DNA from: Tessaracoccus timonensis
Lineage (GTDB): Bacteria; Actinomycetota; Actinomycetes; Propionibacteriales; Propionibacteriaceae
Direction: 5' to 3'
DNA length: 64,000 bases
Assembly (NCBI RefSeq): GCF_900343145.1
Contig: NZ_LT996886.1
Coordinates: 2,542,001 to 2,606,000, forward strand
Positions within the stretch are counted from its first letter, which is position 1. The number at the start of each line of letters is the position of its first letter. The notes beneath the pieces were generated by a model. The model was given only the letters and a program-made list of their open reading frames with translations. It searched no databases and had not been told where the DNA came from. Shown here piece after piece: positions 1-64,000 of the stretch. The position numbers were made by a program, and so were the translations under genes.

Positions 1-313
1 TGTAAAGCACCAACTGGTCGTCGAGCTTCGCGAGGCGCCCACGCGCCGTCACCACTGCCCCATCGTGGAGGCAGCCAACACGCTGTCGCCCCATCCAAAT
101 CAGCAGGGCGCTGCCCGTCGAATCCGTGAGCTCAGCCTCAAACCAGCCGTACTCTAGGTTGACGCCGTGCTGGGTGATGGTGCCGCCGATCTCTACGCGT
201 TCGCGTGGTCGGCAATCAGCGATCCGGGTGCACTCCGACGCATCGCGACGTGGGGTGCGCTCAGGTTCCGCCAAGAACCAGCGTTTCAGCCGAGTCCCAA
301 GCGAGTTCGGCAC
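1..313 (-). CDS. OB-fold nucleic-acid-binding domain protein (partial, runs off window)
   Basis: The minus-strand frame begins at a GTG at 313-311, two bases after the DUF3710 stop, and stays open to base 1, so the C-terminus lies outside the window. About 104 residues are visible. An Arg/Glu-rich N-terminus leads into beta-strand-like sequence (RERVEIGGTITQHG, then ALLIWMGRQRVGCL, then GAVVTARGRLAK), the usual pattern of a small OB-fold. In actinobacteria a short OB-fold protein commonly follows DUF3710, and the order dut, DUF3710, OB-fold seen here agrees. No specific biochemical role can be given. The frame was read by hand. Confidence 0.75.
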   Translation of the reverse strand, partial: MPNSLGTRLKRWFLAEPERTPRRDASECTRIADCRPRERVEIGGTITQHGVNLEYGWFEAELTDSTGSALLIWMGRQRVGCLHDGAVVTARGRLAKLDDQLVLY

Positions 314-315
314 AA

Positions 316-1083
316 CTACTCCTCCGACTGAGCTTCATCAGCGTCGGCAATCTCCGGCAGCGTGAACGGAATCACCGTCCCAGGAGCGATGGGTTGTTCC
401 CCACGGCGCACGACGAGGTTGGCAAAGAACTCTTCCAAGGTGATGGTGGCGTCCTCATTCTCCGGCTCGGTGGCCGCCTGACCAAACACGACGCCGCGGA
501 GCACCCACGACGGGCCCTCCGCCAGCCAGGTGCGCGTAATCTGTACCCCTTGGCGGCCGTCTTGCGTCTGGACAGGCACGGCGCGCCTGACTTCAGTGCC
601 GAATGGGCCCTTCGACATGGAGATTCGAGTGCCCTGCTGTTGGCTGGCAGCCGCGATGAGCTCCCGACGAATCTCTGGCACGTAGGCGCTGCGCAGGGGC
701 GCGCCGAATAGGGCAACCTCGATGGCGGAATGCTCATCTTGCACGATGATCGCCTGCGGCACCTGCTGATTGTTGACCGAGATTTGCATCTTCATCCCGG
801 GGAATGGGGTCACAACGATGCAGCCCAGGTCGAGACGCTTGACGTCGTCTGCGTGGAGGTCGACCTCGTCGATGTCAAAGGGGCCGTCCTCGCGGTCGAA
901 CTCGTCGTCCCACGCGAGCCATTGCGCTTCGTGCTGCTCCATAGCCTGGCGGGCCTTGGTCTCATCATCCGCGGGTTCGGGCTCGGTGTGTGCGTCGTCG
1001 TCTGCGGGAAGTTCTTCCTCGATCTCGTCGACGCGCTCCTCGGCCTTTTGGGCACTCTGGCGCTTCTTGCGTCCAAAAATCAC
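316..1083 (-). CDS. DUF3710 family protein
   Basis: This 255-residue protein starts at a GTG directly after the dut stop codon (TAA then GTG), so translational coupling is likely. The N-terminal 60 residues are highly acidic (EEELPADDDAHTEPEPADD) and probably disordered. The folded part contains the DUF3710 signature of a hydrophobic strand, a VNNQQ-type turn and the AIEVALFGAPLRS segment, followed by a second beta-rich half. The family is actinobacterial and uncharacterised. It sits between dut and an OB-fold gene, its usual position. A soluble cytoplasmic location is inferred because no signal peptide or membrane segment is seen. Confidence 0.88.
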   Translation of the reverse strand: MIFGRKKRQSAQKAEERVDEIEEELPADDDAHTEPEPADDETKARQAMEQHEAQWLAWDDEFDREDGPFDIDEVDLHADDVKRLDLGCIVVTPFPGMKMQISVNNQQVPQAIIVQDEHSAIEVALFGAPLRSAYVPEIRRELIAAASQQQGTRISMSKGPFGTEVRRAVPVQTQDGRQGVQITRTWLAEGPSWVLRGVVFGQAATEPENEDATITLEEFFANLVVRRGEQPIAPGTVIPFTLPEIADADEAQSEE

Positions 1084-1521
1084 TTACGCTCCACTCAACA
1101 GTTGGCTTCCACCACTAGAACCATAGCCACCGACACCGCGCTCCGTGGCATCCAGTTCGTGCACTTCGACGAAATTTGCCGTCACAAACGGAACAATCAC
1201 CAGTTGTGCGATGCGCTCACCTCGTCTGATCTGAATGTCGTCGTGACGATCCAAGTTCACCAGGCATACCTTAATCTCCCCCCGGTATCCCGCGTCAATG
1301 ATGCCCGGAGCGTTCACGATGCTGAGCCCCACCTTCGCAGCCAGCCCGGAGCGAGGCGTCACCATGCCGACGGTGCCTTCCGGCAGCGCGATTCGCACGC
1401 CGGTGCCCACCAGCCGCCGCTCGCCCGGGGGCAGGCGCGCATCCTCTTTGGCTCGCAAGTCTGCACCTGCATCGCCAGGATGGGCGTACGTGGGGGCTGG
1501 GCCAACAACAGGAATGTCCAT
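1084..1521 (-). CDS. dut: deoxyuridine 5'-triphosphate nucleotidohydrolase
   Basis: dUTPase hydrolyses dUTP to dUMP and pyrophosphate, keeping uracil out of DNA and feeding thymidylate synthesis. The ATG at 1521-1519 gives [10 protein letters not shown] and a 145-residue protein, normal for the homotrimeric family; an upstream in-frame ATG would add an unrelated leader and was rejected. Conserved motifs are visible: [11 protein letters not shown] (motif 1), PRSGLAAK (motif 2), [16 protein letters not shown] (motif 3, with the substrate-binding region), [10 protein letters not shown] (motif 4) and the C-terminal glycine-rich GYGSSGG (motif 5). The start overlaps the DUF3093 stop by 4 bases (ATGA), so the two are co-translated. 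Confidence 0.96.
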
Positions 1522-1949
1522 CAGAGCTCCTTCACAGCCTCGACCGCGGAGACGAGCTCGGCGGGGCGACGGGTGGAGATGAGCCACGCTTGGTGCGGAT
1601 CTGCCGGATCATCAATCAACACTCGCACCTTCTGCTGCACATACGGCCTAGTCAGCATGAAGCTGCGCTCGTCGGTGTCAGCGCGCACATCCCCGTCGAC
1701 GACCTCAGCTCCAGCGATGTACGGCGCCTCGAGGCGACACCGTCCAACAGCGAGCCCGCCCTCGTCGACCTTGATATCCAGCGAGAAGCCGAGAATCCCA
1801 AGCACCACCACAAGCGTCGACAACACTGCGAGCGTGATGACCAGCCAGAGGTCAACGAAGACGAACACCGCCAGGATGACAGATGCGACGAGGCCCACGC
1901 CGAGAAGCCACCACAGCCAGGGGGCACGGAGACGTTCTTGGTAGGTCAC
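1521..1949 (-). CDS. DUF3093 family membrane protein
   Basis: The protein has 142 residues and starts at a GTG (1949-1947) reading [16 protein letters not shown]. Two hydrophobic segments lie near residues 12-28 and 32-50 ([20 protein letters not shown], then [20 protein letters not shown]), so a membrane hairpin is likely. A soluble beta-rich domain follows. The family is actinobacterial, of unknown function, and typically lies next to dut, as here. A longer reading frame upstream lacks family-like sequence, so it was not used. Confidence 0.85.
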
Positions 1950-1999
1950 GTCGGCAAATCTACCCTGAGTCGGTAATAATGGATCGCAGGAGGACCACC

Positions 2000-2323
2000 A
2001 TGAAGCTGACCGAAAAGGTAATTTGGAATGTCTACTCGGGCATTCTTGGCGCGCTCGCCACATTCATTGCGCAGAAACTGATCACGATGGCCTGGCAGGC
2101 GTCCACTGGCGAAGAGCCGCCGGACCCGAACGACCCCGAGACCCCTGGATTTCAGGCAATTGTCTGGGCTGCAGCGAGCGGAATCGGCGTCGGCGTGACA
2201 CAGATCATGATGAACCGCTTCGTACAGCGCCGCTGGTGGTCAAACACTGGCCACGGCGCCCCTGGCGATCGACGCAACCTGCTCGACGCCGCGGCAAAGC
2301 GGAAGAACAAAAAGAAGAAGTAA
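2000..2323 (+). CDS. DUF4235 family membrane protein
   Basis: The gene encodes 107 residues from an ATG at 2000, preceded by a strong AGGAGG at 1988-1993. An N-terminal hydrophobic stretch (VYSGILGALATFIAQKLI) and a second one (AIVWAAASGIGVGVTQIMM) flank a short acidic loop (EEPPDPNDPE), which fits a two-helix membrane protein. The C-terminus is very basic (KRKNKKKK). DUF4235 proteins are small actinobacterial membrane proteins of unknown function. The gene is transcribed away from the dut operon and converges on DUF4193. Confidence 0.85.
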   Translation: MKLTEKVIWNVYSGILGALATFIAQKLITMAWQASTGEEPPDPNDPETPGFQAIVWAAASGIGVGVTQIMMNRFVQRRWWSNTGHGAPGDRRNLLDAAAKRKNKKKK

Positions 2324-2348
2324 GGGCCTTAACGCCCTGGATGCCGAT

Positions 2349-2392
2349 CTGCGTCGGCTGTGACTGATTTCACTCAGACACAGTCGACGCAG
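2349..2392. terminator. bidirectional hairpin between DUF4235 and DUF4193
   Basis: Arms at 2349-2367 and 2374-2392 pair with two mismatches around a 6-base loop. The right arm overlaps the last codons of the convergent DUF4193 gene. No long T-tract follows, which is common in high-GC genomes. Confidence 0.6.
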
Positions 2393-2670
2393 AACTGTTC
2401 TTCGCCCCGGGTTTCTGCCAGCTGGCTGCGCGATTTCACGAGATAGCAGGACGCGCAGGTGAACTCATCCTGCTGACGAGGCAGCACCCGAACCGTCAGT
2501 TCCTCGTGCGAAAGGTCCGCGCCGGGCAGCTCGAACGACTCGGCCGCCTCAACCTCATCTTCGTCGACTTTGCCGGAGTTCTGGTCGTTGCGACGAGACT
2601 TCAACTCCTCGAGGGAGTCTTCCTGCATCTCCTCATCCGTCTTGCGAGGAGCATCGTAATCCGTTGCCAT
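2374..2670 (-). CDS. DUF4193 family zinc-ribbon-like protein
   Basis: The product is 98 residues, starting at the ATG at 2670-2668 (MATDYDAPRKTDEEMQ). The N-terminal half is acidic and low complexity. The C-terminal half carries two CxxC pairs, TCASCYL and FCVDC, 20-odd residues apart, consistent with a single zinc site. The family is found across actinobacteria and is uncharacterised. An upstream in-frame ATG adds residues that do not resemble the family. The gene is divergent from sepH. Confidence 0.88.
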   Translation of the reverse strand: MATDYDAPRKTDEEMQEDSLEELKSRRNDQNSGKVDEDEVEAAESFELPGADLSHEELTVRVLPRQQDEFTCASCYLVKSRSQLAETRGEEQFCVDCV

Positions 2671-2804
2671 TGCAGTCCTTACCGTTGTAATAGTTCGCGC
2701 ATATTGATACCACACCTCGCCAAGGCGTACGAAGACGGTCCCGGTGATCTACGCATTCGCTGGTAGATTGGCCCGGAAAGGTTCGATCCCCGAGGAATCC
2801 AACG

Positions 2805-3752
2805 ATGAACAGTGCACTGTCCCCCCGCGAGATCCAGGCCCGCATTCGCGGTGGAGAATCCGTCGGCGACGTCGCGCGCGATGCCGGGGTGGATGTCTCC
2901 GATATCGAGGGTTTTGCGGGTCCCGTTCTCGCCGAACGGGAATTCATGGTCGCCAACGCCTTGAAATCCACCATTCGCCGCCGCGGAGAGCAGTCCCATC
3001 GCCGCCTAGGCGAGCTGGTGAGTGAACGCCTCCAGCAGCGAGGGCTCGATGCTGACGCCATCGTGTGGGATGCATGGCGCCAGGAAGATCTGCGCTGGCG
3101 GGTCGTCGGCATTCTCGGCGACGACGCTGGCACCCGCACCGCGGAGTTCCTCTTCGACCACAAGCGCCGCTTCAGCGTCGCAGATAATGCTGATGCGCGT
3201 TGGATAATCGGCGAACAGCTGCCCGACGCGGGAGGCCAAGACGAGAACACCGTCGATTTCAACGACGAGCTGGCCCTGCTTCGCGCCACCCGTGAGGAAG
3301 CGCAGCAGGCACCCGCATCCCCTGGCGACGACGTCCCGGTTGCTGATGCGATGCACGATGGCCATGAAGACACGTCCTCACTCGATGAGCTCTACGACAT
3401 GCTGAGCGGCATCTCCGAAGATTCAGTGCGCATCTACACCGGATTGAGCGAGCTCGACGCTATCGAGGAGCAGTCCGAAGCCGCCGCCGAGGAAGAACTT
3501 CGCGCCGAGAACGAGACCTCCGTCGAGGATGCACCACCCGTTGAAGAGGAAGGGGTCGCCTCCTCGGAGGCCCCGTCGAACGAGGAGCCTGCTGATCCGC
3601 AGCCGAAGGTCTCAGAGCCGGTGCAAGATTCGCTGGTAGATGATCCGGAGGGCGAGGCTCCGAAGCCCAAGGAGAAGAAGCCTCGCAAGCGCCGTGGGCG
3701 CGCCCATGTGCCCAGTTGGGATGAGATCATGTTTGGCGGTCCGCGGATCTAG
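2805..3752 (+). CDS. sepH: septation protein SepH (DUF3071), short N-terminus
   Basis: SepH is an actinobacterial cell-division protein that binds FtsZ and stimulates its assembly. The helix-turn-helix-like core is clear (ALSPREIQARIRGGESVGDV through WRVVGILGDDAGTRTAEFLFD), followed by a long acidic, disordered linker and a basic C-terminus ending KKPRKRRGRAHVPSWDEIMF, typical of the family. From memory, family members carry roughly 50 residues before the LxPREIQARI segment. Here a stop codon at 2745-2747 leaves no room for them in frame, so the protein starts just before the core. The start is chosen by homology; no strong ribosome-binding site is seen. Confidence 0.88.
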   Translation: MNSALSPREIQARIRGGESVGDVARDAGVDVSDIEGFAGPVLAEREFMVANALKSTIRRRGEQSHRRLGELVSERLQQRGLDADAIVWDAWRQEDLRWRVVGILGDDAGTRTAEFLFDHKRRFSVADNADARWIIGEQLPDAGGQDENTVDFNDELALLRATREEAQQAPASPGDDVPVADAMHDGHEDTSSLDELYDMLSGISEDSVRIYTGLSELDAIEEQSEAAAEEELRAENETSVEDAPPVEEEGVASSEAPSNEEPADPQPKVSEPVQDSLVDDPEGEAPKPKEKKPRKRRGRAHVPSWDEIMFGGPRI

Positions 3753-3765
3753 CGCCGCCGGGACA

Positions 3766-4425
3766 TTACGTCCAGGCGTCGTTGTCGAACGGCAGCGGGT
3801 CGGGAGACAGCGTGGCTTGCGCCATCGCTTTCGTCACCTTGCGACGGTGGTGCAGCCTGCACAGCACCTCGTATCGAATTGTCTGCTCTCCCCCGTCTGC
3901 GGTATCGCCGACCTCAACCTGTGAGCCTTCCGTCACCATCTTTCCGTCGACGGTGCGGGCATTGTGGGTGCCCTTGCTACCGCACCAGCACAGGGGCCCC
4001 AGTGGCAGCGTCTCCATCCGGTCCGCGAGCTCCACCAAGCGCTGTGACCCAGGAAATAGCCGAGTGCGGAAATCCGCCAGAATGCCGAACGCGTACACAT
4101 CAATCTGCAATTCGTCGACGATGCGCGCAAGCTCGTCGATTTGCTCGGCCGTGTAGAACTGGGCTTCGTCACAGATGAGGTAGTCGACGCGTTTGGCGTG
4201 CGTGAGCTCCCGGATCACGAAGGTCCAGAAGTTGAACTCGTCGTCCACCTCGAGTGCCTCCGACGATAGCCCAAGCCTCGACGTGACTGCAGGTCTGCCG
4301 GAGCGGTCTTGCCGGGTGAAGAGCCTGCCCTGGCGGCCGTGCTGCGACTGTGTGAAATCCATTTGCAGCGCGAGCGTCGACTTGCCGCAATCCATCGGAC
4401 CGGTGTGGAACACGAGCTCAGCCAC
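3766..4425 (-). CDS. tdk: thymidine kinase
   Basis: This enzyme phosphorylates thymidine to dTMP in pyrimidine salvage. The 219-residue protein has the type II kinase layout: a P-loop GPMDCGKS at residues 9-16, the Walker B/lasso region LICDEAQFY near residue 85, and the GILADFRTRLFPGS segment. Four zinc-ligand candidates are CWCG near residue 147 and CRLHH near residue 190. The last ligand is His rather than the common Cys, a known variation. It overlaps the preceding glycosyltransferase gene by 8 bases, so it belongs to the operon running from 7337 down. Confidence 0.95.
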   Translation of the reverse strand: MAELVFHTGPMDCGKSTLALQMDFTQSQHGRQGRLFTRQDRSGRPAVTSRLGLSSEALEVDDEFNFWTFVIRELTHAKRVDYLICDEAQFYTAEQIDELARIVDELQIDVYAFGILADFRTRLFPGSQRLVELADRMETLPLGPLCWCGSKGTHNARTVDGKMVTEGSQVEVGDTADGGEQTIRYEVLCRLHHRRKVTKAMAQATLSPDPLPFDNDAWT

Positions 4426-5662
4426 CGCGTCTCCCTCGTTCGATTGCCGTGCGATACACCTCGACGTAGCGTTCCGCCATCGACTCCGGCGTGAGGCCTT
4501 CCACCACGCGGGCCACGTTCGCGCGCAGCGCCGAGCGGGTGTCCGGTTCTGCCAAGCGGCGCATTCCCTCAGCGAGCGAGACCGCGTCGGGGCGTACCAG
4601 CAAGCTTGATTCGGGGCTCACGCCGATGGTCAGCCGGTCGTCGCAGTACAGCACGGGCAGGCCTGCGAGCCCGGCTTCGAGCAACACCATGGCCTGCACG
4701 TCGAAGCGATACGACGCAAGTACAAGCGCGTCGGCTTCGGCATACTCCTTGGCGATGTCGGCTCGGCTGTTCAGCTGTCCACGGAAACTCACGCCTGGCC
4801 CGGCCAAGCGCTCAAGCCGACTGCGCTGGTCGCCGTCGCCCACGAACACGAGTTCGGCCCCGGGGATGCGCGCGTGATTGAAGGCTTTCACCAGCACGTC
4901 GAGGCGCTTCTCCCGTGATAGCCGCCCGACGCTCAAGAACCGCACGCTCACGTCGCCGCGATCCGTCTGAGCGGCCGGCACGGGTTTGATCTTGGCTTTG
5001 CGACAGGCATTCGGAATCTGCACTCCGCCAATGGGCTGCCCGACGGCGTTCTCAATGTTGGTGAGCATGTACGCGGCGGGGCTCGTCACCTCGTCGACGT
5101 GCGCGGCGATCCATCCGAGCGAGCGCCAGTCAAGCCGCGAGAAGTAGTTGTTGTTGTCGGGTTCCGGGGTGGCCGGTGGCAGCGACGGGTAGAACCTCGG
5201 CGAGCGCCCCGACGCCATGGCCAGCACTCGCGTCACCAGAAACTCGTAGCTCAATGATCCCCACATCGCGGAGAACGGCAGCGTGGCGTGGGTGCCGGCG
5301 ATGTTGGCGTGGAAGGTGTGCACGTGAGGCACGCCCTGATTACGGGCGATCCGGGCGCCAAGCACCACGGCTCCGCGTTCGGTTTGGGAATGCACGACGT
5401 CGAACTTCTGCCGGATCTTGCGTGCTGCCCAGCGAGACGAGTGCAGCACGTTCAGATGCGCGGGAAGCCCGTCGATATGGTGCGACTTGCACGCGATCGT
5501 GCGGCATTGTTCAGGAACGCTCAGGTACTTGGCGGGGGCCAACAAGGTGACGTCGTGGCCCAGTTCGGTGAGGGCCTCGATCTGGGTTTGCACCGAGCGT
5601 GCGATGCCGCCCGACGCTGGGAAGAAGTCGTCGAGGAGCAGGGCAATTCGCAGGGGCTTCAT
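4418..5662 (-). CDS. GT4-family glycosyltransferase (PimB-like)
   Basis: The ATG at 5662-5660 begins MKPLRIALLLDDFFPASGGI, the usual N-terminal GT-B strand and glycine loop. The 414-residue protein has the C-terminal donor-binding half with SVGRLSREKRLDVLVKAFNHA, then ELVFVGDGDQRSRLERL, and the EADALVLASYRFDVQAMVLLEAGLAGLPVLY segment, where an E-x7-E-type motif is expected. It probably transfers a hexose from an activated donor to a lipid or sugar acceptor at the cytoplasmic face; family members include mannosyltransferases of phosphatidylinositol mannoside synthesis. The substrate cannot be fixed from sequence. Its start overlaps the upstream phosphodiesterase stop by 4 bases. Confidence 0.88.
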   Translation of the reverse strand: MKPLRIALLLDDFFPASGGIARSVQTQIEALTELGHDVTLLAPAKYLSVPEQCRTIACKSHHIDGLPAHLNVLHSSRWAARKIRQKFDVVHSQTERGAVVLGARIARNQGVPHVHTFHANIAGTHATLPFSAMWGSLSYEFLVTRVLAMASGRSPRFYPSLPPATPEPDNNNYFSRLDWRSLGWIAAHVDEVTSPAAYMLTNIENAVGQPIGGVQIPNACRKAKIKPVPAAQTDRGDVSVRFLSVGRLSREKRLDVLVKAFNHARIPGAELVFVGDGDQRSRLERLAGPGVSFRGQLNSRADIAKEYAEADALVLASYRFDVQAMVLLEAGLAGLPVLYCDDRLTIGVSPESSLLVRPDAVSLAEGMRRLAEPDTRSALRANVARVVEGLTPESMAERYVEVYRTAIERGRRGG

Positions 5663-6777
5663 CGTGTTCCTCCTCGTGACAACAGCGGCACCACCATTTC
5701 GGCGTGCGTGAGTGAGCCATGCATACCGACCAAGCTGAACTCGTCGGGGAATCGGGTACTCATCACGGCCCAATCGTCTCGCATGGCGACGAGGACGTCA
5801 CCAATGCGTTCGCGAGTGGTGGGAGTGACGTGAGAACCGAACCATCCAGAAGCGATGGCTTCCTCACGCAGCACCACGTGCGCCCGCTCCCCCAGGAATT
5901 CCTGCCAGGCGTCCGCCAAGCGTTGGGGCTCGTCGGTATAGAGCTGGCGGAAGCGCCCTTCGCCGGCGATCGTATGAAAGCCTTCCAGGCACGGCTCCTG
6001 CTCAGCGACGACTCTGCGGTGCGGCGGGACGGTGATCATGCCGTGGTCGCCAGTCACAAGCACGCACACGTCATCGTCGGCCAGAGACACAACGCCCGCG
6101 ACGAGATCGTCGACGGTCTCGAGCTCCTGCAACCATTGCCATGATCCTGGCCCTGCGGCGTGCCCAGCGTGGTCCAGCAGCCGCTGGTAGCAGTACACGA
6201 CATCGTGGCTAGCCAGCGCCTGTTCCACGAGTGCGACGGTGCCGTCCACGTCGGATTCGTCCTCCGGCCTGGGGTGCAGCGCCGTGCCACCAAAGGCCAA
6301 CTGGGTGAGCGCGCTGCCGTCGAAGCGCCCGAGCGTCACTGCTGCGCTGGCTGTGCCTCGCTGGGCGAGTTCCTGAAATATCGTGGGTTCCTGCCGGAAG
6401 AGCTCCACATCTGCTTGCCCGTGTTCCCAGGTGAGCGCGTTCACCACCGCATCGACCTGCGGATCGTAGAAGGTGTATCCGACGACGCCGTGCCTGCCGG
6501 GAGGGCGTCCGGTGCCGAGGCTCGTGAGGGAACAAGCCGTCGTGGATGGCACAGAGCACGTGAGCACCTGCTCGTGGAGAGACAGCAAGCGCTCCGCGTG
6601 GTCACCCCATTGGTGCATGACGTCCAACCCGAGCCCGTCGATCATCACGATGACGTACTTGCTTGCGCGTGGCACGTCGATGATCGGAGATTCGCCCTTC
6701 AGGCGAGCGGCGACGCTCGGCAGCACGTTGCACAGCGCGCCAGCGTCATAGCGGGGAAGCACGAAGTCGTCGGTCAC
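5659..6777 (-). CDS. alkaline phosphatase superfamily protein (nucleotide pyrophosphatase/phosphodiesterase-like)
   Basis: The GTG at 6777-6775 starts VTDDFVLPRYDAG. The 372-residue protein has the superfamily metal-site pattern: VIVMIDGLGLDVM (first metal Asp), the nucleophile region SVPSTTACSLTSLGTGRPPGRHGVVGY with Ser/Thr, YCYQRLLDHAGHAAG and VLVTGDHGMITVP (second metal Asp/His). Such proteins cleave phosphodiester or phosphomonoester bonds. No signal peptide is seen, so it is probably cytoplasmic. It overlaps genes on both sides by 4 bases (GTGA and ATGA), forming a tight operon with DUF5998, a glycosyltransferase and tdk. Confidence 0.88.
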   Translation of the reverse strand: MTDDFVLPRYDAGALCNVLPSVAARLKGESPIIDVPRASKYVIVMIDGLGLDVMHQWGDHAERLLSLHEQVLTCSVPSTTACSLTSLGTGRPPGRHGVVGYTFYDPQVDAVVNALTWEHGQADVELFRQEPTIFQELAQRGTASAAVTLGRFDGSALTQLAFGGTALHPRPEDESDVDGTVALVEQALASHDVVYCYQRLLDHAGHAAGPGSWQWLQELETVDDLVAGVVSLADDDVCVLVTGDHGMITVPPHRRVVAEQEPCLEGFHTIAGEGRFRQLYTDEPQRLADAWQEFLGERAHVVLREEAIASGWFGSHVTPTTRERIGDVLVAMRDDWAVMSTRFPDEFSLVGMHGSLTHAEMVVPLLSRGGTR

Positions 6778-7337
6778 CGCACTGCCGCCTGCAACAGACT
6801 TCCAAATTCGACGAGTTTCTGCATACTCGCAATCCCATCTGCGTCACGGCTCATGCGCACCACGTAGTCGTCGGCGGCATTGACACCGGTGTAGCCGTGG
6901 TCGGCGTCGCACGTCGGGTTATCGCAGGCGGCAGGACCGACGTCGATGCGCCTAGTTGCTCCCCAAATGACAGTCAGCCACGCCTCAGCCAGGTCTGGGC
7001 GCGGGGAGGCCGGGTCTGCGATGGATTGGGTGCAGACCACGGAGTCGATGGCAGAGAGTTTCACCACTTCGGTCGAGACGATGGCCCGCCCAAATTCGCC
7101 TTCATCGGCGTGGCAGATGATGAACGCTGCGTCGACGAGCGCCAAGACCGTGAGGTGGCGGTGGGCCTCACTGCCCGCGAACGTTGCCTCGTGGTGCACC
7201 AGATGCGCGATCACCCGACGATCACCCACAGCACCAGCGACAGCCCGGGAAATGATAGTTGGGTAGAAGCCGCAATCTGCCACCTCCACAAGGAGACGGT
7301 CCGGCAGCGTGGCGATGGGATCGGGGCTGAAACTCAC
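6774..7337 (-). CDS. DUF5998 family protein
   Basis: The GTG at 7337-7335 gives VSFSPDPIATLPDRLLVEVADCGFYP and a 187-residue product. A longer frame upstream contains unrelated sequence and would overlap the divergent gene. Recognisable family features are RVIAHLVHHEATFAGSEAHRHLTVLALVD, then WLTVIWGATRRIDVGPAACDNPTCDADHGYTG with a Cys-rich turn, and a C-terminal helix. The family is actinobacterial and uncharacterised and typically lies just upstream of the alkaline-phosphatase-like gene. It is first in the tdk operon and divergent from the App1-type gene 55 bases away. Confidence 0.82.
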   Translation of the reverse strand: MSFSPDPIATLPDRLLVEVADCGFYPTIISRAVAGAVGDRRVIAHLVHHEATFAGSEAHRHLTVLALVDAAFIICHADEGEFGRAIVSTEVVKLSAIDSVVCTQSIADPASPRPDLAEAWLTVIWGATRRIDVGPAACDNPTCDADHGYTGVNAADDYVVRMSRDADGIASMQKLVEFGSLLQAAVR

Positions 7338-7392
7338 CGCCCCATCATAGGCACCTTCGACGCCAGCGTGCGCCAGGCAGTAGGTTGGACGC

Positions 7393-8427
7393 ATGCGTAA
7401 CCGCCCCTTCATCGGCGCCCGGTTGGAAGACCGCCTCAACAAGATGCTCAACTCCGTCATGCGAAGGCGCGGTTGGCAAGAGGCGATCCGTCCCTATTTG
7501 GGATACGGTTCGAGCAGCATGATCCGGGTGCTGGCGCGCATCGTGCTGGTTCCCCCGAAGGAACTCGGTATCGTCCAAGCCGCGAACGCCGTGCTGTACC
7601 GACGGGGCTGGCGCAACTTCGTCGCGCTAAGCAAGGTGGACGCTCGCGCCACGATCCACGTCGGCGATGTGGCTATCCCCGTACGCGCCGATCGCGGTGG
7701 CTACATCGACGTACGCATCGATAACCCTGGGCTCGAACCCGGCTGGCACACCGTCACCATCGAGGGCTCCGACGGCGCCTCCGCGCTCACGCAGGTACAC
7801 ATCGTGGGCGATGACGTAACGTTCGGGATCGTCTCTGACATCGACGACACGATCATCTCGACGTGGCTCCCCCGCCTCATGCTCGCCGCATGGAACTCGT
7901 TCGTCTTGACGGAACAGGCCAGGCAGGCGGTGCCCGGCATGGCTCGCTGGTACCAACAGCTGCTTGCCGCGCATCCGGGCTCGCCCATCATTTATGTGTC
8001 GACCGGCGCGTTCAACACGTTCCCCATGATTCGCCGCTTTCAACAGCGCCATGGGATTCCGACTGGCCCGATGCTGCTCACCGACTGGGGGCCGACGAAC
8101 ACAGGATGGTTCCGCAGCGGCACGGACCACAAGCGCTCTGCCCTGCGCGAGCTTGCCCGCGATCTGCCCAATGTTCGCTGGCTGCTCGTAGGTGACGACG
8201 GACAGCACGATCCAGACTTGTATGGCGAGTTTGCCGAACTCCAACCGGCCCACGTTCTGGCCCGCGCAATCCGAGAACTCGCGCCCGGCGAGGCCGTGTT
8301 GGCGCACGGTATCCGCATTGAAGGCCCCGAAACGCGTTGGAATCAACACACCGCTCCGGAGTTTCGTGCCCCCGACGGCGACGGTCTCGCGGATAAGCTG
8401 AGGCAGTTGGACATCATCGACTTCTAG
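7393..8427 (+). CDS. DUF2183 phosphatase (App1-type, HAD-like)
   Basis: The 344-residue protein contains a C-terminal DUF2183 domain with the HAD-type DxDxT motif (GIVSDIDDTIIST, residues ~150-162), a downstream VSTGAFNTF segment and WLLVGDDGQHDPDLY, which supplies the acidic metal ligands. The N-terminal 140 residues form a beta-rich domain that is usual in this family. The yeast homologue App1 is a phosphatidate phosphatase; whether the bacterial enzyme acts on lipids is an inference. The gene lies 9 bases before the topoisomerase gene, so they are probably co-transcribed. Confidence 0.87.
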   Translation: MRNRPFIGARLEDRLNKMLNSVMRRRGWQEAIRPYLGYGSSSMIRVLARIVLVPPKELGIVQAANAVLYRRGWRNFVALSKVDARATIHVGDVAIPVRADRGGYIDVRIDNPGLEPGWHTVTIEGSDGASALTQVHIVGDDVTFGIVSDIDDTIISTWLPRLMLAAWNSFVLTEQARQAVPGMARWYQQLLAAHPGSPIIYVSTGAFNTFPMIRRFQQRHGIPTGPMLLTDWGPTNTGWFRSGTDHKRSALRELARDLPNVRWLLVGDDGQHDPDLYGEFAELQPAHVLARAIRELAPGEAVLAHGIRIEGPETRWNQHTAPEFRAPDGDGLADKLRQLDIIDF

Positions 8428-8436
8428 GAGGCCACC

Positions 8437-10884
8437 GTGGCGAAGGCTGACGACGACATCATCGACGAGGAGCAAATCGTCGATATCGACGTCACCGCCG
8501 AGATGGAAGCGAGCTTCCTGGAGTACGCGTATTCAGTGATTTACTCCCGCGCTCTGCCCGACGCCCGCGACGGGTTGAAGCCGGTGCAGCGCCGCATTCT
8601 GTTCTCTATGGGCGAGATGGGCGTCACCCCCGATAAGGGTCACGTGAAGTGCGCCCGCGTCGTCGGGCAAGTGATGGGTTCGCTGCACCCGCACGGTGAT
8701 GGCGCTATCTACGATGCGCTCGTTCGCCTGGCACAGCCGTGGACGATGCGGCTTCCGCTCGTCGACGGTCACGGAAACTTCGGCTCCCTCGACGCCGGCC
8801 CCGCCGCCATGCGCTACACCGAATGCCGCATGGACCCACCGGCGCTCGCGATGACACAGAGCATCGACGAGTCCACCGTCGATTTTCGCCCCAACTACGA
8901 CGGCAAAGAGTCGGAGCCGGAGGTGCTGCCGTCGGCCATCCCGAACCTGCTGGTCAACGGTGCGTCGGGCATTGCCGTCGGCATGGCGACGAACATCGCC
9001 CCCCACAACCTCGTCGAGGTGGTCGGCGCGATTCGCCAGCTCGTGCGCGACCCGAAGGTGTCCCTCGATGAGCTCATGCAGCACATCCCTGGCCCCGACT
9101 TCCCAGCCGGCGGCAAGATCGTCGGCCTGGACGGCGTTCGCGACGCCTACGCCACCGGTCGCGGCAGCGTGAGGGTGCGCGCCACCACCCGTATCGAGAA
9201 GGTGGGCCCGCGGCGCCAGGGCATCGTCGTGACGGAACTGCCGTACATGGTGGGCCCCGAGCGCATCATCGAGCAGATCAAGAAGGCGGTGAGCACCAAG
9301 AAGCTCACCGGCATCCACGACGTCAAAGACCTGAGCGACTTGGAGCGCGGCACTCGCCTGGTGATCGAGGTCAAGAACGGCATCAACCCCGAGGGCCTGC
9401 TCGAGCAGCTGTACAAGCAGACAAAGCTCCAAGACACCTTCGCCATCAACAGCGTCGCGCTCGTGGACGGCCAGCCGCGCACGATGACGCTGAAAGAAAT
9501 GCTTGAGGTCTACCTCGAGCATCGACGTCAGGTGATCGATCGCCGCACGGCATACCGGCTTGGCAAGGCGGAAGACCGCCTGCACCTGGTCGAGGGGCTC
9601 ATGATCGCCATCCTCGACATCGACGACGTGATCGCCATCATCCGCAGTTCCGACGATGTCGCTGAGGCCCGCGAGCGCCTCATGGGCGCCTTCGAGCTGA
9701 CAGAGCCGCAGGCCAATTACATCCTCGAGATGCAGCTGCGCCGCCTCACCAAGTTCTCGACGCTCGAACTCGAGAAGGAAGCGAAGGACCTGCGGGCCAA
9801 GATCACGCAGCTACAAGCCATTCTCGATGACCCGAAGGAACGCGACCGGGTGCTCATCGGCGAGCTCGACGAGATCGCCAAGGAGTACGGCACCCCACGA
9901 CGTACGGTGCTGTTGGCCGGAACAGGCTCGTCGTCGACGGCTGCCACACCACTCGAGATCGAAGACGTGCCCTGCCGCGTCCTGCTGAGCGGTTCCGGGC
10001 TGATTGCCCGCGTTGACGCCGTCGATTTGCCGAGCGCGACGGGGCGTGCGGCGCACGACGTGATCGTCTCGTCGTGTGTGACCACCGCTAAGGGCCAGTT
10101 CGGCGTGATTACGAACACCGGTCGATGCATTCGCGCGGAGGCGATCGAACTGCCTACCGTGCCCGTCTCGACGCAGGCCCCCAACCTGCAGGGCGGCTCC
10201 CCTGTCGGCGAGCTGTGGCAGCTCGACAAGGGTGAGCGCATCTTGGGCGTGGTGTCGCTGGCAGACGACTCGCTCGGCATCGCACTCGGCACTCGCGACG
10301 GCGTGGTGAAGCGGGTGCGTCCCGACTACCTCGCGAGGGATTCGTGGGAAGTGATCCGACTCGCGGACGGTGACGAGGTGATCGGCGCGCAGGAGCTCGT
10401 CGACGAGCACTGTAACCTGGCCTTCATCACCTCCGACGCCCAGCTGCTCCATTTCAAGGCTGACCTGGTGCGCCCACAGGGACGCACCGGCGGCGGCGTC
10501 GCAGGAATCAAGTTGGGCAAGGGCGCGTCGGTGATCTGGTTTGGATTGGCCGATCCAGACGTCGACGAAGTGGTGACCGTCTCCGGTTCTTCGGGCTCGC
10601 TGCCGGGTACTGAGGCGGGCTCTGCGAAAATCACGCCGCTCGCCGAGTATCCGACGAAGGGCCGCGGCACCGGCGGCGTGCGCTGTCACCGCTTCTTGAA
10701 GGGCGAGGACGCGTTGATCGCAGCTGGCATCGGCGCCGCCCCGATGATGGCAACTGCGGCGTCAGGCAGTCCCGTCGAGTTGCCGGAAGGCCATGCCCGA
10801 CGCGACGGCTCAGGCACGCCGCTTGCCCAGCCCGTTGTAGAAATTGCGGGACGCCTTTCTACTACCCAGACCGAAAAGGAGTAG
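8437..10884 (+). CDS. parC: DNA topoisomerase IV subunit A (ParC/GyrA family)
   Basis: This 815-residue type IIA topoisomerase subunit starts at a GTG with GGAG at 8428-8431. It has the winged-helix and breakage-reunion core (SRALPDARDGLKPVQRRILFSM, GHVKCARVVGQVMG, HPHGDGAIYDALVRLAQPW), with the catalytic tyrosine in AAMRYTECRM near residue 130. It continues through the coiled-coil gate and a C-terminal beta-pinwheel. The matching ATPase subunit is encoded on the minus strand at 22195-24273, which makes a dedicated topoisomerase IV pair more likely than gyrase; GyrA/GyrB are normally encoded near the origin in actinobacteria. The A/B assignment is clear, the ParC-versus-GyrA name less so. Confidence 0.9.
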   Translation: MAKADDDIIDEEQIVDIDVTAEMEASFLEYAYSVIYSRALPDARDGLKPVQRRILFSMGEMGVTPDKGHVKCARVVGQVMGSLHPHGDGAIYDALVRLAQPWTMRLPLVDGHGNFGSLDAGPAAMRYTECRMDPPALAMTQSIDESTVDFRPNYDGKESEPEVLPSAIPNLLVNGASGIAVGMATNIAPHNLVEVVGAIRQLVRDPKVSLDELMQHIPGPDFPAGGKIVGLDGVRDAYATGRGSVRVRATTRIEKVGPRRQGIVVTELPYMVGPERIIEQIKKAVSTKKLTGIHDVKDLSDLERGTRLVIEVKNGINPEGLLEQLYKQTKLQDTFAINSVALVDGQPRTMTLKEMLEVYLEHRRQVIDRRTAYRLGKAEDRLHLVEGLMIAILDIDDVIAIIRSSDDVAEARERLMGAFELTEPQANYILEMQLRRLTKFSTLELEKEAKDLRAKITQLQAILDDPKERDRVLIGELDEIAKEYGTPRRTVLLAGTGSSSTAATPLEIEDVPCRVLLSGSGLIARVDAVDLPSATGRAAHDVIVSSCVTTAKGQFGVITNTGRCIRAEAIELPTVPVSTQAPNLQGGSPVGELWQLDKGERILGVVSLADDSLGIALGTRDGVVKRVRPDYLARDSWEVIRLADGDEVIGAQELVDEHCNLAFITSDAQLLHFKADLVRPQGRTGGGVAGIKLGKGASVIWFGLADPDVDEVVTVSGSSGSLPGTEAGSAKITPLAEYPTKGRGTGGVRCHRFLKGEDALIAAGIGAAPMMATAASGSPVELPEGHARRDGSGTPLAQPVVEIAGRLSTTQTEKE

Positions 10885-10894
10885 CCTCCATCAT

Positions 10895-11386
10895 GTGAGC
10901 TTTGATGACCTGATGGAAGCCAACCGCCGCTATGCCGAGTCGTTCCCACACGTCGACTTTGATGGCATCGCTAGGGCGGGTGTGCTCATGCTCACCTGCA
11001 TGGATTCGCGTATCGACCCGCTCGACGTGATCGGGCTCACACACGGCGATGCGAAGATCCTGCGCTCCCCTGGCGGGATTCTGAGTGAGACCATGCTGCA
11101 GGGCTGCATCCTGGGTGTGCACCTGCTGGGAGTCGAGCGCATCCTCGTCATGCCGCACACCAAGTGCGCCATGGCTTCTGGTACCGACGCCGACATTCGC
11201 GAGCTCATCACCCAGCGCAGCGGACTCGACACCACCTGGGTCAGCTTCGGCGCCAGCCCCAACCAGCTCACGCGCCTGAACGCCGACGTGGCCGCGCTAC
11301 GTAACCATCCGTTGCTCAAAGACCGCGTCGAGGTGGGCGGTTTCATGTACGACGTCGACAACGGCCTCCTCGAGCAGCTCCTGTAG
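10895..11386 (+). CDS. beta-class carbonic anhydrase
   Basis: The product interconverts CO2 and bicarbonate at a zinc centre. From a GTG at 10895 (VSFDDLMEANRRYAESFP) the protein is 163 residues, the compact size seen for actinobacterial beta-carbonic anhydrases. Zinc ligands and partner residues are in place: Cys in LTCMDSR, with the Asp/Arg dyad, and His and Cys in MPHTKCAM. GDAKILRSPGG is the conserved loop after the first motif. The start lies 10 bases after the parC stop and the parC 3' end contains AAGGAG, so coupling to parC is plausible. An earlier in-frame ATG would lie inside parC and was rejected. Confidence 0.9.
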   Translation: MSFDDLMEANRRYAESFPHVDFDGIARAGVLMLTCMDSRIDPLDVIGLTHGDAKILRSPGGILSETMLQGCILGVHLLGVERILVMPHTKCAMASGTDADIRELITQRSGLDTTWVSFGASPNQLTRLNADVAALRNHPLLKDRVEVGGFMYDVDNGLLEQLL

Positions 11387-11480
11387 TACTCGCTGGGTTT
11401 CGGCACGCCGCATCCCACCCGGCCCTTGTTTTCACTCGTCGGGTAGGCGCGAAGGGCCGCACCGAGATGCGCCAACAGAA

Positions 11481-11562
11481 GAACTTCAAAATCCGTACGC
11501 AGATTAACCAAACACCCCTAAATCGGGCCCTTCATCTCATCTGCGTACGGATTTTGAAGTTC
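11481..11562. repeat. 24-bp perfect inverted repeat with 34-base loop
   Basis: The arms 11481-11504 and 11539-11562 are exact reverse complements. The arm core is CCGTACGCAGAT. The loop is not conserved-looking and there is no T-tract after the right arm. The element lies between convergent-free ends, so a simple terminator role is not obvious. Confidence 0.85.
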
Positions 11563-11584
11563 GGCGGAGGGTGACTCTGGCCGG

Positions 11585-11621
11585 TTTCGATACGCGGCCT
11601 ACGGCCGCTACTCAACCATCG
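11585..11621 (+). repeat. 37-base intergenic repeat, copy 1
   Basis: The sequence beginning TTTCGATACGCGGCCTACGG is identical to 11682-11718. Its core contains a GCGGCC/GGCCGC inverted pair, so each copy can fold by itself. Similar ATACGCG...GCTACTC units are, from general knowledge, common intergenic repeats in actinobacterial genomes. Confidence 0.85.
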
Positions 11622-11681
11622 CGCCCTTGTTTCCGACCATCGAGTAGCGCCGAAGGCGCGTATCGAGATGCGGTGCCGAGA

Positions 11682-11718
11682 TTTCGATACGCGGCCTACG
11701 GCCGCTACTCAACCATCG
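11682..11718 (+). repeat. 37-base intergenic repeat, copy 2
   Basis: It is identical to 11585-11621. Between the copies, 11640-11671 reads as a degenerate inverted copy (GAGTAGCGCC...GCGTATCGAGA), giving a plus-minus-plus arrangement. Confidence 0.85.
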
Positions 11719-11866
11719 GAGAGGGCGCCGCCACTCGACTGCCCCTCGCTCTTCAATAACGTTTCGGGAACAAGACGGGCCTGCCTCCCAGCAAGTCAAA
11801 ATGTTCAGGTACAGTACTTATTGCTTTCAATCAGAGCAAATGCACTCTCAAAGAGGAGATCCCTTC

Positions 11867-13222
11867 ATGAGTATGAAACATCGAAGCCCCTGGGTGGTTG
11901 GCTGCACAGTGGCCACTGCGCTGGCGTTGAGCCTCACCGCATGTGGCGGTGACGGAGGTAGCGAAGGCACCAAGCCTGGCGAGAACGGCAGCGCCTCAGC
12001 CGCGCAGCCTAAGAAGCCAGGTGAGAAGATCGAACTCGATTTCATGCACCGCCTTCCCGATGGTGAGGGCATGACACCGGTGTCGGAGATCGTCGAGAAG
12101 TGGAACAAGGAACACCCCGACGTCCAGGTGAAATCCACCAAGTTCGACAGCAAGGCGGCCGAGATGATCGTGCGCCTCGAGTCCGACTTCAAGGCCGGCA
12201 ACGCCCCCTGCATCGCGTTCACGGGCTATGCCGAGGTGCCGGAGCTATATGTGAAGGGCATGTTGGCCGATGTCACCCAGGAAGCCGAAAAATACAAGGG
12301 CAACTACACCGAGGGCGCATACAATCTCATGAGCGTGGGCGGCAAGATGACTGGCCTGCCCCAGGACGTCGGCCCGCTGGTGTACTTCTACAACGAAGAC
12401 GCCTTCAAGGAACTCGGCATCGACGTTCCCACCGACCTTGCAGGCTTCCAGGAAGCTGCCACCAAGGCGAAGGAGAAGGGTAAGTACATCTCTGCCTTCA
12501 CTCCTGATGAAGCCCAGAACTGGCTCTCGGCGCAGTCCGCGGCGGCCGGTGACTCGTGGTTCTCGGCAGAAAACGACCAGTGGGTAGTCTCGGCGAACGG
12601 AGATGGCTCCAAGGCTGTCGCTGATTTCTGGCAGAAGATGCTCGACGACAAGACCACGCTGGTCACTCAGCGCTGGGGCGATGGTTTCACCAAGGCCCTC
12701 GTAGACGGCCAGCTCATCGGCCACATTGGTGCAGCATGGGAGGCCGGCTTCATCCTTGACCCCCTCGACGGCACTGAGCACGAAGGCAAGTGGCGCGTCG
12801 CACAGCTGATGGACTTTGGCGCAGGCAAGGTTACCGGCCCCGACGGCGGCTCCGGACTCAGCGTCATGAAGGACTGCAAGTACCCGGCCGAGGCTATGGA
12901 GTTCATTGACTGGTTCAACACCCAGACCGATGATCTGGCTACTCAGGGGATCGTGTCCGCGAGCACCAATACCGTGGAGACCCCGGAGAAGATGAAGAAG
13001 CAGTTCGGCGACCAGGATGTGCTGGCTGAAATGAAGACCGCATCGGAGAACCTCGCGATCGACTTCGGTTACGCCCCCGGCTTCTCCACACTGTCCACCA
13101 TGAACCAGGTCGCCGACGAGGTGGGTGCTGGTAAAAAGAAGATGACCGACATCTTCGATACCGCCCAGAAGACGGGCATGGACACATTGAAGAACCTTGG
13201 CCTACCGGTCAAGGAAGGCTAA
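11867..13222 (+). CDS. sugar ABC transporter substrate-binding lipoprotein
   Basis: The ATG at 11867 follows AGAGGAG and encodes 451 residues. The N-terminus is a lipoprotein signal with lipobox LTAC (ALALSLTACGG), so the mature protein is anchored outside the membrane. The body is a family 1 extracellular solute-binding domain of the maltose/oligosaccharide type (EKWNKEHPDVQVK, FTGYAEVPELYVKGMLADV, VGPLVYFYNEDAFKELG). It captures the sugar for the two permeases that follow. The downstream GH3 glycosidase suggests a beta-glucoside or cello-oligosaccharide. No ATPase gene is present, so a shared MsiK-type ATPase elsewhere is inferred. Confidence 0.92.
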   Translation: MSMKHRSPWVVGCTVATALALSLTACGGDGGSEGTKPGENGSASAAQPKKPGEKIELDFMHRLPDGEGMTPVSEIVEKWNKEHPDVQVKSTKFDSKAAEMIVRLESDFKAGNAPCIAFTGYAEVPELYVKGMLADVTQEAEKYKGNYTEGAYNLMSVGGKMTGLPQDVGPLVYFYNEDAFKELGIDVPTDLAGFQEAATKAKEKGKYISAFTPDEAQNWLSAQSAAAGDSWFSAENDQWVVSANGDGSKAVADFWQKMLDDKTTLVTQRWGDGFTKALVDGQLIGHIGAAWEAGFILDPLDGTEHEGKWRVAQLMDFGAGKVTGPDGGSGLSVMKDCKYPAEAMEFIDWFNTQTDDLATQGIVSASTNTVETPEKMKKQFGDQDVLAEMKTASENLAIDFGYAPGFSTLSTMNQVADEVGAGKKKMTDIFDTAQKTGMDTLKNLGLPVKEG

Positions 13223-13231
13223 TTCCCCTTT

Positions 13232-13269
13232 GGTTGGGCGTGAGGCACACACCCGCCTCGCGCCCAACC
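13232..13269 (+). terminator. intercistronic hairpin after the binding-protein gene
   Basis: Arms 13232-13246 and 13255-13269 pair over 15 bases with one G-T wobble, around an 8-base loop. It sits between the binding-protein gene and the permeases. Such hairpins often protect upstream mRNA or limit read-through so the binding protein is made in excess; that role is inferred. Confidence 0.6.
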
Positions 13270-13288
13270 TCTCCTTGAGGACATCCCT

Positions 13289-14233
13289 ATGAGCTCCGAT
13301 ACCGTTACGCAGCCACGGCACCAACGTCGTCGCATGAGCAGAATTCGCCGCTCCGAAATCATCGCGGGCTGGGGGTTCATGGCCCCCTTCGCAATCCTGT
13401 TCGCGTTCGTGCTGCTGATTCCTATGATCACGGCGATTCGGTCGTCGCTGTATCGCATGGAGTCCACTGGTGGCGGGCTCTTCGGCGGCGGCGAGATGAC
13501 TGAGAAGTTCGTTGGTTTGGCCAATCTGCAGTGGGCCGCGACGAACGAGGCGTTCTGGACGGGCATCGCTCGGGTGGGTGCCTATGCGCTCTTCCAGATT
13601 CCGGTGATGACCCTCGGCGCGATGCTCCTCGCACTGCTGCTCGACTCGATTGTGATCCGTCGCCCCGGTTTCTTCCGCATCTCGTACTTCCTGCCCTTCG
13701 CGATTCCGGGCATTGTCGCGGCGATGCTCTGGCTCTACCTCTACACGCCGGAGCTATCCCCAATCATGCGCTACCTCCCGTCGTGGGTGAATTTCATGGC
13801 GCCCGACGTCATCCTGGCTTCGATGGCCAACATGACGACGTGGACGTACACCGGCTACAACATGCTGATCTTCCTGGCGGCGCTGCAAGCCATTCCTCAC
13901 GAGCTCTACGAGGCGGCCCGTATCGATGGCGCGAAGGAATGGCAGATCGCCACGCGTATCAAGATTCCCATCATGGGCAACGCCATTCTGCTCTCAGTGC
14001 TGATGTCGATCATCGGCACGGTCCAACTGTTCAACGAACCCGTTGTCATGGAAACCGTGAACCCATGGATGGGCAAGGCATACACGCCCATGATGATGGC
14101 CTACAACACCATGACGGGCGGCCTTTCCCCGTCGGGTAATGGCCATGCCTCCGCGGTCTCAGTCATGATGGCAGCGGTAGCGGGCGTGATGGCCTTCGTT
14201 TACTGGAGCGTGCAACGGAAGGTGAAGAAGTGA
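13289..14233 (+). CDS. sugar ABC transporter permease (MalF/UgpA type)
   Basis: This is a 314-residue inner-membrane protein with about six hydrophobic segments (GWGFMAPFAILFAFVLLIPM first, then clusters near residues 95, 125, 170, 230 and 290). The cytoplasmic EAA loop is clear (ELYEAARIDGAKEWQIATRIKIP), which docks the ATPase subunit. It pairs with the following permease to form the channel of a CUT1-type sugar importer. Its stop overlaps the next gene by 4 bases. Confidence 0.93.
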   Translation: MSSDTVTQPRHQRRRMSRIRRSEIIAGWGFMAPFAILFAFVLLIPMITAIRSSLYRMESTGGGLFGGGEMTEKFVGLANLQWAATNEAFWTGIARVGAYALFQIPVMTLGAMLLALLLDSIVIRRPGFFRISYFLPFAIPGIVAAMLWLYLYTPELSPIMRYLPSWVNFMAPDVILASMANMTTWTYTGYNMLIFLAALQAIPHELYEAARIDGAKEWQIATRIKIPIMGNAILLSVLMSIIGTVQLFNEPVVMETVNPWMGKAYTPMMMAYNTMTGGLSPSGNGHASAVSVMMAAVAGVMAFVYWSVQRKVKK

Positions 14234-15117
14234 CAACCGCAACCGCCAAGCGCCCCGCGAAGCGCGACGACATTCCCCCTGCACTGCGTCCGACGCCGAG
14301 CGCCAAGACGATCACCTGGATCATCCTCGTGTTCGCGGCCTTGTACTTCCTCCTGCCCGTGGTCTGGTTGGTCATGGCTGCTACCAAGACCAACAACGAT
14401 TTGGCGACGTCGTTTGGCTTCTGGTTCGCCGACTTCAACTTGGCCCGCAACTACGAGAGCCTCCTGTCGTGGACTGGCGGCATGTTCTGGCGGTGGGTCG
14501 GAAACTCCATCTTCTATTCCCTATCTGCGGCTACGCTGGGCTGCCTCATCTCCGTGATGGCGGGCTACTCGGTGACGAAGTTCCGCTACCCCGGCCGTCG
14601 GATCATGATGGGTACCATCTCCGCCGGACTACTCATCCCCGTCTCGATCCTCACGATCCCGATGTACACCGTGTTCCACGGCCTGGGGCTCACCGACACC
14701 GTGTGGGCAATCATCATCCCCTGCTCTGTGCTTCCGTTCGGCGTGTTCCTCGGCATGGTGTATGCGGAAGCTTCCGTTCCCGACGAGCTACTCGAGGCCG
14801 CACGCCTCGACGGATTGAGCGAGTTCCGCATCTTCTTCACGATCGTTCTGCGACTCCTGGCACCTGCCATGGTGACGATCTTCCTCTTCATCTTCGTGAA
14901 CACGTGGAACAACTTCATGTTGCCGTTGATGATGATCTCCAAACCCGAGCTGAAGCCGGTCACCCTGGGCCTCTACGGCATGATGAGCTACTTCGCACCC
15001 GACAAGGGCGCAGTCATGCTGGGCGCACTGCTCGGCGTCGTGCCGCTCATCATCTTGTTCCTGACGCTGCAGCGGTACTGGCAGGCAGGACTCGCCGCCG
15101 GCGCAGTAAAGGGCTGA
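14230..15117 (+). CDS. sugar ABC transporter permease (MalG/UgpE type)
   Basis: Starting at a GTG within a GTGA overlap, this 295-residue membrane protein carries an N-terminal hydrophobic helix (TWIILVFAALYFLLPVVWLV) and further helices. It has a cytoplasmic EAA loop (ELLEAARLDGLSEFRIFFTIVLRLLAPAM). It is the second half of the sugar channel. It ends 4 bases before the GH3 glucosidase start, so transport and hydrolysis genes form one operon. Confidence 0.93.
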   Translation: MTTATAKRPAKRDDIPPALRPTPSAKTITWIILVFAALYFLLPVVWLVMAATKTNNDLATSFGFWFADFNLARNYESLLSWTGGMFWRWVGNSIFYSLSAATLGCLISVMAGYSVTKFRYPGRRIMMGTISAGLLIPVSILTIPMYTVFHGLGLTDTVWAIIIPCSVLPFGVFLGMVYAEASVPDELLEAARLDGLSEFRIFFTIVLRLLAPAMVTIFLFIFVNTWNNFMLPLMMISKPELKPVTLGLYGMMSYFAPDKGAVMLGALLGVVPLIILFLTLQRYWQAGLAAGAVKG

Positions 15118-15121
15118 TTGC

Positions 15122-17356
15122 ATGACCACCGACGAGGTCCTCGCCACCCTCACTCTCGCGGAGAAGGTGGCCCTCCTGACCGGTGCGGACTACTGGCATA
15201 CCAAGGCCTTCCCCGGCGCCGGCGTCGACGCCATCATGCTCACCGATGGCCCGCACGGCTTGCGGAAACAGGCTGACGCCGCAGACCATCTCGGCCTCAA
15301 TGCCGCACGCCCCGCCACGTGCTTCCCCACCCCCGCGTCGCTCGCGTCGACGTGGGACGAGGCGCTCGTCGAGGAAATCGGGGCAGCCTTAGGCGCCGAG
15401 GCTGCACGCGAGCAGGTGAGCGTCGTGCTCGGCCCCGGGGCCAATATCAAACGCGACCCTCGGTGTGGACGCAACTTCGAGTACTACTCCGAAGATCCGC
15501 TGCTCTCGGGGCGCATCGCCGCTGCGATGATTCGTGGCATCCAGTCGCGTGGTGTCGCGGCCTGCCTCAAGCATTTCGCCGCCAACAACCAGGAAACAGA
15601 CCGGCTTCGCATCAGCGCCGACGTGGATGATCGCGCGCTGCGGGAGATCTACCTCGCGTCCTTCGAGGAAGCCATCGCGGGCGGCAACCCGCGGTGCATC
15701 ATGAGCTCTTACAACCGCGTCAACGGCACCTACGCGGGCGAGAGCCGCATGCTCCTCACCGACGTGCTGCGCGATGAGTGGGGATTCGACGGTGTCGTAG
15801 TCTCCGACTGGGGCGCCGTCTTCGATCGCGTCGCCACGCTGCGCGCCGGGCTCGACTTGGAGATGCCTTACAGCGGTGGCCACACCGAGCAGGCGGTGCT
15901 CGAGGCGGTTGAACGGGGTGAACTGGACGCCTCGGTCGTCGACCAGTCAGCCCGACGCTTGCTGGAACTCATCGCGGCCGTCAGGCATGCCGATGCGACG
16001 GAGCCCGTGGACTTCGACGCCCACCATCAGCTGGGCCGAAGCGCCGCCGCAGCCGGCTGCGTGCTGTTGCGCAACGAGCCTATGCACGACGGTTCCCCCT
16101 TGCTCCCGCTGCGGGCAGGGCAGAGCCTCGCCATCATCGGAGAGTTTGCGCGCACCCCGCGCTACCAAGGTGCCGGAGCGGCTCAGGTGACACCACGAAC
16201 GGTGTCGAACGTCCTCGACACCCTCGAGGCTCGTCGCATTCCCGCGGTGTTCGCACCGGGCTATCGCATCGACCAACAGCCCGACGAAGCCCTCGTCGCC
16301 GAGGCCGTCGCCGCCGCGGAAAGCAGCGATGTAGCCGTGCTGTTCCTCGGCTTAACACCGTCGGCCGAGTCGGAAGGCTACGACCGGAGCACGCTCGATC
16401 TGCCCGCCGATCAACTCGCGCTGCTCGAGGCCGTCGCCGCAGTGAACCCCCGGGTAGTGGTAGTGCTCGCCAACGGCAGCGTCGTGACGGTCAAGGCTTG
16501 GCATGAGTTGGCTCCCAGCATCCTTGAGGCCTGGCTGGGCGGGCAAGCCATGGCGGACGGCGTCGTCGACGTGCTGTTCGGCGACGTGTGCCCGTCGGGC
16601 AAACTCACCGAGACGATCCCCGAGCGACTCCAGGACTCCCCCTCCTACTTGTCGTTTCCCGGCGAGCTCGGGCATTCCCGCTACGCCGAAGGCGTATTCG
16701 TCGGCTATCGCGGCCACGATTACCGCGACAACCCGGTGGCCTACCCATTTGGATTCGGACTGAGCTACACCAGCTTCGACGTGGAGCTGATGGACGTGCA
16801 CGTCGACGGTGTCGGCAGCGACGCCAAAGGATGCGTGCGAGTGCGCGTCACCAACACCGGCCCCGTCCGGGGCGCCGAGGTGGTGCAGCTGTACGTGGGC
16901 GAGGTATCCACGACGGTGGCTTGTCCACCTAAGCAACTGCGGGCCTTCGCGAAGGTAGAGCTCGACCCGGGCGAAGCGCGCATCGTCGAGCTGCCGCTAC
17001 GCGGTCGCGATTTCGCATTTTGGCACTCGCCGCTGCAACGCTGGGCGGTCGAAGACGGCGACGTCCAGCTCCATGTGGGCACGAGCTCGCGCCACATCGT
17101 GGCGAGCGCGACGGTGACCCTCACCGGCGACGATCTCCGCCAGCCGCTGACACCCATGTCCACCATCGGAGAGCTGATGGCAAACCCGGTGATCGGCGAC
17201 GAGGTCCGCAAGGTGATCGAAGCGCAGCCCGCGCAGTTCCAGGCCCAAGCACCCGACATTCCTGCGATCACCTTCGTCGATTTCAACATCTTCGACCTCG
17301 ATCGAACCGGCCTCACCGAACTACTCGACCGCGCCAACGCCGGGCTGGAACGCTAG
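15122..17356 (+). CDS. glycoside hydrolase family 3 beta-glucosidase
   Basis: The 744-residue protein shows full-length GH3 architecture: an N-terminal TIM barrel (MLTDGPHGLRK near residue 40, KRDPRCGRNFEYYSEDP, CLKHFAANNQETDR), the nucleophile Asp in GVVVSDWGAV near residue 228, an alpha/beta sandwich domain and a C-terminal fibronectin-III-like domain beginning near residue 560 (AYPFGFGLSYTSF). There is no signal peptide, so it acts in the cytoplasm on sugars delivered by the ABC importer encoded just upstream. Beta-glucosidase or xylosidase specificity cannot be separated by eye. Confidence 0.93.
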   Translation: MTTDEVLATLTLAEKVALLTGADYWHTKAFPGAGVDAIMLTDGPHGLRKQADAADHLGLNAARPATCFPTPASLASTWDEALVEEIGAALGAEAAREQVSVVLGPGANIKRDPRCGRNFEYYSEDPLLSGRIAAAMIRGIQSRGVAACLKHFAANNQETDRLRISADVDDRALREIYLASFEEAIAGGNPRCIMSSYNRVNGTYAGESRMLLTDVLRDEWGFDGVVVSDWGAVFDRVATLRAGLDLEMPYSGGHTEQAVLEAVERGELDASVVDQSARRLLELIAAVRHADATEPVDFDAHHQLGRSAAAAGCVLLRNEPMHDGSPLLPLRAGQSLAIIGEFARTPRYQGAGAAQVTPRTVSNVLDTLEARRIPAVFAPGYRIDQQPDEALVAEAVAAAESSDVAVLFLGLTPSAESEGYDRSTLDLPADQLALLEAVAAVNPRVVVVLANGSVVTVKAWHELAPSILEAWLGGQAMADGVVDVLFGDVCPSGKLTETIPERLQDSPSYLSFPGELGHSRYAEGVFVGYRGHDYRDNPVAYPFGFGLSYTSFDVELMDVHVDGVGSDAKGCVRVRVTNTGPVRGAEVVQLYVGEVSTTVACPPKQLRAFAKVELDPGEARIVELPLRGRDFAFWHSPLQRWAVEDGDVQLHVGTSSRHIVASATVTLTGDDLRQPLTPMSTIGELMANPVIGDEVRKVIEAQPAQFQAQAPDIPAITFVDFNIFDLDRTGLTELLDRANAGLER

Positions 17357-17456
17357 CTCAAACGGCGGACGGACGAGGCATCGCCCGCGGTCCCTCGTTC
17401 ATCTTTCGTTCACTGTTTCGTCACGATCATGACCCCGCGTCCGATATCAATGCAGT

Positions 17457-19055
17457 GTGGGTGAACTGTATCGACGCGCACTTCGCGCCATCTCAGTTGT
17501 CGGCCTGACATTTGCTCTGCTCTTCGGCAGCGGCTGCTCCGCGTTGAAGGACGAATCCAAGACCCTCCGTATCGTCGCCGGGTCCGAGCAGAAATCCGTA
17601 CTCGAGCAAGTGGTCGATCCCTGGTGCAAGAGCAAGGGTTACCACTGCGAGTGGACGTTACTTGGCTCCGTGGATCAGGCTCGGCTGCTGCAATCGGGCT
17701 CTAAGGACTACGACGCCTACTGGTTTGCCTCGAGCGTGTTCGCGCAGCTTGGTAACAGCGACGCCAAGCTCGTCGACTTGGAACCCATGTTCATCACTCC
17801 GATCGTTTTCGCCGGCAAGAAACCTGCGATGGAAAAGCTGGGTTTCGCAGGACGCACCGACGTCGACATCGAAGAGATCCTCGAGGCTGTCGAAGGCAAG
17901 AAAATGAAGGTGTGGACCACCAACCCGACACAGTCCAACTCCGGTGCGACAACGCTGTTTGCCTTCCTCAACCATTTCGCTGGCAACGGGCCTGGCCAAC
18001 CCCTCACTATAGAACAGCTCGACTCGAAGCCGGTCGATGAAGGTATCAAACGATTTGTGCAGGCAATGGACCGCACGCCACCCTCGACGGGCACCATGAT
18101 GAACGAGTGCGTGAGCTCCGATGAATGCGAGACGCTGTTCACCTACGAAGCACTCGTCATCGAGCAGAACCAACAGCGCTCCGGCGACGATCAGTTCTAT
18201 GCCGTCTACCCGAAAGGTTCACTGGCGATCAGCGATGCGCTGCTCGGCTTCCTTCCAGTCGGTGAAAAGAAGGAGGAGAAGCACACGATCTTCAGCGAAC
18301 TGCAGCAGTACCTCCTCACCGATGAGAAGGCGACGCAGAAAATCCGTGACCTCGGCCGCCGTCCAGCAGACTCGTTCGGGCTGACGCTGGACAACCCAGA
18401 CACGTCCGTGTTCAATCCCGACGGGGGCATCAAAACCGACATCCAGGAGCAGGGCATCTCGTACCCGGCGTCGTCGGTCATCGAAGCCGCCCTGGATCGC
18501 TACCACACGCGCTACCGCCAGCCTGTGAACACCTACTACTGCCTCGATGGTTCCGGCTCTATGAGCGGCGAGCCTTGGGAGGGCGTCCAGAGTGCGGCGC
18601 ACGAAATCTTCGACGTCGAGCGTGCTCGGATTAACCTGCTGCAGACTGGCCCCGACGATCGAACGTCAGTAACAGTCTTCAACCAGGGCATCAAGGCCGG
18701 CCCATTCACCGTCGACGTTAACGACCCGTCAGCACTGAAGAAGCTCGAGCAGGATGTCCGCAACTCCCCTCCGGGTGGTGGCACCAACCTCTACCAGTGC
18801 GTCGATATGGCGGTGAACGACATCAAGGACGACTCCCGCAAGAAGTTGATCGTCGTGATGAGCGACGGGGTATCCGCGGGCGAGAATCAAGCCACGCTCG
18901 ACGCCGCAAACAAGGCGGGGATCCCCATCGTCGCGATCGCGTTCGGAGACGCCGACGAGCGCCAGCTCCAGGCTCTCGCCACCGCCACGGGCGGTGCGTT
19001 CGTCGACTCCGACGATCTGGTCAAGGCTCTGCGTGAGGCTGCTGGGTACAAGTGA
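17457..19055 (+). CDS. lipoprotein with solute-binding and von Willebrand factor A domains
   Basis: The GTG at 17457 (a second GTG lies at 17455 out of frame) gives 532 residues. A signal with lipobox SGC at residues 25-27 predicts a lipoprotein. Residues ~35-330 resemble a type 2 periplasmic binding fold (LRIVAGSEQKSVLEQVV, TNPTQSNSGATTLFAFLNH). Residues ~355-530 form a VWA domain with an intact MIDAS start (CLDGSGSM, DxSxS), a GGGTNLYQ loop and VVMSDGVSAG. It is the first gene of a four-gene operon with an XpaC-like protein, a second binding-protein-like gene and TelA. A ligand-sensing or metal-dependent adhesion role at the cell surface is inferred; the ligand is unknown. Confidence 0.87.
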   Translation: MGELYRRALRAISVVGLTFALLFGSGCSALKDESKTLRIVAGSEQKSVLEQVVDPWCKSKGYHCEWTLLGSVDQARLLQSGSKDYDAYWFASSVFAQLGNSDAKLVDLEPMFITPIVFAGKKPAMEKLGFAGRTDVDIEEILEAVEGKKMKVWTTNPTQSNSGATTLFAFLNHFAGNGPGQPLTIEQLDSKPVDEGIKRFVQAMDRTPPSTGTMMNECVSSDECETLFTYEALVIEQNQQRSGDDQFYAVYPKGSLAISDALLGFLPVGEKKEEKHTIFSELQQYLLTDEKATQKIRDLGRRPADSFGLTLDNPDTSVFNPDGGIKTDIQEQGISYPASSVIEAALDRYHTRYRQPVNTYYCLDGSGSMSGEPWEGVQSAAHEIFDVERARINLLQTGPDDRTSVTVFNQGIKAGPFTVDVNDPSALKKLEQDVRNSPPGGGTNLYQCVDMAVNDIKDDSRKKLIVVMSDGVSAGENQATLDAANKAGIPIVAIAFGDADERQLQALATATGGAFVDSDDLVKALREAAGYK

Positions 19056-19670
19056 TCCGCCGTTACGCAACCCCCATCGCGCTGGCGAGTGCCGTCGTCA
19101 TCTACTTCGTGCTCTTCCTGTTATTGGGCAATTCCGACGTACTCCTGCGCATCGCTGCTCCCGCCGCGTTGGCGGCGATGGGTGCGATCGGTGTGAAGTT
19201 CATGCTGTCCCGGGACCAGGCCCAGATTGAGGACGACAACTATCGCGACGATGCCAAGGCGCTCGCGTCGAAGGTCAAGCGCGACATGGCAGAGACAGCC
19301 TCAATGGCCGGTAACATCACCGACGCTGAGATCCAATCGGCCCTCAGACGCGCCAGCCGCACCGTCCCCGAGCTGCTCTCTCGTGTGGAGGAGGACCAAC
19401 CCAACTCCCTCTATTCTTCGGCTTCCAAGTTCGACGGGCACGTGGCGAGCCTCAAGGGGGTTGTCGAGTCGTACGTCGACATCACGACTCATCCTGATTA
19501 CTACAAGGACGCCGAGACCCTGCTCGAACAGGGCAAGCAGGCGATTCTGCGGTTCGACGAGTTCACCATCGAGACCATGCAACTGTTGGTTGACCCAGGG
19601 CGACATGGCGGAGTACCAGGCCAATTTGGACACCGTCGCGCCACCCGCGATTCCCAAACTGGAGGGGTAG
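19052..19670 (+). pseudogene. XpaC-like protein, interrupted by a one-base frameshift
   Basis: The GTG at 19052 overlaps the VWA gene stop. Two N-terminal hydrophobic helices (ASAVVIYFVLFLLLGNS and LLRIAAPAALAAMGAIGV) precede a helical cytoplasmic domain like the XpaC family. The frame breaks at a CCC run, 19594-19596. Reading one C fewer gives QLLVDQGDMAEYQANLDTVAPPAIPKLEG and a stop at 19668-19670, exactly where the next gene starts. Uncorrected, the frame runs 150 bases into the next gene with unrelated sequence. Either the copy is recently broken or one base is wrong. XpaC relatives are often paired with TelA. Confidence 0.78.
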
Positions 19671-20786
19671 ATGAAGGGTCGCTTCATCATTGGACTGATC
19701 GCTGTCATTGCTGTGCTGGCAGGCGGAACCTGGCTGGTCATCAACCAGAATTCCGGCCCTCAGCCGGTGACGATCAGCTGTGTGGGCGGATCGGAAAAAA
19801 CCGCTCTCATGCGTGATCCCGAGGTCATCAAGATCCTCGACAAGAAGTACAACATCACGGTCAAGTGGACCTCGATGGGGTCCTATGACCAGGTGCTGCT
19901 CAGCAAGGACGACATCGAGTCGCGCGGGTTCAACTGCCTGTGGCCATCAAGTGCATCAGCACGAAACGTCTTCGAGGCCACGCACCGTGGCGAGTTCTCC
20001 GACTACCGAGCAGAGACCGTGCTGCAGTCGCCTGAGGTCATCTATGCGGGCCCGCAGGGCACCGAGGCACTGACGAAAGCGGGACTTGTCACCGAGCAGG
20101 ACGGACACCATGTTCTCGATTTCAAGGCGCTACTGAACGACCACATCGTGCCTAAGAAGCAGTGGCAGGAGCTCAAAGCCGGCAATCTTCGTGGTCCGAT
20201 CAACGTGTCTTCGACAGACCCGGTGAAGTCGAACTCCGGCTTCACGTTGGCTCAGCTGGAGCTTACGATGCTCGCCTCGGCCGATCCGTACCAGTCACCT
20301 TCAATCGCCGAGGCGCGGGATGCATTGCCGACGATGCGTCAGATCTACGACGCGCAGGGGCTCCAGGCCACGTCGTCGGACAACGGCTTCCGCCAGTGGC
20401 TCACCCAAGGCGGCGAGTACTCCGCACCTCTCTACGCCGGCTACGAGAGTCAGATCATCCAACAGATGACGGTGGGTGGCAACCCAGAGCATCTGATGAA
20501 GAACGTCACGATGATGTGCCCGGATCCGACGGTGTACTCCGACCATCCCATTCTGGCCATCAACAACGATGCACAACGCCTCATCGAGGCGATGAAGGAC
20601 GAGGAAATCCAGAAGCTCGCCTGGACCAAATACGGCTTCCGGTCGTCGGTCAACGCCGCCTACAACGACATGTCCATCTTCGAAACGCTGCCGCTCGCAG
20701 AGCAGTTCATCGCCGTCCCTGCCCCCAACTCGGAAGTCACCCTCGCGCTGCTCGAGTGCCTGCGCGACCGTACCACCTGCAAGTGA
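19671..20786 (+). CDS. membrane-anchored solute-binding-like protein
   Basis: This 371-residue protein starts right after the corrected xpaC stop. An uncleaved-looking hydrophobic helix (IIGLIAVIAVLAGGTWLVI) at residues 6-24 is followed by an extracellular domain. It shares short motifs with the first gene of the operon: VTISCVGGSEKTALMRDP compares with LRIVAGSEQKSVLEQVVDP, and STDPVKSNSGFTLAQLEL with TNPTQSNSGATTLFAFL. The two binding domains therefore look paralogous, but this one lacks the VWA half. Ligand unknown. It probably works in a surface complex with the VWA lipoprotein. Confidence 0.78.
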   Translation: MKGRFIIGLIAVIAVLAGGTWLVINQNSGPQPVTISCVGGSEKTALMRDPEVIKILDKKYNITVKWTSMGSYDQVLLSKDDIESRGFNCLWPSSASARNVFEATHRGEFSDYRAETVLQSPEVIYAGPQGTEALTKAGLVTEQDGHHVLDFKALLNDHIVPKKQWQELKAGNLRGPINVSSTDPVKSNSGFTLAQLELTMLASADPYQSPSIAEARDALPTMRQIYDAQGLQATSSDNGFRQWLTQGGEYSAPLYAGYESQIIQQMTVGGNPEHLMKNVTMMCPDPTVYSDHPILAINNDAQRLIEAMKDEEIQKLAWTKYGFRSSVNAAYNDMSIFETLPLAEQFIAVPAPNSEVTLALLECLRDRTTCK

Positions 20787-20798
20787 GAGGAACGCACC

Positions 20799-22184
20799 AT
20801 GACTGACAACCCCTACGCTGATGCCGAGCCCACCGACGCCCTCGCCATCGACTTCTCTGCGATCACCGGCGGCAGCGCACCCGCAAAGGGCACAGCCGAC
20901 ACCATGCTGGCCGAAGCCGCCCACGAGATCGCGCAGGCCCCGTCGCGTGAACTGGAGGTCTCACCCGACGAAGCACGCCTACCTGGGCAGGGAGCCGGTG
21001 AGTTCTCGTGCATGACGATGCTGAGCCCTGCCCAGCAGCAACAGGCGCAGGAGGCTGCCGTGCAGCTCATGCCGAAGATGCTCGACAATACCCAGCTGTT
21101 GAGCGATTTCGGCAACCAGGCTCTCGAAGGCGTCAACATGCAGGTGGCGCGCATCTTCAAGGAGATTGGCCCCGTCGAGATCCCCGAGCTGACCAACATG
21201 ATGCAGCAGATCAACGATTCGATGCGTTCGTTCCGCAAGAAGTATGATCCGACGATCCCTCAGGTGCGCGACGCATTCAACCGGTTCATGGATTCGGTCC
21301 GGGGTATCTTCCAGCGCGGTCATGACATCGTCGAGATGCTGTTCGAAGAGGCCCAGACCGTTGAGAAGCAGCTCAACCGGATCGCGGGCGAGCTGACCAC
21401 CCGCCAGCGGGAGATGCGCCGCAATGTGGTGCTGTGCGATGAGCTCTACAAGGCCAACGAAGAGGCCATCAGCCAGCTCATCGGCACCGTCGCCGTCATG
21501 GAGGCTGTACGCGATCAGGCCGTCGCTGCCCTCGATCAGGCCGTGATCAGCCCCGATGATCCCAACCAGCGGGACGTGGAAGAGCAGCGTTCTCGGCTCT
21601 CCGAGTTCGTCTCCGCGATGGAGGTGCGGATCAACGAGTTTCAGCAGCGGTTGTTCGTCGCATGGTCGACGAGCCCACAGGTGCGTAACACCCGCTCCCT
21701 GCACTACGGGCTCGGCCAGCGGCTGGCGCTCATGGTCAACCTCACTATCCCGACGATGAAGCTCACCATCGCGCAGTGGGGTCTGCTCATGCAGGCCGAA
21801 CAGGCGGCGAAGATGCAGCAGGTGGTGGCCGATGGTGCCAACGAGGTGCTCACCGCCTACGCGCAGGCCTCAGGGCGAGCGGCTGGCGAAATCTCAAAGA
21901 CCATCCAGACCCCCACGCTGCGCCCGGAGACCATCCTTGAGGTAGCGGTATCGCTCGACGATCAGGCAGAGTCGATGATCCAGGCCCTCGAGTATGGGCG
22001 CGGCGCACGCCAGGAGGTCGTCGACGCACTGCTCACGGCGCAGACGTCGATCTCGCAGTCGTCGAGCAAGCTCTCCAACGCGGTAGTCGAGCTGACGAAG
22101 CGCGCCGAAGAGCCGCTCGAGCTGCCCGCCATCCCCGACATCCCGGCGCCTATCACCGCGCAGGCGGGGCAGGTCATGCGCTGA
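20799..22184 (+). CDS. telA: TelA-family toxic anion resistance protein
   Basis: The 461-residue protein is almost wholly helical and soluble, with the TelA pattern of long amphipathic helices: LLSDFGNQALEGVNMQVARIFKE, then KYDPTIPQVRDAFNRFMDSVRG, then a central MRRNVVLCDELYKANEEAISQLIGTVAVME. The family was named for tellurite resistance but its molecular action is not settled; in other bacteria it accompanies XpaC and VWA proteins in envelope-stress loci. It ends the operon that begins at 17457, 12 bases after the binding-like gene, with AGAGGAAC upstream as ribosome-binding site. Confidence 0.88.
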   Translation: MTDNPYADAEPTDALAIDFSAITGGSAPAKGTADTMLAEAAHEIAQAPSRELEVSPDEARLPGQGAGEFSCMTMLSPAQQQQAQEAAVQLMPKMLDNTQLLSDFGNQALEGVNMQVARIFKEIGPVEIPELTNMMQQINDSMRSFRKKYDPTIPQVRDAFNRFMDSVRGIFQRGHDIVEMLFEEAQTVEKQLNRIAGELTTRQREMRRNVVLCDELYKANEEAISQLIGTVAVMEAVRDQAVAALDQAVISPDDPNQRDVEEQRSRLSEFVSAMEVRINEFQQRLFVAWSTSPQVRNTRSLHYGLGQRLALMVNLTIPTMKLTIAQWGLLMQAEQAAKMQQVVADGANEVLTAYAQASGRAAGEISKTIQTPTLRPETILEVAVSLDDQAESMIQALEYGRGARQEVVDALLTAQTSISQSSSKLSNAVVELTKRAEEPLELPAIPDIPAPITAQAGQVMR

Positions 22185-22198
22185 GGCGCGCGCCTCAG
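22181..22198. terminator. perfect 18-bp palindrome between telA and parE
   Basis: CTGAGGCGCGCGCCTCAG is fully self-complementary and spans both convergent stop codons. It may terminate both transcripts. There is no loop longer than the minimum, so its efficiency is uncertain. Confidence 0.45.
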
Positions 22199-24273
22199 GC
22201 GTCGATGCGCTCCTGGTCCAGCGTGTAGGCGTTATCGACGATGAACTCCTTGCGGGGTGCAACGTCGTTGCCCATCAGCATCTCGAACACGCGTTCGGCT
22301 GCTTCCATGTCGTCGACGGTGATGCGCCGCAGCGTGCGATGGCGGGGGTCCATCGTCGTTTCCTTGAGCTGCGACGCGTCCATCTCGCCGAGGCCCTTGT
22401 AACGCTGCGGCTCCTTGAACACCTGACCCTTCTTCGTCAGTTCGGCGAGCTTCCGCTGGTACTCCTGCTCCGTGTAGGTGTAGATGTATTTGTCGTAGCC
22501 GCGCTTCGGGCGAACAAGCTCGAAGCGGTGCAGCGGCGGCACCGCGGAGTACACTCGGCCGGCCTCTACCATCGGGCGCATGTACCGGAAGAACAGCGTC
22601 GCCAGGAGCGTGCGAATGTGGGCGCCGTCGGAGTCGGCGTCGGCCATGAAAATGACCTTGCCGTAGCGGATGCTGTCGAGGTCGAATGAGCGCCCCGAGC
22701 CTGCGCCTACCACCTGGATGATCGACGCACACTCGGCATTCTTCAGCATGTCGCCGACAGATGCCTTCTGCACGTTGAGGATCTTGCCACGGATGGGCAA
22801 TAGCGCCTGATACTCCGAGTCGCGCGCGACGTTGGCGGTACCCAGCGCGGAGTCGCCCTCGACGATGAACAGCTCGGTGGCTTCCACGTCGGTGCTACGG
22901 CAGTCCTTCAGCTTCGGCGGCATCGACGATGACTCGAGCGCCGTCTTGCGTCGCTGGTTTTCCTTGTGGGCGCGGGCGGCCACGCGCGTTCTCGACGCGT
23001 TGACCACTTTCTCCATGAGCTGACGCGCGATGGTACGAGTTGCGGGTTTCGTCGACTGCAGGAACCCAGAGAACTCCTGTTCGACGATCTTCGCCACGAG
23101 ACGCGACACGGGCGGAGTACCCAGCACCTCCTTCGTCTGGCCCTCAAACTGGGGCTCGGCGAGGCGCACCGTAACCACCGCGGTGAGGCCCTCCAGGCAG
23201 TCATCTTTCACCACTTCCTCGCCTGCCTTGAGGATGCGGGTGCCGTCCAACGACTTGGTGAACGCTCGCGTGAGGCCGCGTTCGAAGCCTGATACGTGCG
23301 TGCCGCCCTTGGGCGTGGCGATGATGTTCACGAACGATTTGAGCTTGGTGTCGTAGCCGGTGCCCCACCGAACAGCAATGTCGACGTCAAGATCACGTTC
23401 GACGTCGGTGGGAGTCATGGCGCCATTCTCGTCGAGAATCGGCACGGTCTCGGTGAAGGTGTCGCGGCCCTGCAGGCGCAGTACTTCCGTGAGTGCCGCG
23501 TCAGGGGCGAGGTAGTCAGCGAACTCGGTGATGCCGCCAGCGAAGAGGAAGCTCTCGTTGGTGGCTTCGTCCGTCCGGTGGTCTTCGACGATGAGTTCCA
23601 GCCCCGGCACGAGGAATGCCGTCTGGCGGGCACGGTCGCGGAGATGATCGACGTTGAGCTCGGCATCTGCGAGGAAAATCTGGCGGTCAGGCCAGTACCG
23701 CACCCGTGTGCCCGTCTTTGTTTTGGCAACCTTACCGACCTTGCGAAGGCCACTTGCCGGCGTGAAGGGAGCGCTCGGTCCGTCGCCATCGAAGGTGCCT
23801 GGCACGCCACGCTGAAAGCTCATCTCCCAGGTTGCGCCTCCCCTATCAACCTGTACGTCGAGCCTGGATGCCAACGCGTTCACCACGGATGCGCCGACGC
23901 CGTGCAGGCCGCCCGTGGCGTTGTACGACGAGTTTCCGAACTTACCGCCCGCGTGCAGTCGGGTAAACACCACTTCGACGCCGCTCAGGCCCGTCTTCGG
24001 TTCGGTATCGACGGGAATCCCTCGCGCGGTGTCGTGCACGACGATGGACCCGTCGCGTTCGAGTTTGATGCGGACGCGATCGCCGTAACCTGCGAGTGCT
24101 TCGTCGACGGCGTTATCGATGATTTCCCACAGGCAATGCATGAGGCCGCGGGTATCCGTCGAACCGATGTACATGGCTGGACGCTTACGGACAGCTTCGA
24201 GCCCCTCGAGGACAAGAAGGTTCTTGGCCTCGTAGTCGCGCGAATGCTGTTGCTTTCTCTGAGAAACCTGCAC
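22195..24273 (-). CDS. parE: DNA topoisomerase IV subunit B (ParE/GyrB family)
   Basis: The 692-residue ATPase subunit starts at a GTG (24273-24271). GHKL ATP-binding motifs are present: EIIDNAVDEALAGYGD (N box), VVHDTARGIPVD (G1) and GGLHGVGASVVNALA (lid/G2). The transducer domain follows, then the TOPRIM domain with LFIVEGDSALG and the metal pair in VIFMADADSDGAHIRT. The C-terminus has QRYKGLGEMDASQLKETTMDP. It is the partner of the A subunit encoded at 8437-10884; together they relax and decatenate DNA using ATP. The pair is split by 11 kb and lies on opposite strands. Confidence 0.92.
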   Translation of the reverse strand: MQVSQRKQQHSRDYEAKNLLVLEGLEAVRKRPAMYIGSTDTRGLMHCLWEIIDNAVDEALAGYGDRVRIKLERDGSIVVHDTARGIPVDTEPKTGLSGVEVVFTRLHAGGKFGNSSYNATGGLHGVGASVVNALASRLDVQVDRGGATWEMSFQRGVPGTFDGDGPSAPFTPASGLRKVGKVAKTKTGTRVRYWPDRQIFLADAELNVDHLRDRARQTAFLVPGLELIVEDHRTDEATNESFLFAGGITEFADYLAPDAALTEVLRLQGRDTFTETVPILDENGAMTPTDVERDLDVDIAVRWGTGYDTKLKSFVNIIATPKGGTHVSGFERGLTRAFTKSLDGTRILKAGEEVVKDDCLEGLTAVVTVRLAEPQFEGQTKEVLGTPPVSRLVAKIVEQEFSGFLQSTKPATRTIARQLMEKVVNASRTRVAARAHKENQRRKTALESSSMPPKLKDCRSTDVEATELFIVEGDSALGTANVARDSEYQALLPIRGKILNVQKASVGDMLKNAECASIIQVVGAGSGRSFDLDSIRYGKVIFMADADSDGAHIRTLLATLFFRYMRPMVEAGRVYSAVPPLHRFELVRPKRGYDKYIYTYTEQEYQRKLAELTKKGQVFKEPQRYKGLGEMDASQLKETTMDPRHRTLRRITVDDMEAAERVFEMLMGNDVAPRKEFIVDNAYTLDQERIDA

Positions 24274-24397
24274 CGATCCACCCTATCTATGGTGTTGTGA
24301 CTTTGCTGGCAGCGAAATGCCCTCGAGCCGCTGGATACTTTGGCAAAGCACGTTATCGTTGATGACGTAACGATGGTTCTTCAACCGGAGGTGTCGT

Positions 24398-24601
24398 ATG
24401 ACCGAAACGCTTTCTGACCCGACGCTCACAGCCCTCGACCGCTGCGACCGCTGCGGCGCCCAGGCGTACCTCCGCGTGTTCCTGCGCAGCGGTGGCGAGC
24501 TGATGTTCTGCGCCCACCACGCCGCTGCCCACCGCGAGAAGCTGGCCGAGGTGGCCAGCCACATCCACGACGAAACGGCGAAGCTGCACGAGGCACAGTA
24601 A
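24398..24601 (+). CDS. small zinc-binding-like protein (DUF7455 family)
   Basis: The 67-residue protein starts at an ATG with GGAGGT at 24388-24393. It has a CxxC pair (DRCDRCGAQAYLRV) and a second CAHH pair (LMFCAHHAAAHREKL), giving a plausible four-ligand zinc site, then a helical C-terminus. Small proteins of this form are common next to type II topoisomerase genes in actinobacteria. Function is unknown. It is divergent from parE across a 124-base promoter region. Confidence 0.82.
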   Translation: MTETLSDPTLTALDRCDRCGAQAYLRVFLRSGGELMFCAHHAAAHREKLAEVASHIHDETAKLHEAQ

Positions 24602-24620
24602 TCACGCTGCACCATGCACG

Positions 24621-25394
24621 TTAGCGCTGCAACCAGCTGTCGATCAGCGCCCGACCGATGGATGCCGTGCCAGGCAGCGTGATCGAATGATCTGCGATGC
24701 GTGAGGCCAGCTCCTCCCTGGTGAGGAAGCTGGCCTCCGCTATTTCCTGCCCATCGGGACGTACTTCCTCAGGATGATCGGTGCGTGCGGTGAACCCAAG
24801 CATGAGCGAGCGGGGAAAGGGCCATGGCTGGCTGCCGAAGTAACGGATGCTGTGCAAACTGAGCGCAACTTCTTCGCTCGCTTCGCGTGCGCAGGCCTGC
24901 TCCAGAGACTCTCCTATCTCCACGAATCCGGCAATCACGGACACCCTCCCCTTCGGCCACTTGACGTGCCTGGCGAGCAAGATGCGGTCGTCGGGGTCGG
25001 TGATGGCGACGATCACCGCCGGGTCCGTTCGGAAAAACATCAGGTGCCCGCACGTAGTGCACCGGCGTCGCTGGCCCCCTTCCGAGGGTTGCGTCGTCCC
25101 GTTGCAGCACTCGCACGCAACCGCCTCAGTGTGCCAGCGCACGAGCGCCGACGCGGTGGCCACGACATCGTCGGGTAGCTCCCGGAACGTCACGGTGGGA
25201 CCCACTGGTTCCGGGGAGTACCGGGCGAACCATCGGATGCCGTCAACAGCCCCGACGAGCACGTCGGTATCCTTTGGCTGCGCATCTGCCAGTGGCTCGA
25301 GGGCCACGCGCCCGTCGTCGCTCACCTCGTGCACTTCGCTTGGAAGCGCTGGGTTGGGTGTGCGATCCAACGCAGATGGCTGTGCCCAGTCCAT
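24621..25394 (-). CDS. nudC: NADH pyrophosphatase (NudC-type Nudix hydrolase)
   Basis: The ATG at 25394-25392 (MDWAQPSALDRTPNPA) gives 257 residues; the longer frame upstream lies inside adnB and was rejected. An N-terminal beta domain leads to a four-cysteine zinc ribbon (CECC ... CTTC near residues 98-118). The Nudix box follows near residue 155 (GFVEIGESLEQ, then REASEEV) with the diagnostic SQPWPFPRSLMLGF segment used by NudC to recognise the dinucleotide. Such enzymes split NAD(H) and can remove NAD caps from RNA. It starts 7 bases after the adnB stop, so co-transcription is likely. Confidence 0.93.
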   Translation of the reverse strand: MDWAQPSALDRTPNPALPSEVHEVSDDGRVALEPLADAQPKDTDVLVGAVDGIRWFARYSPEPVGPTVTFRELPDDVVATASALVRWHTEAVACECCNGTTQPSEGGQRRRCTTCGHLMFFRTDPAVIVAITDPDDRILLARHVKWPKGRVSVIAGFVEIGESLEQACAREASEEVALSLHSIRYFGSQPWPFPRSLMLGFTARTDHPEEVRPDGQEIAEASFLTREELASRIADHSITLPGTASIGRALIDSWLQR

Positions 25395-25401
25395 AGTGCT
25401 C

Positions 25402-28389
25402 CTAACGTTGCAGCTGAACGGCTGCGTCGACGAGTTCCGGCGGGGCACTCGCGAACACCAGCCGGTCGGAAGGTACGTGGTAAAACGCAGCTCCGACGCG
25501 TTCCAGTGCGATTCTACGCGCCTCAGCCCAAGCGCGACGATACACCGCCAGCTGCAGCTCGTCGGCGGGGGCGTCGAAGGTCTTCCAGTCGACGACGAGC
25601 TCGTCGAACTCTCCTTCCCAGCGATAGACGGCGTCCATGCGACCGCGGATCTGGAAGCCGCCAACGACCATCGAGAAGGGCACCTCGCACGCCAGCGGAG
25701 TACGGTTGGCGAATCGTCCGCGTTCGAAGGCGTCGATGAGGGTTTGCAGCGCGGGCGGTTGACGCTCAAACTCATCGAATCCGCTCGGCATCTCGAACCG
25801 GCGTTGCACCCAGTCGTGGAAGGCCGTGCCGAGCGACGCCGCTGAGGATGGCTTCCGTGGCATCCGACGCACCAGTTGTTCCGCTAATGCTTGCGGGTCG
25901 TCGCGCAACTGCATGAGTTGCGTGGCCGAGAGCCCTTGTGGAAGGCGAATTTCACGTCGCTGCTGCCGAGACAGCACGTGAGCCGCAGACTCATCCCAGA
26001 GCTGGAACTGGCGCTGCTCTTCGTCGGCGATCCTCCCCGATTCCAGCACCCAGTCTTCCGTGCCGCTGTGCTGCGCAGCGGCACGCACGAGCAGTGCTGC
26101 CTGCGACTGTCGCTCCTGATCGTCCTCGTCGCGTGGTGCAGGCCAGGCGAATGCAACACTGACGTCCAGTCCTGGATTGTCACAGCCTGTGGTGGCATCA
26201 ACCGCGGTGCCTGCGTGCCGCGCCTCGTCCTCACAGACGAGGAAATACCGTGATGGTTGTCGCTCCCGCTTAGCCTGGTTCGCCCACCGATGGCAGGTAG
26301 CCACCAGCCGTGTTCTGGCCCTCGTGGCAGCCACGTAGGCAAGACGATCTTCTCCATGCTCGTGCTCTTCTTTCAGTTCCTCTCCGTACTGTTTGAGCGC
26401 TGCGTCGGAATACTCGCCCAGTTGAGGAATCGAGTGGGCGTCACCACGTAACGGACTCGGAAGAAGCTCAGCGCGAGATACCCAATTGCCGCCCTTATTG
26501 ATCGACGGAAACACACCTTCGTTCAGTGCGGGGAGAAACACGTGATCCCATTCAAGACCCTTTGCAGCATGCACCGTCGCGAGTTTCACCGAGTTGGACT
26601 CGGAGATGACCGCCTGCTCGAGGCCCTCACCGTCCGAGGCTTCCGCATCGAGGAAGGCAACCAACCCAGCGAGCGACGCGTCGCCGGCGATGATGGGCCT
26701 GTCGCCGCAGGCAGCGATAAATGCATCGAGCTGATCCGTCGGAAGGCTGCGCGCGCGCAGCTCCTCCTCGATGCCCAGCGCACGGATGACGTGCATGAGC
26801 AGGTCATTGACCGGTTCTGCTGCGTGGTTCCGCAAGCGGGAAAACATATGCATGAACGAAGTCAGTTCACGTGCTCCGGTATCGGTGAGCCCTTCGGGGC
26901 GATGTTCTACCGCTTCGAGGAGACAGGGCTCTCCTCCATCTGCGAGCCGCACAGCGTGCCACCCCAGTAGCTCCAGATCAGGAAACGGAAGATTCCAGCG
27001 AGGCCCGGTAAGCAGCGTCGCCAGCGATGGGTTGTCGAGTGGGTCGACGAGTAATCGAAGCATCGCGACAATCGGCACGATCTCGGGAAGCCACAGCAAC
27101 CCGCCCAGTCCGACGATCTCCGTCGGAACACCGCGTGCGTGCAGCCGTTGATGCATTGCTGCGAGCAGGCTCCTGCGCCTAGACAGCACTGCGATGTGCT
27201 TCCAATCGCAGGTGTCTTGTAGCTGCAGGATGTGGTCGGCGATCGCGTCGAGTTCTTCGTCTTCTGTGTCGAACCGGATTGTTTCGACGGTGCCTGCTTG
27301 GGTGCCTGCGGGTGCGCGGAGCTCGATGCCCTCATCTCCAGGAATGGTGGAGGCGAGCCGGTTACCCACCGTGAGGATGGAGGTGTGGCTACGGCGGTTC
27401 ACTGATAGGGCGTGCGCCGTGGCGGCACCGAACTCGTTCTGGAACTCTGGGATATTGCTCGCGGCGGCTCCGCGCCAACCGTAGATTGCTTGGTACGGAT
27501 CGCCGACGGCGGTGACCGGGTGGCCAGCGAACAGTGCCTTCAGCAAGGCTGCCTGAGCAGACGATGTGTCTTGGTACTCGTCCAAGAGCACGACGGCATA
27601 TTGGCTGCGCATCGCTTCCCCCACCGCCGGCACCTCAAGCGCCAACTGGGCGGCTGCGGCAAGTTGGTCAGAAAACTCTGCGACCTGCAATTCGCGCTTG
27701 TAGGCGCGGTACTCCTCGACGATGCGCAGCAACTCGAGGCGCTCAGTACAGCGATCTGCAGCTCGCGTCATGGACTTGTACGGCTTTGGGCGCTGCTTGC
27801 CGTGACCCGGCGCGGCCAAGAACTGAGCCCGCGCGTCTTCCGTGAAGCGCCGTACTTCCTGTGCTTCCACCAGGTTGGAACGCATCGCGGCATCGAGCTT
27901 CAGCGCGCGTTCGATGATGGTGGGCATTGAGTATTCCGCTAGTGCTGGATAGGGGCCCATGGAGCGCGCCACGACGTGGTGCATGAGTCTCGCGCTCGTA
28001 GCCCCTGCCACCAGCATTGGGGCATCGTCGATGCCCGCCCTCAGGCTGTGCTCAGCGACAATGCGTGCGGCGAACGAATCATACGTACTAGTGCTGGGAA
28101 TGCCCTCATCCGCGCCCGTCGTACGCAGCCCGGCTCGTTCGAGAGCCTCCAGCACGCGCTCCCCCAGTTCGCCAGCAGCCTTGCGCGTAAACGTGAGCCC
28201 GAGGACCTCGTCGGCGCGCACCTGCCCAGTGCCGACCAACCACACCACGCGGGCTGCCATCACCGTCGTCTTACCCGTCCCTGCACCGGCGACGATAACG
28301 CCTGGCGCGAGCGGTGCCGTCACGGCGGCAAGCTGTTCATCGCTCAGATGGATGCCAAGCGCGTCGCAGAGTTGATCGGTGTTCTCCAT
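25402..28389 (-). CDS. adnB: AdnB-type helicase-nuclease subunit
   Basis: This 995-residue protein combines an N-terminal UvrD-like motor with a C-terminal RecB-like nuclease. Motor motifs: Walker A VAGAGTGKTTVMA (~residue 32), motif Ia LTFTRKAAGELGERV, Walker B VVLLDEYQDTSSAQ, GDPYQAIYGWRGA, and LATVHAAKGLEWDHVFLPALNEG. Nuclease residues: GRMDAVYRW and LVVDWKTF, the Asp/Lys core of the PD-(D/E)xK fold. It lacks the C-terminal cysteine cluster found in its partner, which fits AdnB. AdnAB resects double-strand breaks in actinobacteria, replacing RecBCD/AddAB. The start overlaps the adnA stop by one base (TAATG). Confidence 0.9.
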   Translation of the reverse strand: MENTDQLCDALGIHLSDEQLAAVTAPLAPGVIVAGAGTGKTTVMAARVVWLVGTGQVRADEVLGLTFTRKAAGELGERVLEALERAGLRTTGADEGIPSTSTYDSFAARIVAEHSLRAGIDDAPMLVAGATSARLMHHVVARSMGPYPALAEYSMPTIIERALKLDAAMRSNLVEAQEVRRFTEDARAQFLAAPGHGKQRPKPYKSMTRAADRCTERLELLRIVEEYRAYKRELQVAEFSDQLAAAAQLALEVPAVGEAMRSQYAVVLLDEYQDTSSAQAALLKALFAGHPVTAVGDPYQAIYGWRGAAASNIPEFQNEFGAATAHALSVNRRSHTSILTVGNRLASTIPGDEGIELRAPAGTQAGTVETIRFDTEDEELDAIADHILQLQDTCDWKHIAVLSRRRSLLAAMHQRLHARGVPTEIVGLGGLLWLPEIVPIVAMLRLLVDPLDNPSLATLLTGPRWNLPFPDLELLGWHAVRLADGGEPCLLEAVEHRPEGLTDTGARELTSFMHMFSRLRNHAAEPVNDLLMHVIRALGIEEELRARSLPTDQLDAFIAACGDRPIIAGDASLAGLVAFLDAEASDGEGLEQAVISESNSVKLATVHAAKGLEWDHVFLPALNEGVFPSINKGGNWVSRAELLPSPLRGDAHSIPQLGEYSDAALKQYGEELKEEHEHGEDRLAYVAATRARTRLVATCHRWANQAKRERQPSRYFLVCEDEARHAGTAVDATTGCDNPGLDVSVAFAWPAPRDEDDQERQSQAALLVRAAAQHSGTEDWVLESGRIADEEQRQFQLWDESAAHVLSRQQRREIRLPQGLSATQLMQLRDDPQALAEQLVRRMPRKPSSAASLGTAFHDWVQRRFEMPSGFDEFERQPPALQTLIDAFERGRFANRTPLACEVPFSMVVGGFQIRGRMDAVYRWEGEFDELVVDWKTFDAPADELQLAVYRRAWAEARRIALERVGAAFYHVPSDRLVFASAPPELVDAAVQLQR

Positions 28390-31300
28390 TACGCCACCTC
28401 CTGAATCGCGGGGCAGTCTGAGCGGAATTCACACATGCGGCACGCATCACCGGGCGTCGCCGGAAACTCGCCGAGCTCCAGCACGGCTTTGGCCGATGCG
28501 ATGCGATCATGCATCCACGTTGGGCCGACCATGAGCGGTTCGTCCGGCAATGCCGGGGCCGCCGTCAACGACGACTGCTCCATCACCAGTGGCAACCCCG
28601 CTGCATCGATTCGCAACATCACCAACGCCGCTGACGCCACCTCGCGCACACCGGGCGCGAGAGCGTCGAACCCGCCCGATTGCGCAGCCAGCTGGTAGAG
28701 CCCCAGCTGCACGTTGGCAGCAACGGAACTGGCAGGGGGTTTCGAACGCATTGTTTTGAAATCCAGGATGCGAAGCTTCGGACCTTCGTCAGTATGCATC
28801 AACTCCAGTCGGTCAACGAAGCCGTGCAAGAGCACCTCGCGCCCTTCCACCTCGACGCGAGCCTCGAAGCCTTGCTCCACACCGAGCAGCGTTGCCGATT
28901 GTTCGGGGAACCATGCCGCGAGCCGGTCGATCATCTCCTCGGCCTGTACCCGCTCGCTGACTTCCTGCCAAGGGGCAGCGAAGTCGACGGTGCTCCAGCG
29001 CTCGTCAAGCAACGCCCGCATGCCAGTTGCATCGAGGTTGTCAGTCTGGGCGCTCTGAGCGACCTCGTGGATGAGGCTGCCGAAACTCGCTGCTTGGTTC
29101 GACGGGCGCTTGGCCCGTGCTCGTCGCGCCAGGTAGTACTGGCGCGGACAGGTGAGAATGCCTTCGAGCGCAGACCCGCTGAGACGCAGGACCGAGTAAT
29201 CAGCAAGCGGTGGGCGTTGTGGCGCTCCCCACCAGTTGGCGGGGTTCGCCGACGCAATGCCTTCGGCAGCGAGATGTTGCAATCGCGCCGCCGCTCCTCT
29301 GCGCAAAACCGTGCTGCGTTCCGGGTCTGCGAGGGCCTGCCGCAGCTCACCGACGAGGGCCTGCGCCGTGAGTGGACGCGCAGGATACCCTGTGACCTCG
29401 ACGAGCGGTTCTCCCAGCTCGGTAAGGAACCGCGAGGGTTGGAGATCGCTGCTAGCGACGGCGCTCACGTGTAGAGAAGTGCAAGCCCGAGCGCAAGCAA
29501 GGTAGAAGAGTCGGCGCTCTTCTTGCAGATGTTCCGCGATGGTGCGCGGTGCTCCATCGAGTAAGTGCCCCGGGTCGAGGAGCTGTCCGCCGGGGGCTGC
29601 CTGCGGCCAGCGCCCTTCTTGCACGCCCACCACCCATACGTGTTGCCATTCGCGTCCCTTGGCCCGGTGGGCTGTAGTGACGAACACACCGGTGCCGGTG
29701 ATTCTGGATTCTCTGCCAGTGTCGGCGGGGATCTCTTGGCCTTCTAAGTCGCGAGCAAATTTCCATACGCCGGGGGTGCCACTCAGGACCGGCTCGTGCC
29801 CTGCCCGCTCGAACAGCTCGACCACGGCATCGAGGTGATGGTTGGCCTGTCTGTTGCCGTCGAGCGCCGCCTTCTGCAACACCGATGGCCAATTCGTGCA
29901 CGACCACAGTTCCCACAAGGCATCCGCAACACTGCAGCCGTTCTGTAAGCCTAAGGAGACGTTCGTCACGGTGTCGGCCACGGATCGGGCGATTGCCCAT
30001 TCTCCTTCCGGGCCAGCGGCGAGCATCTTGGCCCACACCCCGTCGCCATCGATGTGGCGTTCGAGGCGTCGAAGTGCGATGGCATCGAGCCCCACCAACG
30101 GCGAGAGCGCCAATGCTCGCGCCTGGTCGTCAGTGGGTGCGTCGCTCGACGCTGCCAAACACAGCGCCGCCAGCAGGGCCGCCACCGCCTCGTCTTCGGC
30201 GAGCACCAACTCGTCGGCCGCAACTTCCACCGGAATGCCGAGTCGGAGCAGCGCTCGTGTCAGCGGCATGAGCTGCGCCTTTCCAGCCCGTGCGATGACA
30301 GCGATGTCGGACCATGACGCCCCTGAAGCCACCACCCGACGGATGCCATCGGCGACGTGCGCCACTTCCGCTGATTCCGATGAACACAACTCGACGCAGA
30401 TCTCGCCCTTTTCGCTACGTACCGGCACGAGCGGTGCGCGAGCCGTGGCTGCAGCGATGCGCCCGCGTAGCGCGTTGAGGCTCTCCGCAACATCGACGGC
30501 GTGGCGGTGGTCGTGGACGAGTGACATGACCCGTGAGGGTTCGAGTTCCGTGAGTTGCAACATGCCCTGCGCGGTGGCGCCGCGGAACTCACTCACCACC
30601 TGATCTGGATCGCCAAAGACCGTGACGGGAATACCGAGCATGGCGAGATCACCAAGCAAAGCGGTTTGCGCCGGGTCAAGGTCGTGTGCATCGTCGACGA
30701 ATACCTCACGAATGTGTTCGCGCACCATGCCACTGAAAGCCGGATCGTGGAGCACTAGGCGGGTGCGATATACCAACTCCGCGTAGTCGAGAGTTTGTGC
30801 GAGATCGCCGACGGCGAGGTACTCGTCGAGAAAGTCGGCGATGGCAGCGAGCGTCGGGCTCTGGCGTTCCTCAGCGAGACGAGCTACATCGTGCTCGTCG
30901 AGCGAACGCTGACGGATTCGAGCGAGCACCTCTCGAAGTTGCCGGGCGAAGCCGCGAGTTTCCAAGGCTGGCTGCAACAATGCGGGCCACGAGGCACGTC
31001 CGTTCGCGAGCAGATCCCGGATGCGCTCCTCTTGCTCGGGCGCCCGCAGCAGCGCCCATGGGAGCTCGTCGGATGGTTCGGCCAGACGAAGCAGCCCCAG
31101 GGCTAGGCCATGCACCGTGGTGAACAGCGGTTGAGTCTGCGCTTGGCCGATGCGCCCAATCACCGTTCTGCGCAATTGCTGGGCGGCTTGTCGAGAGCCA
31201 GCGAGCACGGCGATTTCTGACAGGGACGCGCCTTCCTGCACGCGCCGCACCACGCTTTCGATGAGGGTGACCGTCTTGCCCGTGCCGGGCCCGCCCAGTA

Positions 31301-31394
31301 CGCAAGTGACACCTGCGACAGGCTCACTGGCTTCACGTTGGGCGTCATCGAGTTCGCATCTAGGAACTGATTGGGGAGGCAGTAACGTCCACAT
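28389..31394 (-). CDS. adnA: AdnA-type helicase-nuclease subunit with iron-sulfur cysteines
   Basis: Starting at the ATG 31394-31392 (MWTLLPPQSVPRCELD), the protein is 1001 residues; an upstream TTG would add ten. The motor half has Walker A LGGPGTGKTVTLIES and Walker B EVFVDDAHDLDPAQTALL, where the usual DEAQ/DEYQ box is altered to DDAH. The motor may therefore be weak, as reported for AdnA. The nuclease half has CPRQYYLARRA, GFVDRLELM, RILDFKT and C-terminal CRMCEFRSDC, together four cysteines for a 4Fe-4S cluster. Gene order adnA-adnB and a one-base overlap imply a heterodimer. Confidence 0.88.
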   Translation of the reverse strand: MWTLLPPQSVPRCELDDAQREASEPVAGVTCVLGGPGTGKTVTLIESVVRRVQEGASLSEIAVLAGSRQAAQQLRRTVIGRIGQAQTQPLFTTVHGLALGLLRLAEPSDELPWALLRAPEQEERIRDLLANGRASWPALLQPALETRGFARQLREVLARIRQRSLDEHDVARLAEERQSPTLAAIADFLDEYLAVGDLAQTLDYAELVYRTRLVLHDPAFSGMVREHIREVFVDDAHDLDPAQTALLGDLAMLGIPVTVFGDPDQVVSEFRGATAQGMLQLTELEPSRVMSLVHDHRHAVDVAESLNALRGRIAAATARAPLVPVRSEKGEICVELCSSESAEVAHVADGIRRVVASGASWSDIAVIARAGKAQLMPLTRALLRLGIPVEVAADELVLAEDEAVAALLAALCLAASSDAPTDDQARALALSPLVGLDAIALRRLERHIDGDGVWAKMLAAGPEGEWAIARSVADTVTNVSLGLQNGCSVADALWELWSCTNWPSVLQKAALDGNRQANHHLDAVVELFERAGHEPVLSGTPGVWKFARDLEGQEIPADTGRESRITGTGVFVTTAHRAKGREWQHVWVVGVQEGRWPQAAPGGQLLDPGHLLDGAPRTIAEHLQEERRLFYLACARACTSLHVSAVASSDLQPSRFLTELGEPLVEVTGYPARPLTAQALVGELRQALADPERSTVLRRGAAARLQHLAAEGIASANPANWWGAPQRPPLADYSVLRLSGSALEGILTCPRQYYLARRARAKRPSNQAASFGSLIHEVAQSAQTDNLDATGMRALLDERWSTVDFAAPWQEVSERVQAEEMIDRLAAWFPEQSATLLGVEQGFEARVEVEGREVLLHGFVDRLELMHTDEGPKLRILDFKTMRSKPPASSVAANVQLGLYQLAAQSGGFDALAPGVREVASAALVMLRIDAAGLPLVMEQSSLTAAPALPDEPLMVGPTWMHDRIASAKAVLELGEFPATPGDACRMCEFRSDCPAIQEVA

Positions 31395-31553
31395 GCTCAC
31401 TATGCAATCACGAAGCACCGACAATTTTCGTTCGACCTAGTCCGTGCGCAGTTTCCCAACTGGCGCACATCCTCGGCGCGCCGCGTTGGGCAGGCGACCC
31501 CTTCATGCCATTAGATTGAGAACACCGTAACCGTTTGCGAGCCAGGAGACGTG

Positions 31554-32342
31554 ATGTCGAAGTCAGAGCGCGCTCATTACACTCGGATGCCCGCTGCATG
31601 GGTGGCCGGCTGCAGCGACGTCGGACTCCGCCACACATCAAACCAGGATGCCCTGTGCATCGCAGTGCGAGATGTGGTCGACGATCCCACCGCCCTCATC
31701 GCGGTAGCCGACGGCGTATCGACCGCCGCAGGCTCTGAGATCGCATCATCGGTCGCCGTCGAACGCTGCGTGAATGTGTTGCAAGACCGCCTCGCGCAGG
31801 GCCTACCCGAGAACGTTGCATTCGTACAGGCCTTCTCCGAAGCCCATCAGCACGTGCTCGAGGCCACCGTCGACGGAGAGCCCTCGGCCTGCACACTGAT
31901 CACCGCGTACGTACGCACCGGATGGATATCTATCGCCAACATTGGCGATTCGAGGGCATACTGGGTGGCCGACGACGGCACCTGCACGCTGCTCAGCACC
32001 GACGATTCGATGGCACAGGCACGCATCATGCTCGGCATGTCGCGCGACGACGCGGAACAAGGAGCCCACGCACACGCCATCACCAAGTGGCTGGGACGTG
32101 ACGCGTCGAACGTCACTCCATCGGTCACCAACCACGAGCCTGCTACCGCCGGCTGGCTGATCTTATGTACCGATGGGCTGTGGAACTACGCGAGCGCGCC
32201 CGAGGCCATGGCCGCGGTGTTCGAAGAATTCCGAGCGCGCAGTGAGCGCCCGAGCGACATTGCTGAGGCGGTCGTCGATTGGGCAAACGCACAAGGTGGG
32301 AAAGACAACATCACTGTCACCGTCGCTCGGGTCGACGTTTGA
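31554..32342 (+). CDS. PP2C-family serine/threonine phosphatase
   Basis: From the ATG at 31554 (AGGAG 31544-31548; a GTG sits directly before it) the protein is 262 residues. Metal-binding motifs of PP2C are present: HTSNQDALC, IAVADGVSTAAG, ISIANIGDSRAYWV, ILCTDGLWNY and QGGKDNITVTVARV. No membrane helix or kinase domain is seen, so it is a soluble phosphatase that would reverse Ser/Thr phosphorylation. The N-terminus has WVAGCSDVGLRH instead of the common SD-x-G-x-xR pattern but keeps the Arg-equivalent region. It is divergent from adnA. Confidence 0.88.
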   Translation: MSKSERAHYTRMPAAWVAGCSDVGLRHTSNQDALCIAVRDVVDDPTALIAVADGVSTAAGSEIASSVAVERCVNVLQDRLAQGLPENVAFVQAFSEAHQHVLEATVDGEPSACTLITAYVRTGWISIANIGDSRAYWVADDGTCTLLSTDDSMAQARIMLGMSRDDAEQGAHAHAITKWLGRDASNVTPSVTNHEPATAGWLILCTDGLWNYASAPEAMAAVFEEFRARSERPSDIAEAVVDWANAQGGKDNITVTVARVDV

Positions 32343-32395
32343 CACTGCCCGCTAGTGTGAACAAGGGCATTACTCATTCATGTACAAGGAGCATC

Positions 32396-32620
32396 ATGGA
32401 GATCAAGCTCGGCATCGTCCAAGTGGCCAGGGAGATAACGCTCGAAGCGCAGGAATCTGCCGACGAGATCAGCAGCCGCCTGGCGTCGGCCGTCGAGTCG
32501 AATGGCATCTTCGAGCTCGCAGACGACAAGGGACGCAAGATTCTCATCCCCGCAGGTCGCGTGGGGTACGTGGAGCTTGGTTCACCCAATGCCAGGCCGG
32601 TGGGCTTCGGTCGCGTCTGA
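32396..32620 (+). CDS. DUF3107 family protein
   Basis: The 74-residue protein starts at an ATG with AAGGAG at 32386-32391. The sequence MEIKLGIVQVAREITLEA, then GRKILIPAGRVGYVELG, ending RPVGFGRV is typical of this small actinobacterial family, which is conserved immediately upstream of a DEAD-box helicase gene. Function unknown. Confidence 0.9.
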   Translation: MEIKLGIVQVAREITLEAQESADEISSRLASAVESNGIFELADDKGRKILIPAGRVGYVELGSPNARPVGFGRV

Positions 32621-32694
32621 GCCGCCCCAAAGCGGGACGCTGATAGGATCAGGTTTCGGGCAGATTGCCCAGGCATGCGCGTCAGCGCACCGCG

Positions 32695-32706
32695 TTGTTC
32701 GAACAA
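32695..32706. promoter_or_regulatory. 12-bp perfect palindrome ahead of the helicase start
   Basis: TTGTTCGAACAA lies 11 bases before the presumed CTG start of the helicase and overlaps the region of its ribosome-binding site. It does not match the actinobacterial SOS box (GAAC before GTTC). It could be a small operator or an mRNA hairpin. Confidence 0.35.
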
Positions 32707-32717
32707 GAGGTTGAACC

Positions 32718-34094
32718 CTGACTGAGCAGGCAGCACACGACACATTCCTGGATCTCGGCGTCGCCGAGCCCATCGCAGAGGCACTCGCTGCCGAGGGCAT
32801 CGTCAAGCCATTTCCCATCCAGGCACTCGCCATCCCCCTCGCGTTGGGAGGCACGGATCTGATTGGGCAAGCTCGAACCGGCACCGGCAAGACGCTGGCG
32901 TTTGGCACCGTGATGCTGCATCGGCTCGAAGCCCTCGCAGAAGACCACGCACCAACACACGGTAAGCCGCGCGGGCTCGCCGTGTGCCCCACCCGAGAGC
33001 TCGCCGTCCAGGTTGGCCGCGATCTCGAAACGGCCGGCAGGAACCTCCATACTCGCGTGCTGACGATCTATGGCGGCACCAGCTACGACGACCAGCTCGA
33101 AGCGCTTGAGAAGGGCGTGGATGTCGTCGTCGGAACCCCCGGGCGCCTGCTTGATCTCGTCCAGCGTCGCGCGCTCGATCTTTCGGAAATCCAGGTGCTC
33201 GTGCTCGATGAAGCCGACGAGATGCTCGACCTCGGTTTCCTCCCCGACGTGGAGCGCATCATGGATGCCACACCGAAGTCGCGTCAGACGATGATGTTCT
33301 CTGCGACGATGCCCGGCCAGATCCTCTCGCTCGCCCGCTCGCGTCTGAACCGGCCCATCAATATTCGGGCTGAAGGCGAAAACGCCCAGGCGACGGTGCC
33401 GGACACCGTGCAGTTTGTTTACCAGGCCCACCAGCTCGACAAGCCGGAAGTGGTCTCGCGCATCATCCAGGCCAAGGACGCGGGCAAGGTGATGATCTTC
33501 ACGCGTACAAAGCGCGAAGCACAGCGCCTGTCGGAAGATCTGGTGGACAGAGGCTTCCCCGCTGCTTCCATCCATGGCGATCTCAATCAATCCGCCCGGG
33601 AACGCTCACTCAAGAAGTTCCGTCAAGGCACCATCCGGGTGCTCGTCGCCACCGACGTCGCGGCCCGTGGTATTGACATCACCGGCGTGACGCATGTCGT
33701 GAACTACGAGTGCCCTGACACCGATGCCACCTACGTGCACCGTATCGGCCGCACCGGCCGCGCGGGACGCAACGGCGTAGCCGTGACGCTGGTTGACTGG
33801 GCGGATGTGCATCGTTGGAAGCTCATCGACCAGGCCCTCGATCTCGGCAAACCGGAGCCCGTCGAGACGTATTCGTCGTCGCCGCATCTGTTCTCCGACC
33901 TCGACATCCCGGAAGGGACGAAGGGTCGCATCGCCACCGCGTCACCCAAGCGAGACAAGGACGCCGAGAAGCCACGCGGGCAGCGGGAGCGCCGTCGGTC
34001 CCGTTCGTCCAAGACTCGTCGACGCAAGCGCGTGCGCAACGGCGTCGAGGTTGTGCGGGAGCCACACGACAAGGAGCAGCCGCCGTCGCAGTGA
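32718..34094 (+). CDS. DEAD-box RNA helicase with presumed CTG start
   Basis: The frame closes upstream at a TGA (32712-32714), and conserved helicase sequence begins directly after it (TEQAAHDTFLDLGV ... KPFPIQALAIPLAL, the Q motif). The only ATG/GTG starts lie beyond the Q motif and would remove it, so a CTG at 32718, 7 bases after AAGAGG, is the best start. Motifs: ARTGTGKTLAFG (I), PTRELAVQ (Ia), VGTPGRLLDL (Ib), VLDEADEM (II), FSATMP (III), ATDVAARGID (V) and HRIGRTGRAG (VI). The C-terminus is basic and Arg-rich. It probably unwinds RNA in ribosome assembly or mRNA turnover. Confidence 0.85.
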   Translation: MTEQAAHDTFLDLGVAEPIAEALAAEGIVKPFPIQALAIPLALGGTDLIGQARTGTGKTLAFGTVMLHRLEALAEDHAPTHGKPRGLAVCPTRELAVQVGRDLETAGRNLHTRVLTIYGGTSYDDQLEALEKGVDVVVGTPGRLLDLVQRRALDLSEIQVLVLDEADEMLDLGFLPDVERIMDATPKSRQTMMFSATMPGQILSLARSRLNRPINIRAEGENAQATVPDTVQFVYQAHQLDKPEVVSRIIQAKDAGKVMIFTRTKREAQRLSEDLVDRGFPAASIHGDLNQSARERSLKKFRQGTIRVLVATDVAARGIDITGVTHVVNYECPDTDATYVHRIGRTGRAGRNGVAVTLVDWADVHRWKLIDQALDLGKPEPVETYSSSPHLFSDLDIPEGTKGRIATASPKRDKDAEKPRGQRERRRSRSSKTRRRKRVRNGVEVVREPHDKEQPPSQ

Positions 34095-34103
34095 CGGCGG
34101 CTA
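34079..34103 (+). terminator. hairpin over the helicase stop codon
   Basis: AGCCGCCGTC at 34079-34088 pairs perfectly with GACGGCGGCT at 34094-34103 around a 5-base loop. Any T-tract that followed has been replaced by the transposase fragment that begins at about 34101. Confidence 0.6.
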
Positions 34104-34523
34104 CGTGATGTCTGCAACCCAGAGTCGGCGCGGCGCGTCCGCACGGAACCGCCGCTGGACGAGGTCCCGCGGTAGGGCCTGCGCCTTGTCCGGCCTGGTC
34201 GTGAACACCTTCTTCGACTTGCGAACCCCACGCACTCCCGCGAGGCGCATGAGGCGCTCGGTCTGGTCGCGGCCGATGTCCCACCCCTGCCGTTTCAGGA
34301 GAGCATGCATCTTCCGCCGCCCGTAGACGCCGTAGTTCTCCGCATGCAGCCTGGCGACCTCGGGCACCAGCAGCTCGTCGCGCAGCTGCCGGGCGGAGGC
34401 TACGCGGGTCTTCGCGGCGCGATACCCGCGGGACGTGATGAATCCCTGCACTGCCGGGCGCAGCGTCCGGCAGATGAGCTCGACCCCGAACCGCTCTCGA
34501 TACTCGTCGATGAAGCGGATCAT
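34101..34523 (-). pseudogene. IS3-family transposase OrfB, N-terminal fragment
   Basis: About 140 residues remain of an expected ~280. The HTH_21-like region is intact (YGVYGRRKMHALLKRQGWDIGRDQTERLMRLAGVRG). The protein then ends at RRLWVADIT, where a TAG is created at the junction with host DNA. The rve/DDE domain is absent, so it cannot be an active transposase. Its frame is -1 relative to orfA, as expected for programmed frameshifting in this family. Confidence 0.88.
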
Positions 34524-34528
34524 CTCGG

Positions 34529-34840
34529 TCAGGGCCGGTCGAGCTCCTTCGCGAAAAACACGCTCGCAGCCTTGAGGATCTCATTCGCCTTTCGCAGCTC
34601 GGCCACCTCGCGGCGCAGGCGCTTGTTCTCCTCAGCGACATCGCTCGGGACACCGGGCTTCGCGCCGGCGTCGACCTCGCGGCGGCGATGCCACACCCGC
34701 AGCGTCTCCGCGCTCATGCCGAGGAGCCCCGCAACATGCCGCACGGCGGACATCAGATTCGAGTGCTCACCGGAGGCCTTGGCCTCATCGAGCATCCGCA
34801 GCGCGCGCTCGCGCATCTCGGGAGAGTACTTCTGGTTCAT
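34529..34840 (-). CDS. IS3-family transposase OrfA
   Basis: The ATG at 34840-34838 (MNQKYSPEMRERALRML) gives 103 residues; an ATG 21 bases upstream is a less typical alternative. It has the OrfA helix-turn-helix (AVRHVAGLLGMSAETLRVWHRRRE) and a C-terminal leucine-zipper-like helix (EENKRLRREVAELRKANEIL). Near the 3' end, TTTTTC followed by AAGGAG could serve as a -1 frameshift region leading into orfB. Confidence 0.87.
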   Translation of the reverse strand: MNQKYSPEMRERALRMLDEAKASGEHSNLMSAVRHVAGLLGMSAETLRVWHRRREVDAGAKPGVPSDVAEENKRLRREVAELRKANEILKAASVFFAKELDRP

Positions 34841-34879
34841 CGTGTTCCATCCTTGCTTCAAGAACGGAACGAAACCCAG

Positions 34880-35583
34880 GCCGATTCAAGCCGGAACGGC
34901 CCGGTGCCGATGCCGCTGCGGGCGATGTCGGCACCGGAATCCTCCGGGATGACGTAGCACTGGTAGGCCGACAGCAGTGAGAGCAGGTCCGAGTGCGGCG
35001 CGTCGAGTTCTATCACCAACGTGGTCGGATCGGTCGCACGCAGGCCCCCGGCCGACATCACCGGGGACAGGACACCCAACTGCGGCGAGGCGAGTTCGGG
35101 ATCCAGGATCTGGGAGATCGTGTACGCCGCGTCGCGGGACGTGAACCTTCGGCCGTCGTGGAACTGCACACCGTCGCGCATCCGGAAGGTCCAGCGCATC
35201 GCGTCGTCGGAAATCTCCCAGTCCTGGGCGAGGTCCGGGACCGGGGTTCCAGCTTCGTCGAGCTTCACGAGCCGGTTGTAGAGGGCCCCCAGGTACTCGT
35301 AGGCGGAGAGCGATGCCGCAGGGTGAAGACCCTCTGCGCGGGAGTTGGCGGGGCGGGCGATCCGCAGCGTGCCGCCGGGCGACGGTTGCCCGCGTTCCGC
35401 TGCTTCTGGCAGGGCGACGGGCCCGTCTGCTGACGTGCATCCGGACGCGAGGCCGAGGGCGCCGAGCCCACCGAGTTGCAGCGCTCGGCGACGCCCTACG
35501 GGACGGGACAGGAGTGGCGGCGAATGAGACACCTTCTCGACACTAGCCGTTTCACGCCGGCGGGACGGAAGCTGCGTCCGCAT
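34880..35583 (-). pseudogene. family 5 (peptide/nickel-type) ABC solute-binding protein, 3'-truncated by the IS
   Basis: The ATG at 35583-35581 begins a Tat/lipoprotein-like leader (GRRRALQLGGLGALGLASGC); a GTG at 35532 is an alternative. About 235 residues of a family-5 binding protein remain: LYNRLVKLDEAGTPVPDLAQDWEIS and WTFRMRDGVQFHDGRRFTSRDA are diagnostic. After GTGPFRLES the frame enters the IS end and stops at 34858. Full-length members have roughly 500 residues, so over half is missing and the gene is probably dead. The substrate (peptide, nickel or another solute) cannot be told. It is divergent from ldh. Confidence 0.83.
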
Positions 35584-35662
35584 CCCAAGAACCTTCGAGT
35601 TCCCGGACGCGCGGGAACCGGCCTCGCTGGCCCCCGCCACGGCTCCTGAAAGGATGGCGTCC

Positions 35663-36622
35663 ATGACTGTGCAACGAGAAGGCGCGAAGGTATCCATCGT
35701 CGGTGCGGGTGCGGTGGGGTCGTCGCTGGCCTACGCCGCGCTGATGGCGGGGGTCGCCCATCGGGTGGTGCTGCAGGACGTGAACGAGGCGAAGGTGCAC
35801 GCGGAGGCGCTCGACCTCGCCCCCGGAAGCCAGTTCTTCCCCGAGGCGTCGATCCAGGGGTCCTCCGACGTAGCCGCCACCGAGGGCTCGGACGTGGTCG
35901 TGGTCACCGCCGGGGCCAAGCAGAAGCCGGGCCAGACGCGGCTCGACCTCGCGGAGTCGACGGTGCGGCTGATGACGAAGGTGATCCCGCCGCTCGTCGA
36001 GCGCTCCCCCGACGCCGTCTTCCTGCTGGTGACCAACCCCGTCGACGTGACCACCCAGGTGGCGCTCGACATCAGCGGCCTCCCGCCGGAGCGGGTGATC
36101 GGCTCCGGGACGGTGCTCGACTCGTCGCGGCTCCGGCAGTTGCTCGCCGCCGAGTGCGAAGTGGCGGTGAGCAACGTGCACGCCTACGTCTGCGGCGAGC
36201 ACGGCGACACCGAGATCCCGCTGTGGACCTCGTCGTCGATCGGCGGCGTGCCGCTGCTCGACTGGGAGCGCGCGACGGGCCGGCTCGGCGCCGCCAAGCG
36301 CGACGAGATCGCCAGCCGGGTGGTGAACGCCGTCTACGAGGTGATCGCCGGCAAGGGCGCCACCAACTACGCGATCGGTCTGGCGGGCACGCGCATCCTG
36401 CAGGCGATACTGCGCGACGAGCACGCTGTCCTCCCGGTCTCCCGGCAGCTCGACGGCTGGTACGGGATGTCGGGCATGTGCATGTCCGTGCCCACGGTGG
36501 TGAGCGCGTCGGGCGCCGGCCGGCAGCTCGAGCTGCCGCTGTCCGACGACGAGCTCACCGCCCTGCGGGCCAGCGCCGCGACCATCCAGGAGACCGTCGA
36601 GCGCCTCGAACGGGCGCTCTGA
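35663..36622 (+). CDS. ldh: L-lactate dehydrogenase
   Basis: The enzyme interconverts pyruvate and L-lactate with NAD(H). The ATG at 35663 (MTVQREGAKVSIVGAGAVGS) follows GAAAGGA at about 10 bases; an ATG at 35654 overlaps that site. The 319-residue protein shows the dinucleotide loop GAGAVGSSLAY, the NAD-specificity Asp (VLQDVNEAK), the mobile-loop QKPGQTRLDL region with the substrate Arg, TNPVDV, and the catalytic His in CGEHGDTEIPLW. The Q in the loop favours lactate over malate. The downstream ~60 bases to the convergent HAD gene show no clear terminator. Confidence 0.92.
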   Translation: MTVQREGAKVSIVGAGAVGSSLAYAALMAGVAHRVVLQDVNEAKVHAEALDLAPGSQFFPEASIQGSSDVAATEGSDVVVVTAGAKQKPGQTRLDLAESTVRLMTKVIPPLVERSPDAVFLLVTNPVDVTTQVALDISGLPPERVIGSGTVLDSSRLRQLLAAECEVAVSNVHAYVCGEHGDTEIPLWTSSSIGGVPLLDWERATGRLGAAKRDEIASRVVNAVYEVIAGKGATNYAIGLAGTRILQAILRDEHAVLPVSRQLDGWYGMSGMCMSVPTVVSASGAGRQLELPLSDDELTALRASAATIQETVERLERAL

Positions 36623-36684
36623 CCGCCGAATCGTGTCGATTGAGCCAGCGAGCGACGGTCGAAATCAACCAACCCCGTGACGGG

Positions 36685-37590
36685 TCAGACCGTCTGCCAG
36701 GTGGGGTGCTCGGGCAGGAGCGCCTCGTACTCGGCGACGAGCTGGTCCTGGTAGGCGCCACGGTAGGTGCCGGCGAGGAAGCGGGGCAGCGCCTCGTCCT
36801 TGAACTTCGCCCACGACTCGCGCTCGAGCCCCGGCTTGATCGGGTAGAACAGCACGCCCTCGCTGAAGGCCGCGTCCCGGTCGCCCGGGGCGTCGCCGAT
36901 CAGCATGATGTGGTCGAGGTCGTACTTCTCCTTCGCGGCCCAGCGCACGTGCTCCGCCTTGGAACCCATCTCCTGCCCGGCGATGACACCTATGTACTTG
37001 GCCAGGTCGTGCTCGTTCCACTCGCGCTCGAGCGCCTCGACGGGGGTGGCGGACACGACGATGGTGTCCACCTCCGCCTGCATCGCCTCGATGGCCTCGC
37101 GCACGCCCGGGAACGGGGCGGCGCCGTGGACCATCCACGCGATGAGCTCGTTGACGCCCTTGCCCCACTCGATGCACTGCCGGATCTCGTCGGAGGGATG
37201 CTCCTCGGCGAACGCGGCGATGCCCTTGTCGGAGCGGGGGTAGCCCGAGTCGAGGAACTTCTGCAGCTCGACACCGTCGGGGATCTTCACGCCCCGCTCG
37301 AGCACCTCGGGCCGCTGCTTGAGCAGCTCGAAGAGCCTCGCCAGCGCCACCCAGCGGTTCTGCCCGCGGGTGGTGGAGTACAGGTTCACGAACAGGGCGG
37401 TCTCGCGCACCAGCGTCGACGCGGCCTGCAGGTTGAAGTACTTGATGTACGCGGGGGTGAAGCACTCCATGTGCTTGATGTTCATCGCGTCCATGGCGCA
37501 GCCGTCGGAGTCGATGCCGACGAAGAACTTCTTCTGGGGCTGGAAGTCCACCAGCGCCTGGGCCTGCTCGGGCCGCTTGGAATCGTTCAT
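36685..37590 (-). CDS. HAD-superfamily hydrolase
   Basis: This 301-residue protein has HAD motif I as VGIDSDGCAMDAM near residue 25. The second Asp position of DxD is kept, but the usual T/V after it is replaced. Motif II is IVVSATPVEALE, and motif III/IV are the Lys in GSKAEHVRWAA and MLIGDAPGDRDAA. A large helical cap lies between motifs I and II. It is a probable phosphatase of unknown substrate. It lies 10 bases downstream of the GH3 gene, suggesting that it dephosphorylates a product of the same pathway. Confidence 0.8.
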   Translation of the reverse strand: MNDSKRPEQAQALVDFQPQKKFFVGIDSDGCAMDAMNIKHMECFTPAYIKYFNLQAASTLVRETALFVNLYSTTRGQNRWVALARLFELLKQRPEVLERGVKIPDGVELQKFLDSGYPRSDKGIAAFAEEHPSDEIRQCIEWGKGVNELIAWMVHGAAPFPGVREAIEAMQAEVDTIVVSATPVEALEREWNEHDLAKYIGVIAGQEMGSKAEHVRWAAKEKYDLDHIMLIGDAPGDRDAAFSEGVLFYPIKPGLERESWAKFKDEALPRFLAGTYRGAYQDQLVAEYEALLPEHPTWQTV

Positions 37591-37600
37591 GGTGCTCCGA

Positions 37601-39364
37601 TCAGATCCGGGTGTCGGGGAAGACGAACATCTCGTTGGCCGGCTTGCCGACGAACTCGCTCCTACCCTCGAGCTTGTCGAGGAGGATGTCGATGTTGAAG
37701 TCCTTGTCGTCGAAGGCGCTGATATAGGTCTTCACCTGGCCCATGTCGGGCAGCACGTTCGGCGACGCGGTGGAGACCAGGATCGTCGGCAGCTCGTGGA
37801 CGTACCAAGGCATGTCGAGGGTGCCCTTGGTGCCGGGCCAGTACGGGCGCTCGATCGCCTGGCCGAGGCCCGTGATGTTGGCGACGGAGATGACGAGGTC
37901 GTAGTTGTCGGTGAGGTCGGAGATCGGCGACTTCCCGGAGTACGCGTCGCCCAGGATCTGTCGGACTTCCTCCGGCGCCTTGCCGCGCACCTTGTCGAGC
38001 TGCGACTCGTAGCGCGTGGCCTGGTAACCGCGCTCGTTCAGCTTCTCGACGAACTTGTCGGCCGGGTGGCCGGCCGCGCCCTCGGCCATCATGGCGAAGG
38101 GGCTCGGTGCGGCGCCGACGGGCACGACGAGGATCCGCGGGTACTTGGCCGTCGAGATCTGCAGGTTCTCGGGCTGCTTGTTCTTGACCAGCGCGATGGC
38201 CTTCTCGGCCACCTCCTCCGCGATCTTCTGGTGCTCGGGCAGGCCGATGCGGGCCAGCGCCTCCTCCTTGGGGGGCAGCAGTTCGGTGCGCTCCTTCTTG
38301 TGGAGGCCCAGCATGGCCTTGAGGCCGAGGATGCGCGTGAGCGCCTCGTGGAGCCGCTTGTCGGAAAGCTTGCCGCTCTTCCAGCCCTCCATCATCCAGT
38401 TGAAGTCCTCGTCGGGATCGTTGAAGAAGAGCCACAGGTCGCAGCCCGCCTCGATCGCCATCGGGAGGAGGTCGGAGCGCTTGCCCATGCCGGTGAGCCC
38501 CACCATGTGCGACGCGTCGGTGACGACGACGCCGTTGAAGCCGAGCTTCTCGCGCAGCAGCTGGGTGTTGATCTCCTTGGAGATCGTGGCGGGGAGGATG
38601 TCCTCGTCGCGCATGTCGGGGTTGAAGTGCTTCTGGTACGACGGCAGTGCGATGTGGCCGGTCATCAGGGACGGGAGGCCCGCGTCGAACAGGCCCTTGT
38701 AGAGCTTGCCGAAGGTGGCGTCCCACTCATCGGTGGAGAGCCAGTTGGGTGCCTGCGAGAGGTGCTGGTCGCGCTCGTCGATGCCGTCGCCGGGCCAGTG
38801 CTTGGCGGCCGGCGCGATGCCGGACTCCTGGATGCCCTTCATGTAGGCAAGGCTCATCTCGAGGACCAGGTCGGCGTCCTCGCCCCAAGTGCGGCGCGAG
38901 ACGATGGGGTTGCGCCAGTTGCGGTAGATGTCGACGATCGGGGCGAAGGACCAGTTGCAGCCGACCGCGGAGGCCTCGATGCCGGAGATGCGGCCGAGCT
39001 CGTAGGCGTAGCCCACGTCGCCCGTCGCGGCGACCTTGGCCTCCCAGCCGACGTACGTGCCGTCGGTGCAGGCGCCGTTGCCGCCGGCCTCGGTATTGGC
39101 GGCGATCAGCATCGGGATCTTCGACTTGGTCTGGAGGATGTGATTCTGCTCCCACACCTCCTCGGCCTTGCTCGGCTGGTAGCGCACGGCGCCGATGTGG
39201 TACGTGTCGAGGACGCCGGTGAGGTACTCCTCCGTGCGTTCCGCCCCCATGTTGACGAACAGCTGGCCGATCTTCTCCTCGTCGCTCATGGCCGCGATCG
39301 TCTGCTCGACCCAGGCCACCCCCTCGTCGTCGAGATTGAACGGCTGGGCTTTCAGGTCCACCAT
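37601..39364 (-). CDS. glycoside hydrolase family 3 (NagZ-like)
   Basis: The protein has about 587 residues (ATG at 39364; another in-frame ATG at 39370 is only three bases from the GAAGGAG site). There is no signal peptide. The barrel holds AAKHWPGDGIDERDQHLS, which corresponds to the KH-x-PGxG...DxH loop with the Asp-His acid/base dyad of NagZ-type enzymes. Asp replaces the usual His in PGHG. The nucleophile is in GVVVTDASHMVG. A C-terminal alpha/beta domain follows (AHPRILVVPVG-like). It is probably an exo-acting beta-N-acetylhexosaminidase or glucosidase on a small intracellular substrate. It heads an operon with the HAD gene. Confidence 0.83.
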   Translation of the reverse strand: MVDLKAQPFNLDDEGVAWVEQTIAAMSDEEKIGQLFVNMGAERTEEYLTGVLDTYHIGAVRYQPSKAEEVWEQNHILQTKSKIPMLIAANTEAGGNGACTDGTYVGWEAKVAATGDVGYAYELGRISGIEASAVGCNWSFAPIVDIYRNWRNPIVSRRTWGEDADLVLEMSLAYMKGIQESGIAPAAKHWPGDGIDERDQHLSQAPNWLSTDEWDATFGKLYKGLFDAGLPSLMTGHIALPSYQKHFNPDMRDEDILPATISKEINTQLLREKLGFNGVVVTDASHMVGLTGMGKRSDLLPMAIEAGCDLWLFFNDPDEDFNWMMEGWKSGKLSDKRLHEALTRILGLKAMLGLHKKERTELLPPKEEALARIGLPEHQKIAEEVAEKAIALVKNKQPENLQISTAKYPRILVVPVGAAPSPFAMMAEGAAGHPADKFVEKLNERGYQATRYESQLDKVRGKAPEEVRQILGDAYSGKSPISDLTDNYDLVISVANITGLGQAIERPYWPGTKGTLDMPWYVHELPTILVSTASPNVLPDMGQVKTYISAFDDKDFNIDILLDKLEGRSEFVGKPANEMFVFPDTRI

Positions 39365-39525
39365 GAACATTCACTCCTTCGTCGGTCGCGTGCCCCTCGG
39401 CGCGATAGTCTCTAGGGAACCAACAAAGCCCTCCGGGTTGTTAAAGTTGCCGTTAATTTCCGATGTCCCTGCGCGGCCCGCGCGCCGGTCGCGGGGCCGC
39501 TCGCGGCAACCGCGCGACGACCACA

Positions 39526-39546
39526 AGCAAGAACTGGCAATTTGCC
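39526..39546. promoter_or_regulatory. candidate operator between GH3 and gnd
   Basis: GGCAATTTGCC (39536-39546) is an 11-base inverted repeat. On the minus strand 39526-39540 reads TTGCC-AGTTC-TTGCT, the same TTGCC-N5-TTGC pattern found ahead of other genes of the island. It lies 63 bases before the gnd start and 162 before GH3, in the 244-base divergent promoter region. Confidence 0.5.
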
Positions 39547-39608
39547 GCCGGGCCGTTGTGGACCGACGAAGCTATAGGCACCAGAAGACACTCAAGTAAG
39601 GACCGAAC

Positions 39609-41062
39609 ATGGCTCTTCCTATTCCCGCTCCCGCCTCCGCCGACATCGGCGTCACCGGCATGGGTGTGATGGGCTCGAACCTCGCCCGCAACCTTGCCCG
39701 CAATGGCTACAAGGTGGCCATCCACAACCGCAGCAGCGCCAAGACCGAAGAGGTCTACACCGAGCACGGCAGTGAGGGCGAGTTCATCCCGTCGGAGAAC
39801 ATGGAGGACTTCGTCGGCTCGCTGGCCCGTCCCCGCGTCGCCATCATCATGGTCAAGGCCGGCGCCCCCACCGACGCCGTCATCGAGGAACTCGCCTCCC
39901 GCATGGAGGAGGGCGACATCATCGTCGACTGCGGCAACTCGCTCTTCACCGACACCCGTCGTCGCGAGGCGGCCCTCAAGGAGCGCGGCCTGCACTTCGT
40001 CGGCACCGGCGTCTCCGGCGGCGAGGAGGGCGCCCTCTGGGGCCCCTCGATCATGCCCGGCGGCTCCCCTGAGTCCTACGACCGCCTCGGCCCCATGTTC
40101 GAGAAGATCTCCGCGCACGTCGACGGCGAGCCCTGCTGCACCTACATCGGCGCCGACGGTGCCGGCCACTTCGTGAAGATGGTCCACAACGGCATCGAGT
40201 ACGCCGACATGCAGGTCATCGGCGAGGCCTACGACCTGCTGCGCCGCTCGCTCGGCCTGACCCCGGCCGAGATCGCCGACATCTTCGCCGAGTGGGACAA
40301 GGGTGAGCTCGACTCCTACCTCATGGAGGTCTCCGTCGAGGTCCTCCGCCAGGTGGACGCCAAGACCGACAAGCCGCTCGTCGACGTCATCGTCGACGCC
40401 GCCGCCCAGAAGGGCACCGGCGCCTGGATCGTCCAGACCGCCCTCGACCTCGGCGTCCCGGTGACCGGCATCGGCGAGGCGACGTTCGCCCGCGGCCTCT
40501 CCTCCTCCCCGCCCAGCGCGCAGCCGCACAGGGCTTCGCCGGCGAGGCCAAGGAGTGGAACGTCGAGGACCGCGAGGCGTTCATCGAGGACGTCCGCAAG
40601 GCCCTCTACGCCTCCAAGCTCGTCGCGTACTCGCAGGGCTTCAACGAGATCCAGGCCGCGGCCGAGGCCTACGGCTGGGACATCAACCTCGGCGCGCTCG
40701 CCCGCATCTGGCGCGGCGGCTGCATCATCCGTGCGCAGTTCCTCAACGAGATCACCCGCGCCTACGACGCCGACGCCAAGCTGCCGCTGCTGATCGGCGA
40801 CTCGTACTTCTACGAGCGCATCGTCGACGCCCTGCCGTCCTGGCGCCGCGTCGTCTCCGAGGCCACCCTGCACGGCGTCCCGGTGCCGGTGTTCTCCTCG
40901 TCGCTGTCGTACTACGACGGCGTCCGCTCCGAGCGTCTGCCCGCCGCCCTCATCCAGGGCCAGCGCGACTTCTTCGGCGCCCACACCTACCAGCGCACCG
41001 ACGCCGAGGGCGCCTTCCACACCATGTGGGCGGAAGACGGCCGCGCCGAAGTCCAGTGGTGA
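39609..41062 (+). pseudogene. gnd: 6-phosphogluconate dehydrogenase, interrupted by a one-base deletion
   Basis: Gnd oxidatively decarboxylates 6-phosphogluconate to ribulose-5-phosphate. The ATG at 39609 has AAGGA upstream. NADP loop GMGVMGSNLARN, VDCGNSLFTDT, GTGVSGGEEGAL and the catalytic GHFVKMVHNGIEYADMQ are intact. At 40511 a base is missing: adding one G restores SSSPAQRAAAQGFAGEAKEW and the frame then runs to a TGA at 41060-41062 (VQW end), giving about 484 residues, normal for the long form. As written, the frame goes wrong and stops at 40793. A sequencing error is quite possible. It leads the gnd-pfkB-larA group. Confidence 0.88.
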
Positions 41063-41083
41063 GCTGAGAGGAGCCGAACCGAC

Positions 41084-42157
41084 ATGCAGTTGCACGAAGA
41101 CGCACAGTGGGCGCTCGTCACGCCGACGTCCATGGGCGTGCGGATCACGCCCGAGAACCGCCAGCCGGTGCACTACTCGGACCACTTCCTGATGCAGGCC
41201 ACCTCGGCCGAGTCGAACGTCGCCTCGGTGGCGTCGCACCTCGGCCTGCCGGTGAAGGTGCTCACGAACTTCGTCGAGGGCTCGCCGATCTCGGCGTTCA
41301 TCAAGGCGAACCTCCGTGCGCGGGGCATGACCTACGAGGGTCCCGACGTGCCGCAGGGCGACGCCTGGGGCTACCGCCACCAGTTCAACATCGCCGACTC
41401 CGGCTACGGTGGCCGCGGCCCCCGCGTGTGGAACGACCGCGCCGGCGAGGTCGGCCGGACCCTGAAGGGGGAGGACTTCGACCTCGACAAGCTGTTCGGC
41501 GACGAGGGCGTGAAGATCCTGCACCTGTCCGGCCTGATCGCCGCCCTGTCCCCCGAGACGTCGAAGTTCTGCGTCGAGGTGGCCCGCAAGGCCAAGGAGC
41601 ACGGCACGCGGATCAGCTTCGACCTCAACTACCGCGCCACCTTCTGGAAGGGCCGCGAGGAGGAGCTGTCCGCCGCGTTCCGCGAGATCGCGAGCCTCTG
41701 CGACGTGCTGTACGGCAACGAGGAGGACTTCCAGCTCTGTCTGGGAATCCAGGGCCCCGAGGCCGGCGGCAAGGACATCGCCGAGGAGATCGAGTCGTTC
41801 AAGCAGATGATCGGCCGCATCCAGGAGCAGTACCCGGACGCGCAGTACATCGGCACCTCGCTGCGTGAGGTTGTCTCGGCCAACCAGCACAAGTGGGGCA
41901 TGATCCTGTGGGGCGAGGGCGAGTTCAACGTCGCCGAGCTCCGCGACATCGACGTCATCGACCGCATCGGCGGCGGCGACGGCTCCATCGGCGGCGTGCT
42001 GTACGGCATCCTCAAGGGCTGGGCGCCCGAGAAGTGCATGCAGTTCGGCTGGGCCACCGGCGCGCTGGCGGCCACCAGCATCTACGACTACGGCGCACCG
42101 GCCGACGAGGACCAGGTCTGGTCCATCTGGTCGGGCAACGCCCGCGTCAAGCGCTGA
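41084..42157 (+). CDS. PfkB-family sugar/sugar-acid kinase
   Basis: The ATG at 41084 follows GAGAGGAG. The 357-residue ribokinase-fold protein has ESNVASVASHLGLPVKVLT near the N-terminus, ISFDLNYRATFW as seen in 2-keto-3-deoxygluconate kinases, LYGNEEDFQLCLG, and a catalytic loop RIGGGDGSIGG that keeps the base Asp of the usual GAGDAF motif but varies around it. Automatic annotation would call it a KDG kinase. Between gnd and a LarA-like epimerase, a role in making 6-phosphogluconate from gluconate fits better; this is inference, as PfkB gluconokinases are not well known to me. Confidence 0.82.
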   Translation: MQLHEDAQWALVTPTSMGVRITPENRQPVHYSDHFLMQATSAESNVASVASHLGLPVKVLTNFVEGSPISAFIKANLRARGMTYEGPDVPQGDAWGYRHQFNIADSGYGGRGPRVWNDRAGEVGRTLKGEDFDLDKLFGDEGVKILHLSGLIAALSPETSKFCVEVARKAKEHGTRISFDLNYRATFWKGREEELSAAFREIASLCDVLYGNEEDFQLCLGIQGPEAGGKDIAEEIESFKQMIGRIQEQYPDAQYIGTSLREVVSANQHKWGMILWGEGEFNVAELRDIDVIDRIGGGDGSIGGVLYGILKGWAPEKCMQFGWATGALAATSIYDYGAPADEDQVWSIWSGNARVKR

Positions 42158-42233
42158 CGAATCGCGACGGACGGCGTCGGTTCCCCCGGGAGCCGGCGCC
42201 GTTCGTCGTGCCCACCCCCGGTGCCGCCACGTT

Positions 42234-42293
42234 CGCCAGCGTTTCCTATGTGTGCCTGCGATGCATCGCAGGCACACATAGGAAACGCTGGCG
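42234..42293. repeat. perfect 60-bp palindrome between pfkB and larA
   Basis: Bases 42234-42263 are the exact reverse complement of 42264-42293, with ATGCAT at the centre and no loop. I checked all 30 pairs; the next outer pair does not match. It lies in the 213-base gap before larA. A cruciform, a strong mRNA hairpin or a mobile palindromic repeat are all possible. It resembles neither the LacI-type motif nor a normal terminator. Confidence 0.92.
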
Positions 42294-42370
42294 GCTCGGC
42301 CCGGACGGCACCTTTTGCCAACTTGGGTCCGGCGAGGGCCGGGCGCGCGGCCCTGTGGTAGGTATGGCTC

Positions 42371-43678
42371 ATGACCAGCCTTTACCCCGGAATCGACGAG
42401 GCCGCCCGCATCGGCGGGCCCGATCAGGTCCTCACCCACGACCAGATCCGCGCGTTCGTCCTCGAGCAGCTGCGCGCCTACGACTTCGACGGGAAGCGCG
42501 TGACGTTCGTCGTTCCCGACGGAACCCGTCACGCCCCGGTCGACGTGGTGGCGAAGATCGTCCACGAGGCGCTGGGCGACCGCCCGGCCGACGTGCGCGT
42601 CGTGATCGCCCTGGGCACCCACGACTACATGAACGACGCCGCCATCGGGAAGCTCATGGGTTGCGAGCCCGGCCGCTTCGAGGAGACCTACCCCGGCTGG
42701 GAGATCCACAACCACGACTGGCGCAACGAGGAGACGTTCGCCAACCTCGGCACCATCCCGGCGCCCCGCATCGGCGAGCTCACCGGCGGCCGCCTGACGG
42801 ACCGGGACATGACCGTGCTGGTCAACAAGATGGTGGTCGACACGGACATCTCGCTCATCCTCGGCCCGGTGCTGCCGCACGAGGTCGTCGGGATCTCCGG
42901 CGGCAACAAGTACTTCTTCCCCGGCCTCTCCGGCCACGACGTGATCGACATGTCGCACTGGGTGGGCGCGCTCATCACGAGCTTCGAGATGATCGGCAGC
43001 ATCGGCATCACCCCTGTGCGGCAGATGATCGACGCGGCGGCCGAGCTGATCCCGTCGACGAAGCTGCTGCTCGGCATGATCGTGAAGCCGGGCAGCGACG
43101 ACCTGCAGTTCATGGCGTTCGGCGACTCGCGCGCCGCGTGGGAGGCGTGCGCCGAGGTCTCCAGCCAGGTGCACGTGAAGTACGTGCCCAAGGCGTACAA
43201 GCGCGTCGTCTCGATCATCCCGGAGATGTACGAGGACATGTGGACCGGCGCCAAGGGCTTCTACAAACTCGAGCCGGTCGTCGCCGACGGCGGCGAGCTC
43301 ATCATCTACGCGCCGCACATCGAGCAGGTCTCCGTCATGCACCCGGGCATCGAGGAGATCGGCTACCACAACCGCCAGTACTTCGTCGGGCAGTGGGAGC
43401 GGTTCAAGGACCACCCCTGGGGCGAGCTCGCGCACTCGACGCACCTCCGCGGCCTGGGCGACTACGACCCCGGGACGGGTGTCGAGACCAACCGCGTCAC
43501 CGTGACGCTCGCGACGGGGATCCCGCGCGACGTCGTCGAGCGCATCAGCCTGAACTACCTCGATCCCCGCGACGTGGACCTCGCGGCCTTCGAGGCGGAC
43601 CCGGACACGCTCGTCGTCCCGCACGCCGGCGAGCTGCTGCACCGCACCGAGGCGCAGCGCGGGAAGCTCCCCGCCTGA
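42371..43678 (+). CDS. larA: LarA-family nickel-pincer-nucleotide racemase/epimerase
   Basis: LarA enzymes racemise 2-hydroxyacids by hydride transfer at a nickel-pincer cofactor. The 435-residue protein has the family signatures: VVPDGTRH near residue 50, IALGTHDYM with a His, and LPHEVVGISGGNKYFFPGLSGHDVIDMSHW, which contains the cofactor-binding Lys and nickel-region His residues. LarE, LarB and LarC, which make the cofactor, are encoded at 50072-53035 in the same island, so the enzyme should be functional. Context (uxuB, gnd, a kinase) suggests an aldonate such as mannonate/gluconate rather than lactate; ldh also lies 6 kb away, so lactate racemase remains possible. Confidence 0.88.
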   Translation: MTSLYPGIDEAARIGGPDQVLTHDQIRAFVLEQLRAYDFDGKRVTFVVPDGTRHAPVDVVAKIVHEALGDRPADVRVVIALGTHDYMNDAAIGKLMGCEPGRFEETYPGWEIHNHDWRNEETFANLGTIPAPRIGELTGGRLTDRDMTVLVNKMVVDTDISLILGPVLPHEVVGISGGNKYFFPGLSGHDVIDMSHWVGALITSFEMIGSIGITPVRQMIDAAAELIPSTKLLLGMIVKPGSDDLQFMAFGDSRAAWEACAEVSSQVHVKYVPKAYKRVVSIIPEMYEDMWTGAKGFYKLEPVVADGGELIIYAPHIEQVSVMHPGIEEIGYHNRQYFVGQWERFKDHPWGELAHSTHLRGLGDYDPGTGVETNRVTVTLATGIPRDVVERISLNYLDPRDVDLAAFEADPDTLVVPHAGELLHRTEAQRGKLPA

Positions 43679-43688
43679 GGGGACAACG

Positions 43689-43725
43689 AACGAGGGCCTC
43701 CACCGATCCGGTGGAGGCCCTCGTT
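43689..43725. terminator. bidirectional terminator between larA and the GPH transporter
   Basis: A 17-bp perfect stem (43689-43705 with 43709-43725) has a 3-base loop, an AA start and a TT end. It separates convergent genes and can serve both. Confidence 0.85.
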
Positions 43726-43736
43726 GGTTGGGGTGG

Positions 43737-45203
43737 CTACCTGGCGTCCTGGCCGGGGACGAGGCCGGCGGCGACGCGGCGCTCCTCGAGGATGCGCACG
43801 TTCTCGGCGACCTTGTTCTTCTTCAGCGGGTAGAGGAAGAGCAGGGCCAGTGCGACGAGGATCGCGCCGATGCCGGGGAGCAGGTTGGCGAGCATGTAGA
43901 TGCCCTCCTGGACCGACTCCGCCTGCGCCTCGCCCGCCGCCGCCACCGCCGCGTCGAAGCCGACAGCGCCGAGCGCGAAGCCGATGAGGCCACCGGCGAG
44001 GGCCTGCCCCAGCTTGCGGGCCCACGAGTAGACGGCGTAGACGGTGCCATCGTCGCGGGAGCCGGTGCGGACCTCCTGGTAGTCGATGACGTCGGTGATG
44101 AGCGCCCAGATCAGGAAGTTGAAGACCTGGATGGCGAGCATCGTGATGGCGTAGAAGACGATCCAGACGGCCGGGTTCTCGATCTTGAGGAAGTACGCCG
44201 CGAGCAGGGTCGCCCCGCCGACGAACATCGCGACGATGCCGACCTCGGCCTTGCCGAAGCGCTTGGCGAGCCAGGGCGAGATGAAGATCAGGACCAGCGA
44301 GGGGGCGATGCCTGCGATCGAGGCCGGCGACTGCCAAGTGCCGTCACCGAAGTAGTTCAGGAACAGGTAGCCGAGGATGCCGCCCAGGAACATGAAGGTC
44401 AGCAGCAGGATCAGCGCCGCGGCGATGAGGCCGAGCAGTGCCTTGTTGGTGAACACGGTGCTGAGCATCTTGCCGATGCTCTGGCCGCCCTCGGCCTTGC
44501 CCTTGACGGACGACGGGACACGCTCCTCGACGAGGGCGTAGCAGACCGCGTAGCAGACGACTGCGAGGATCGAGCAGACGACGGCGGCCATCGTCATGCG
44601 CGGGCCGGACAGCACCGAGACGCCGTCGGTGTTCGCCGTGTAGACGACCAGCGGCATGATCGCCATGATCGCCAGGTTGGCGAGGGTCGCGCCGGTGGAC
44701 CGGAACACGGACAGCTGGGCGCGGTCGTCGGGGTTGCCGGAGACCACGGAGGCCATGGACCCGTAGGGGATGTTGATGGCGGTGTAGCAGATCGAGCCCC
44801 ACAGCAGGTAGGTGGCGACCATCCAGGTCACCTTCAGCGCGTACGAGTCGAAGTCGGCGACGAAGGACATGTACATGAGAGCCGAGGCCACGGCCACCGG
44901 GATGGCGATGTACTTGATCCAGCGCTTGAACTTGTACTGCCCCTCCTTCACGGGGAGACGGTCGACGATGATGCCCATGCCGACGTCGGTGAAGCCGTCG
45001 AGCACGCGGGCGCCGATCAGGAGGAGGCCCACGTGGGCCGGGTTGATCCCCACCACGTTGGTGAAGAACAGCATGAAGAATGCGGACTGGAGGATGAAGG
45101 TGAAGTCGTTGCCGAAATCACCGAACATGTAGCCCAGTTTGTCGCGCATGCCGAAGGGGCGAGTGCTGAGCTTCCCCTTGTATGCGCTGAGTGTGGTGGT
45201 CAT
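43737..45203 (-). CDS. GPH-family glycoside/pentoside/hexuronide cation symporter
   Basis: The 488-residue protein has about twelve hydrophobic segments and the MelB-like pattern: GYMFGDFGNDFTFILQSAFFMLFFTNVVG at the N-terminus, ARVLDGFTDVGMGIIVDR (the conserved D-x-x-D/R loop) and YQEVRTGSRDDGTVYAVYSWARKLGQALAGGLIG. Members import galactosides, pentosides or glucuronides with Na+ or H+. In a locus with uxaC and uxuB, a glucuronide or hexuronate is the likely substrate. It is divergent from a Gfo/Idh gene across a region with candidate operators. Confidence 0.9.
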   Translation of the reverse strand: MTTTLSAYKGKLSTRPFGMRDKLGYMFGDFGNDFTFILQSAFFMLFFTNVVGINPAHVGLLLIGARVLDGFTDVGMGIIVDRLPVKEGQYKFKRWIKYIAIPVAVASALMYMSFVADFDSYALKVTWMVATYLLWGSICYTAINIPYGSMASVVSGNPDDRAQLSVFRSTGATLANLAIMAIMPLVVYTANTDGVSVLSGPRMTMAAVVCSILAVVCYAVCYALVEERVPSSVKGKAEGGQSIGKMLSTVFTNKALLGLIAAALILLLTFMFLGGILGYLFLNYFGDGTWQSPASIAGIAPSLVLIFISPWLAKRFGKAEVGIVAMFVGGATLLAAYFLKIENPAVWIVFYAITMLAIQVFNFLIWALITDVIDYQEVRTGSRDDGTVYAVYSWARKLGQALAGGLIGFALGAVGFDAAVAAAGEAQAESVQEGIYMLANLLPGIGAILVALALLFLYPLKKNKVAENVRILEERRVAAGLVPGQDAR

Positions 45204-45308
45204 CGCGACTCCGTTCCGGGCAGCTGCTGTGCCGCCCTGCTATGGACTTCGTTGGCTGCGACACCGGCAGCGACTTGTCAATATTCTGCATATCCGCTCG
45301 CGGGATTC

Positions 45309-45363
45309 GGCAACGTTGCCACGTTTTGCATCAGGACGGCCCCATGGCGACAACTTCCGGCAA
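45309..45363. promoter_or_regulatory. candidate operators between the GPH gene and Gfo/Idh gene
   Basis: GGCAACGTTGCC (45309-45320) is a perfect 12-bp palindrome with a central CG, the classic LacI-family form. Overlapping it, 45316-45330 reads TTGCC-ACGTT-TTGCA, and on the minus strand 45349-45363 reads TTGCC-GGAAG-TTGTC. The sites lie in the 226-base divergent region and could control both genes. Confidence 0.6.
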
Positions 45364-45429
45364 CCCCCTGCGTGGCACTCGCCCAGCATGCGAGCCTGAG
45401 ACCTACAGTCGATTGGAGTGGTGAACGCC

Positions 45430-46446
45430 GTGCAGACGTATCGAGCGGCCGTCGTGGGTTGCGGAGACATATCGGTGGTCCACTTGGCCGCCCTGCGGAA
45501 GCTGGAGCTGGCGGAACTGGTCGCGGTGTGCGACGTGACCCCCGCCGCCCGTGAAGCCGCGGCAACCGCGCACGGCGTGCCCGGGTACGCCTCTGTGGAG
45601 GAACTCCTCGCGAACGAGCAGGTCGACGTCGTCCACGTCTGCACCCCGCACGACCAGCATGCACCCGTCATCATCGCCTGCCTCGAGGCAGGCGTGAACG
45701 TCCTCACCGAGAAGCCGCTGGCGGAGTCGCTCGCATCCGCGGACCGGGTCATCGCCGCAGAGGCGGCGAGCACGGCGAAGCTCGGCGTCTGCTTCCAGAC
45801 CCGCTACAACGCCCCGGTGCGCATCGCGCGCGAGCGGTTGCGGTCCGGCGAGTTCGGCCCGATCCGCGGCGGGGCCGGCACGGTCATGTGGACCCGCACC
45901 CCCGAGTACTACGCGAGCAAGCCGTGGCGCGGCACTTGGGCGGGCAGCGGCGGCGGCCTCCTCATGAACCAGGCCATCCACACCGTCGACCTCCTCCAGT
46001 GGCTCATCGGCCCGGTGGAGCGCGTCGACGGGGCCGCCCACACCCGGGCGCTCGCCGGGAGCATCGAGGTCGAGGACACCGCGGACATGCTCCTCACCCA
46101 CGCCGGCGGCGCGACGAGCATCTTCTACGCGACCAACGCCCACACCATCAACGACTCCGTCCTGGTGGAGGTCGTCACCGACACCGCCGTCCTCCGCATC
46201 GGCGAGGACCTGACCATCGCCCACACCGACGGGCGGACCGAGCGGATCACCCCGGCCCCCGCCTCCAGCGACGGTCGCGACTACTGGGGAACCTCCCACG
46301 AGGACCTCATCCGCGACTTCTACAGCCAGCTCGGCAGCGACGAGGGCTTCTGGATCAGCGCCGACGAGGCGCGCAGGAGCCTGGAGATCATCGCCGACGT
46401 CTACGACCAGAGTTACCCCGAGAGAACCCAACCGAAGGAGCAGTAA
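45430..46446 (+). CDS. Gfo/Idh/MocA-family NAD(P)-dependent oxidoreductase
   Basis: Three in-frame GTG codons (45418, 45421, 45430) follow GGAG at 45415-45418. The one at 45430 (VQTYRAAVVGCGDIS) is placed best. The ~338-residue protein has the Rossmann loop AVVGCGDISVVHL, the EKP catalytic-Lys motif in NVLTEKPLAES, and GGGLLMNQAIHTVDLLQWLIG with the conserved His. It oxidises or reduces a cyclic or linear sugar; the exact sugar is unknown. Its stop overlaps the next gene's start (TAATG), so they form an operon. Confidence 0.85.
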   Translation: MQTYRAAVVGCGDISVVHLAALRKLELAELVAVCDVTPAAREAAATAHGVPGYASVEELLANEQVDVVHVCTPHDQHAPVIIACLEAGVNVLTEKPLAESLASADRVIAAEAASTAKLGVCFQTRYNAPVRIARERLRSGEFGPIRGGAGTVMWTRTPEYYASKPWRGTWAGSGGGLLMNQAIHTVDLLQWLIGPVERVDGAAHTRALAGSIEVEDTADMLLTHAGGATSIFYATNAHTINDSVLVEVVTDTAVLRIGEDLTIAHTDGRTERITPAPASSDGRDYWGTSHEDLIRDFYSQLGSDEGFWISADEARRSLEIIADVYDQSYPERTQPKEQ

Positions 46447-47300
46447 TGGCGAGAATCGGCCTGCAGGTCATGACGGTGCGCGAGGAGTTCACCCGCCTCG
46501 GCACCTACGAAGCGCTCAAGCAGATCGCGGAGATCGGCTTCAGGAACCTCGAGCTGTCGCAGGTCTCCATGGCTCCCGAAAACGTCGCCGAGATGGAGCG
46601 CGCGAAGGGTGACCTGGGGCTCGAGTTCTCTGCGATCTCGGCACCGCTCGACGCCCCGGAGGGTGCCGACTCCCTCAGCGGCACGATGAACAAGATCATC
46701 TCCGACGCCAAGCGCCTGGGCGCCCCGTTCGTCCGGATCGGCATGATGGCACCCGAGGCCATGCGCTCCCGCGAGACCATCGTCGACTACTCGAAGCGCG
46801 CCGACGAGGCAGCGAAGCGGCTGGCGGACGAGGGCATCACGCTCTGCTACCACAACCACCACGTCGAGTTCGCCCGCATCGACGGGCAGTTCATCCTCGA
46901 CCTGATCCGCGAGACGGCGCCCAACCTGCGCTACGAGATCGACCTCCACTGGGTGCACCGCGGCGGGCTCGAGCCCATCCGCTTCCTGAAGCAGTACGAC
47001 GGCGTCGTGGACCTCGTCCACCTCAAGGACTACCGCATCGGGCTGCTCGGCGACGAGGCGTTCGAGGCCTACGACAAGAAGGACATCGGTGCGTTCATGC
47101 AGCACTTCCTCGGCGTGGTCCAGTTCGCCGAGGTGGGCGAGGGCAACCTCGACTTCCCGGCGATGATCGCCGCGGCCGAGGAGGTCGGCGCGAAGCACCT
47201 CTACGTGGAGCAGGACGCGACGTACGGCCGCGCCCCGTTCGAGGCGCTGCAGCTCTCCCACGACAACCTCGTGAAGATGGGCTTCCAGGACAAGTTCTGA
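46446..47300 (+). CDS. TIM-barrel sugar (phosphate) isomerase/epimerase
   Basis: The 284-residue protein has the AP-endonuclease-2/IolE-type barrel: GLQVMTVREEF at the N-terminus, IGFRNLELSQ, VRIGMMAPEA, ITLCYHNHHVEF, YEIDLHWVHRGG and HLYVEQDATYG. Glu, Asp and His residues at the strand ends supply a probable divalent-metal site. Such enzymes isomerise or epimerise keto-sugars or inosose derivatives. It is coupled to the Gfo/Idh dehydrogenase, a common oxidise-then-isomerise pairing. Confidence 0.86.
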   Translation: MARIGLQVMTVREEFTRLGTYEALKQIAEIGFRNLELSQVSMAPENVAEMERAKGDLGLEFSAISAPLDAPEGADSLSGTMNKIISDAKRLGAPFVRIGMMAPEAMRSRETIVDYSKRADEAAKRLADEGITLCYHNHHVEFARIDGQFILDLIRETAPNLRYEIDLHWVHRGGLEPIRFLKQYDGVVDLVHLKDYRIGLLGDEAFEAYDKKDIGAFMQHFLGVVQFAEVGEGNLDFPAMIAAAEEVGAKHLYVEQDATYGRAPFEALQLSHDNLVKMGFQDKF

Positions 47301-47323
47301 TCCGGACGCAGTTCCGAACGCGA

Positions 47324-47358
47324 AAGGAGGGGGCGACCGCCACGGTCGCCCCCTCCTT
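47324..47358. terminator. bidirectional terminator between isomerase and Gfo/Idh gene
   Basis: A 16-bp perfect stem (47324-47339 with 47343-47358) has a CCA loop, begins AA and ends TT. It lies between the convergent gene ends at 47300 and 47376. Confidence 0.85.
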
Positions 47359-47375
47359 CGTCGTTCAGTTGCCGA

Positions 47376-48545
47376 TCAAACCTCGCGCTCGGGGAACTTG
47401 CCCTCTTCGCGGATGCGCTTGTTGAGCTCCTCTAGGTAGCGCTCCGAGGTGCCCTCGAGCGGCACCTCCTCGCCCGTCCAGCTGGACAGGTGGATGGCGT
47501 TGGCCAGGCGCACGCCGTTGATGCCGTCGGCGCCGGGCGCGATGAGCTCCGTGCCGTCGAGGATGTTCGCCGCGAAGTTCACGAGGACGCCGGCGTGCTG
47601 CTCGCCCCAGGGCGACTCGAACTCCTTGGTCTCCTGCTTGTACAGCGTGCTCGGGTCCAGCTTGCCCATGAACAGCTGCTTCACGTCGTCCATCGTCATC
47701 TGGTCGGACAGCTCGCGCTCGGGCTTGTCCAGCTTGGTGACGGTGACGGTCTTGCTGTTGTCGACGACGATCTTGCCGCCGTCGAGGAGGATCTCGAAGC
47801 GGTCGGTGCCCACCAGGTCGTGCGTGGCGGTGACGAAGGTGCCCGTCGCGCCCTCGCCGTAGTCGACGAGCGCCGTCACCTCGTCCTCCACCGCGATGTT
47901 GCGGCGGAACCCGAAGGAGGCCTTGGCATAGACCGACTTCGGCACGCCGCAGATCCACTGCCACAGGTCGAGCTGGTGGGGGGCCTGGTTGACGAGCACA
48001 CCGCCGCCCTCGCCGCCCCAGGTGGCGCGCCATTCGCTCTGCTCGTAGTAGCCCTGCGGGCGCCACCAGGTGGTGATGATCCAGTTGCTGCGCCGCAGCG
48101 CGCCGAGCTCACCGGACGCGACCAGCTCGCGGACGTACTGGTAGAGCGGGTTGTTGCGCTGGTTGAACATGATCGCGAACGTCAGCTCGGGCTTCGACTT
48201 CGCGAACTCGTTCATCTTCTCGACCTGGGCGGTGTACACGCCGGCCGGCTTGTCCACGAGGACGTGGAGGTCGCGCTCCATGGCGTCGATCGCCATCTCG
48301 GGGTGCAGGTAGTGGGGGACGCAGATCACGACCGCGTCCACGTCACCGCTCTCGAGCATCGCGACGTGGTCGTCGTAGAACTTCGCCTCCGGCAGCACCT
48401 TGGCGACCGCTTCCCGCTTGGCCTCGTCGATGTCGCACACTGCTGTGACCGTGATGTTCGGCACCCTGCCGTCGGCGACGAGCGAGCCGTAGAAGCCGCC
48501 CTGTGCGCCGAAGCCGATGATGCCGAGCCGAACCTGCTCCGTCAT
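47376..48545 (-). CDS. Gfo/Idh/MocA-family oxidoreductase
   Basis: The 389-residue protein has the nucleotide loop LGIIGFGAQGGFYG, a VLVDKPAG lysine motif in place of EKP, and WGGEGGGVLVNQAPHQLDLWQWICG. A long C-terminal beta-sheet domain with FRRNIAVEDEVTALVDY follows. It is a probable sugar or inositol dehydrogenase. It is separated from the upstream gene by 135 bases holding a tandem repeat with two candidate operator copies, so it may have its own promoter. Confidence 0.86.
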   Translation of the reverse strand: MTEQVRLGIIGFGAQGGFYGSLVADGRVPNITVTAVCDIDEAKREAVAKVLPEAKFYDDHVAMLESGDVDAVVICVPHYLHPEMAIDAMERDLHVLVDKPAGVYTAQVEKMNEFAKSKPELTFAIMFNQRNNPLYQYVRELVASGELGALRRSNWIITTWWRPQGYYEQSEWRATWGGEGGGVLVNQAPHQLDLWQWICGVPKSVYAKASFGFRRNIAVEDEVTALVDYGEGATGTFVTATHDLVGTDRFEILLDGGKIVVDNSKTVTVTKLDKPERELSDQMTMDDVKQLFMGKLDPSTLYKQETKEFESPWGEQHAGVLVNFAANILDGTELIAPGADGINGVRLANAIHLSSWTGEEVPLEGTSERYLEELNKRIREEGKFPEREV

Positions 48546-48595
48546 GTTCCGGACCTCCTCGTTGATGGGTTTCCGTCGAATCTATGCCGAATTGC

Positions 48596-48657
48596 CGCCC
48601 TGGGCCTGCCCTTGCCGCAAGTTGCACGCCCTGGGCCTGCCCTTGCCGCAAGTTGCA
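48596..48657. repeat. exact 31-bp tandem duplication containing candidate operators
   Basis: Bases 48596-48626 are repeated exactly at 48627-48657. Each copy ends in TTGCC-GCAAG-TTGCA (48612-48626 and 48643-48657) and contains the inverted pair CTTGC-C-GCAAG. It lies between two minus-strand Gfo/Idh genes, 51 bases upstream of the start of the second. Duplication of a regulator site is the simplest reading. Confidence 0.8.
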
Positions 48658-48680
48658 GAGGGAGGCCGGGCGGCGGGTCT

Positions 48681-49745
48681 TCAGGCCTGGGCGGTGAGGA
48701 CGCGCGCGCGCTCCTGCGCCTTCAGCGCCAGCTCCACCGACTTGAAGATGTGCTCCTGCGTCATGGCCTCCTCGGTGCGGTTCAGGCAGTCGAGGACCAT
48801 CTCGCCGAAGAAGGGGTAGCCCACCTTGCCGTTGGCGTTGAAGCGGTGCTCCCCGTCGCCGTTGACCATGTAGACGTTGTCCGGGCCGTCGTCGGTGGTG
48901 ACGTTGACGTACTTGCGGAGCTCGATGTAGCCCTCGGTGCCGAGCAGGAAGGACCGCCCGTCACCCCAGACCGACAGGCCGTCGGGGGTGAACCAGTCGA
49001 CGCGGAAGTAGCCCGTCGCGCCGTTGTCGCAGACCAGCGTGGCGTTGCCGAAGTCGTCGAGTTCGGGGAACTGCGGGTGGTTGTAGTTCGCGATCGCCGA
49101 GTCGGTGATCTCGGCGTCCTTCGCGCCCGTGAAGTACAGGATCTGCTCGCAGTTGTGGCTGCCGATGTCGGCGAGGATGCCGCCGTACTGCTCCTTGTCG
49201 AAGAACCAGTCCGGGCGCGAGTCCGCGTTCAGCCGGTGGGGGCCGAGGTTCAGCACCTGGATGACGCGGCCGATGGCGCCGTCGCGGACGAGCTGGCCCG
49301 CCATGACGGAGGCCTCGACGTGCAGTCGCTCCGAGTAGTAGACGTTGAACTTCTGCCCCGTGCGCTCCACAGCCTCGCGGGCGCGCGCCAGCTGGTCGAG
49401 CGTGGTCATCGGGGTCTTGTCGGTGAAGTAGTCCTTGCCGGCCTCCATCACCCGGATGCCCAGGTCCGCCCGGAGGTTGGGGATGTCCGCCGCGGCGACG
49501 AGCTTCACCTCGTCGTCGGCGAGCAGCTCCTCCTCGCTGGACGCGACGTGCACGTCGGGGAACATGGCATTGAACGCGGCCACCATCTCGGGGTCGTCGT
49601 CGTAGACCGACTTCAGGGTGGCGCCGGCGCCGAGGAGACCGTTGACCATCCCGAAGATGTGGCCGTGGTGCAGCCCCGTGACGGCGAAGGGGAAGTCGCC
49701 GGGCTCGACCACCGGGTTCGGAATCGGGTCCGGTGCGTAGTTCAT
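48681..49745 (-). CDS. Gfo/Idh/MocA-family oxidoreductase (variant nucleotide loop)
   Basis: The ATG at 49745-49743 (MNYAPDPIPNPVVEPG) with AAGGA upstream gives 354 residues. The N-terminus reads FAVTGLHHGHIFGMVNGLLGAG, a His-rich loop instead of the standard GxGxxG. The rest is typical: DYFTDKTPMTTLDQLA carries the catalytic Lys and GGILADIGSHNCEQILYFTG the His. It is the most divergent of the three Gfo/Idh genes here. It is divergent from larE, across a 326-base regulatory region. Confidence 0.84.
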   Translation of the reverse strand: MNYAPDPIPNPVVEPGDFPFAVTGLHHGHIFGMVNGLLGAGATLKSVYDDDPEMVAAFNAMFPDVHVASSEEELLADDEVKLVAAADIPNLRADLGIRVMEAGKDYFTDKTPMTTLDQLARAREAVERTGQKFNVYYSERLHVEASVMAGQLVRDGAIGRVIQVLNLGPHRLNADSRPDWFFDKEQYGGILADIGSHNCEQILYFTGAKDAEITDSAIANYNHPQFPELDDFGNATLVCDNGATGYFRVDWFTPDGLSVWGDGRSFLLGTEGYIELRKYVNVTTDDGPDNVYMVNGDGEHRFNANGKVGYPFFGEMVLDCLNRTEEAMTQEHIFKSVELALKAQERARVLTAQA

Positions 49746-50071
49746 TCCGTCCTTGCTCAACTGCGTCTCCTTCTCGCGTGGTCCGTTGCGGCCCACTGTA
49801 CTGTCCGGCCCTCCCGGCCGGGGCCGGGACGACGATGGCAACCGGCGGCAAGCAGTTGCTGCGCGCCGCCGGCGGAGCGCGGTCGCGGCGCTGCCCCCAT
49901 TCCTGCAACAAACGGCAATTCCAGCGTGTGGAACATGGAAACGTGGTCGAATTGTCGAGGTAGATATCTGCAGCCCACGCGCAAGGGAGCCAACATGCTG
50001 AGAATCCGCCGGTCGGTCGCGTGGACCGTCCATGGCCCGGGTGGCATCGACGAGCAGGGCACCTGATCAGC
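49746..50071. promoter_or_regulatory. divergent promoter region between Gfo/Idh and larE
   Basis: This 326-base gap holds no gene. It contains two minus-strand copies of the island motif: 49837-49851 (TTGCC-GCCGG-TTGCC) and 49904-49918 (TTGCC-GTTTG-TTGCA). It also contains GCAA-GCAG-TTGC at 49848-49859. It must drive the larE-larB-larC-lacI-uxaC-uxuB operon and the divergent dehydrogenase. Confidence 0.55.
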
Positions 50072-50953
50072 ATGACCGCCACCGACCTCTTCATCCAGCT
50101 GCGGCCCGACCTGCAGCGGATCGCCGACGGCGTTGCCCGCGACATCCGCGAGGCGGCCGGGCCGCGACCCCGCGTGGGCGTCGCCTACTCCGGCGGCGTC
50201 GACTCCACCGTGCTCGCGGCACTGACCGCCCGGGCCGTCGGCACCGACCGCACCACGCTGCTGATGGCGGTGTCCCCGTCGCTGGCCAAGCGCGAGCGGC
50301 GCCTCGCCACCCGCCAGGCGGACCAGCTCGGCCTGCCGCTCGTGGAGATCGAGACCCACGAGCTCGACAACCCGAAGTACGCCGCAAACCCCGTCGACCG
50401 CTGCTACTTCTGCAAGGACGAGCTCTTCACCCGGCTCGACGACGACCTCGTGGGCCGGCTGCGGCTGGACGCCGTCGCCTACGGCGAGAATCTCGACGAC
50501 GCCGCCCGCCCCGACCGGCCCGGCGCCCGCGCCGCCCGCGAGCACCGCGTCCTGCACCCCCTCGCCTCGGCGGGCGCGACCAAGGCCGACGTGCGCGCCA
50601 TCGCCCGCGCGCTCGGGCTGAGCAGCGCCGACAAGCCCGCCGCCCCGTGCCTCGCCAGCCGCGTCCCCCACGGCGAGCCCGTCACCGCGGAGAAGCTGGA
50701 GCAGGTGGACGCCGCGGAGGACGCCGTCCTCGCCGCCGGCTTCTCGGACTGCCGCGTCCGACACCACGGCGACATCGCCCGCATCGAGGTGCCCTCGTCG
50801 GAGTTCGGGCTCATCGCCGACGACGACCGTCGCGAGCGGTTGCTGGCCGCGGTCCGCGCCGCCGGTTTCAAGCACGCGGTCGTGGACCTCGCCGGCATCC
50901 AGTCCGGCGCCTTCACGCTGCAGCTGCTCACCGCGAGGCCGGGTGCGGCATGA
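50072..50953 (+). CDS. larE: LarE, sulfur-transferase for nickel-pincer cofactor synthesis
   Basis: LarE adds sulfur to the pyridinium dicarboxylate precursor of the nickel-pincer nucleotide. The 293-residue protein has the PP-loop VAYSGGVDSTVLAAL near residue 38, RCYFCKDELF, and KPAAPCLASRVPHG near residue 190. The Cys there aligns with the sacrificial sulfur-donor cysteine of characterised LarE. The ATG at 50072 gives MTATDLFIQLRPDL; a longer upstream frame lacks homology. Its stop overlaps larB by 4 bases. Confidence 0.93.
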   Translation: MTATDLFIQLRPDLQRIADGVARDIREAAGPRPRVGVAYSGGVDSTVLAALTARAVGTDRTTLLMAVSPSLAKRERRLATRQADQLGLPLVEIETHELDNPKYAANPVDRCYFCKDELFTRLDDDLVGRLRLDAVAYGENLDDAARPDRPGARAAREHRVLHPLASAGATKADVRAIARALGLSSADKPAAPCLASRVPHGEPVTAEKLEQVDAAEDAVLAAGFSDCRVRHHGDIARIEVPSSEFGLIADDDRRERLLAAVRAAGFKHAVVDLAGIQSGAFTLQLLTARPGAA

Positions 50954-51624
50954 GCGTCGCCACCCTCGACTTCGACCGCTACGCCCGCCGCGGTTACCCC
51001 GAGGCGGTGCTCTGCCAGGGCAAGTCCGTCGCCCAGGTCGTCGAGATCACGCGGGCCTGGCGCGAGCGCGCCGCCGAGCAGGACCTCGGCACGGTGCTCT
51101 TCACCCGCGTGAGCCCGGAGCAGGCGGAGGTCGTCCTCGCCGAGCTGCCGGACGCCCACCACGACGAGACCTCGTCGCTGATCGCCTGGCCTGCCGAGCC
51201 GCCGCGCCCGACCGGCGGCCGCGTCGTCGTCTGTGCCGGCACGGCGGACCTGCGCGTCGCCCGCGAGGCCACCCTCACCGCCCGCTACCTCGGGCGCGAG
51301 GTCACCGAGGTCGTCGACGTCGGCGTGGCGGGACTCGACCGCATCCTCGCCAAGCGCGACGTGCTCCGCTCGGCCGACGTGGTCGTCGCCGTCGCCGGCA
51401 TGGACGCGGCCCTCGTGCCCGTCGTCGCCGGCCTCGTCGCCTGCCCCGTCGTCGCGGTGCCCACCTCCGTCGGCTACGGCGTCGCCTTCGAGGGCGTCTC
51501 CGCGCTGCTCTCCATGCTCAACTCCTGCTCCCCCGGCGTCGGTGTGGTCAACATCGACAACGGCTACGGCGCAGGCCACCTCGCCGCCCAGATCGCCGCC
51601 CCGAAGGACCGACCCCATGCATGA
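50950..51624 (+). CDS. larB: LarB, carboxylase for nickel-pincer cofactor synthesis
   Basis: LarB carboxylates and hydrolyses nicotinic acid adenine dinucleotide as the first step of cofactor synthesis. The 224-residue protein has an N-terminal helical segment and a PurE-like C-terminal domain with the family signatures VVCAGTADLRVAREA, AVAGMDAALVPVVAGLV, VAVPTSVGYGVAFEG and SMLNSCSPGVGVVNIDNGYG. The ATG lies in an ATGA overlap with larE and the stop overlaps larC by 8 bases, so the three are translated together. Confidence 0.93.
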   Translation: MSVATLDFDRYARRGYPEAVLCQGKSVAQVVEITRAWRERAAEQDLGTVLFTRVSPEQAEVVLAELPDAHHDETSSLIAWPAEPPRPTGGRVVVCAGTADLRVAREATLTARYLGREVTEVVDVGVAGLDRILAKRDVLRSADVVVAVAGMDAALVPVVAGLVACPVVAVPTSVGYGVAFEGVSALLSMLNSCSPGVGVVNIDNGYGAGHLAAQIAAPKDRPHA

Positions 51625-53035
51625 CAGCCACGCCGGCGGCCACCACCACCATCACCCGAAGCCCGCGGCCGAGGCGATCACCACCGCCGACGGCGACATC
51701 GTCGCGCCGGGCACCGTGATCCCCGCCGGGAAGCTGTGGGTGGACGAGGGCGCGCCCCGCCGCAGGCTCTGGATCGACGCCAGCCAGGGCGCGAGCGGCG
51801 ACATGCTGCTCGCCGCGCTCCTGGACGCGGGAGCGGACGCGGCCAGCGTCGCCGCGGTGCTGGAGCTCGTGGCACCCGGCAAGCTGCACCTGCAGTGGCG
51901 ACGGGTGGAGCGGGGCCCGTTCCAGGCGATGAAGGTGGATGTCATCGCCGACGAGGTCGACCCGCCCGCCCGGCACCTGTCGGACATCGAGGAGATGCTG
52001 TCGGTCGACGGGGTGCCCGACGAGACCCGCGCGCTCGCGCTCGACGCGTTCCGTCGCCTCGCCCGCGCCGAGGCCCACGTGCACGGCATGGAGGTCGAGG
52101 ACGTCCACTTCCACGAGGTCGGTGCCCTCGACTCGATCGGCGACATGGTGGGCGTCGCGGAGGCGATCCGCACCCTCGGCATCGGCCGCGCCACCTGCTC
52201 GGTCGTCGCCGTCGGCACCGGCTCGGTGCGCACCCAGCACGGCCTCCTCACCGTCCCGCCGCCGGCGGTGCTCGAACTCGCCCGCGGCTGGCAGGTGGAG
52301 GCCGGCGGCCCGCCCGAGGCCGGCGAGCTCTGCACCCCCACGAGGCTCGCCCTGATCCGGGCGATCTGCGACGCCGTCGAACCGCTGCCGAAGATGACGC
52401 TGCGCAACATCGGCGTCGGCGCCGGTTCCAAGGTCCGCGCCGACCGCGCCGGCGTGCTTCGCGCCACCGTCGGCGACGAGGTCGTCGACAGGCCACGGCC
52501 GTCCGCCGCCGAGGGCCACGCCCACGACGACCGCCCGGCGAGCACCATCCACGAGATCTCCGCCAACGTCGACGACCTCGATCCGCGCGTCTGGCCGGCC
52601 GTCATCGACCGGCTCCTCGACGCCGGCGCCGTCGACGCCTGGCTGGTCCCCATCATCATGAAGAAGGGGCGGCCCGCCCACACCATCACGGCGATCGCCC
52701 CGGCGGACTGCGTCGACTACGTCGCCGACGCGCTCGTCACCCACACGTCGACGATCGGCGTGCGCATCACCGCCCCCATGCACCGGCGCGTCCTCGAGCG
52801 GATGTGGATCCCCGTGCAGGTCGAGGGGTTCACCGTGCGCATCAAGGTGTCCGGCGAGGGCTCGGGGCGCACTATCCAGCAGGCCACCGCCGAATTCATC
52901 GACGTGGAACAACTCGCCGAACACCTGGGCGTCGCGCAGCGCGTGGCGCTCACCCAGGCACAGTCCGTCGCCTGGGCCGCCGGGCTCTACCCCGGCGCGC
53001 CCTGGCCGGAGGAGGAAGGGGGCGTACGGAGATGA
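51617..53035 (+). CDS. larC: LarC, nickel insertion protein with His-rich N-terminus
   Basis: LarC is the CTP-dependent nickel inserter of the pincer cofactor. The 472-residue protein is one continuous reading frame covering both halves, which in Lactobacillus are joined by a ribosomal frameshift. The N-terminus MHDSHAGGHHHHHPKP is a natural metal-binding stretch. The body starts near residue 45 (RRLWIDASQGASGDMLLAALLD) and holds HVHGMEVEDVHFHEVGALDSIGD, NIGVGAGS, ISANVDDLDPRVWPAVIDRLL and IIMKKGRPAHTI. Another His-rich spot, EGHAHDD, marks the linker. It overlaps larB by 8 bases and lacI by 4. Confidence 0.93.
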   Translation: MHDSHAGGHHHHHPKPAAEAITTADGDIVAPGTVIPAGKLWVDEGAPRRRLWIDASQGASGDMLLAALLDAGADAASVAAVLELVAPGKLHLQWRRVERGPFQAMKVDVIADEVDPPARHLSDIEEMLSVDGVPDETRALALDAFRRLARAEAHVHGMEVEDVHFHEVGALDSIGDMVGVAEAIRTLGIGRATCSVVAVGTGSVRTQHGLLTVPPPAVLELARGWQVEAGGPPEAGELCTPTRLALIRAICDAVEPLPKMTLRNIGVGAGSKVRADRAGVLRATVGDEVVDRPRPSAAEGHAHDDRPASTIHEISANVDDLDPRVWPAVIDRLLDAGAVDAWLVPIIMKKGRPAHTITAIAPADCVDYVADALVTHTSTIGVRITAPMHRRVLERMWIPVQVEGFTVRIKVSGEGSGRTIQQATAEFIDVEQLAEHLGVAQRVALTQAQSVAWAAGLYPGAPWPEEEGGVRR

Positions 53036-54090
53036 CGGACAACGAGGTTCCGGCCGAGACCCCGGTACGCAGGAAGAAAGTCACCATCTACGACATCGCC
53101 CGCGTCGCCGGGGTGGCGCCGTCGACGGTGTCCCGCACCTTCGCGCGCCCCGGCCGCGTGAACGCCGACACCGCGGAGCGCATCCGCGCCACGGCGCAGG
53201 AGCTCGGCTACCGCGCCAAACCGTTGACGCAGAACAAGGCCGGCGTCGCGACGAACACGCTCGGCTTCGTGGTCGCCGACGTCGCCAACCCCGTCTTCGC
53301 GCACATCATGAAGGGCTTCCAGAACGAGGCCGCCGAGCACGGCTACTCGGTCCTGCTGATCGACACCCGCGAGGACGCGAAGATCGAGCGCGAGAGCATC
53401 AGCCGGCTCGCGCCGCTCGTCGACGGGCTCGTCCTGGGCGCGTCCCGGCTGAGCGACTCCGCGATCACCCAGATCGTGAAGGTCCGGCCGGTCGCCTCCG
53501 TCAACCGCATCATCGCGGGCCTGCCCTCCATCGTCGCCGACACCCCGCGCGGGATGCGCCGCCTCGTCGAGCACCTAGCCTCGCTAGGACACACGCGCTT
53601 CACCTACATCGCCGGTCCCGCCGCGTCCTGGGCCGACGGGGTCCGCTGGCGCGCGGTGTCGGAGGCGTGCCACGAGCTCAACCTCGTCGTGCGCCGCATC
53701 GGTCCCTACTCCCCGTCGCTCGACGGGGGGGTCGCCGCGGCGGCCGCCTGGATGGAGCACCCCACGTCGGCGGTGATCGGCTACAACGACATGATGGCCA
53801 TCGGCTTCATGAAGTCCGTGCAGCGCTCAGGCCTCCGCGTGCCGCAAGACGTGTCGGTCGCCGGCGTGGACAACTCGATCCCGTCGGTGCTCACCACGCC
53901 GACGCTCACGAGCGTCGCCCCGTCGACGAGCCAGATCGGCATGCGCGCGGCGCGTGCCCTCATCACCCAGCTGCGACATCGCTCCGCCCCGAGCGCGGAG
54001 ACGATCGTCGTCCCCATGGATTTGCACCTGAGGGACAGCGTCGGACCGGCCCGTCCGACGACACACCTACCCCGCCAGAAGATGGAGTGA
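53032..54090 (+). CDS. LacI-family transcriptional regulator
   Basis: The 352-residue protein has the LacI helix-turn-helix and hinge (VTIYDIARVAGVAPSTVSRTFARPGRVNADTAERI, residues ~17-51). A periplasmic-binding-like effector domain follows, with LGFVVADVANPVFAHIMKGFQ and AVIGYNDMMAIGFMK. It is encoded inside the operon (ATGA overlap with larC, 6 bases before uxaC), so it probably represses this operon and itself, with release by a uronate or aldonate. The GGCAA/TTGCC repeats in the island promoters are candidate operators. Confidence 0.92.
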   Translation: MTDNEVPAETPVRRKKVTIYDIARVAGVAPSTVSRTFARPGRVNADTAERIRATAQELGYRAKPLTQNKAGVATNTLGFVVADVANPVFAHIMKGFQNEAAEHGYSVLLIDTREDAKIERESISRLAPLVDGLVLGASRLSDSAITQIVKVRPVASVNRIIAGLPSIVADTPRGMRRLVEHLASLGHTRFTYIAGPAASWADGVRWRAVSEACHELNLVVRRIGPYSPSLDGGVAAAAAWMEHPTSAVIGYNDMMAIGFMKSVQRSGLRVPQDVSVAGVDNSIPSVLTTPTLTSVAPSTSQIGMRAARALITQLRHRSAPSAETIVVPMDLHLRDSVGPARPTTHLPRQKME

Positions 54091-54096
54091 TAGCCA

Positions 54097-55515
54097 ATGT
54101 CCGAACCGCTCACCCTGCACCCCGACCGGCTCTTCCCGGCCGACCCGAAGACGCGGGAGATCGCGCGCGAGCTCTACGCCCGGGTCGCCGACCTGCCGAT
54201 CATCTCCCCCCACGGCCACGTGCCGGTGCAGTGGCTGGCCGACGACACGCCGTTCACCGACCCGACGACGCTGCTGCTGACCCCCGACCACTACACCAAC
54301 CGGCTCCTGCACAGCGTCGCCGGCGTGGAGCTGGAGGACCTCGGCGTGCCGGTCGGCTCGCCCATGAGCCCCGAGAAGTCGCGTGAGGCGTTCCGCATCT
54401 TCTGCTCCAACTGGAAGGTGTTCCGCGGCACCCAGGTGCAGTTCTGGTTCGAGTCGCAGTTCGTCGACGTGTTCGGCATCGACGTGCGGCCCTCCGCCGA
54501 GACGGCCGACCGGATCTACGACCAGATCCTCGAGCGCCTGGGCACCGACGAGTACAAGCCCCGCGCGCTGTACAAGCGGTTCAACATCGACTTCCTCGCC
54601 ACCACCGACGACCCCTGCGACGACCTCGCCGGCCATCAGCAGCTCGTCGACGATCCCACCTGGGACAGCCGGGTGGTGCCGACCTTCCGCCCCGACAAGT
54701 ACCTCGAGCCCGCCCGCGCCGGCTGGGTGGAGCTGACGAAGCAGCTCGGCGGGGTCGCCGGCGTCGAGATCGGCAGCTACGCCGACCACCTAGAGGCCAT
54801 GCGCATCCGCCGCCGCTACTTCGTCGACCACGGCGCCGTGTCCTCGGACCACTCGCACCGCGACGCCCGCTGCGCCCGCCTCGACGACGCCGAGGCCGAG
54901 CGCCTCTTCGCCCGCGCGCTGGCCGGCGAGATCACCGTCGACGAGGGCGACGCGCTCCGCGCCCACATGGTCAACGACCAGGCCCGCCTGGCCGTCGAGG
55001 ACGGGCTCGTCATGACCCTGCACCCGGCCGTCTACCGCAACCACGACACCGCCACCTTCGAGCGCTACGGCGCCGACGTCGGCGGCGACGTGCCACTCCC
55101 GGTGGAGTTTGCGAGCGCGCTGCAGCCGATCCTCTCCGAGTACGGCAACGCCGACGGCTTCCAGCTCGTCGTCTTCACCATGGACGAGACGGTCTACTCC
55201 CGCGAGCTCGCGCCGCTGGCCGGGTGGTACCGCGGCATGTACATCGGCGCCCCCTGGTGGTTCATCGACGAGAACGACGCCATGATGCGCTTCCGCCGCG
55301 CCACCACCGGCTACGGCACGCTGCACAAGGGCTCCGGCTTCATCGACGACACCCGCGCGTTCTGTTCCATCCCGGCGCGCCACGACGCCGCCCGCCGCGT
55401 CGACTCGGCGTACCTCGCCGGGCTCGTCGCCGAGCACCGCCTGAGCCTCGACGAGGCGGCCGAGACCGCCGTCGAGCTCGTCACCACCCAGCCCAAGCGC
55501 GCCTTCAAGCTCTGA
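54097..55515 (+). CDS. uxaC: glucuronate isomerase
   Basis: UxaC isomerises D-glucuronate to D-fructuronate and D-galacturonate to D-tagaturonate in the cytoplasm. The 472-residue protein is the usual length and belongs to the amidohydrolase-like superfamily. Signatures are LPIISPHGHVPVQWLADD with metal-ligand His residues near residue 37, LATTDDPCDDLAGH, VPTFRPDK and the C-terminal RYHDAARR-like ARHDAARRVDSAYLAGLV. It follows lacI by 6 bases. Confidence 0.93.
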   Translation: MSEPLTLHPDRLFPADPKTREIARELYARVADLPIISPHGHVPVQWLADDTPFTDPTTLLLTPDHYTNRLLHSVAGVELEDLGVPVGSPMSPEKSREAFRIFCSNWKVFRGTQVQFWFESQFVDVFGIDVRPSAETADRIYDQILERLGTDEYKPRALYKRFNIDFLATTDDPCDDLAGHQQLVDDPTWDSRVVPTFRPDKYLEPARAGWVELTKQLGGVAGVEIGSYADHLEAMRIRRRYFVDHGAVSSDHSHRDARCARLDDAEAERLFARALAGEITVDEGDALRAHMVNDQARLAVEDGLVMTLHPAVYRNHDTATFERYGADVGGDVPLPVEFASALQPILSEYGNADGFQLVVFTMDETVYSRELAPLAGWYRGMYIGAPWWFIDENDAMMRFRRATTGYGTLHKGSGFIDDTRAFCSIPARHDAARRVDSAYLAGLVAEHRLSLDEAAETAVELVTTQPKRAFKL

Positions 55516-55557
55516 GACCACGAACCCCACTTCCCGGTCCGTTCAGAAAGGAACACC

Positions 55558-56958
55558 ATGACCGCCGTACCCGCCCTCACGCGCAGCCAGTTCGGACGCC
55601 CGGCCGCCCCCGTGCGCATCGTCCACCTGGGCCTGGGCAACTTCACCCGCGCCCACCAGGCCTGGTACACCGAGCACGCGGCCGACCGCGACGACTGGGG
55701 CATCGCGGCCTTCACCGGCCGCCGCCCCACGATGGCCGAGCTGCTCACCCCCCAGGACGGGCTGTACACCCTGGTCACCAAGGGTGCCGAGGGCGACTCC
55801 TACGAGGTCATCTCGTCGGTCTCCCACGTCCACCCGGCCTCAGACTTCGCAGCGCTCGTGCGCTACTTCGCGTCGCCGGAGCTCGCCGTCGTGACCTCCA
55901 CCGTCACCGAGGCGGGCTACTACCGCGCCGCCGATGGGTCGCTGGACGTGGGCGACGCGGCCGTCGCGGCCGACCTGACCGCCGTCCGCGAGTTGCTCGA
56001 GGACGGCGCCCCGTCGGTCGACGACATCGCGGCCCTCGAGGTCATCACCTCCCCGGTCCGCGTCATGGCCGGCCTCCTGGCCCGACGTGCGGCCGGCGTC
56101 GGCGCGCTGACGATCCTCCCCTGCGACAACATCCCGGACAACGGCGAGGCGTTCGGCCGAGTCGTCCGCGACGCCGCAGCCGCGACCGACTCGTCGCTGG
56201 TGGACTGGATGGGCGGGAACGTCGCCTGGGCCACGTCGATGGTGGACCGCATCACCCCCGCCACGACCGACACCGAGATCGCCGACGTCGAGGCCGCGCA
56301 GGGCTACCACGACGCCGCGCCGGTGCCGACCGAGCCGTTCAGCGAGTGGGTCATCAGCGGCGAGTTCCCCGCCGGGCGCCCCGACTGGGAGTCCGCCGGC
56401 GTGCAGATCGTCGACGAGGTGGAGCCCTACGAGCAGCGCAAGCTGTGGATGCTCAACGGCTCGCACTCGCTGATGGCCTACGCCGGCCCCATCCTCGGCG
56501 TCGAGACCGTCTCCGAGGGCATGGCCAACGCGCGGGTCCGCGAGCTCGTGCAGACCTGGTGGCAGGAGGCCGGCCCCGGCCTCAGCGTCCCGTGGGAGGA
56601 GTACGCCGCCGCGCTCGTGGAGCGCTACGAGAACCCGAACATCCGCCACCTGCTCGCGCAGATCGCGGCCGACGGCTCGCAGAAGATCGCCGTGCGCATC
56701 GTCCCGACGCTCCGCCGCTTCCGCGGCCGGGGCGAGATGCCGTCGGCGGCCGTGACCGCCGTCGCCGCCTGGCTGCTGCACCTCCGCGGCCACGGCGCGC
56801 CCGTCAAGGACGCCGCCAAGGACAAGGTGGAGGAGCTCGTCGGCGGCACCCTCGAGGAGGACGCGGCCAACGTGCTGGGCTTCGTGGCCCCCGACCTCGC
56901 CGGCGACACCGAGCTGGTGCAGGCCATCGCCGCCGCGGCGGAGCAGCTGCTCGGCTGA
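55558..56958 (+). CDS. uxuB: mannitol dehydrogenase-family fructuronate reductase
   Basis: The ATG at 55558 follows GAAAGGAAC. The 466-residue protein has the long-chain polyol dehydrogenase fold: [19 protein letters not shown] (nucleotide loop), [25 protein letters not shown] and the catalytic Lys region [19 protein letters not shown]. The family includes mannitol, arabinitol and altronate dehydrogenases; next to uxaC, reduction of fructuronate to mannonate is the likely role. No mannonate dehydratase gene accompanies it. A strong terminator follows. Confidence 0.87.
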
Positions 56959-56970
56959 CCCCCTGGCGCA

Positions 56971-57007
56971 AGGAACCCCGGCGACCGGTTGGGTCGCCGG
57001 GGTTCCT
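56971..57007 (+). terminator. terminator after uxuB
   Basis: A 16-bp perfect stem (56971-56986 with 56992-57007) and a GGTTG loop close the larE-uxuB operon. It also lies just past the 3' end of the convergent sialidase fragment. Confidence 0.87.
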
Positions 57008-57026
57008 CGTCTCCGGGTGCGGTGCG

Positions 57027-57560
57027 TCAGCGAGCCACACGCACCCGTTCGAAGCGGATGCCGTCGTAGGCGCCGTACTCCCAGGCGACGGCGACCGACC
57101 CGTCGGGCAGCGCCACGGCCACCGAGTAGGCGGCGAGCCCGGGGTCGATGACCTGCGGATCGCTCCAGCCGCCGGGGTGGCCGACGCGCAGCACCAGGTT
57201 GCGGCGGTCCTCCCACACGGGCCCCGACGTGGCGCCCCGTCCCCCGGTGGGGTCGGGCAGGTCCACGTCGATGGGTTCCCCACCGTCGGGGAAGACGAGC
57301 GTGCTCGCCAGCTGACCGTTCGGGAGCGTGGTGAGGCCGCCGTTGCAGCCGGGGTCGGGCAGGTCCGCGGCAGCCGGGCTGAAGGTCTCACCGTCGTCGT
57401 GCGAGATCGCGAACAGGCGCGACGGGGTGCTGCGGCTGTGCAGGACGACGGTGCCGTCGGGCAGCTGGGCGACCTTCGTCTCGTCGCAGCCCTCGACCGG
57501 TTTGCCGAGGCGCCAGTGCACGCCGTCGTCGTCGGAGATGGCCATGGCGCAGTAGCGGTC
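57027..57560 (-). pseudogene. exo-sialidase (BNR repeat) C-terminal fragment
   Basis: About 178 residues of a beta-propeller remain: [20 protein letters not shown] and [18 protein letters not shown] are Asp-box (BNR) repeats, and [19 protein letters not shown] is typical of the C-terminus of GH33 sialidases. The signal peptide, the Arg triad entry strand and at least half of the propeller are missing. The 5' end meets the DUF58 gene out of frame near 57560, so it cannot be expressed as a normal protein. It faces uxuB and might have belonged to the sugar island. Confidence 0.75.
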
Positions 57561-58783
57561 CTCCGCATCGCGCGCGGCAGGTCCTCGAGGGCCCCGACCC
57601 GGTTGACCGTCACGCTGCCCACCTTGCGGTTGCGCAGTTCCTCGCCGGTGGCGACGCGGATGCCGATGTAGCGGGTGTCGACGTCGAAGCGGGCGCGGGC
57701 GTGGCGCAGGTCGGTCATGGAGGCCGTCGACCCGGTGACCAGGATCGCGATCGACGCGCCGGGCTCGCGCTGGGTGGCGGTGAAGGCGAGGTCGGCCACC
57801 CCGCCGCGGGCGGTCTGCTCCACCAGCGAGAGCTCGTCGAGCGCGCCGCCGGGTGTGAGCGTGGTGAGCCGCTCCTTCGACGTCAGGATCACCAACGGGG
57901 ACTCGCCGTAGAGGGTCTGCAGCGCGATGGACGCGACGACGGAGACCGCGAGCTCGAACTCCTTCTCGTCGATGTAGGAGGTGCGGCCGGTGTCGAGCGC
58001 CACCAGCACGCGCGACATCCGTGACTCCTCGAAGTGCCGCACCATCAGTTCGCCGGCGCGGGCCGTCGACTTCCAGTGGACGTGGCGGCGGTCGTCGCCC
58101 GGGACGTAGGGCCGGAGGGCGTGGAAGTTCATGTCTGCCGACGTGATGTGCGGGCTGGCGTGCCCCTCGAGGTCGTGGATGAATCCCGTCTGCTGGCCGG
58201 GAAGCCGGATCGTGCGCGGGTGCACGTAGACCTCCAGCTCCTCGGTCCAGCGGGTCTCCCGGCCCGCGAGCGAGAACGGGTCGCCCTGCACGGAGTTCGC
58301 CGGCCCGACGACGATGAGGCCGCGGCGGTCCGTCGGGATCCGGAAGGTGAACCGCTCCACCTGCCGGGGGCCCATGATCGGCAGCGAGAAGCTCGCCTGC
58401 TGGCGGCCGACGGGAAGGTCCAGCCGCGAGCCGAAGTGGCGCCGGGGTGCCTCGTTGCTGACGACGACCTCGCCGGTGGCGCGGTCGCCCACCACGACTG
58501 TCCGGTCTGAGAGGCGGAGCCCGACGGCGAGGCTCGGCTTCCCGATCGTGAACAGCAGGGCGATGGCCACCATGATGATCGCGACGATCCCGGCGACGAC
58601 CAGCTCCAGCCAACCGAGCACCAGACCCACTGCCAGCGACAGCACGCCGAGCAGGAGGCACGCCCAGCCGGCCGTGCGCATGCCGAGCGCCTCGCTGACC
58701 CGGCGGTAGGCGTCGCGCAGCGCGGCACCCGACGGCGGGTCAACCGCCTCGGGCACCTCCCATCGCGTGGCCGTGGTGGACAT
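57561..58783 (-). CDS. DUF58 domain protein (possibly 3'-disrupted)
   Basis: The ATG at 58783-58781 ([17 protein letters not shown]) overlaps the moxR stop (ATGA). Two hydrophobic helices near residues 40-75 ([41 protein letters not shown]) anchor the protein. A beta domain and the DUF58 core follow ([32 protein letters not shown], then [12 protein letters not shown]), a VWA-like fold. Homology fades after [13 protein letters not shown], close to the normal end, at the joint with the sialidase fragment. As written, the frame runs on without a stop to 56804. Function in the MoxR/DUF58 system, probably protein-complex remodelling at the membrane, is inferred. Confidence 0.82.
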
Positions 58784-59749
58784 CAGGCGGTGGCGCGCTC
58801 CGTCGGGGGCGGCACGGCGCCGACCACCTGGGCCATCACGTCCACGGCCTGGACGCCGCTGAACTCGGCCTCGGGGTCGAGGATGATGCGGTGCGCGAGG
58901 CACGGGATGGCGAGGATCTTGATGTCGACGGGAGTGACGAAGTGCCGGCCCACCGACGCGGCCCACACCCGGGAGGCGCGGACGAGCGCGAGCGCGCCAC
59001 GCACGGAGACCCCGAGGCGGACGTCGTCGGCGCTCCGGGTGGCCGCGACGAGCCGGCTGATGTAGTCGAAGATGGAGGCCTCGATGTGCACCGCACCGGC
59101 CAGCTGCGCCATCTCCGCCACCTGCTGGCTGGACACCACCGACGGCAGCGCGGTGGAGCGGGGGCGGGAGCCGCCCGTGGCGAGGATGCGCATCGTCGCC
59201 TCGTGGTCCGGGTAGCCGAGCGTCGTCTTCATCAGGAACCGGTCGAGCTGGGCCTCGGGCAGCCGGTAGGTGCCCGCCTGCTCGATGGGGTTCCGGGTGG
59301 CGATCACCATGAACGGGTTGCCCACCGCGTAGGACTGGCCGTCGACGGTGACCCGCGACTCCTCCATCACCTCGAGCAGCCCCGACTGCGTCTTCGGCGA
59401 GGCGCGGTTGATCTCGTCGGCCAGCACGATCGACGCGAAGATCGGGCCCTGGTGGAACTCGAACTCGGCCGACTTCTGGTCGTAGATCGTCACGCCCGTG
59501 ACGTCGGACGGCAGCTGGTCGGGGGGTGAACTGGATGCGGCTGTGCGTGCCCTGGACGGACTGCGCGATCGCCCTCGCCAGGGAGGTCTTGCCGGTGCCC
59601 GGGTAGTCCTCGAGGAGCAGGTGGCCCTCCGCGAGCATGCAGGTGACGGCGAGCCGGATGGCCTCCGTCTTGCCCATGATGACGCGTTCGACGTTGCCGA
59701 CGATGTTCGCGAAGTTCTCGCTGAACCAGCGTGCTTGTTCTGGATTCAC
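58783..59749 (-). pseudogene. MoxR-family AAA+ ATPase, interrupted by one inserted base
   Basis: The GTG at 59749-59747 starts [17 protein letters not shown]. Walker A is [16 protein letters not shown], Walker B is [24 protein letters not shown], and sensor 1 is [25 protein letters not shown]. At a run of six G (59521-59526, plus strand) the frame breaks. Five G would give [25 protein letters not shown], the exact family sequence, for a protein of about 321 residues. A homopolymer error is the easiest explanation. It is co-translated with DUF58 and starts 17 bases after the Ig-like gene; such ATPases act with VWA/DUF58 partners. Confidence 0.88.
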
Positions 59750-59765
59750 TTGATCGCTTTCTCCG

Positions 59766-62700
59766 TCATCCGGGGATCGTTCGGGACCATTCGGCCGTGT
59801 TGTTGTTGATGCTGCATTCGACGTACACCAGCTCGCGGTAGAGGACGACCTCCGCGTTGGGATCGATGGGGAACGCCTCGTCCATGTGGATCGTGCCCTC
59901 GGCGTTCGGCCGCAGTTCCTTGAGGAGCTCCCGTCTGCCGCCCCAGTGATCGTAGACGTTGCAGGCGCTCGACCCGTATACGAAGCGGACGGTGACGACG
60001 AAGTTGTCGCCGTTCTTGGCGAAGGTGGAGACGTTGGGGACCGCGATGTCCTTCGAGTACAGCGTGCTGTGCCGCCAGGACTCGTTGCTGCCCGGCTTCG
60101 TGCCGGTCCAGCCCTGGTGCACGGTCGTCGTCTCCCCCGCCGGCAGGCTGGCGGACGACTGGTCCTTGTAGTCGCCGGTGTGGACGTAGTAGTGGCCGCT
60201 GGTCCAGCCGCCCGACGCCGCGGAGCCCGGGTTCGGGTTGAGCCCGACGCGGACCCGGTCGGGCGCCACCGTCACCAGTTCGCCGAGCGGCTGCTCGAGC
60301 GGCCGGGCGCTCACCGGCGTCATCGTCGGCAGGTTGCTCACCGACGAGGTGCGCTGGTCCGTGGAGTTCGTGAGCACCGCCCGCACGCTGAGGCTGACCG
60401 GCACCCCGGGGGTGAAGTCCTGCGCTGTGGCGAGGTAGTCGCGGAACGTGGAGAAGCGGCGCCAGGTGGAGCTTCCTGCGCGCGCGTACTCGTAGGTGAG
60501 CCCGGCGCCCTCCTTGTTGCGGACCTCCGGCGAGTTCAGCTTCAGCAGCATGCCGCCCGGGTAGTCGGGCGTGGTGATGGCGGAGAGGAGCTGGACCGAC
60601 GGGGTGGGCCAGGCGACGATCGCCTCCGACGTCTCGCCCACCGTGACGCTCGAGTGCAGGTTCTCCGCCACGACGCGGAACCGGACGGCGCTCTCGCCCC
60701 AGTCGCTGAACGTGAGGGTGGACTGCGCGGGCGACGGGTAGGCCACCTGCCGGCGGGCGTCGTCGCGGACGCTCGCGCCGGTCATCGGGATGATGTACAC
60801 GCGCATGGCGGGGTCGCCGTTGGGGTCCAGGCCGGCGGTGTTGACGTCGACGCTGAAGCTGCCGCCGATGCTGTCCTTCACCGGCGCCGCGGTGACCGTC
60901 ACGGAGCCCTTCGGGGGGCCGACGGGGAACATGGGCGAGGTGCGCGTCGACTCCGGGGAATCGCCCGCGTTGTTGGTGGCGATGACACCGAAGACGTAGT
61001 TGCTGCCGTTGGTCAGCCCCGTCCAGGTGTGGCTGAACGTCGACCCGGACAGCGCCTTGCGGCCCACCTCCGCGCCGTCGGCGTTGTACAGCACCAGCGT
61101 GCACTGCGTCACGGGGCTGCCCTGGTTGTTCATGTTCTGGAACGGCGCCGGCTGCCACTGGACGGTGAGCGACTGGTTCCCGCGCGTGACCTGCGGCTGC
61201 GGCGGGGCCAGCGGCTTCACGTCCGGGGTGTACGGGGCCGACTGCGGCGACGGGTCGGACGGGCCGAGCTTGTTGAACTCCACCACGCTGAGCGTCCAGG
61301 GCACGTTGTTGCGCAGCCCCGTGATGGTGCACGTCGTGCCGGGGCAGTCCTGCTGCACGGGCGAGCGGCCGGGGGCGGTGGCGGTGACCACGCGCCGCTC
61401 GATCCGGTGCCCGTTGGTGCTGCCGGGCTGGTACTCGAACCGGATCTGCGCGTCGCCCGGCTCGCCGCCGAACGGCGCCGACGGGGCGCTCGGCACGTCG
61501 GTCACGGTGACGCGGATGCTGCCGTCCTGGCGGCGGGCCGGGTCGCCGGTGGCGTCCATGACGGTGTAACTGGCGGTGAGGGTGCCTACGAAGCCCTCCG
61601 ACGGCGTGATGGTGACCACGTCGTCGCGGACCTCGATGGTGCCCTCTCCGGAGAGGATGCGCGCGCCCTCCACGGCCAGGGTCTTGTCGTTCAGGTGGGA
61701 GGTGTCGTTGGCGAGCACCGGCACGGTCACCGGCCGGCCGGACTGCGCCTCGTCGACGACGTCCGTCACCGTGGTGGTGAGCGGCATGCGCGACGACGTC
61801 ATCTCCAGCAGCACCTCGAACTCGCGGCCGGCGCCGCCCGCGTCGCGCACCTCACCGCGGAGCCGACGCGTCATGCCCGCCTTCGCGGTGATCGGCGCCT
61901 CGGCGACGACGACGGAGTTGTTGGCCTCGGAGCGCCACGTGATGGGCGCGTCGCCGCCGGCGTCGGTGAGGTCGAGGAAGAAGATGTCGTGGCCCTCAGG
62001 GTCGCGGAACAGCGGCATCAGGGACAGCCGGAACTCGCCCTCGTCGGGCCCGACGAGCAGCCGCGGCTGCGTCACCTGCTCGGGCGCGAGGTTCGACACC
62101 TGCTGCGGCCCCGACTACGTGCTCTGGCTGCGCGCCGCCCTCACCTCCACGGGGATGGTCACGTAGGCGCGCTTGGCGGTCCGGTCCCCCTCCGGCACGA
62201 CGTCGATCACCTCGAACACGACCGCGGCCGGCCCCCGGTAGTCGACGTGCGGCGTGAACTCCACGCCGCCGGTGGCGGGGACGGCGCTGCCCGTGGTGGC
62301 GGCGATCGTGTCCGTGCTGGTCAGCTTCACGGCGCGACCGTCCGTGCCGACGAGGAGGTCCTCGAAGCTGACGTGGGCCGGCTGCCCGGCGGTGGCCTCG
62401 AGGGTGCGGCCGGGGTCGCGGACCATCGGCACCACGTCGTCGGTGCCCGGGACGGTGACGAGCCCGAAGCTGGACTCGCCGTCGCCGTCGACGAGCCGGT
62501 ACCGCACCTGCTGCATGTGGGCGCCCACCGGCACGGTGAGCAGCCCGCCGTCGGTCACGCGGGCCACGCGCTCGTCGTCGGGATCCGCCTCCGGCAGCTC
62601 GATGCGCAGCCGCTCGTGGGCGCCGTCGGGGTCGAAGTCGTTGGCCCGCACGTCGACCTCGACGAAGTCCTTGTCGATGATCTCGCCGACGCCGACGATG

Positions 62701-64000
62701 TCGTCGCGCGCCACCGGCGGCAGGAGCGGCGCCGACTCGTCGACGGTGATCGCGAAGGTGCCGTTGCCGTACTGCTCGCGGAGGTCCTGGAGCCGGTAGG
62801 TGCCGGTGTAGACGCCGGGCTCCTCGATCGGGTCGACCTTGATCTCCCGGTCGTTGACGATCTCGGCGTGCAGGGTGTCGTCGTCCATGGAGACCGGGTC
62901 GTCGGCCGCGAAGGAGAACCCGTCGCCCTCGATGTCGTAGTCGTTGGCGAGCGCCGCGATCTGGATCGGGCGGCCGGGCCGGACCAGCACGTCGTCGTGC
63001 ACGCCGATCGGCGGCTCGTTGATGTTGCCCGGCGGGGCGATGCCGATGCTCACCTGGCCGCGGCCCACCTCGCCGTGCGCGTCGACCACCTCGTAGTGGA
63101 AGGTGTCGGTGCCCTGGCTGGAGGGGAACGCCTCGTAGGTCAGGTACTTCTCGCCGACCTCCTTGACACGCCCCATGCCGGGGCCGGAGCCCAGCCCGAC
63201 GAGCCGGACGGCGTCGCCGTTGGGGTCGATGCCGTCGAGGCGAATGGGGATGCGGGTGAGCGAGCCGGACAGCACCCGGTCCACGACGTCGTGCGGGGTG
63301 GGTGCCTCGTTGGCGGCGTCCTCGCTGACGACGGTGACGGCGAGCGTCGCCGACGCGACGTTGCCCTCGGTGTCCGTCACCTCGTAGGGCAGCGCGATCT
63401 GCTGCGACTGCGAGCCGGCGGGGATCTCGACGCGGATCGTGTCGCCGTCCACCCAGGCTCCCTCGCCCAGCGGGTTCTCCAGGATCCGGGTGACCCCCAG
63501 CCCGAGCCCGATCGGGGAGGTGTCGTTCTCCAGCACGTGCGCGGTGGCGACGCTGCCGGCGCGCACGCGGATGTCGTCGTCGAGGGCCTTCGGCTGCACC
63601 GAGCCGGTGTCCTCGTCGGGATGACGACGATCGTGCCGCGCGCGGTGTGGCGCCCGTCGGAGACCACGTACTCGACGGTGACGGGCGCGCTCGGCTGCGA
63701 GTTGGCCGAGATGGTCATGAGGTGGCGGCGCTCCATGACCACCTTCAGCGACGGGTCGGCGCTGAACGACTGCACCACGAGCACGTCGCCGTCGACGTCG
63801 GTGTCGTTGAGCAGCGGGTCGATGAACACCGAGCCGCCGGGCGGCAGCAGCGCCACGTCGAGGGCCGCGATGGGCGGGTTGTTGGTCCCGGTCTCCACGA
63901 CGGCGACCCGCACCACGCCGGTGGACACGGGGCCGCTCTGCACGTTGTAGGTGAGGTAGTAGGTGCCCGGCTGCGTGGCCGAGAAGGAGAGCCAGCCCTC
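59766..64000 (-). pseudogene. large Ig-like/fibronectin type III repeat protein, two disruptions, N-terminus outside window
   Basis: The gene enters from beyond base 64000 and ends at 59766, over 1400 residues. Tandem cadherin-like Ig modules are marked by repeats such as PPIAALDVALLPPGG..LLNDTDVDGD, KALDDDIRVRAG..LENDTSP and PPVARDDIVGVGE..ANDFDPDG. These are followed by fibronectin III modules (APSAPFGGEPGDAQIRFEYQPG, PLAPPQPQVTRGNQSLTVQWQPA). One base is missing in a GGG at 63618-63620; restoring it joins TIVVIP to DEDTGSVQPKALDDD. An in-frame TAG lies at 62117-62115, where TCG (Ser) would continue. It is probably a surface or secreted protein heading the MoxR-DUF58 operon. Confidence 0.82.

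Follow-up and report, generated by a model that had tools for sequence, protein, structure and literature searches.

Predicted nickel-dependent entry of glucuronate into the pentose phosphate pathway in Tessaracoccus timonensis and related actinobacteria

How could glucuronate enter central metabolism in a bacterium in which uronate genes lie beside a nickel-dependent epimerase and no mannonate dehydratase is recognised? The question is raised by an island in the window, a stretch of 64,000 nucleotides of Tessaracoccus timonensis (contig NZ_LT996886.1). The original prediction held that the mannonate made by a UxuB-type reductase is epimerised by LarA to gluconate, phosphorylated, and decarboxylated by Gnd. 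Our HMM search found all of the genes then named where, and on the strand on which, they had been placed (Table 1). The UxuB-type reductase scores 251.5 with PRK15037 fructuronate reductase (under 603) and 268.4 with D-arabinitol dehydrogenase (under 600).

Table 1. Features of the island, with positions in the window and the supporting matches.
Feature	Position	Strand	Evidence
gnd, N-terminal part (6-phosphogluconate dehydrogenase residues 1-297)	39609..40499	+	PRK09287 493.1 bits over 413, for the open frame containing the part; frame lost downstream
gnd, C-terminal part, different frame	40508..41062	+	PF00393 223.9 bits over model 118-290; PRK09287 223.8 bits
PfkB-family sugar/sugar-acid kinase, predicted gluconate (or mannonate) kinase	41084..42157	+	PF00294 79 bits; 2afb 114.7 bits
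Perfect 60-bp palindrome in the kinase-larA interval	42234..42293		Repeat search
LarA-family nickel-pincer 2-epimerase, predicted D-mannonate/D-gluconate 2-epimerase	42371..43678	+	PF09861 73.3 bits over 23.3; 4nar 198.1 bits
GPH-family symporter (glucuronide-type)	43737..45203	-	TIGR00792 282.4 bits over 231.35; PRK09848 glucuronide transporter 202.5 under 528
Gfo/Idh/MocA oxidoreductase, neighbour	45418..46446	+	PF01408 92.8 bits
Xylose-isomerase-like TIM barrel protein, neighbour	46446..47300	+	PF01261 57.9 bits
Gfo/Idh/MocA oxidoreductase, neighbour	47376..48545	-	PF01408 70.2 bits
Gfo/Idh/MocA oxidoreductase, neighbour	48681..49745	-	PF22725 67.4 bits
larE, sulfur transferase of nickel-pincer cofactor synthesis	50072..50953	+	TIGR00268 264.9 bits over 150
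larB	50950..51624	+	NF033503 261.9 bits over 175
larC, nickel insertion (larC1 and larC2 parts)	51617..53035	+	TIGR00299 177.2 over 90; NF052512 109.3 over 50
LacI-family regulator	53032..54090	+	PF00356 and PF13377, both over cut-off
uxaC, glucuronate isomerase	54097..55515	+	PRK02925 516.3 bits over 387
uxuB-type reductase, predicted fructuronate reductase	55558..56958	+	PF01232 and PF08125 over cut-off

In the route that we propose, the GPH symporter would import a glucuronide or uronate, UxaC would form D-fructuronate, and UxuB would reduce this to D-mannonate. The LarA homolog, carrying a nickel-pincer cofactor supplied by LarB, LarE, and LarC, would then invert C2 to give D-gluconate, which the PfkB kinase would convert to 6-phosphogluconate for decarboxylation by Gnd to ribulose 5-phosphate. 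LarA, the kinase, and Gnd would substitute for UxuA (or ManD), KdgK, and Eda. We put at roughly two in three the joint probability that this whole route serves glucuronide utilisation and that the genome has two paralogous modules for it, the island being one. The predicted route is well supported by the neighbourhoods of these genes across many genomes and by the lack of UxuA and ManD in this one, whereas we infer its substrates, directions, and nickel dependence, and the step at which the kinase acts. Against it stand a LarA score below the cut-off of a hexonate-epimerase model, the nearness of the kinase to 2-keto-3-deoxygluconate (KDG) kinases, a Pfam-level aldolase, the presence of zwf, the KM of 120 mM that C. 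glutamicum GntE1 has for mannonate, and a frameshift in gnd.

The coordinates uphold the view that gnd, the kinase gene, and larA are consecutive. The kinase gene and larA are 213 nt apart, an interval that includes the palindrome, of which T. oleiagri (locus L002) has an imperfect counterpart. The description of larE-larB-larC-lacI-uxaC-uxuB as one overlapping operon was nearly right: overlaps of 4, 8, and 4 nt join larE to larB, larB to larC, and larC to lacI, but gaps of 6 and 42 nt precede uxaC and uxuB. An operator search by palindrome comparison gave nothing convincing. The sequence GGCAA, followed after 0-6 nt by TTGCC (at most one mismatch), occurs in 17 of 28 hand-picked upstream regions, against a mean of 1.15 and a largest value of 4 in 60 plain letter shuffles; because it was spotted by eye after the data had been seen, and its spacing varies, it is only a hint of possible shared LacI control.

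The island does contain gnd, but its reading frame is not intact, a frameshift that the original prediction overlooked. Residues 1-297 and the last 184 residues lie in two frames with 8 nt between them, one base fewer than the 9 nt in T. oleiagri, where gnd occupies a single frame, as it does in nine other gnd-bearing loci compared. Since the two parts are 98.3% (N-terminal) and 98.9% (C-terminal) identical to those of T. oleiagri, either the frame was lost recently by mutation or the sequence contains an error. A second complete set of genes (gnd, pfkB, larA, larE, larB, larC, lacI, uxaC, and uxuB), also overlooked earlier, lies at about C1:871-891 kb of the same genome. Its gene order matches that of the window, with other genes interspersed, its larA is 84% identical to the window's, and its gnd is one intact frame of 508 aa. 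As the window gnd is broken in the present sequence, Gnd would be supplied by this second copy. T. oleiagri appears to have only one copy of the set, with one LarA match in its genome. In both sets, uxaC, uxuB, larA, and gnd are linked. The genome also contains zwf; Gnd therefore keeps its ordinary function as well, and the absence of zwf could not serve as proof that Gnd works for the glucuronate route alone.

The original prediction had noted that mannonate dehydratase, KDPG aldolase, and a classical gluconokinase were missing from the stretch, and had suggested a whole-genome search for uxuA and eda. For UxuA, ManD, and GntK, the absence extends to the whole genome; for the aldolase the picture is less clear. 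No UxuA match exceeded its cut-off in the genome-wide profile search. A weak UxuA match was considered as a hidden mannonate dehydratase and rejected, as it is iolE-like, scoring 175 bits with that model (cut-off 290). No ManD was found genome-wide: of three enolase-superfamily matches, the best fits an L-Ala-D/L-Glu epimerase (169.5 bits; ManD 31.1 against 550), another is a MenC over its cut-off, and the third, judged by eye, is an enolase. A hidden GntK-type gluconokinase was likewise rejected; TIGR01313 has no match in the genome, although the same search was positive in 5 of 14 control genomes, and a PfkB kinase is present in place of a gluconokinase of that family. One protein, at C1:1586 kb and about 1 Mb away from the island, scores 38.6 with Pfam Aldolase (over 27.8) but 47.1 against the 156.05 required by the eda model.

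The linkage recurs in many genomes. In a family sample of 197 genomes, UxaC was found in 104 and LarA in 74 (at an author-set threshold of at least 44% identity, fragments included, after the removal of 11 genomes, from an initial 85, whose matches were weak and distant). LarA is present in 68 of the 104 UxaC genomes versus 6 of the 93 others, and a strong UxuA accompanies UxaC in 8 of the 68 genomes with LarA versus 19 of the 36 without it. A divergent UxuA occurs in five more of the 68, and neither LarA nor UxuA was found in 13 of the 104. Among 296 genomes of the class, 15 have LarA (E up to 1e-60), 46 have UxaC, and 12 have both; UxuA is over its cut-off in 11 of the 46 and never occurs together with LarA, and 23 of the 46 have neither. 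As a control, Corynebacterium glutamicum, the source of GntE1, was positive for UxaC and negative for UxuA. The Fisher values of these counts and of the gnd counts below ignore shared ancestry and are not to be taken as probabilities.

The fetched stretches contain gnd in 27 of 52 LarA genomes versus 0 of 19 UxuA-only genomes, with two stretches taken for nine of the former and one of the latter. This count leaves out 22 of the 74 LarA genomes, six of them the window's own genome or genomes behind a separate set of 15 relative loci. No gnd was seen in the other 25 of the 52, which says little where contigs are short (for example L092 and L100, about 5 kb). In 8 of the 15 relative loci, gnd, pfkB, and larA follow in succession, and all four relatives' loci scanned encode a beta-glucuronidase (818-858 bits over 544). 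The original prediction had suggested a survey of other genomes for larA adjacent to uxuB and gnd without uxuA; the linkage to gnd speaks for the route, and the strong UxuA in some genomes with UxaC and LarA speaks against it. A UxaC tree with 76 rows (the window and 75 stretches hand-picked as holding most of uxaC) has six independent pairs on well-supported branches. On average, gnd accompanies LarA in 2.0 pairs and opposes it in 0.1; UxuA opposes LarA in 1.8 pairs and accompanies it in 0.1 (the median sign-test p is 0.5 in each case). With so few independent pairs, neither association is significant in this tree-aware test, and the directions are unchanged.

The kinase's nearest matches are KDG kinases; its best solved relative, 2afb, is named a 2-keto-3-deoxygluconate kinase, and D118-R119, D180, N182, and R184, aligned with 2afb, are invariant in 18 of 18 relatives. 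These matches, and the one protein over the Pfam KDPG-aldolase cut-off, would fit a KDG kinase fed by a sugar-acid dehydratase encoded elsewhere, with LarA merely interconverting aldonates and Gnd incidental. To this we assign only a very small chance, considering that UxuA and ManD were not found genome-wide, that the aldolase-like protein is distant and scores far below the eda cut-off, and that gnd, recurrent in LarA loci, is absent from all of the UxuA-only stretches. A substrate of gluconate or mannonate is the more probable reading of the kinase's context. Among the 52 LarA genomes, a PfkB kinase was recognised in 7 and a gntK-like FGGY kinase in 6, never both, so that just 13 show a recognised kinase in their fetched stretches (FGGY matches below 50% and PfkB matches below 60% identity being excluded). 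Scans of five of these six FGGY proteins gave 329-371 bits with the gluconokinase model (under its cut-off of 648.55) and 260-284 with xylulokinase; by this pattern, a gntK-like FGGY kinase can apparently stand in the PfkB kinase's slot.

The window LarA belongs to the LarA superfamily by its Lar_N domain, and 4nar (GntE2 of Thermotoga maritima) is its best solved relative. Its catalytic D50, H84, H170, and K295 and cofactor-binding R53, K180, and H196 (roles as given in the available text of PMC7583248) are invariant in 66 of 66 sequences, as are E171, V172, and W291 of the GntE-type loop and helix 11. In catalytic and cofactor residues and the E-V/S loop, it resembles LarAH19/GntE1 of C. glutamicum, LarAH20/GntE2, and LarAH15 of Phytophthora nicotianae, the likeness to GntE1 and LarAH15 being judged from published residues. 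With the hexonate-epimerase model NF052594 (group 18), it scores 165.8 against 500 bits, and so by that model it is not a group 18 member. The original prediction relied on gluconate 2-epimerases being known in the LarA superfamily, and mannonate/gluconate epimerase activity has indeed been measured in vitro for several homologs (PMC7583248, PMC11770544). In the available text of the same papers, the native role of LarA group 19 is left open by its authors, and Desguin et al. proposed that the substrate in the C. glutamicum group is a uronic or an aldaric acid.

That suggestion is consistent with a different 2-hydroxy acid as the substrate of LarA (lactate, an aldarate, or some other hexonate) in a mixed sugar-acid island that would explain the proximity of uxaC and gnd, and so is a locus of Geodermatophilaceae (L014), in which a LarA sharing 60% identity with that of the window lies among galactarate/galactonate-type dehydratases without gnd or uxaC. 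Lactate racemase was rejected on model scores (57.9 bits against 460) and active-site letters, and the invariant GntE-type loop and tryptophan, together with the linkage of LarA to UxaC in the family and class samples, make any such substrate quite improbable. D-mannonate/D-gluconate is the substrate that these features favour.

The kinase might also act first, as a mannonate 6-kinase, with LarA as a nickel-dependent 6-phosphomannonate/6-phosphogluconate 2-epimerase ahead of Gnd. Both activities were measured in extracts of Lactobacillus suebicus, their genes unassigned in the available text (PMC6978723), and GntE1 binds free mannonate poorly (KM 120 mM; PMC7583248, PMC11770544). The kinase gene adjoins larA, and on a marine plasmid of Saccharobesus a single protein joins a gluconokinase to another LarA, its gene lying beside larE, larB, gnd, and uxaC; this arrangement is part of the context that supports the route and fits either order of steps, and a plasmid search with the window kinase as query gave no match. 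We nevertheless consider this order unlikely, since GntE2 epimerises free mannonate (kcat 197 per second, KM 17 mM; PMC7583248, PMC11770544) and the FGGY kinase sharing the slot resembles gluconokinases. If it were true, it would supply genes for the two orphan L. suebicus activities and explain the poor binding by GntE1.

Epimerisation before phosphorylation, our preferred order, is also that of the GntE route that Rodionova et al. (2012), as cited in PMC6978723, PMC3750489, and PMC7583248, proposed earlier in T. maritima. The T. maritima locus aldH-pelB-gnd-uxaRED-gntEK likewise combines a uronate isomerase and reductase leading to mannonate, the LarA-family GntE, a kinase, and Gnd, but, in the available text of PMC3750489, it is assigned to pectin/galacturonate in an organism that also has a kdgA-kdgK-uxuB-uxuA operon. 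Here, unlike in T. maritima, uxuA is missing, PfkB replaces gntK, the lar cofactor genes lie in the operon, and some relatives' loci encode a beta-glucuronidase. In L. suebicus, mannonate also enters at 6-phosphogluconate and Gnd, and UxuA, KdgK, and KdgA went undetected, but phosphorylation comes first, the genes are not known, the substrate is galacturonate, and the phosphoketolase pathway lies downstream, as far as the available text of PMC6978723 goes. The canonical UxuA-KdgK-Eda branch has UxaC and UxuB in common with the present locus. The concept of a nickel-epimerase bypass is therefore not new; new are its actinobacterial version without UxuA, the PfkB kinase, and its spread. No description of the module in Actinobacteria was found in the literature searched, outside which most subscription papers lie.

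The presence of LarA in about two-thirds of the UxaC genomes of the family suggests that a nickel-dependent pentose phosphate bypass, and not the textbook dehydratase branch, is a common glucuronate route in this actinobacterial family. If so, a PfkB-family sugar-acid kinase would be predicted at the phosphorylation step, growth on glucuronate would depend on nickel, and the route would yield pentose phosphate where the dehydratase branch gives pyruvate and triose phosphate. The native substrate of the actinobacterial LarA enzymes would thereby become a directly testable question.

HMM scans of the window (C1:2542001-2606000 of the Tessaracoccus timonensis genome, one contig of 2.759 Mb, 99.97% complete) bore out the gene list of the original prediction, namely gnd, a PfkB kinase, LarA, a GPH symporter, larE, larB, larC, LacI, UxaC, and a UxuB-type reductase. 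UxaC, larE, larB, larC, and the symporter pass curated NCBIfam cut-offs. Neither the kinase nor the UxuB protein exceeds the cut-off of any single-function model, and both are therefore named from their context. Among named organisms, Tessaracoccus oleiagri has the LarA closest to the window's (97% identity). Gene context, missing dehydratases, and active site agree, and we consider it likely (probability about 0.84) that glucuronate would reach Gnd through LarA, with the kinase and the epimerase acting in either order.

Features in the window, elsewhere in its genome (contig C1), and in other genomes (L numbers are fetched stretches)
Feature	Coordinates	Context
gnd	39609-41062	two frames, split near 40500
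Palindrome, 60 bp	42234-42293	between kinase gene and larA
GGCAA/TTGCC inverted motif	upstream of 39609, 42371, 45203, 50072	also in relatives
Three Gfo/Idh/MocA oxidoreductases and xylose-isomerase-like protein (HMM scan)	45418-49745	between the island's two gene groups
Second module	C1: about 871-891 kb	within L041/L042 (C1:866000-900000)
KDPG-aldolase-like protein	1586 kb	window's genome
ManD-type dehydratase	L106:6342-7649	genome G124, beside uxuB and uxaC
Decayed module	L107:8028-11974	genome G174, truncated GH3 gene abuts uxaC
LarA locus	L014:4712-17084	Geodermatophilaceae
Gluconokinase-LarA fusion	L149:7491-9260	Saccharobesus litoralis plasmid NZ_CP026605.1

The palindrome is perfect and loopless, with no T run directly after it, and its T. 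oleiagri counterpart is imperfect. The inverted motif was spotted by eye; of the 28 upstream regions chosen, 17 contain it, with spacing that differs between them, and it is a possible LacI operator. Genes similar to the oxidoreductase and xylose-isomerase-like ones recur in some relatives' loci.

The noted lack of a mannonate dehydratase and of a classical gluconokinase holds genome-wide: a profile search found no UxuA over the cut-off, ManD was not found among the three enolase-superfamily matches of the genome, and the genome has no GntK-type gluconokinase. The three matches are a protein that fits the L-Ala-D/L-Glu epimerase model (169.5 bits; 31.1 with the ManD model vs. a cut-off of 550), MenC, and a protein that by eye looks like enolase. 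One sub-threshold UxuA match was rejected as a mannonate dehydratase, as it fits the myo-inosose dehydratase model. The absence of KDPG aldolase is less certain: the aldolase-like protein exceeds the Pfam cut-off (38.6 over 27.8) but falls far below that for eda (47.1 vs. 156.05), and by eye it appears to lack the lysine motif typical of KDPG aldolases. The genome has zwf.

The window's gnd is present as predicted, but its frame is not intact. Both pieces match 6-phosphogluconate dehydrogenase (HMM), and their identities to the T. oleiagri gene are 98.3% and 98.9%. They lie in one frame in all 10 gnd-bearing loci among 15 LarA-relative loci. Either a sequencing error or a mutation of recent date could account for the split. 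The second, diverged module contains an ldh-like gene, gnd, pfkB, larA, larE, larB, larC, lacI, uxaC, and uxuB (identities to the window: pfkB 81%, larA 84%, uxaC 82%, uxuB 75%). Its gene order is that of the window with other genes interspersed, including a mannosylglycerate-hydrolase-like gene (86.9 bits, under the cut-off) and, on our reading of the sequence, a Fic-like gene. Its gnd is a single 508-aa frame, so the genome retains one complete set whether or not the window's copy of gnd is truly disrupted.

In LarA, with residue roles taken from Desguin et al. (PMC7583248), all four catalytic and all three cofactor positions are invariant in 66/66 sequences. The same holds for the E-V loop and helix-11 W that mark LarA groups 18-20. 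The best solved relative is 4nar, identified there as GntE2 of Thermotoga maritima (PMC7583248). Kinase residues D118, R119, D180, N182, and R184, aligned with the DR and DLNYR of the KDG kinase 2afb, are invariant in 18/18 sequences; this resemblance to KDG kinase speaks against the route.

The arrangement of larA near uxaC, uxuB, and gnd recurs in relatives. In the stretches fetched, gnd occurs in 27 of 52 LarA genomes (from 74), in none of 19 UxuA-only and 4 divergent-UxuA genomes, and in 5 of 13 with neither; LarA genomes without gnd there count against the route. Among the 52, uxaC, uxuB, and gnd share a stretch with larA in 40, 36, and 25, respectively. In 8 of the 15 LarA-relative loci (two, L003 and L004, are short contigs), gnd, pfkB, and larA are consecutive, with no other searched gene between them and a gap before larA of up to 781 nt (L010). 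Gene order varies; for example, larA can be divergent from uxaC-uxuB, with lacI and gnd behind larA. Embleya sp. NBC_00888 clusters uxaC, larB, larE, uxuB, larA, larC, and lacI. PfkB (7) and FGGY (6) kinases never occur together in the 52 genomes, and either can directly follow uxuB; five of the six FGGY kinases were scanned, and these score best with the gluconokinase model, under its cut-off. The locus of the Geodermatophilaceae LarA (60% identical) also encodes galactarate/galactonate-type dehydratases and a KDG-kinase-like PfkB. This LarA possibly has another substrate, and the locus with its other dehydratases weighs against the route.

Among 197 family genomes, 104 have UxaC, 74 close LarA relatives by our threshold (85 with any match at 0.001), and 47 UxuA over the cut-off, 34 of them at 250 bits or more, our threshold for strong UxuA. 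LarA occurs in 68/104 genomes with UxaC vs. 6/93 without it; within the UxaC genomes, strong UxuA occurs in 8/68 with LarA vs. 19/36 without (13/68 vs. 23/36 including divergent UxuA). Against this, a tree-aware test of the association did not reach significance. In a class sample of 296 genomes, a few of which (e.g., G000, G013, G018) also belong to the family, 15 have LarA, 46 UxaC, and 12 both; UxuA passes the cut-off in 11 of the 46, never together with LarA, and 23 have neither enzyme. This pattern makes LarA one among several routes beyond mannonate. Genomes with both LarA and UxuA, or neither, likewise argue against the route. Among the family genomes with neither, G124 encodes the ManD-type dehydratase (682.8 bits over 550), and G174 has uxuB spread over several frames. 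Because a truncated GH3 gene abuts uxaC in G174, the gnd-pfkB-larA-lar stretch of its relatives is gone there, and the locus is a decayed module.

The cooperation of a hexonate-type LarA with gluconokinase and Gnd is independently supported by the fusion in marine S. litoralis, in which a GntK-type gluconokinase (184.8 over 113.75) is joined to a group 18 LarA (618.9 over 500) in 589 aa, near larE, larB, tagaturonate epimerase, gnd, and uxaC. In Catenovulum adriaticum, the two are adjacent separate genes. Both LarAs share just 27-28% identity with that of the window, and the 2020 LarA study gives the group 18 function only as a hypothesis (PMC7583248).

We consider epimerization before phosphorylation the more probable order. 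For the reverse order speak L. suebicus, which phosphorylates first (PMC6978723), and C. glutamicum GntE1, whose KM for free mannonate is 120 mM (PMC7583248). To call the shortcut new was too strong, since the same route had been put forward for T. maritima in 2012, as cited in PMC7583248, PMC6978723, and PMC3750489, and LarA homologs from T. maritima, C. glutamicum, and Phytophthora nicotianae are known to have mannonate/gluconate epimerase activity (PMC7583248, PMC11770544). The actinobacterial version lacking UxuA, with its PfkB kinase and its distribution across the family, appears to be new as far as the literature searched shows, and so does the fusion of a gluconokinase with LarA. Because the GH2 gene passes the beta-glucuronidase cut-off in all four relatives' loci scanned (six genes are in that ORF group), beta-glucuronides are the likely input of the module.
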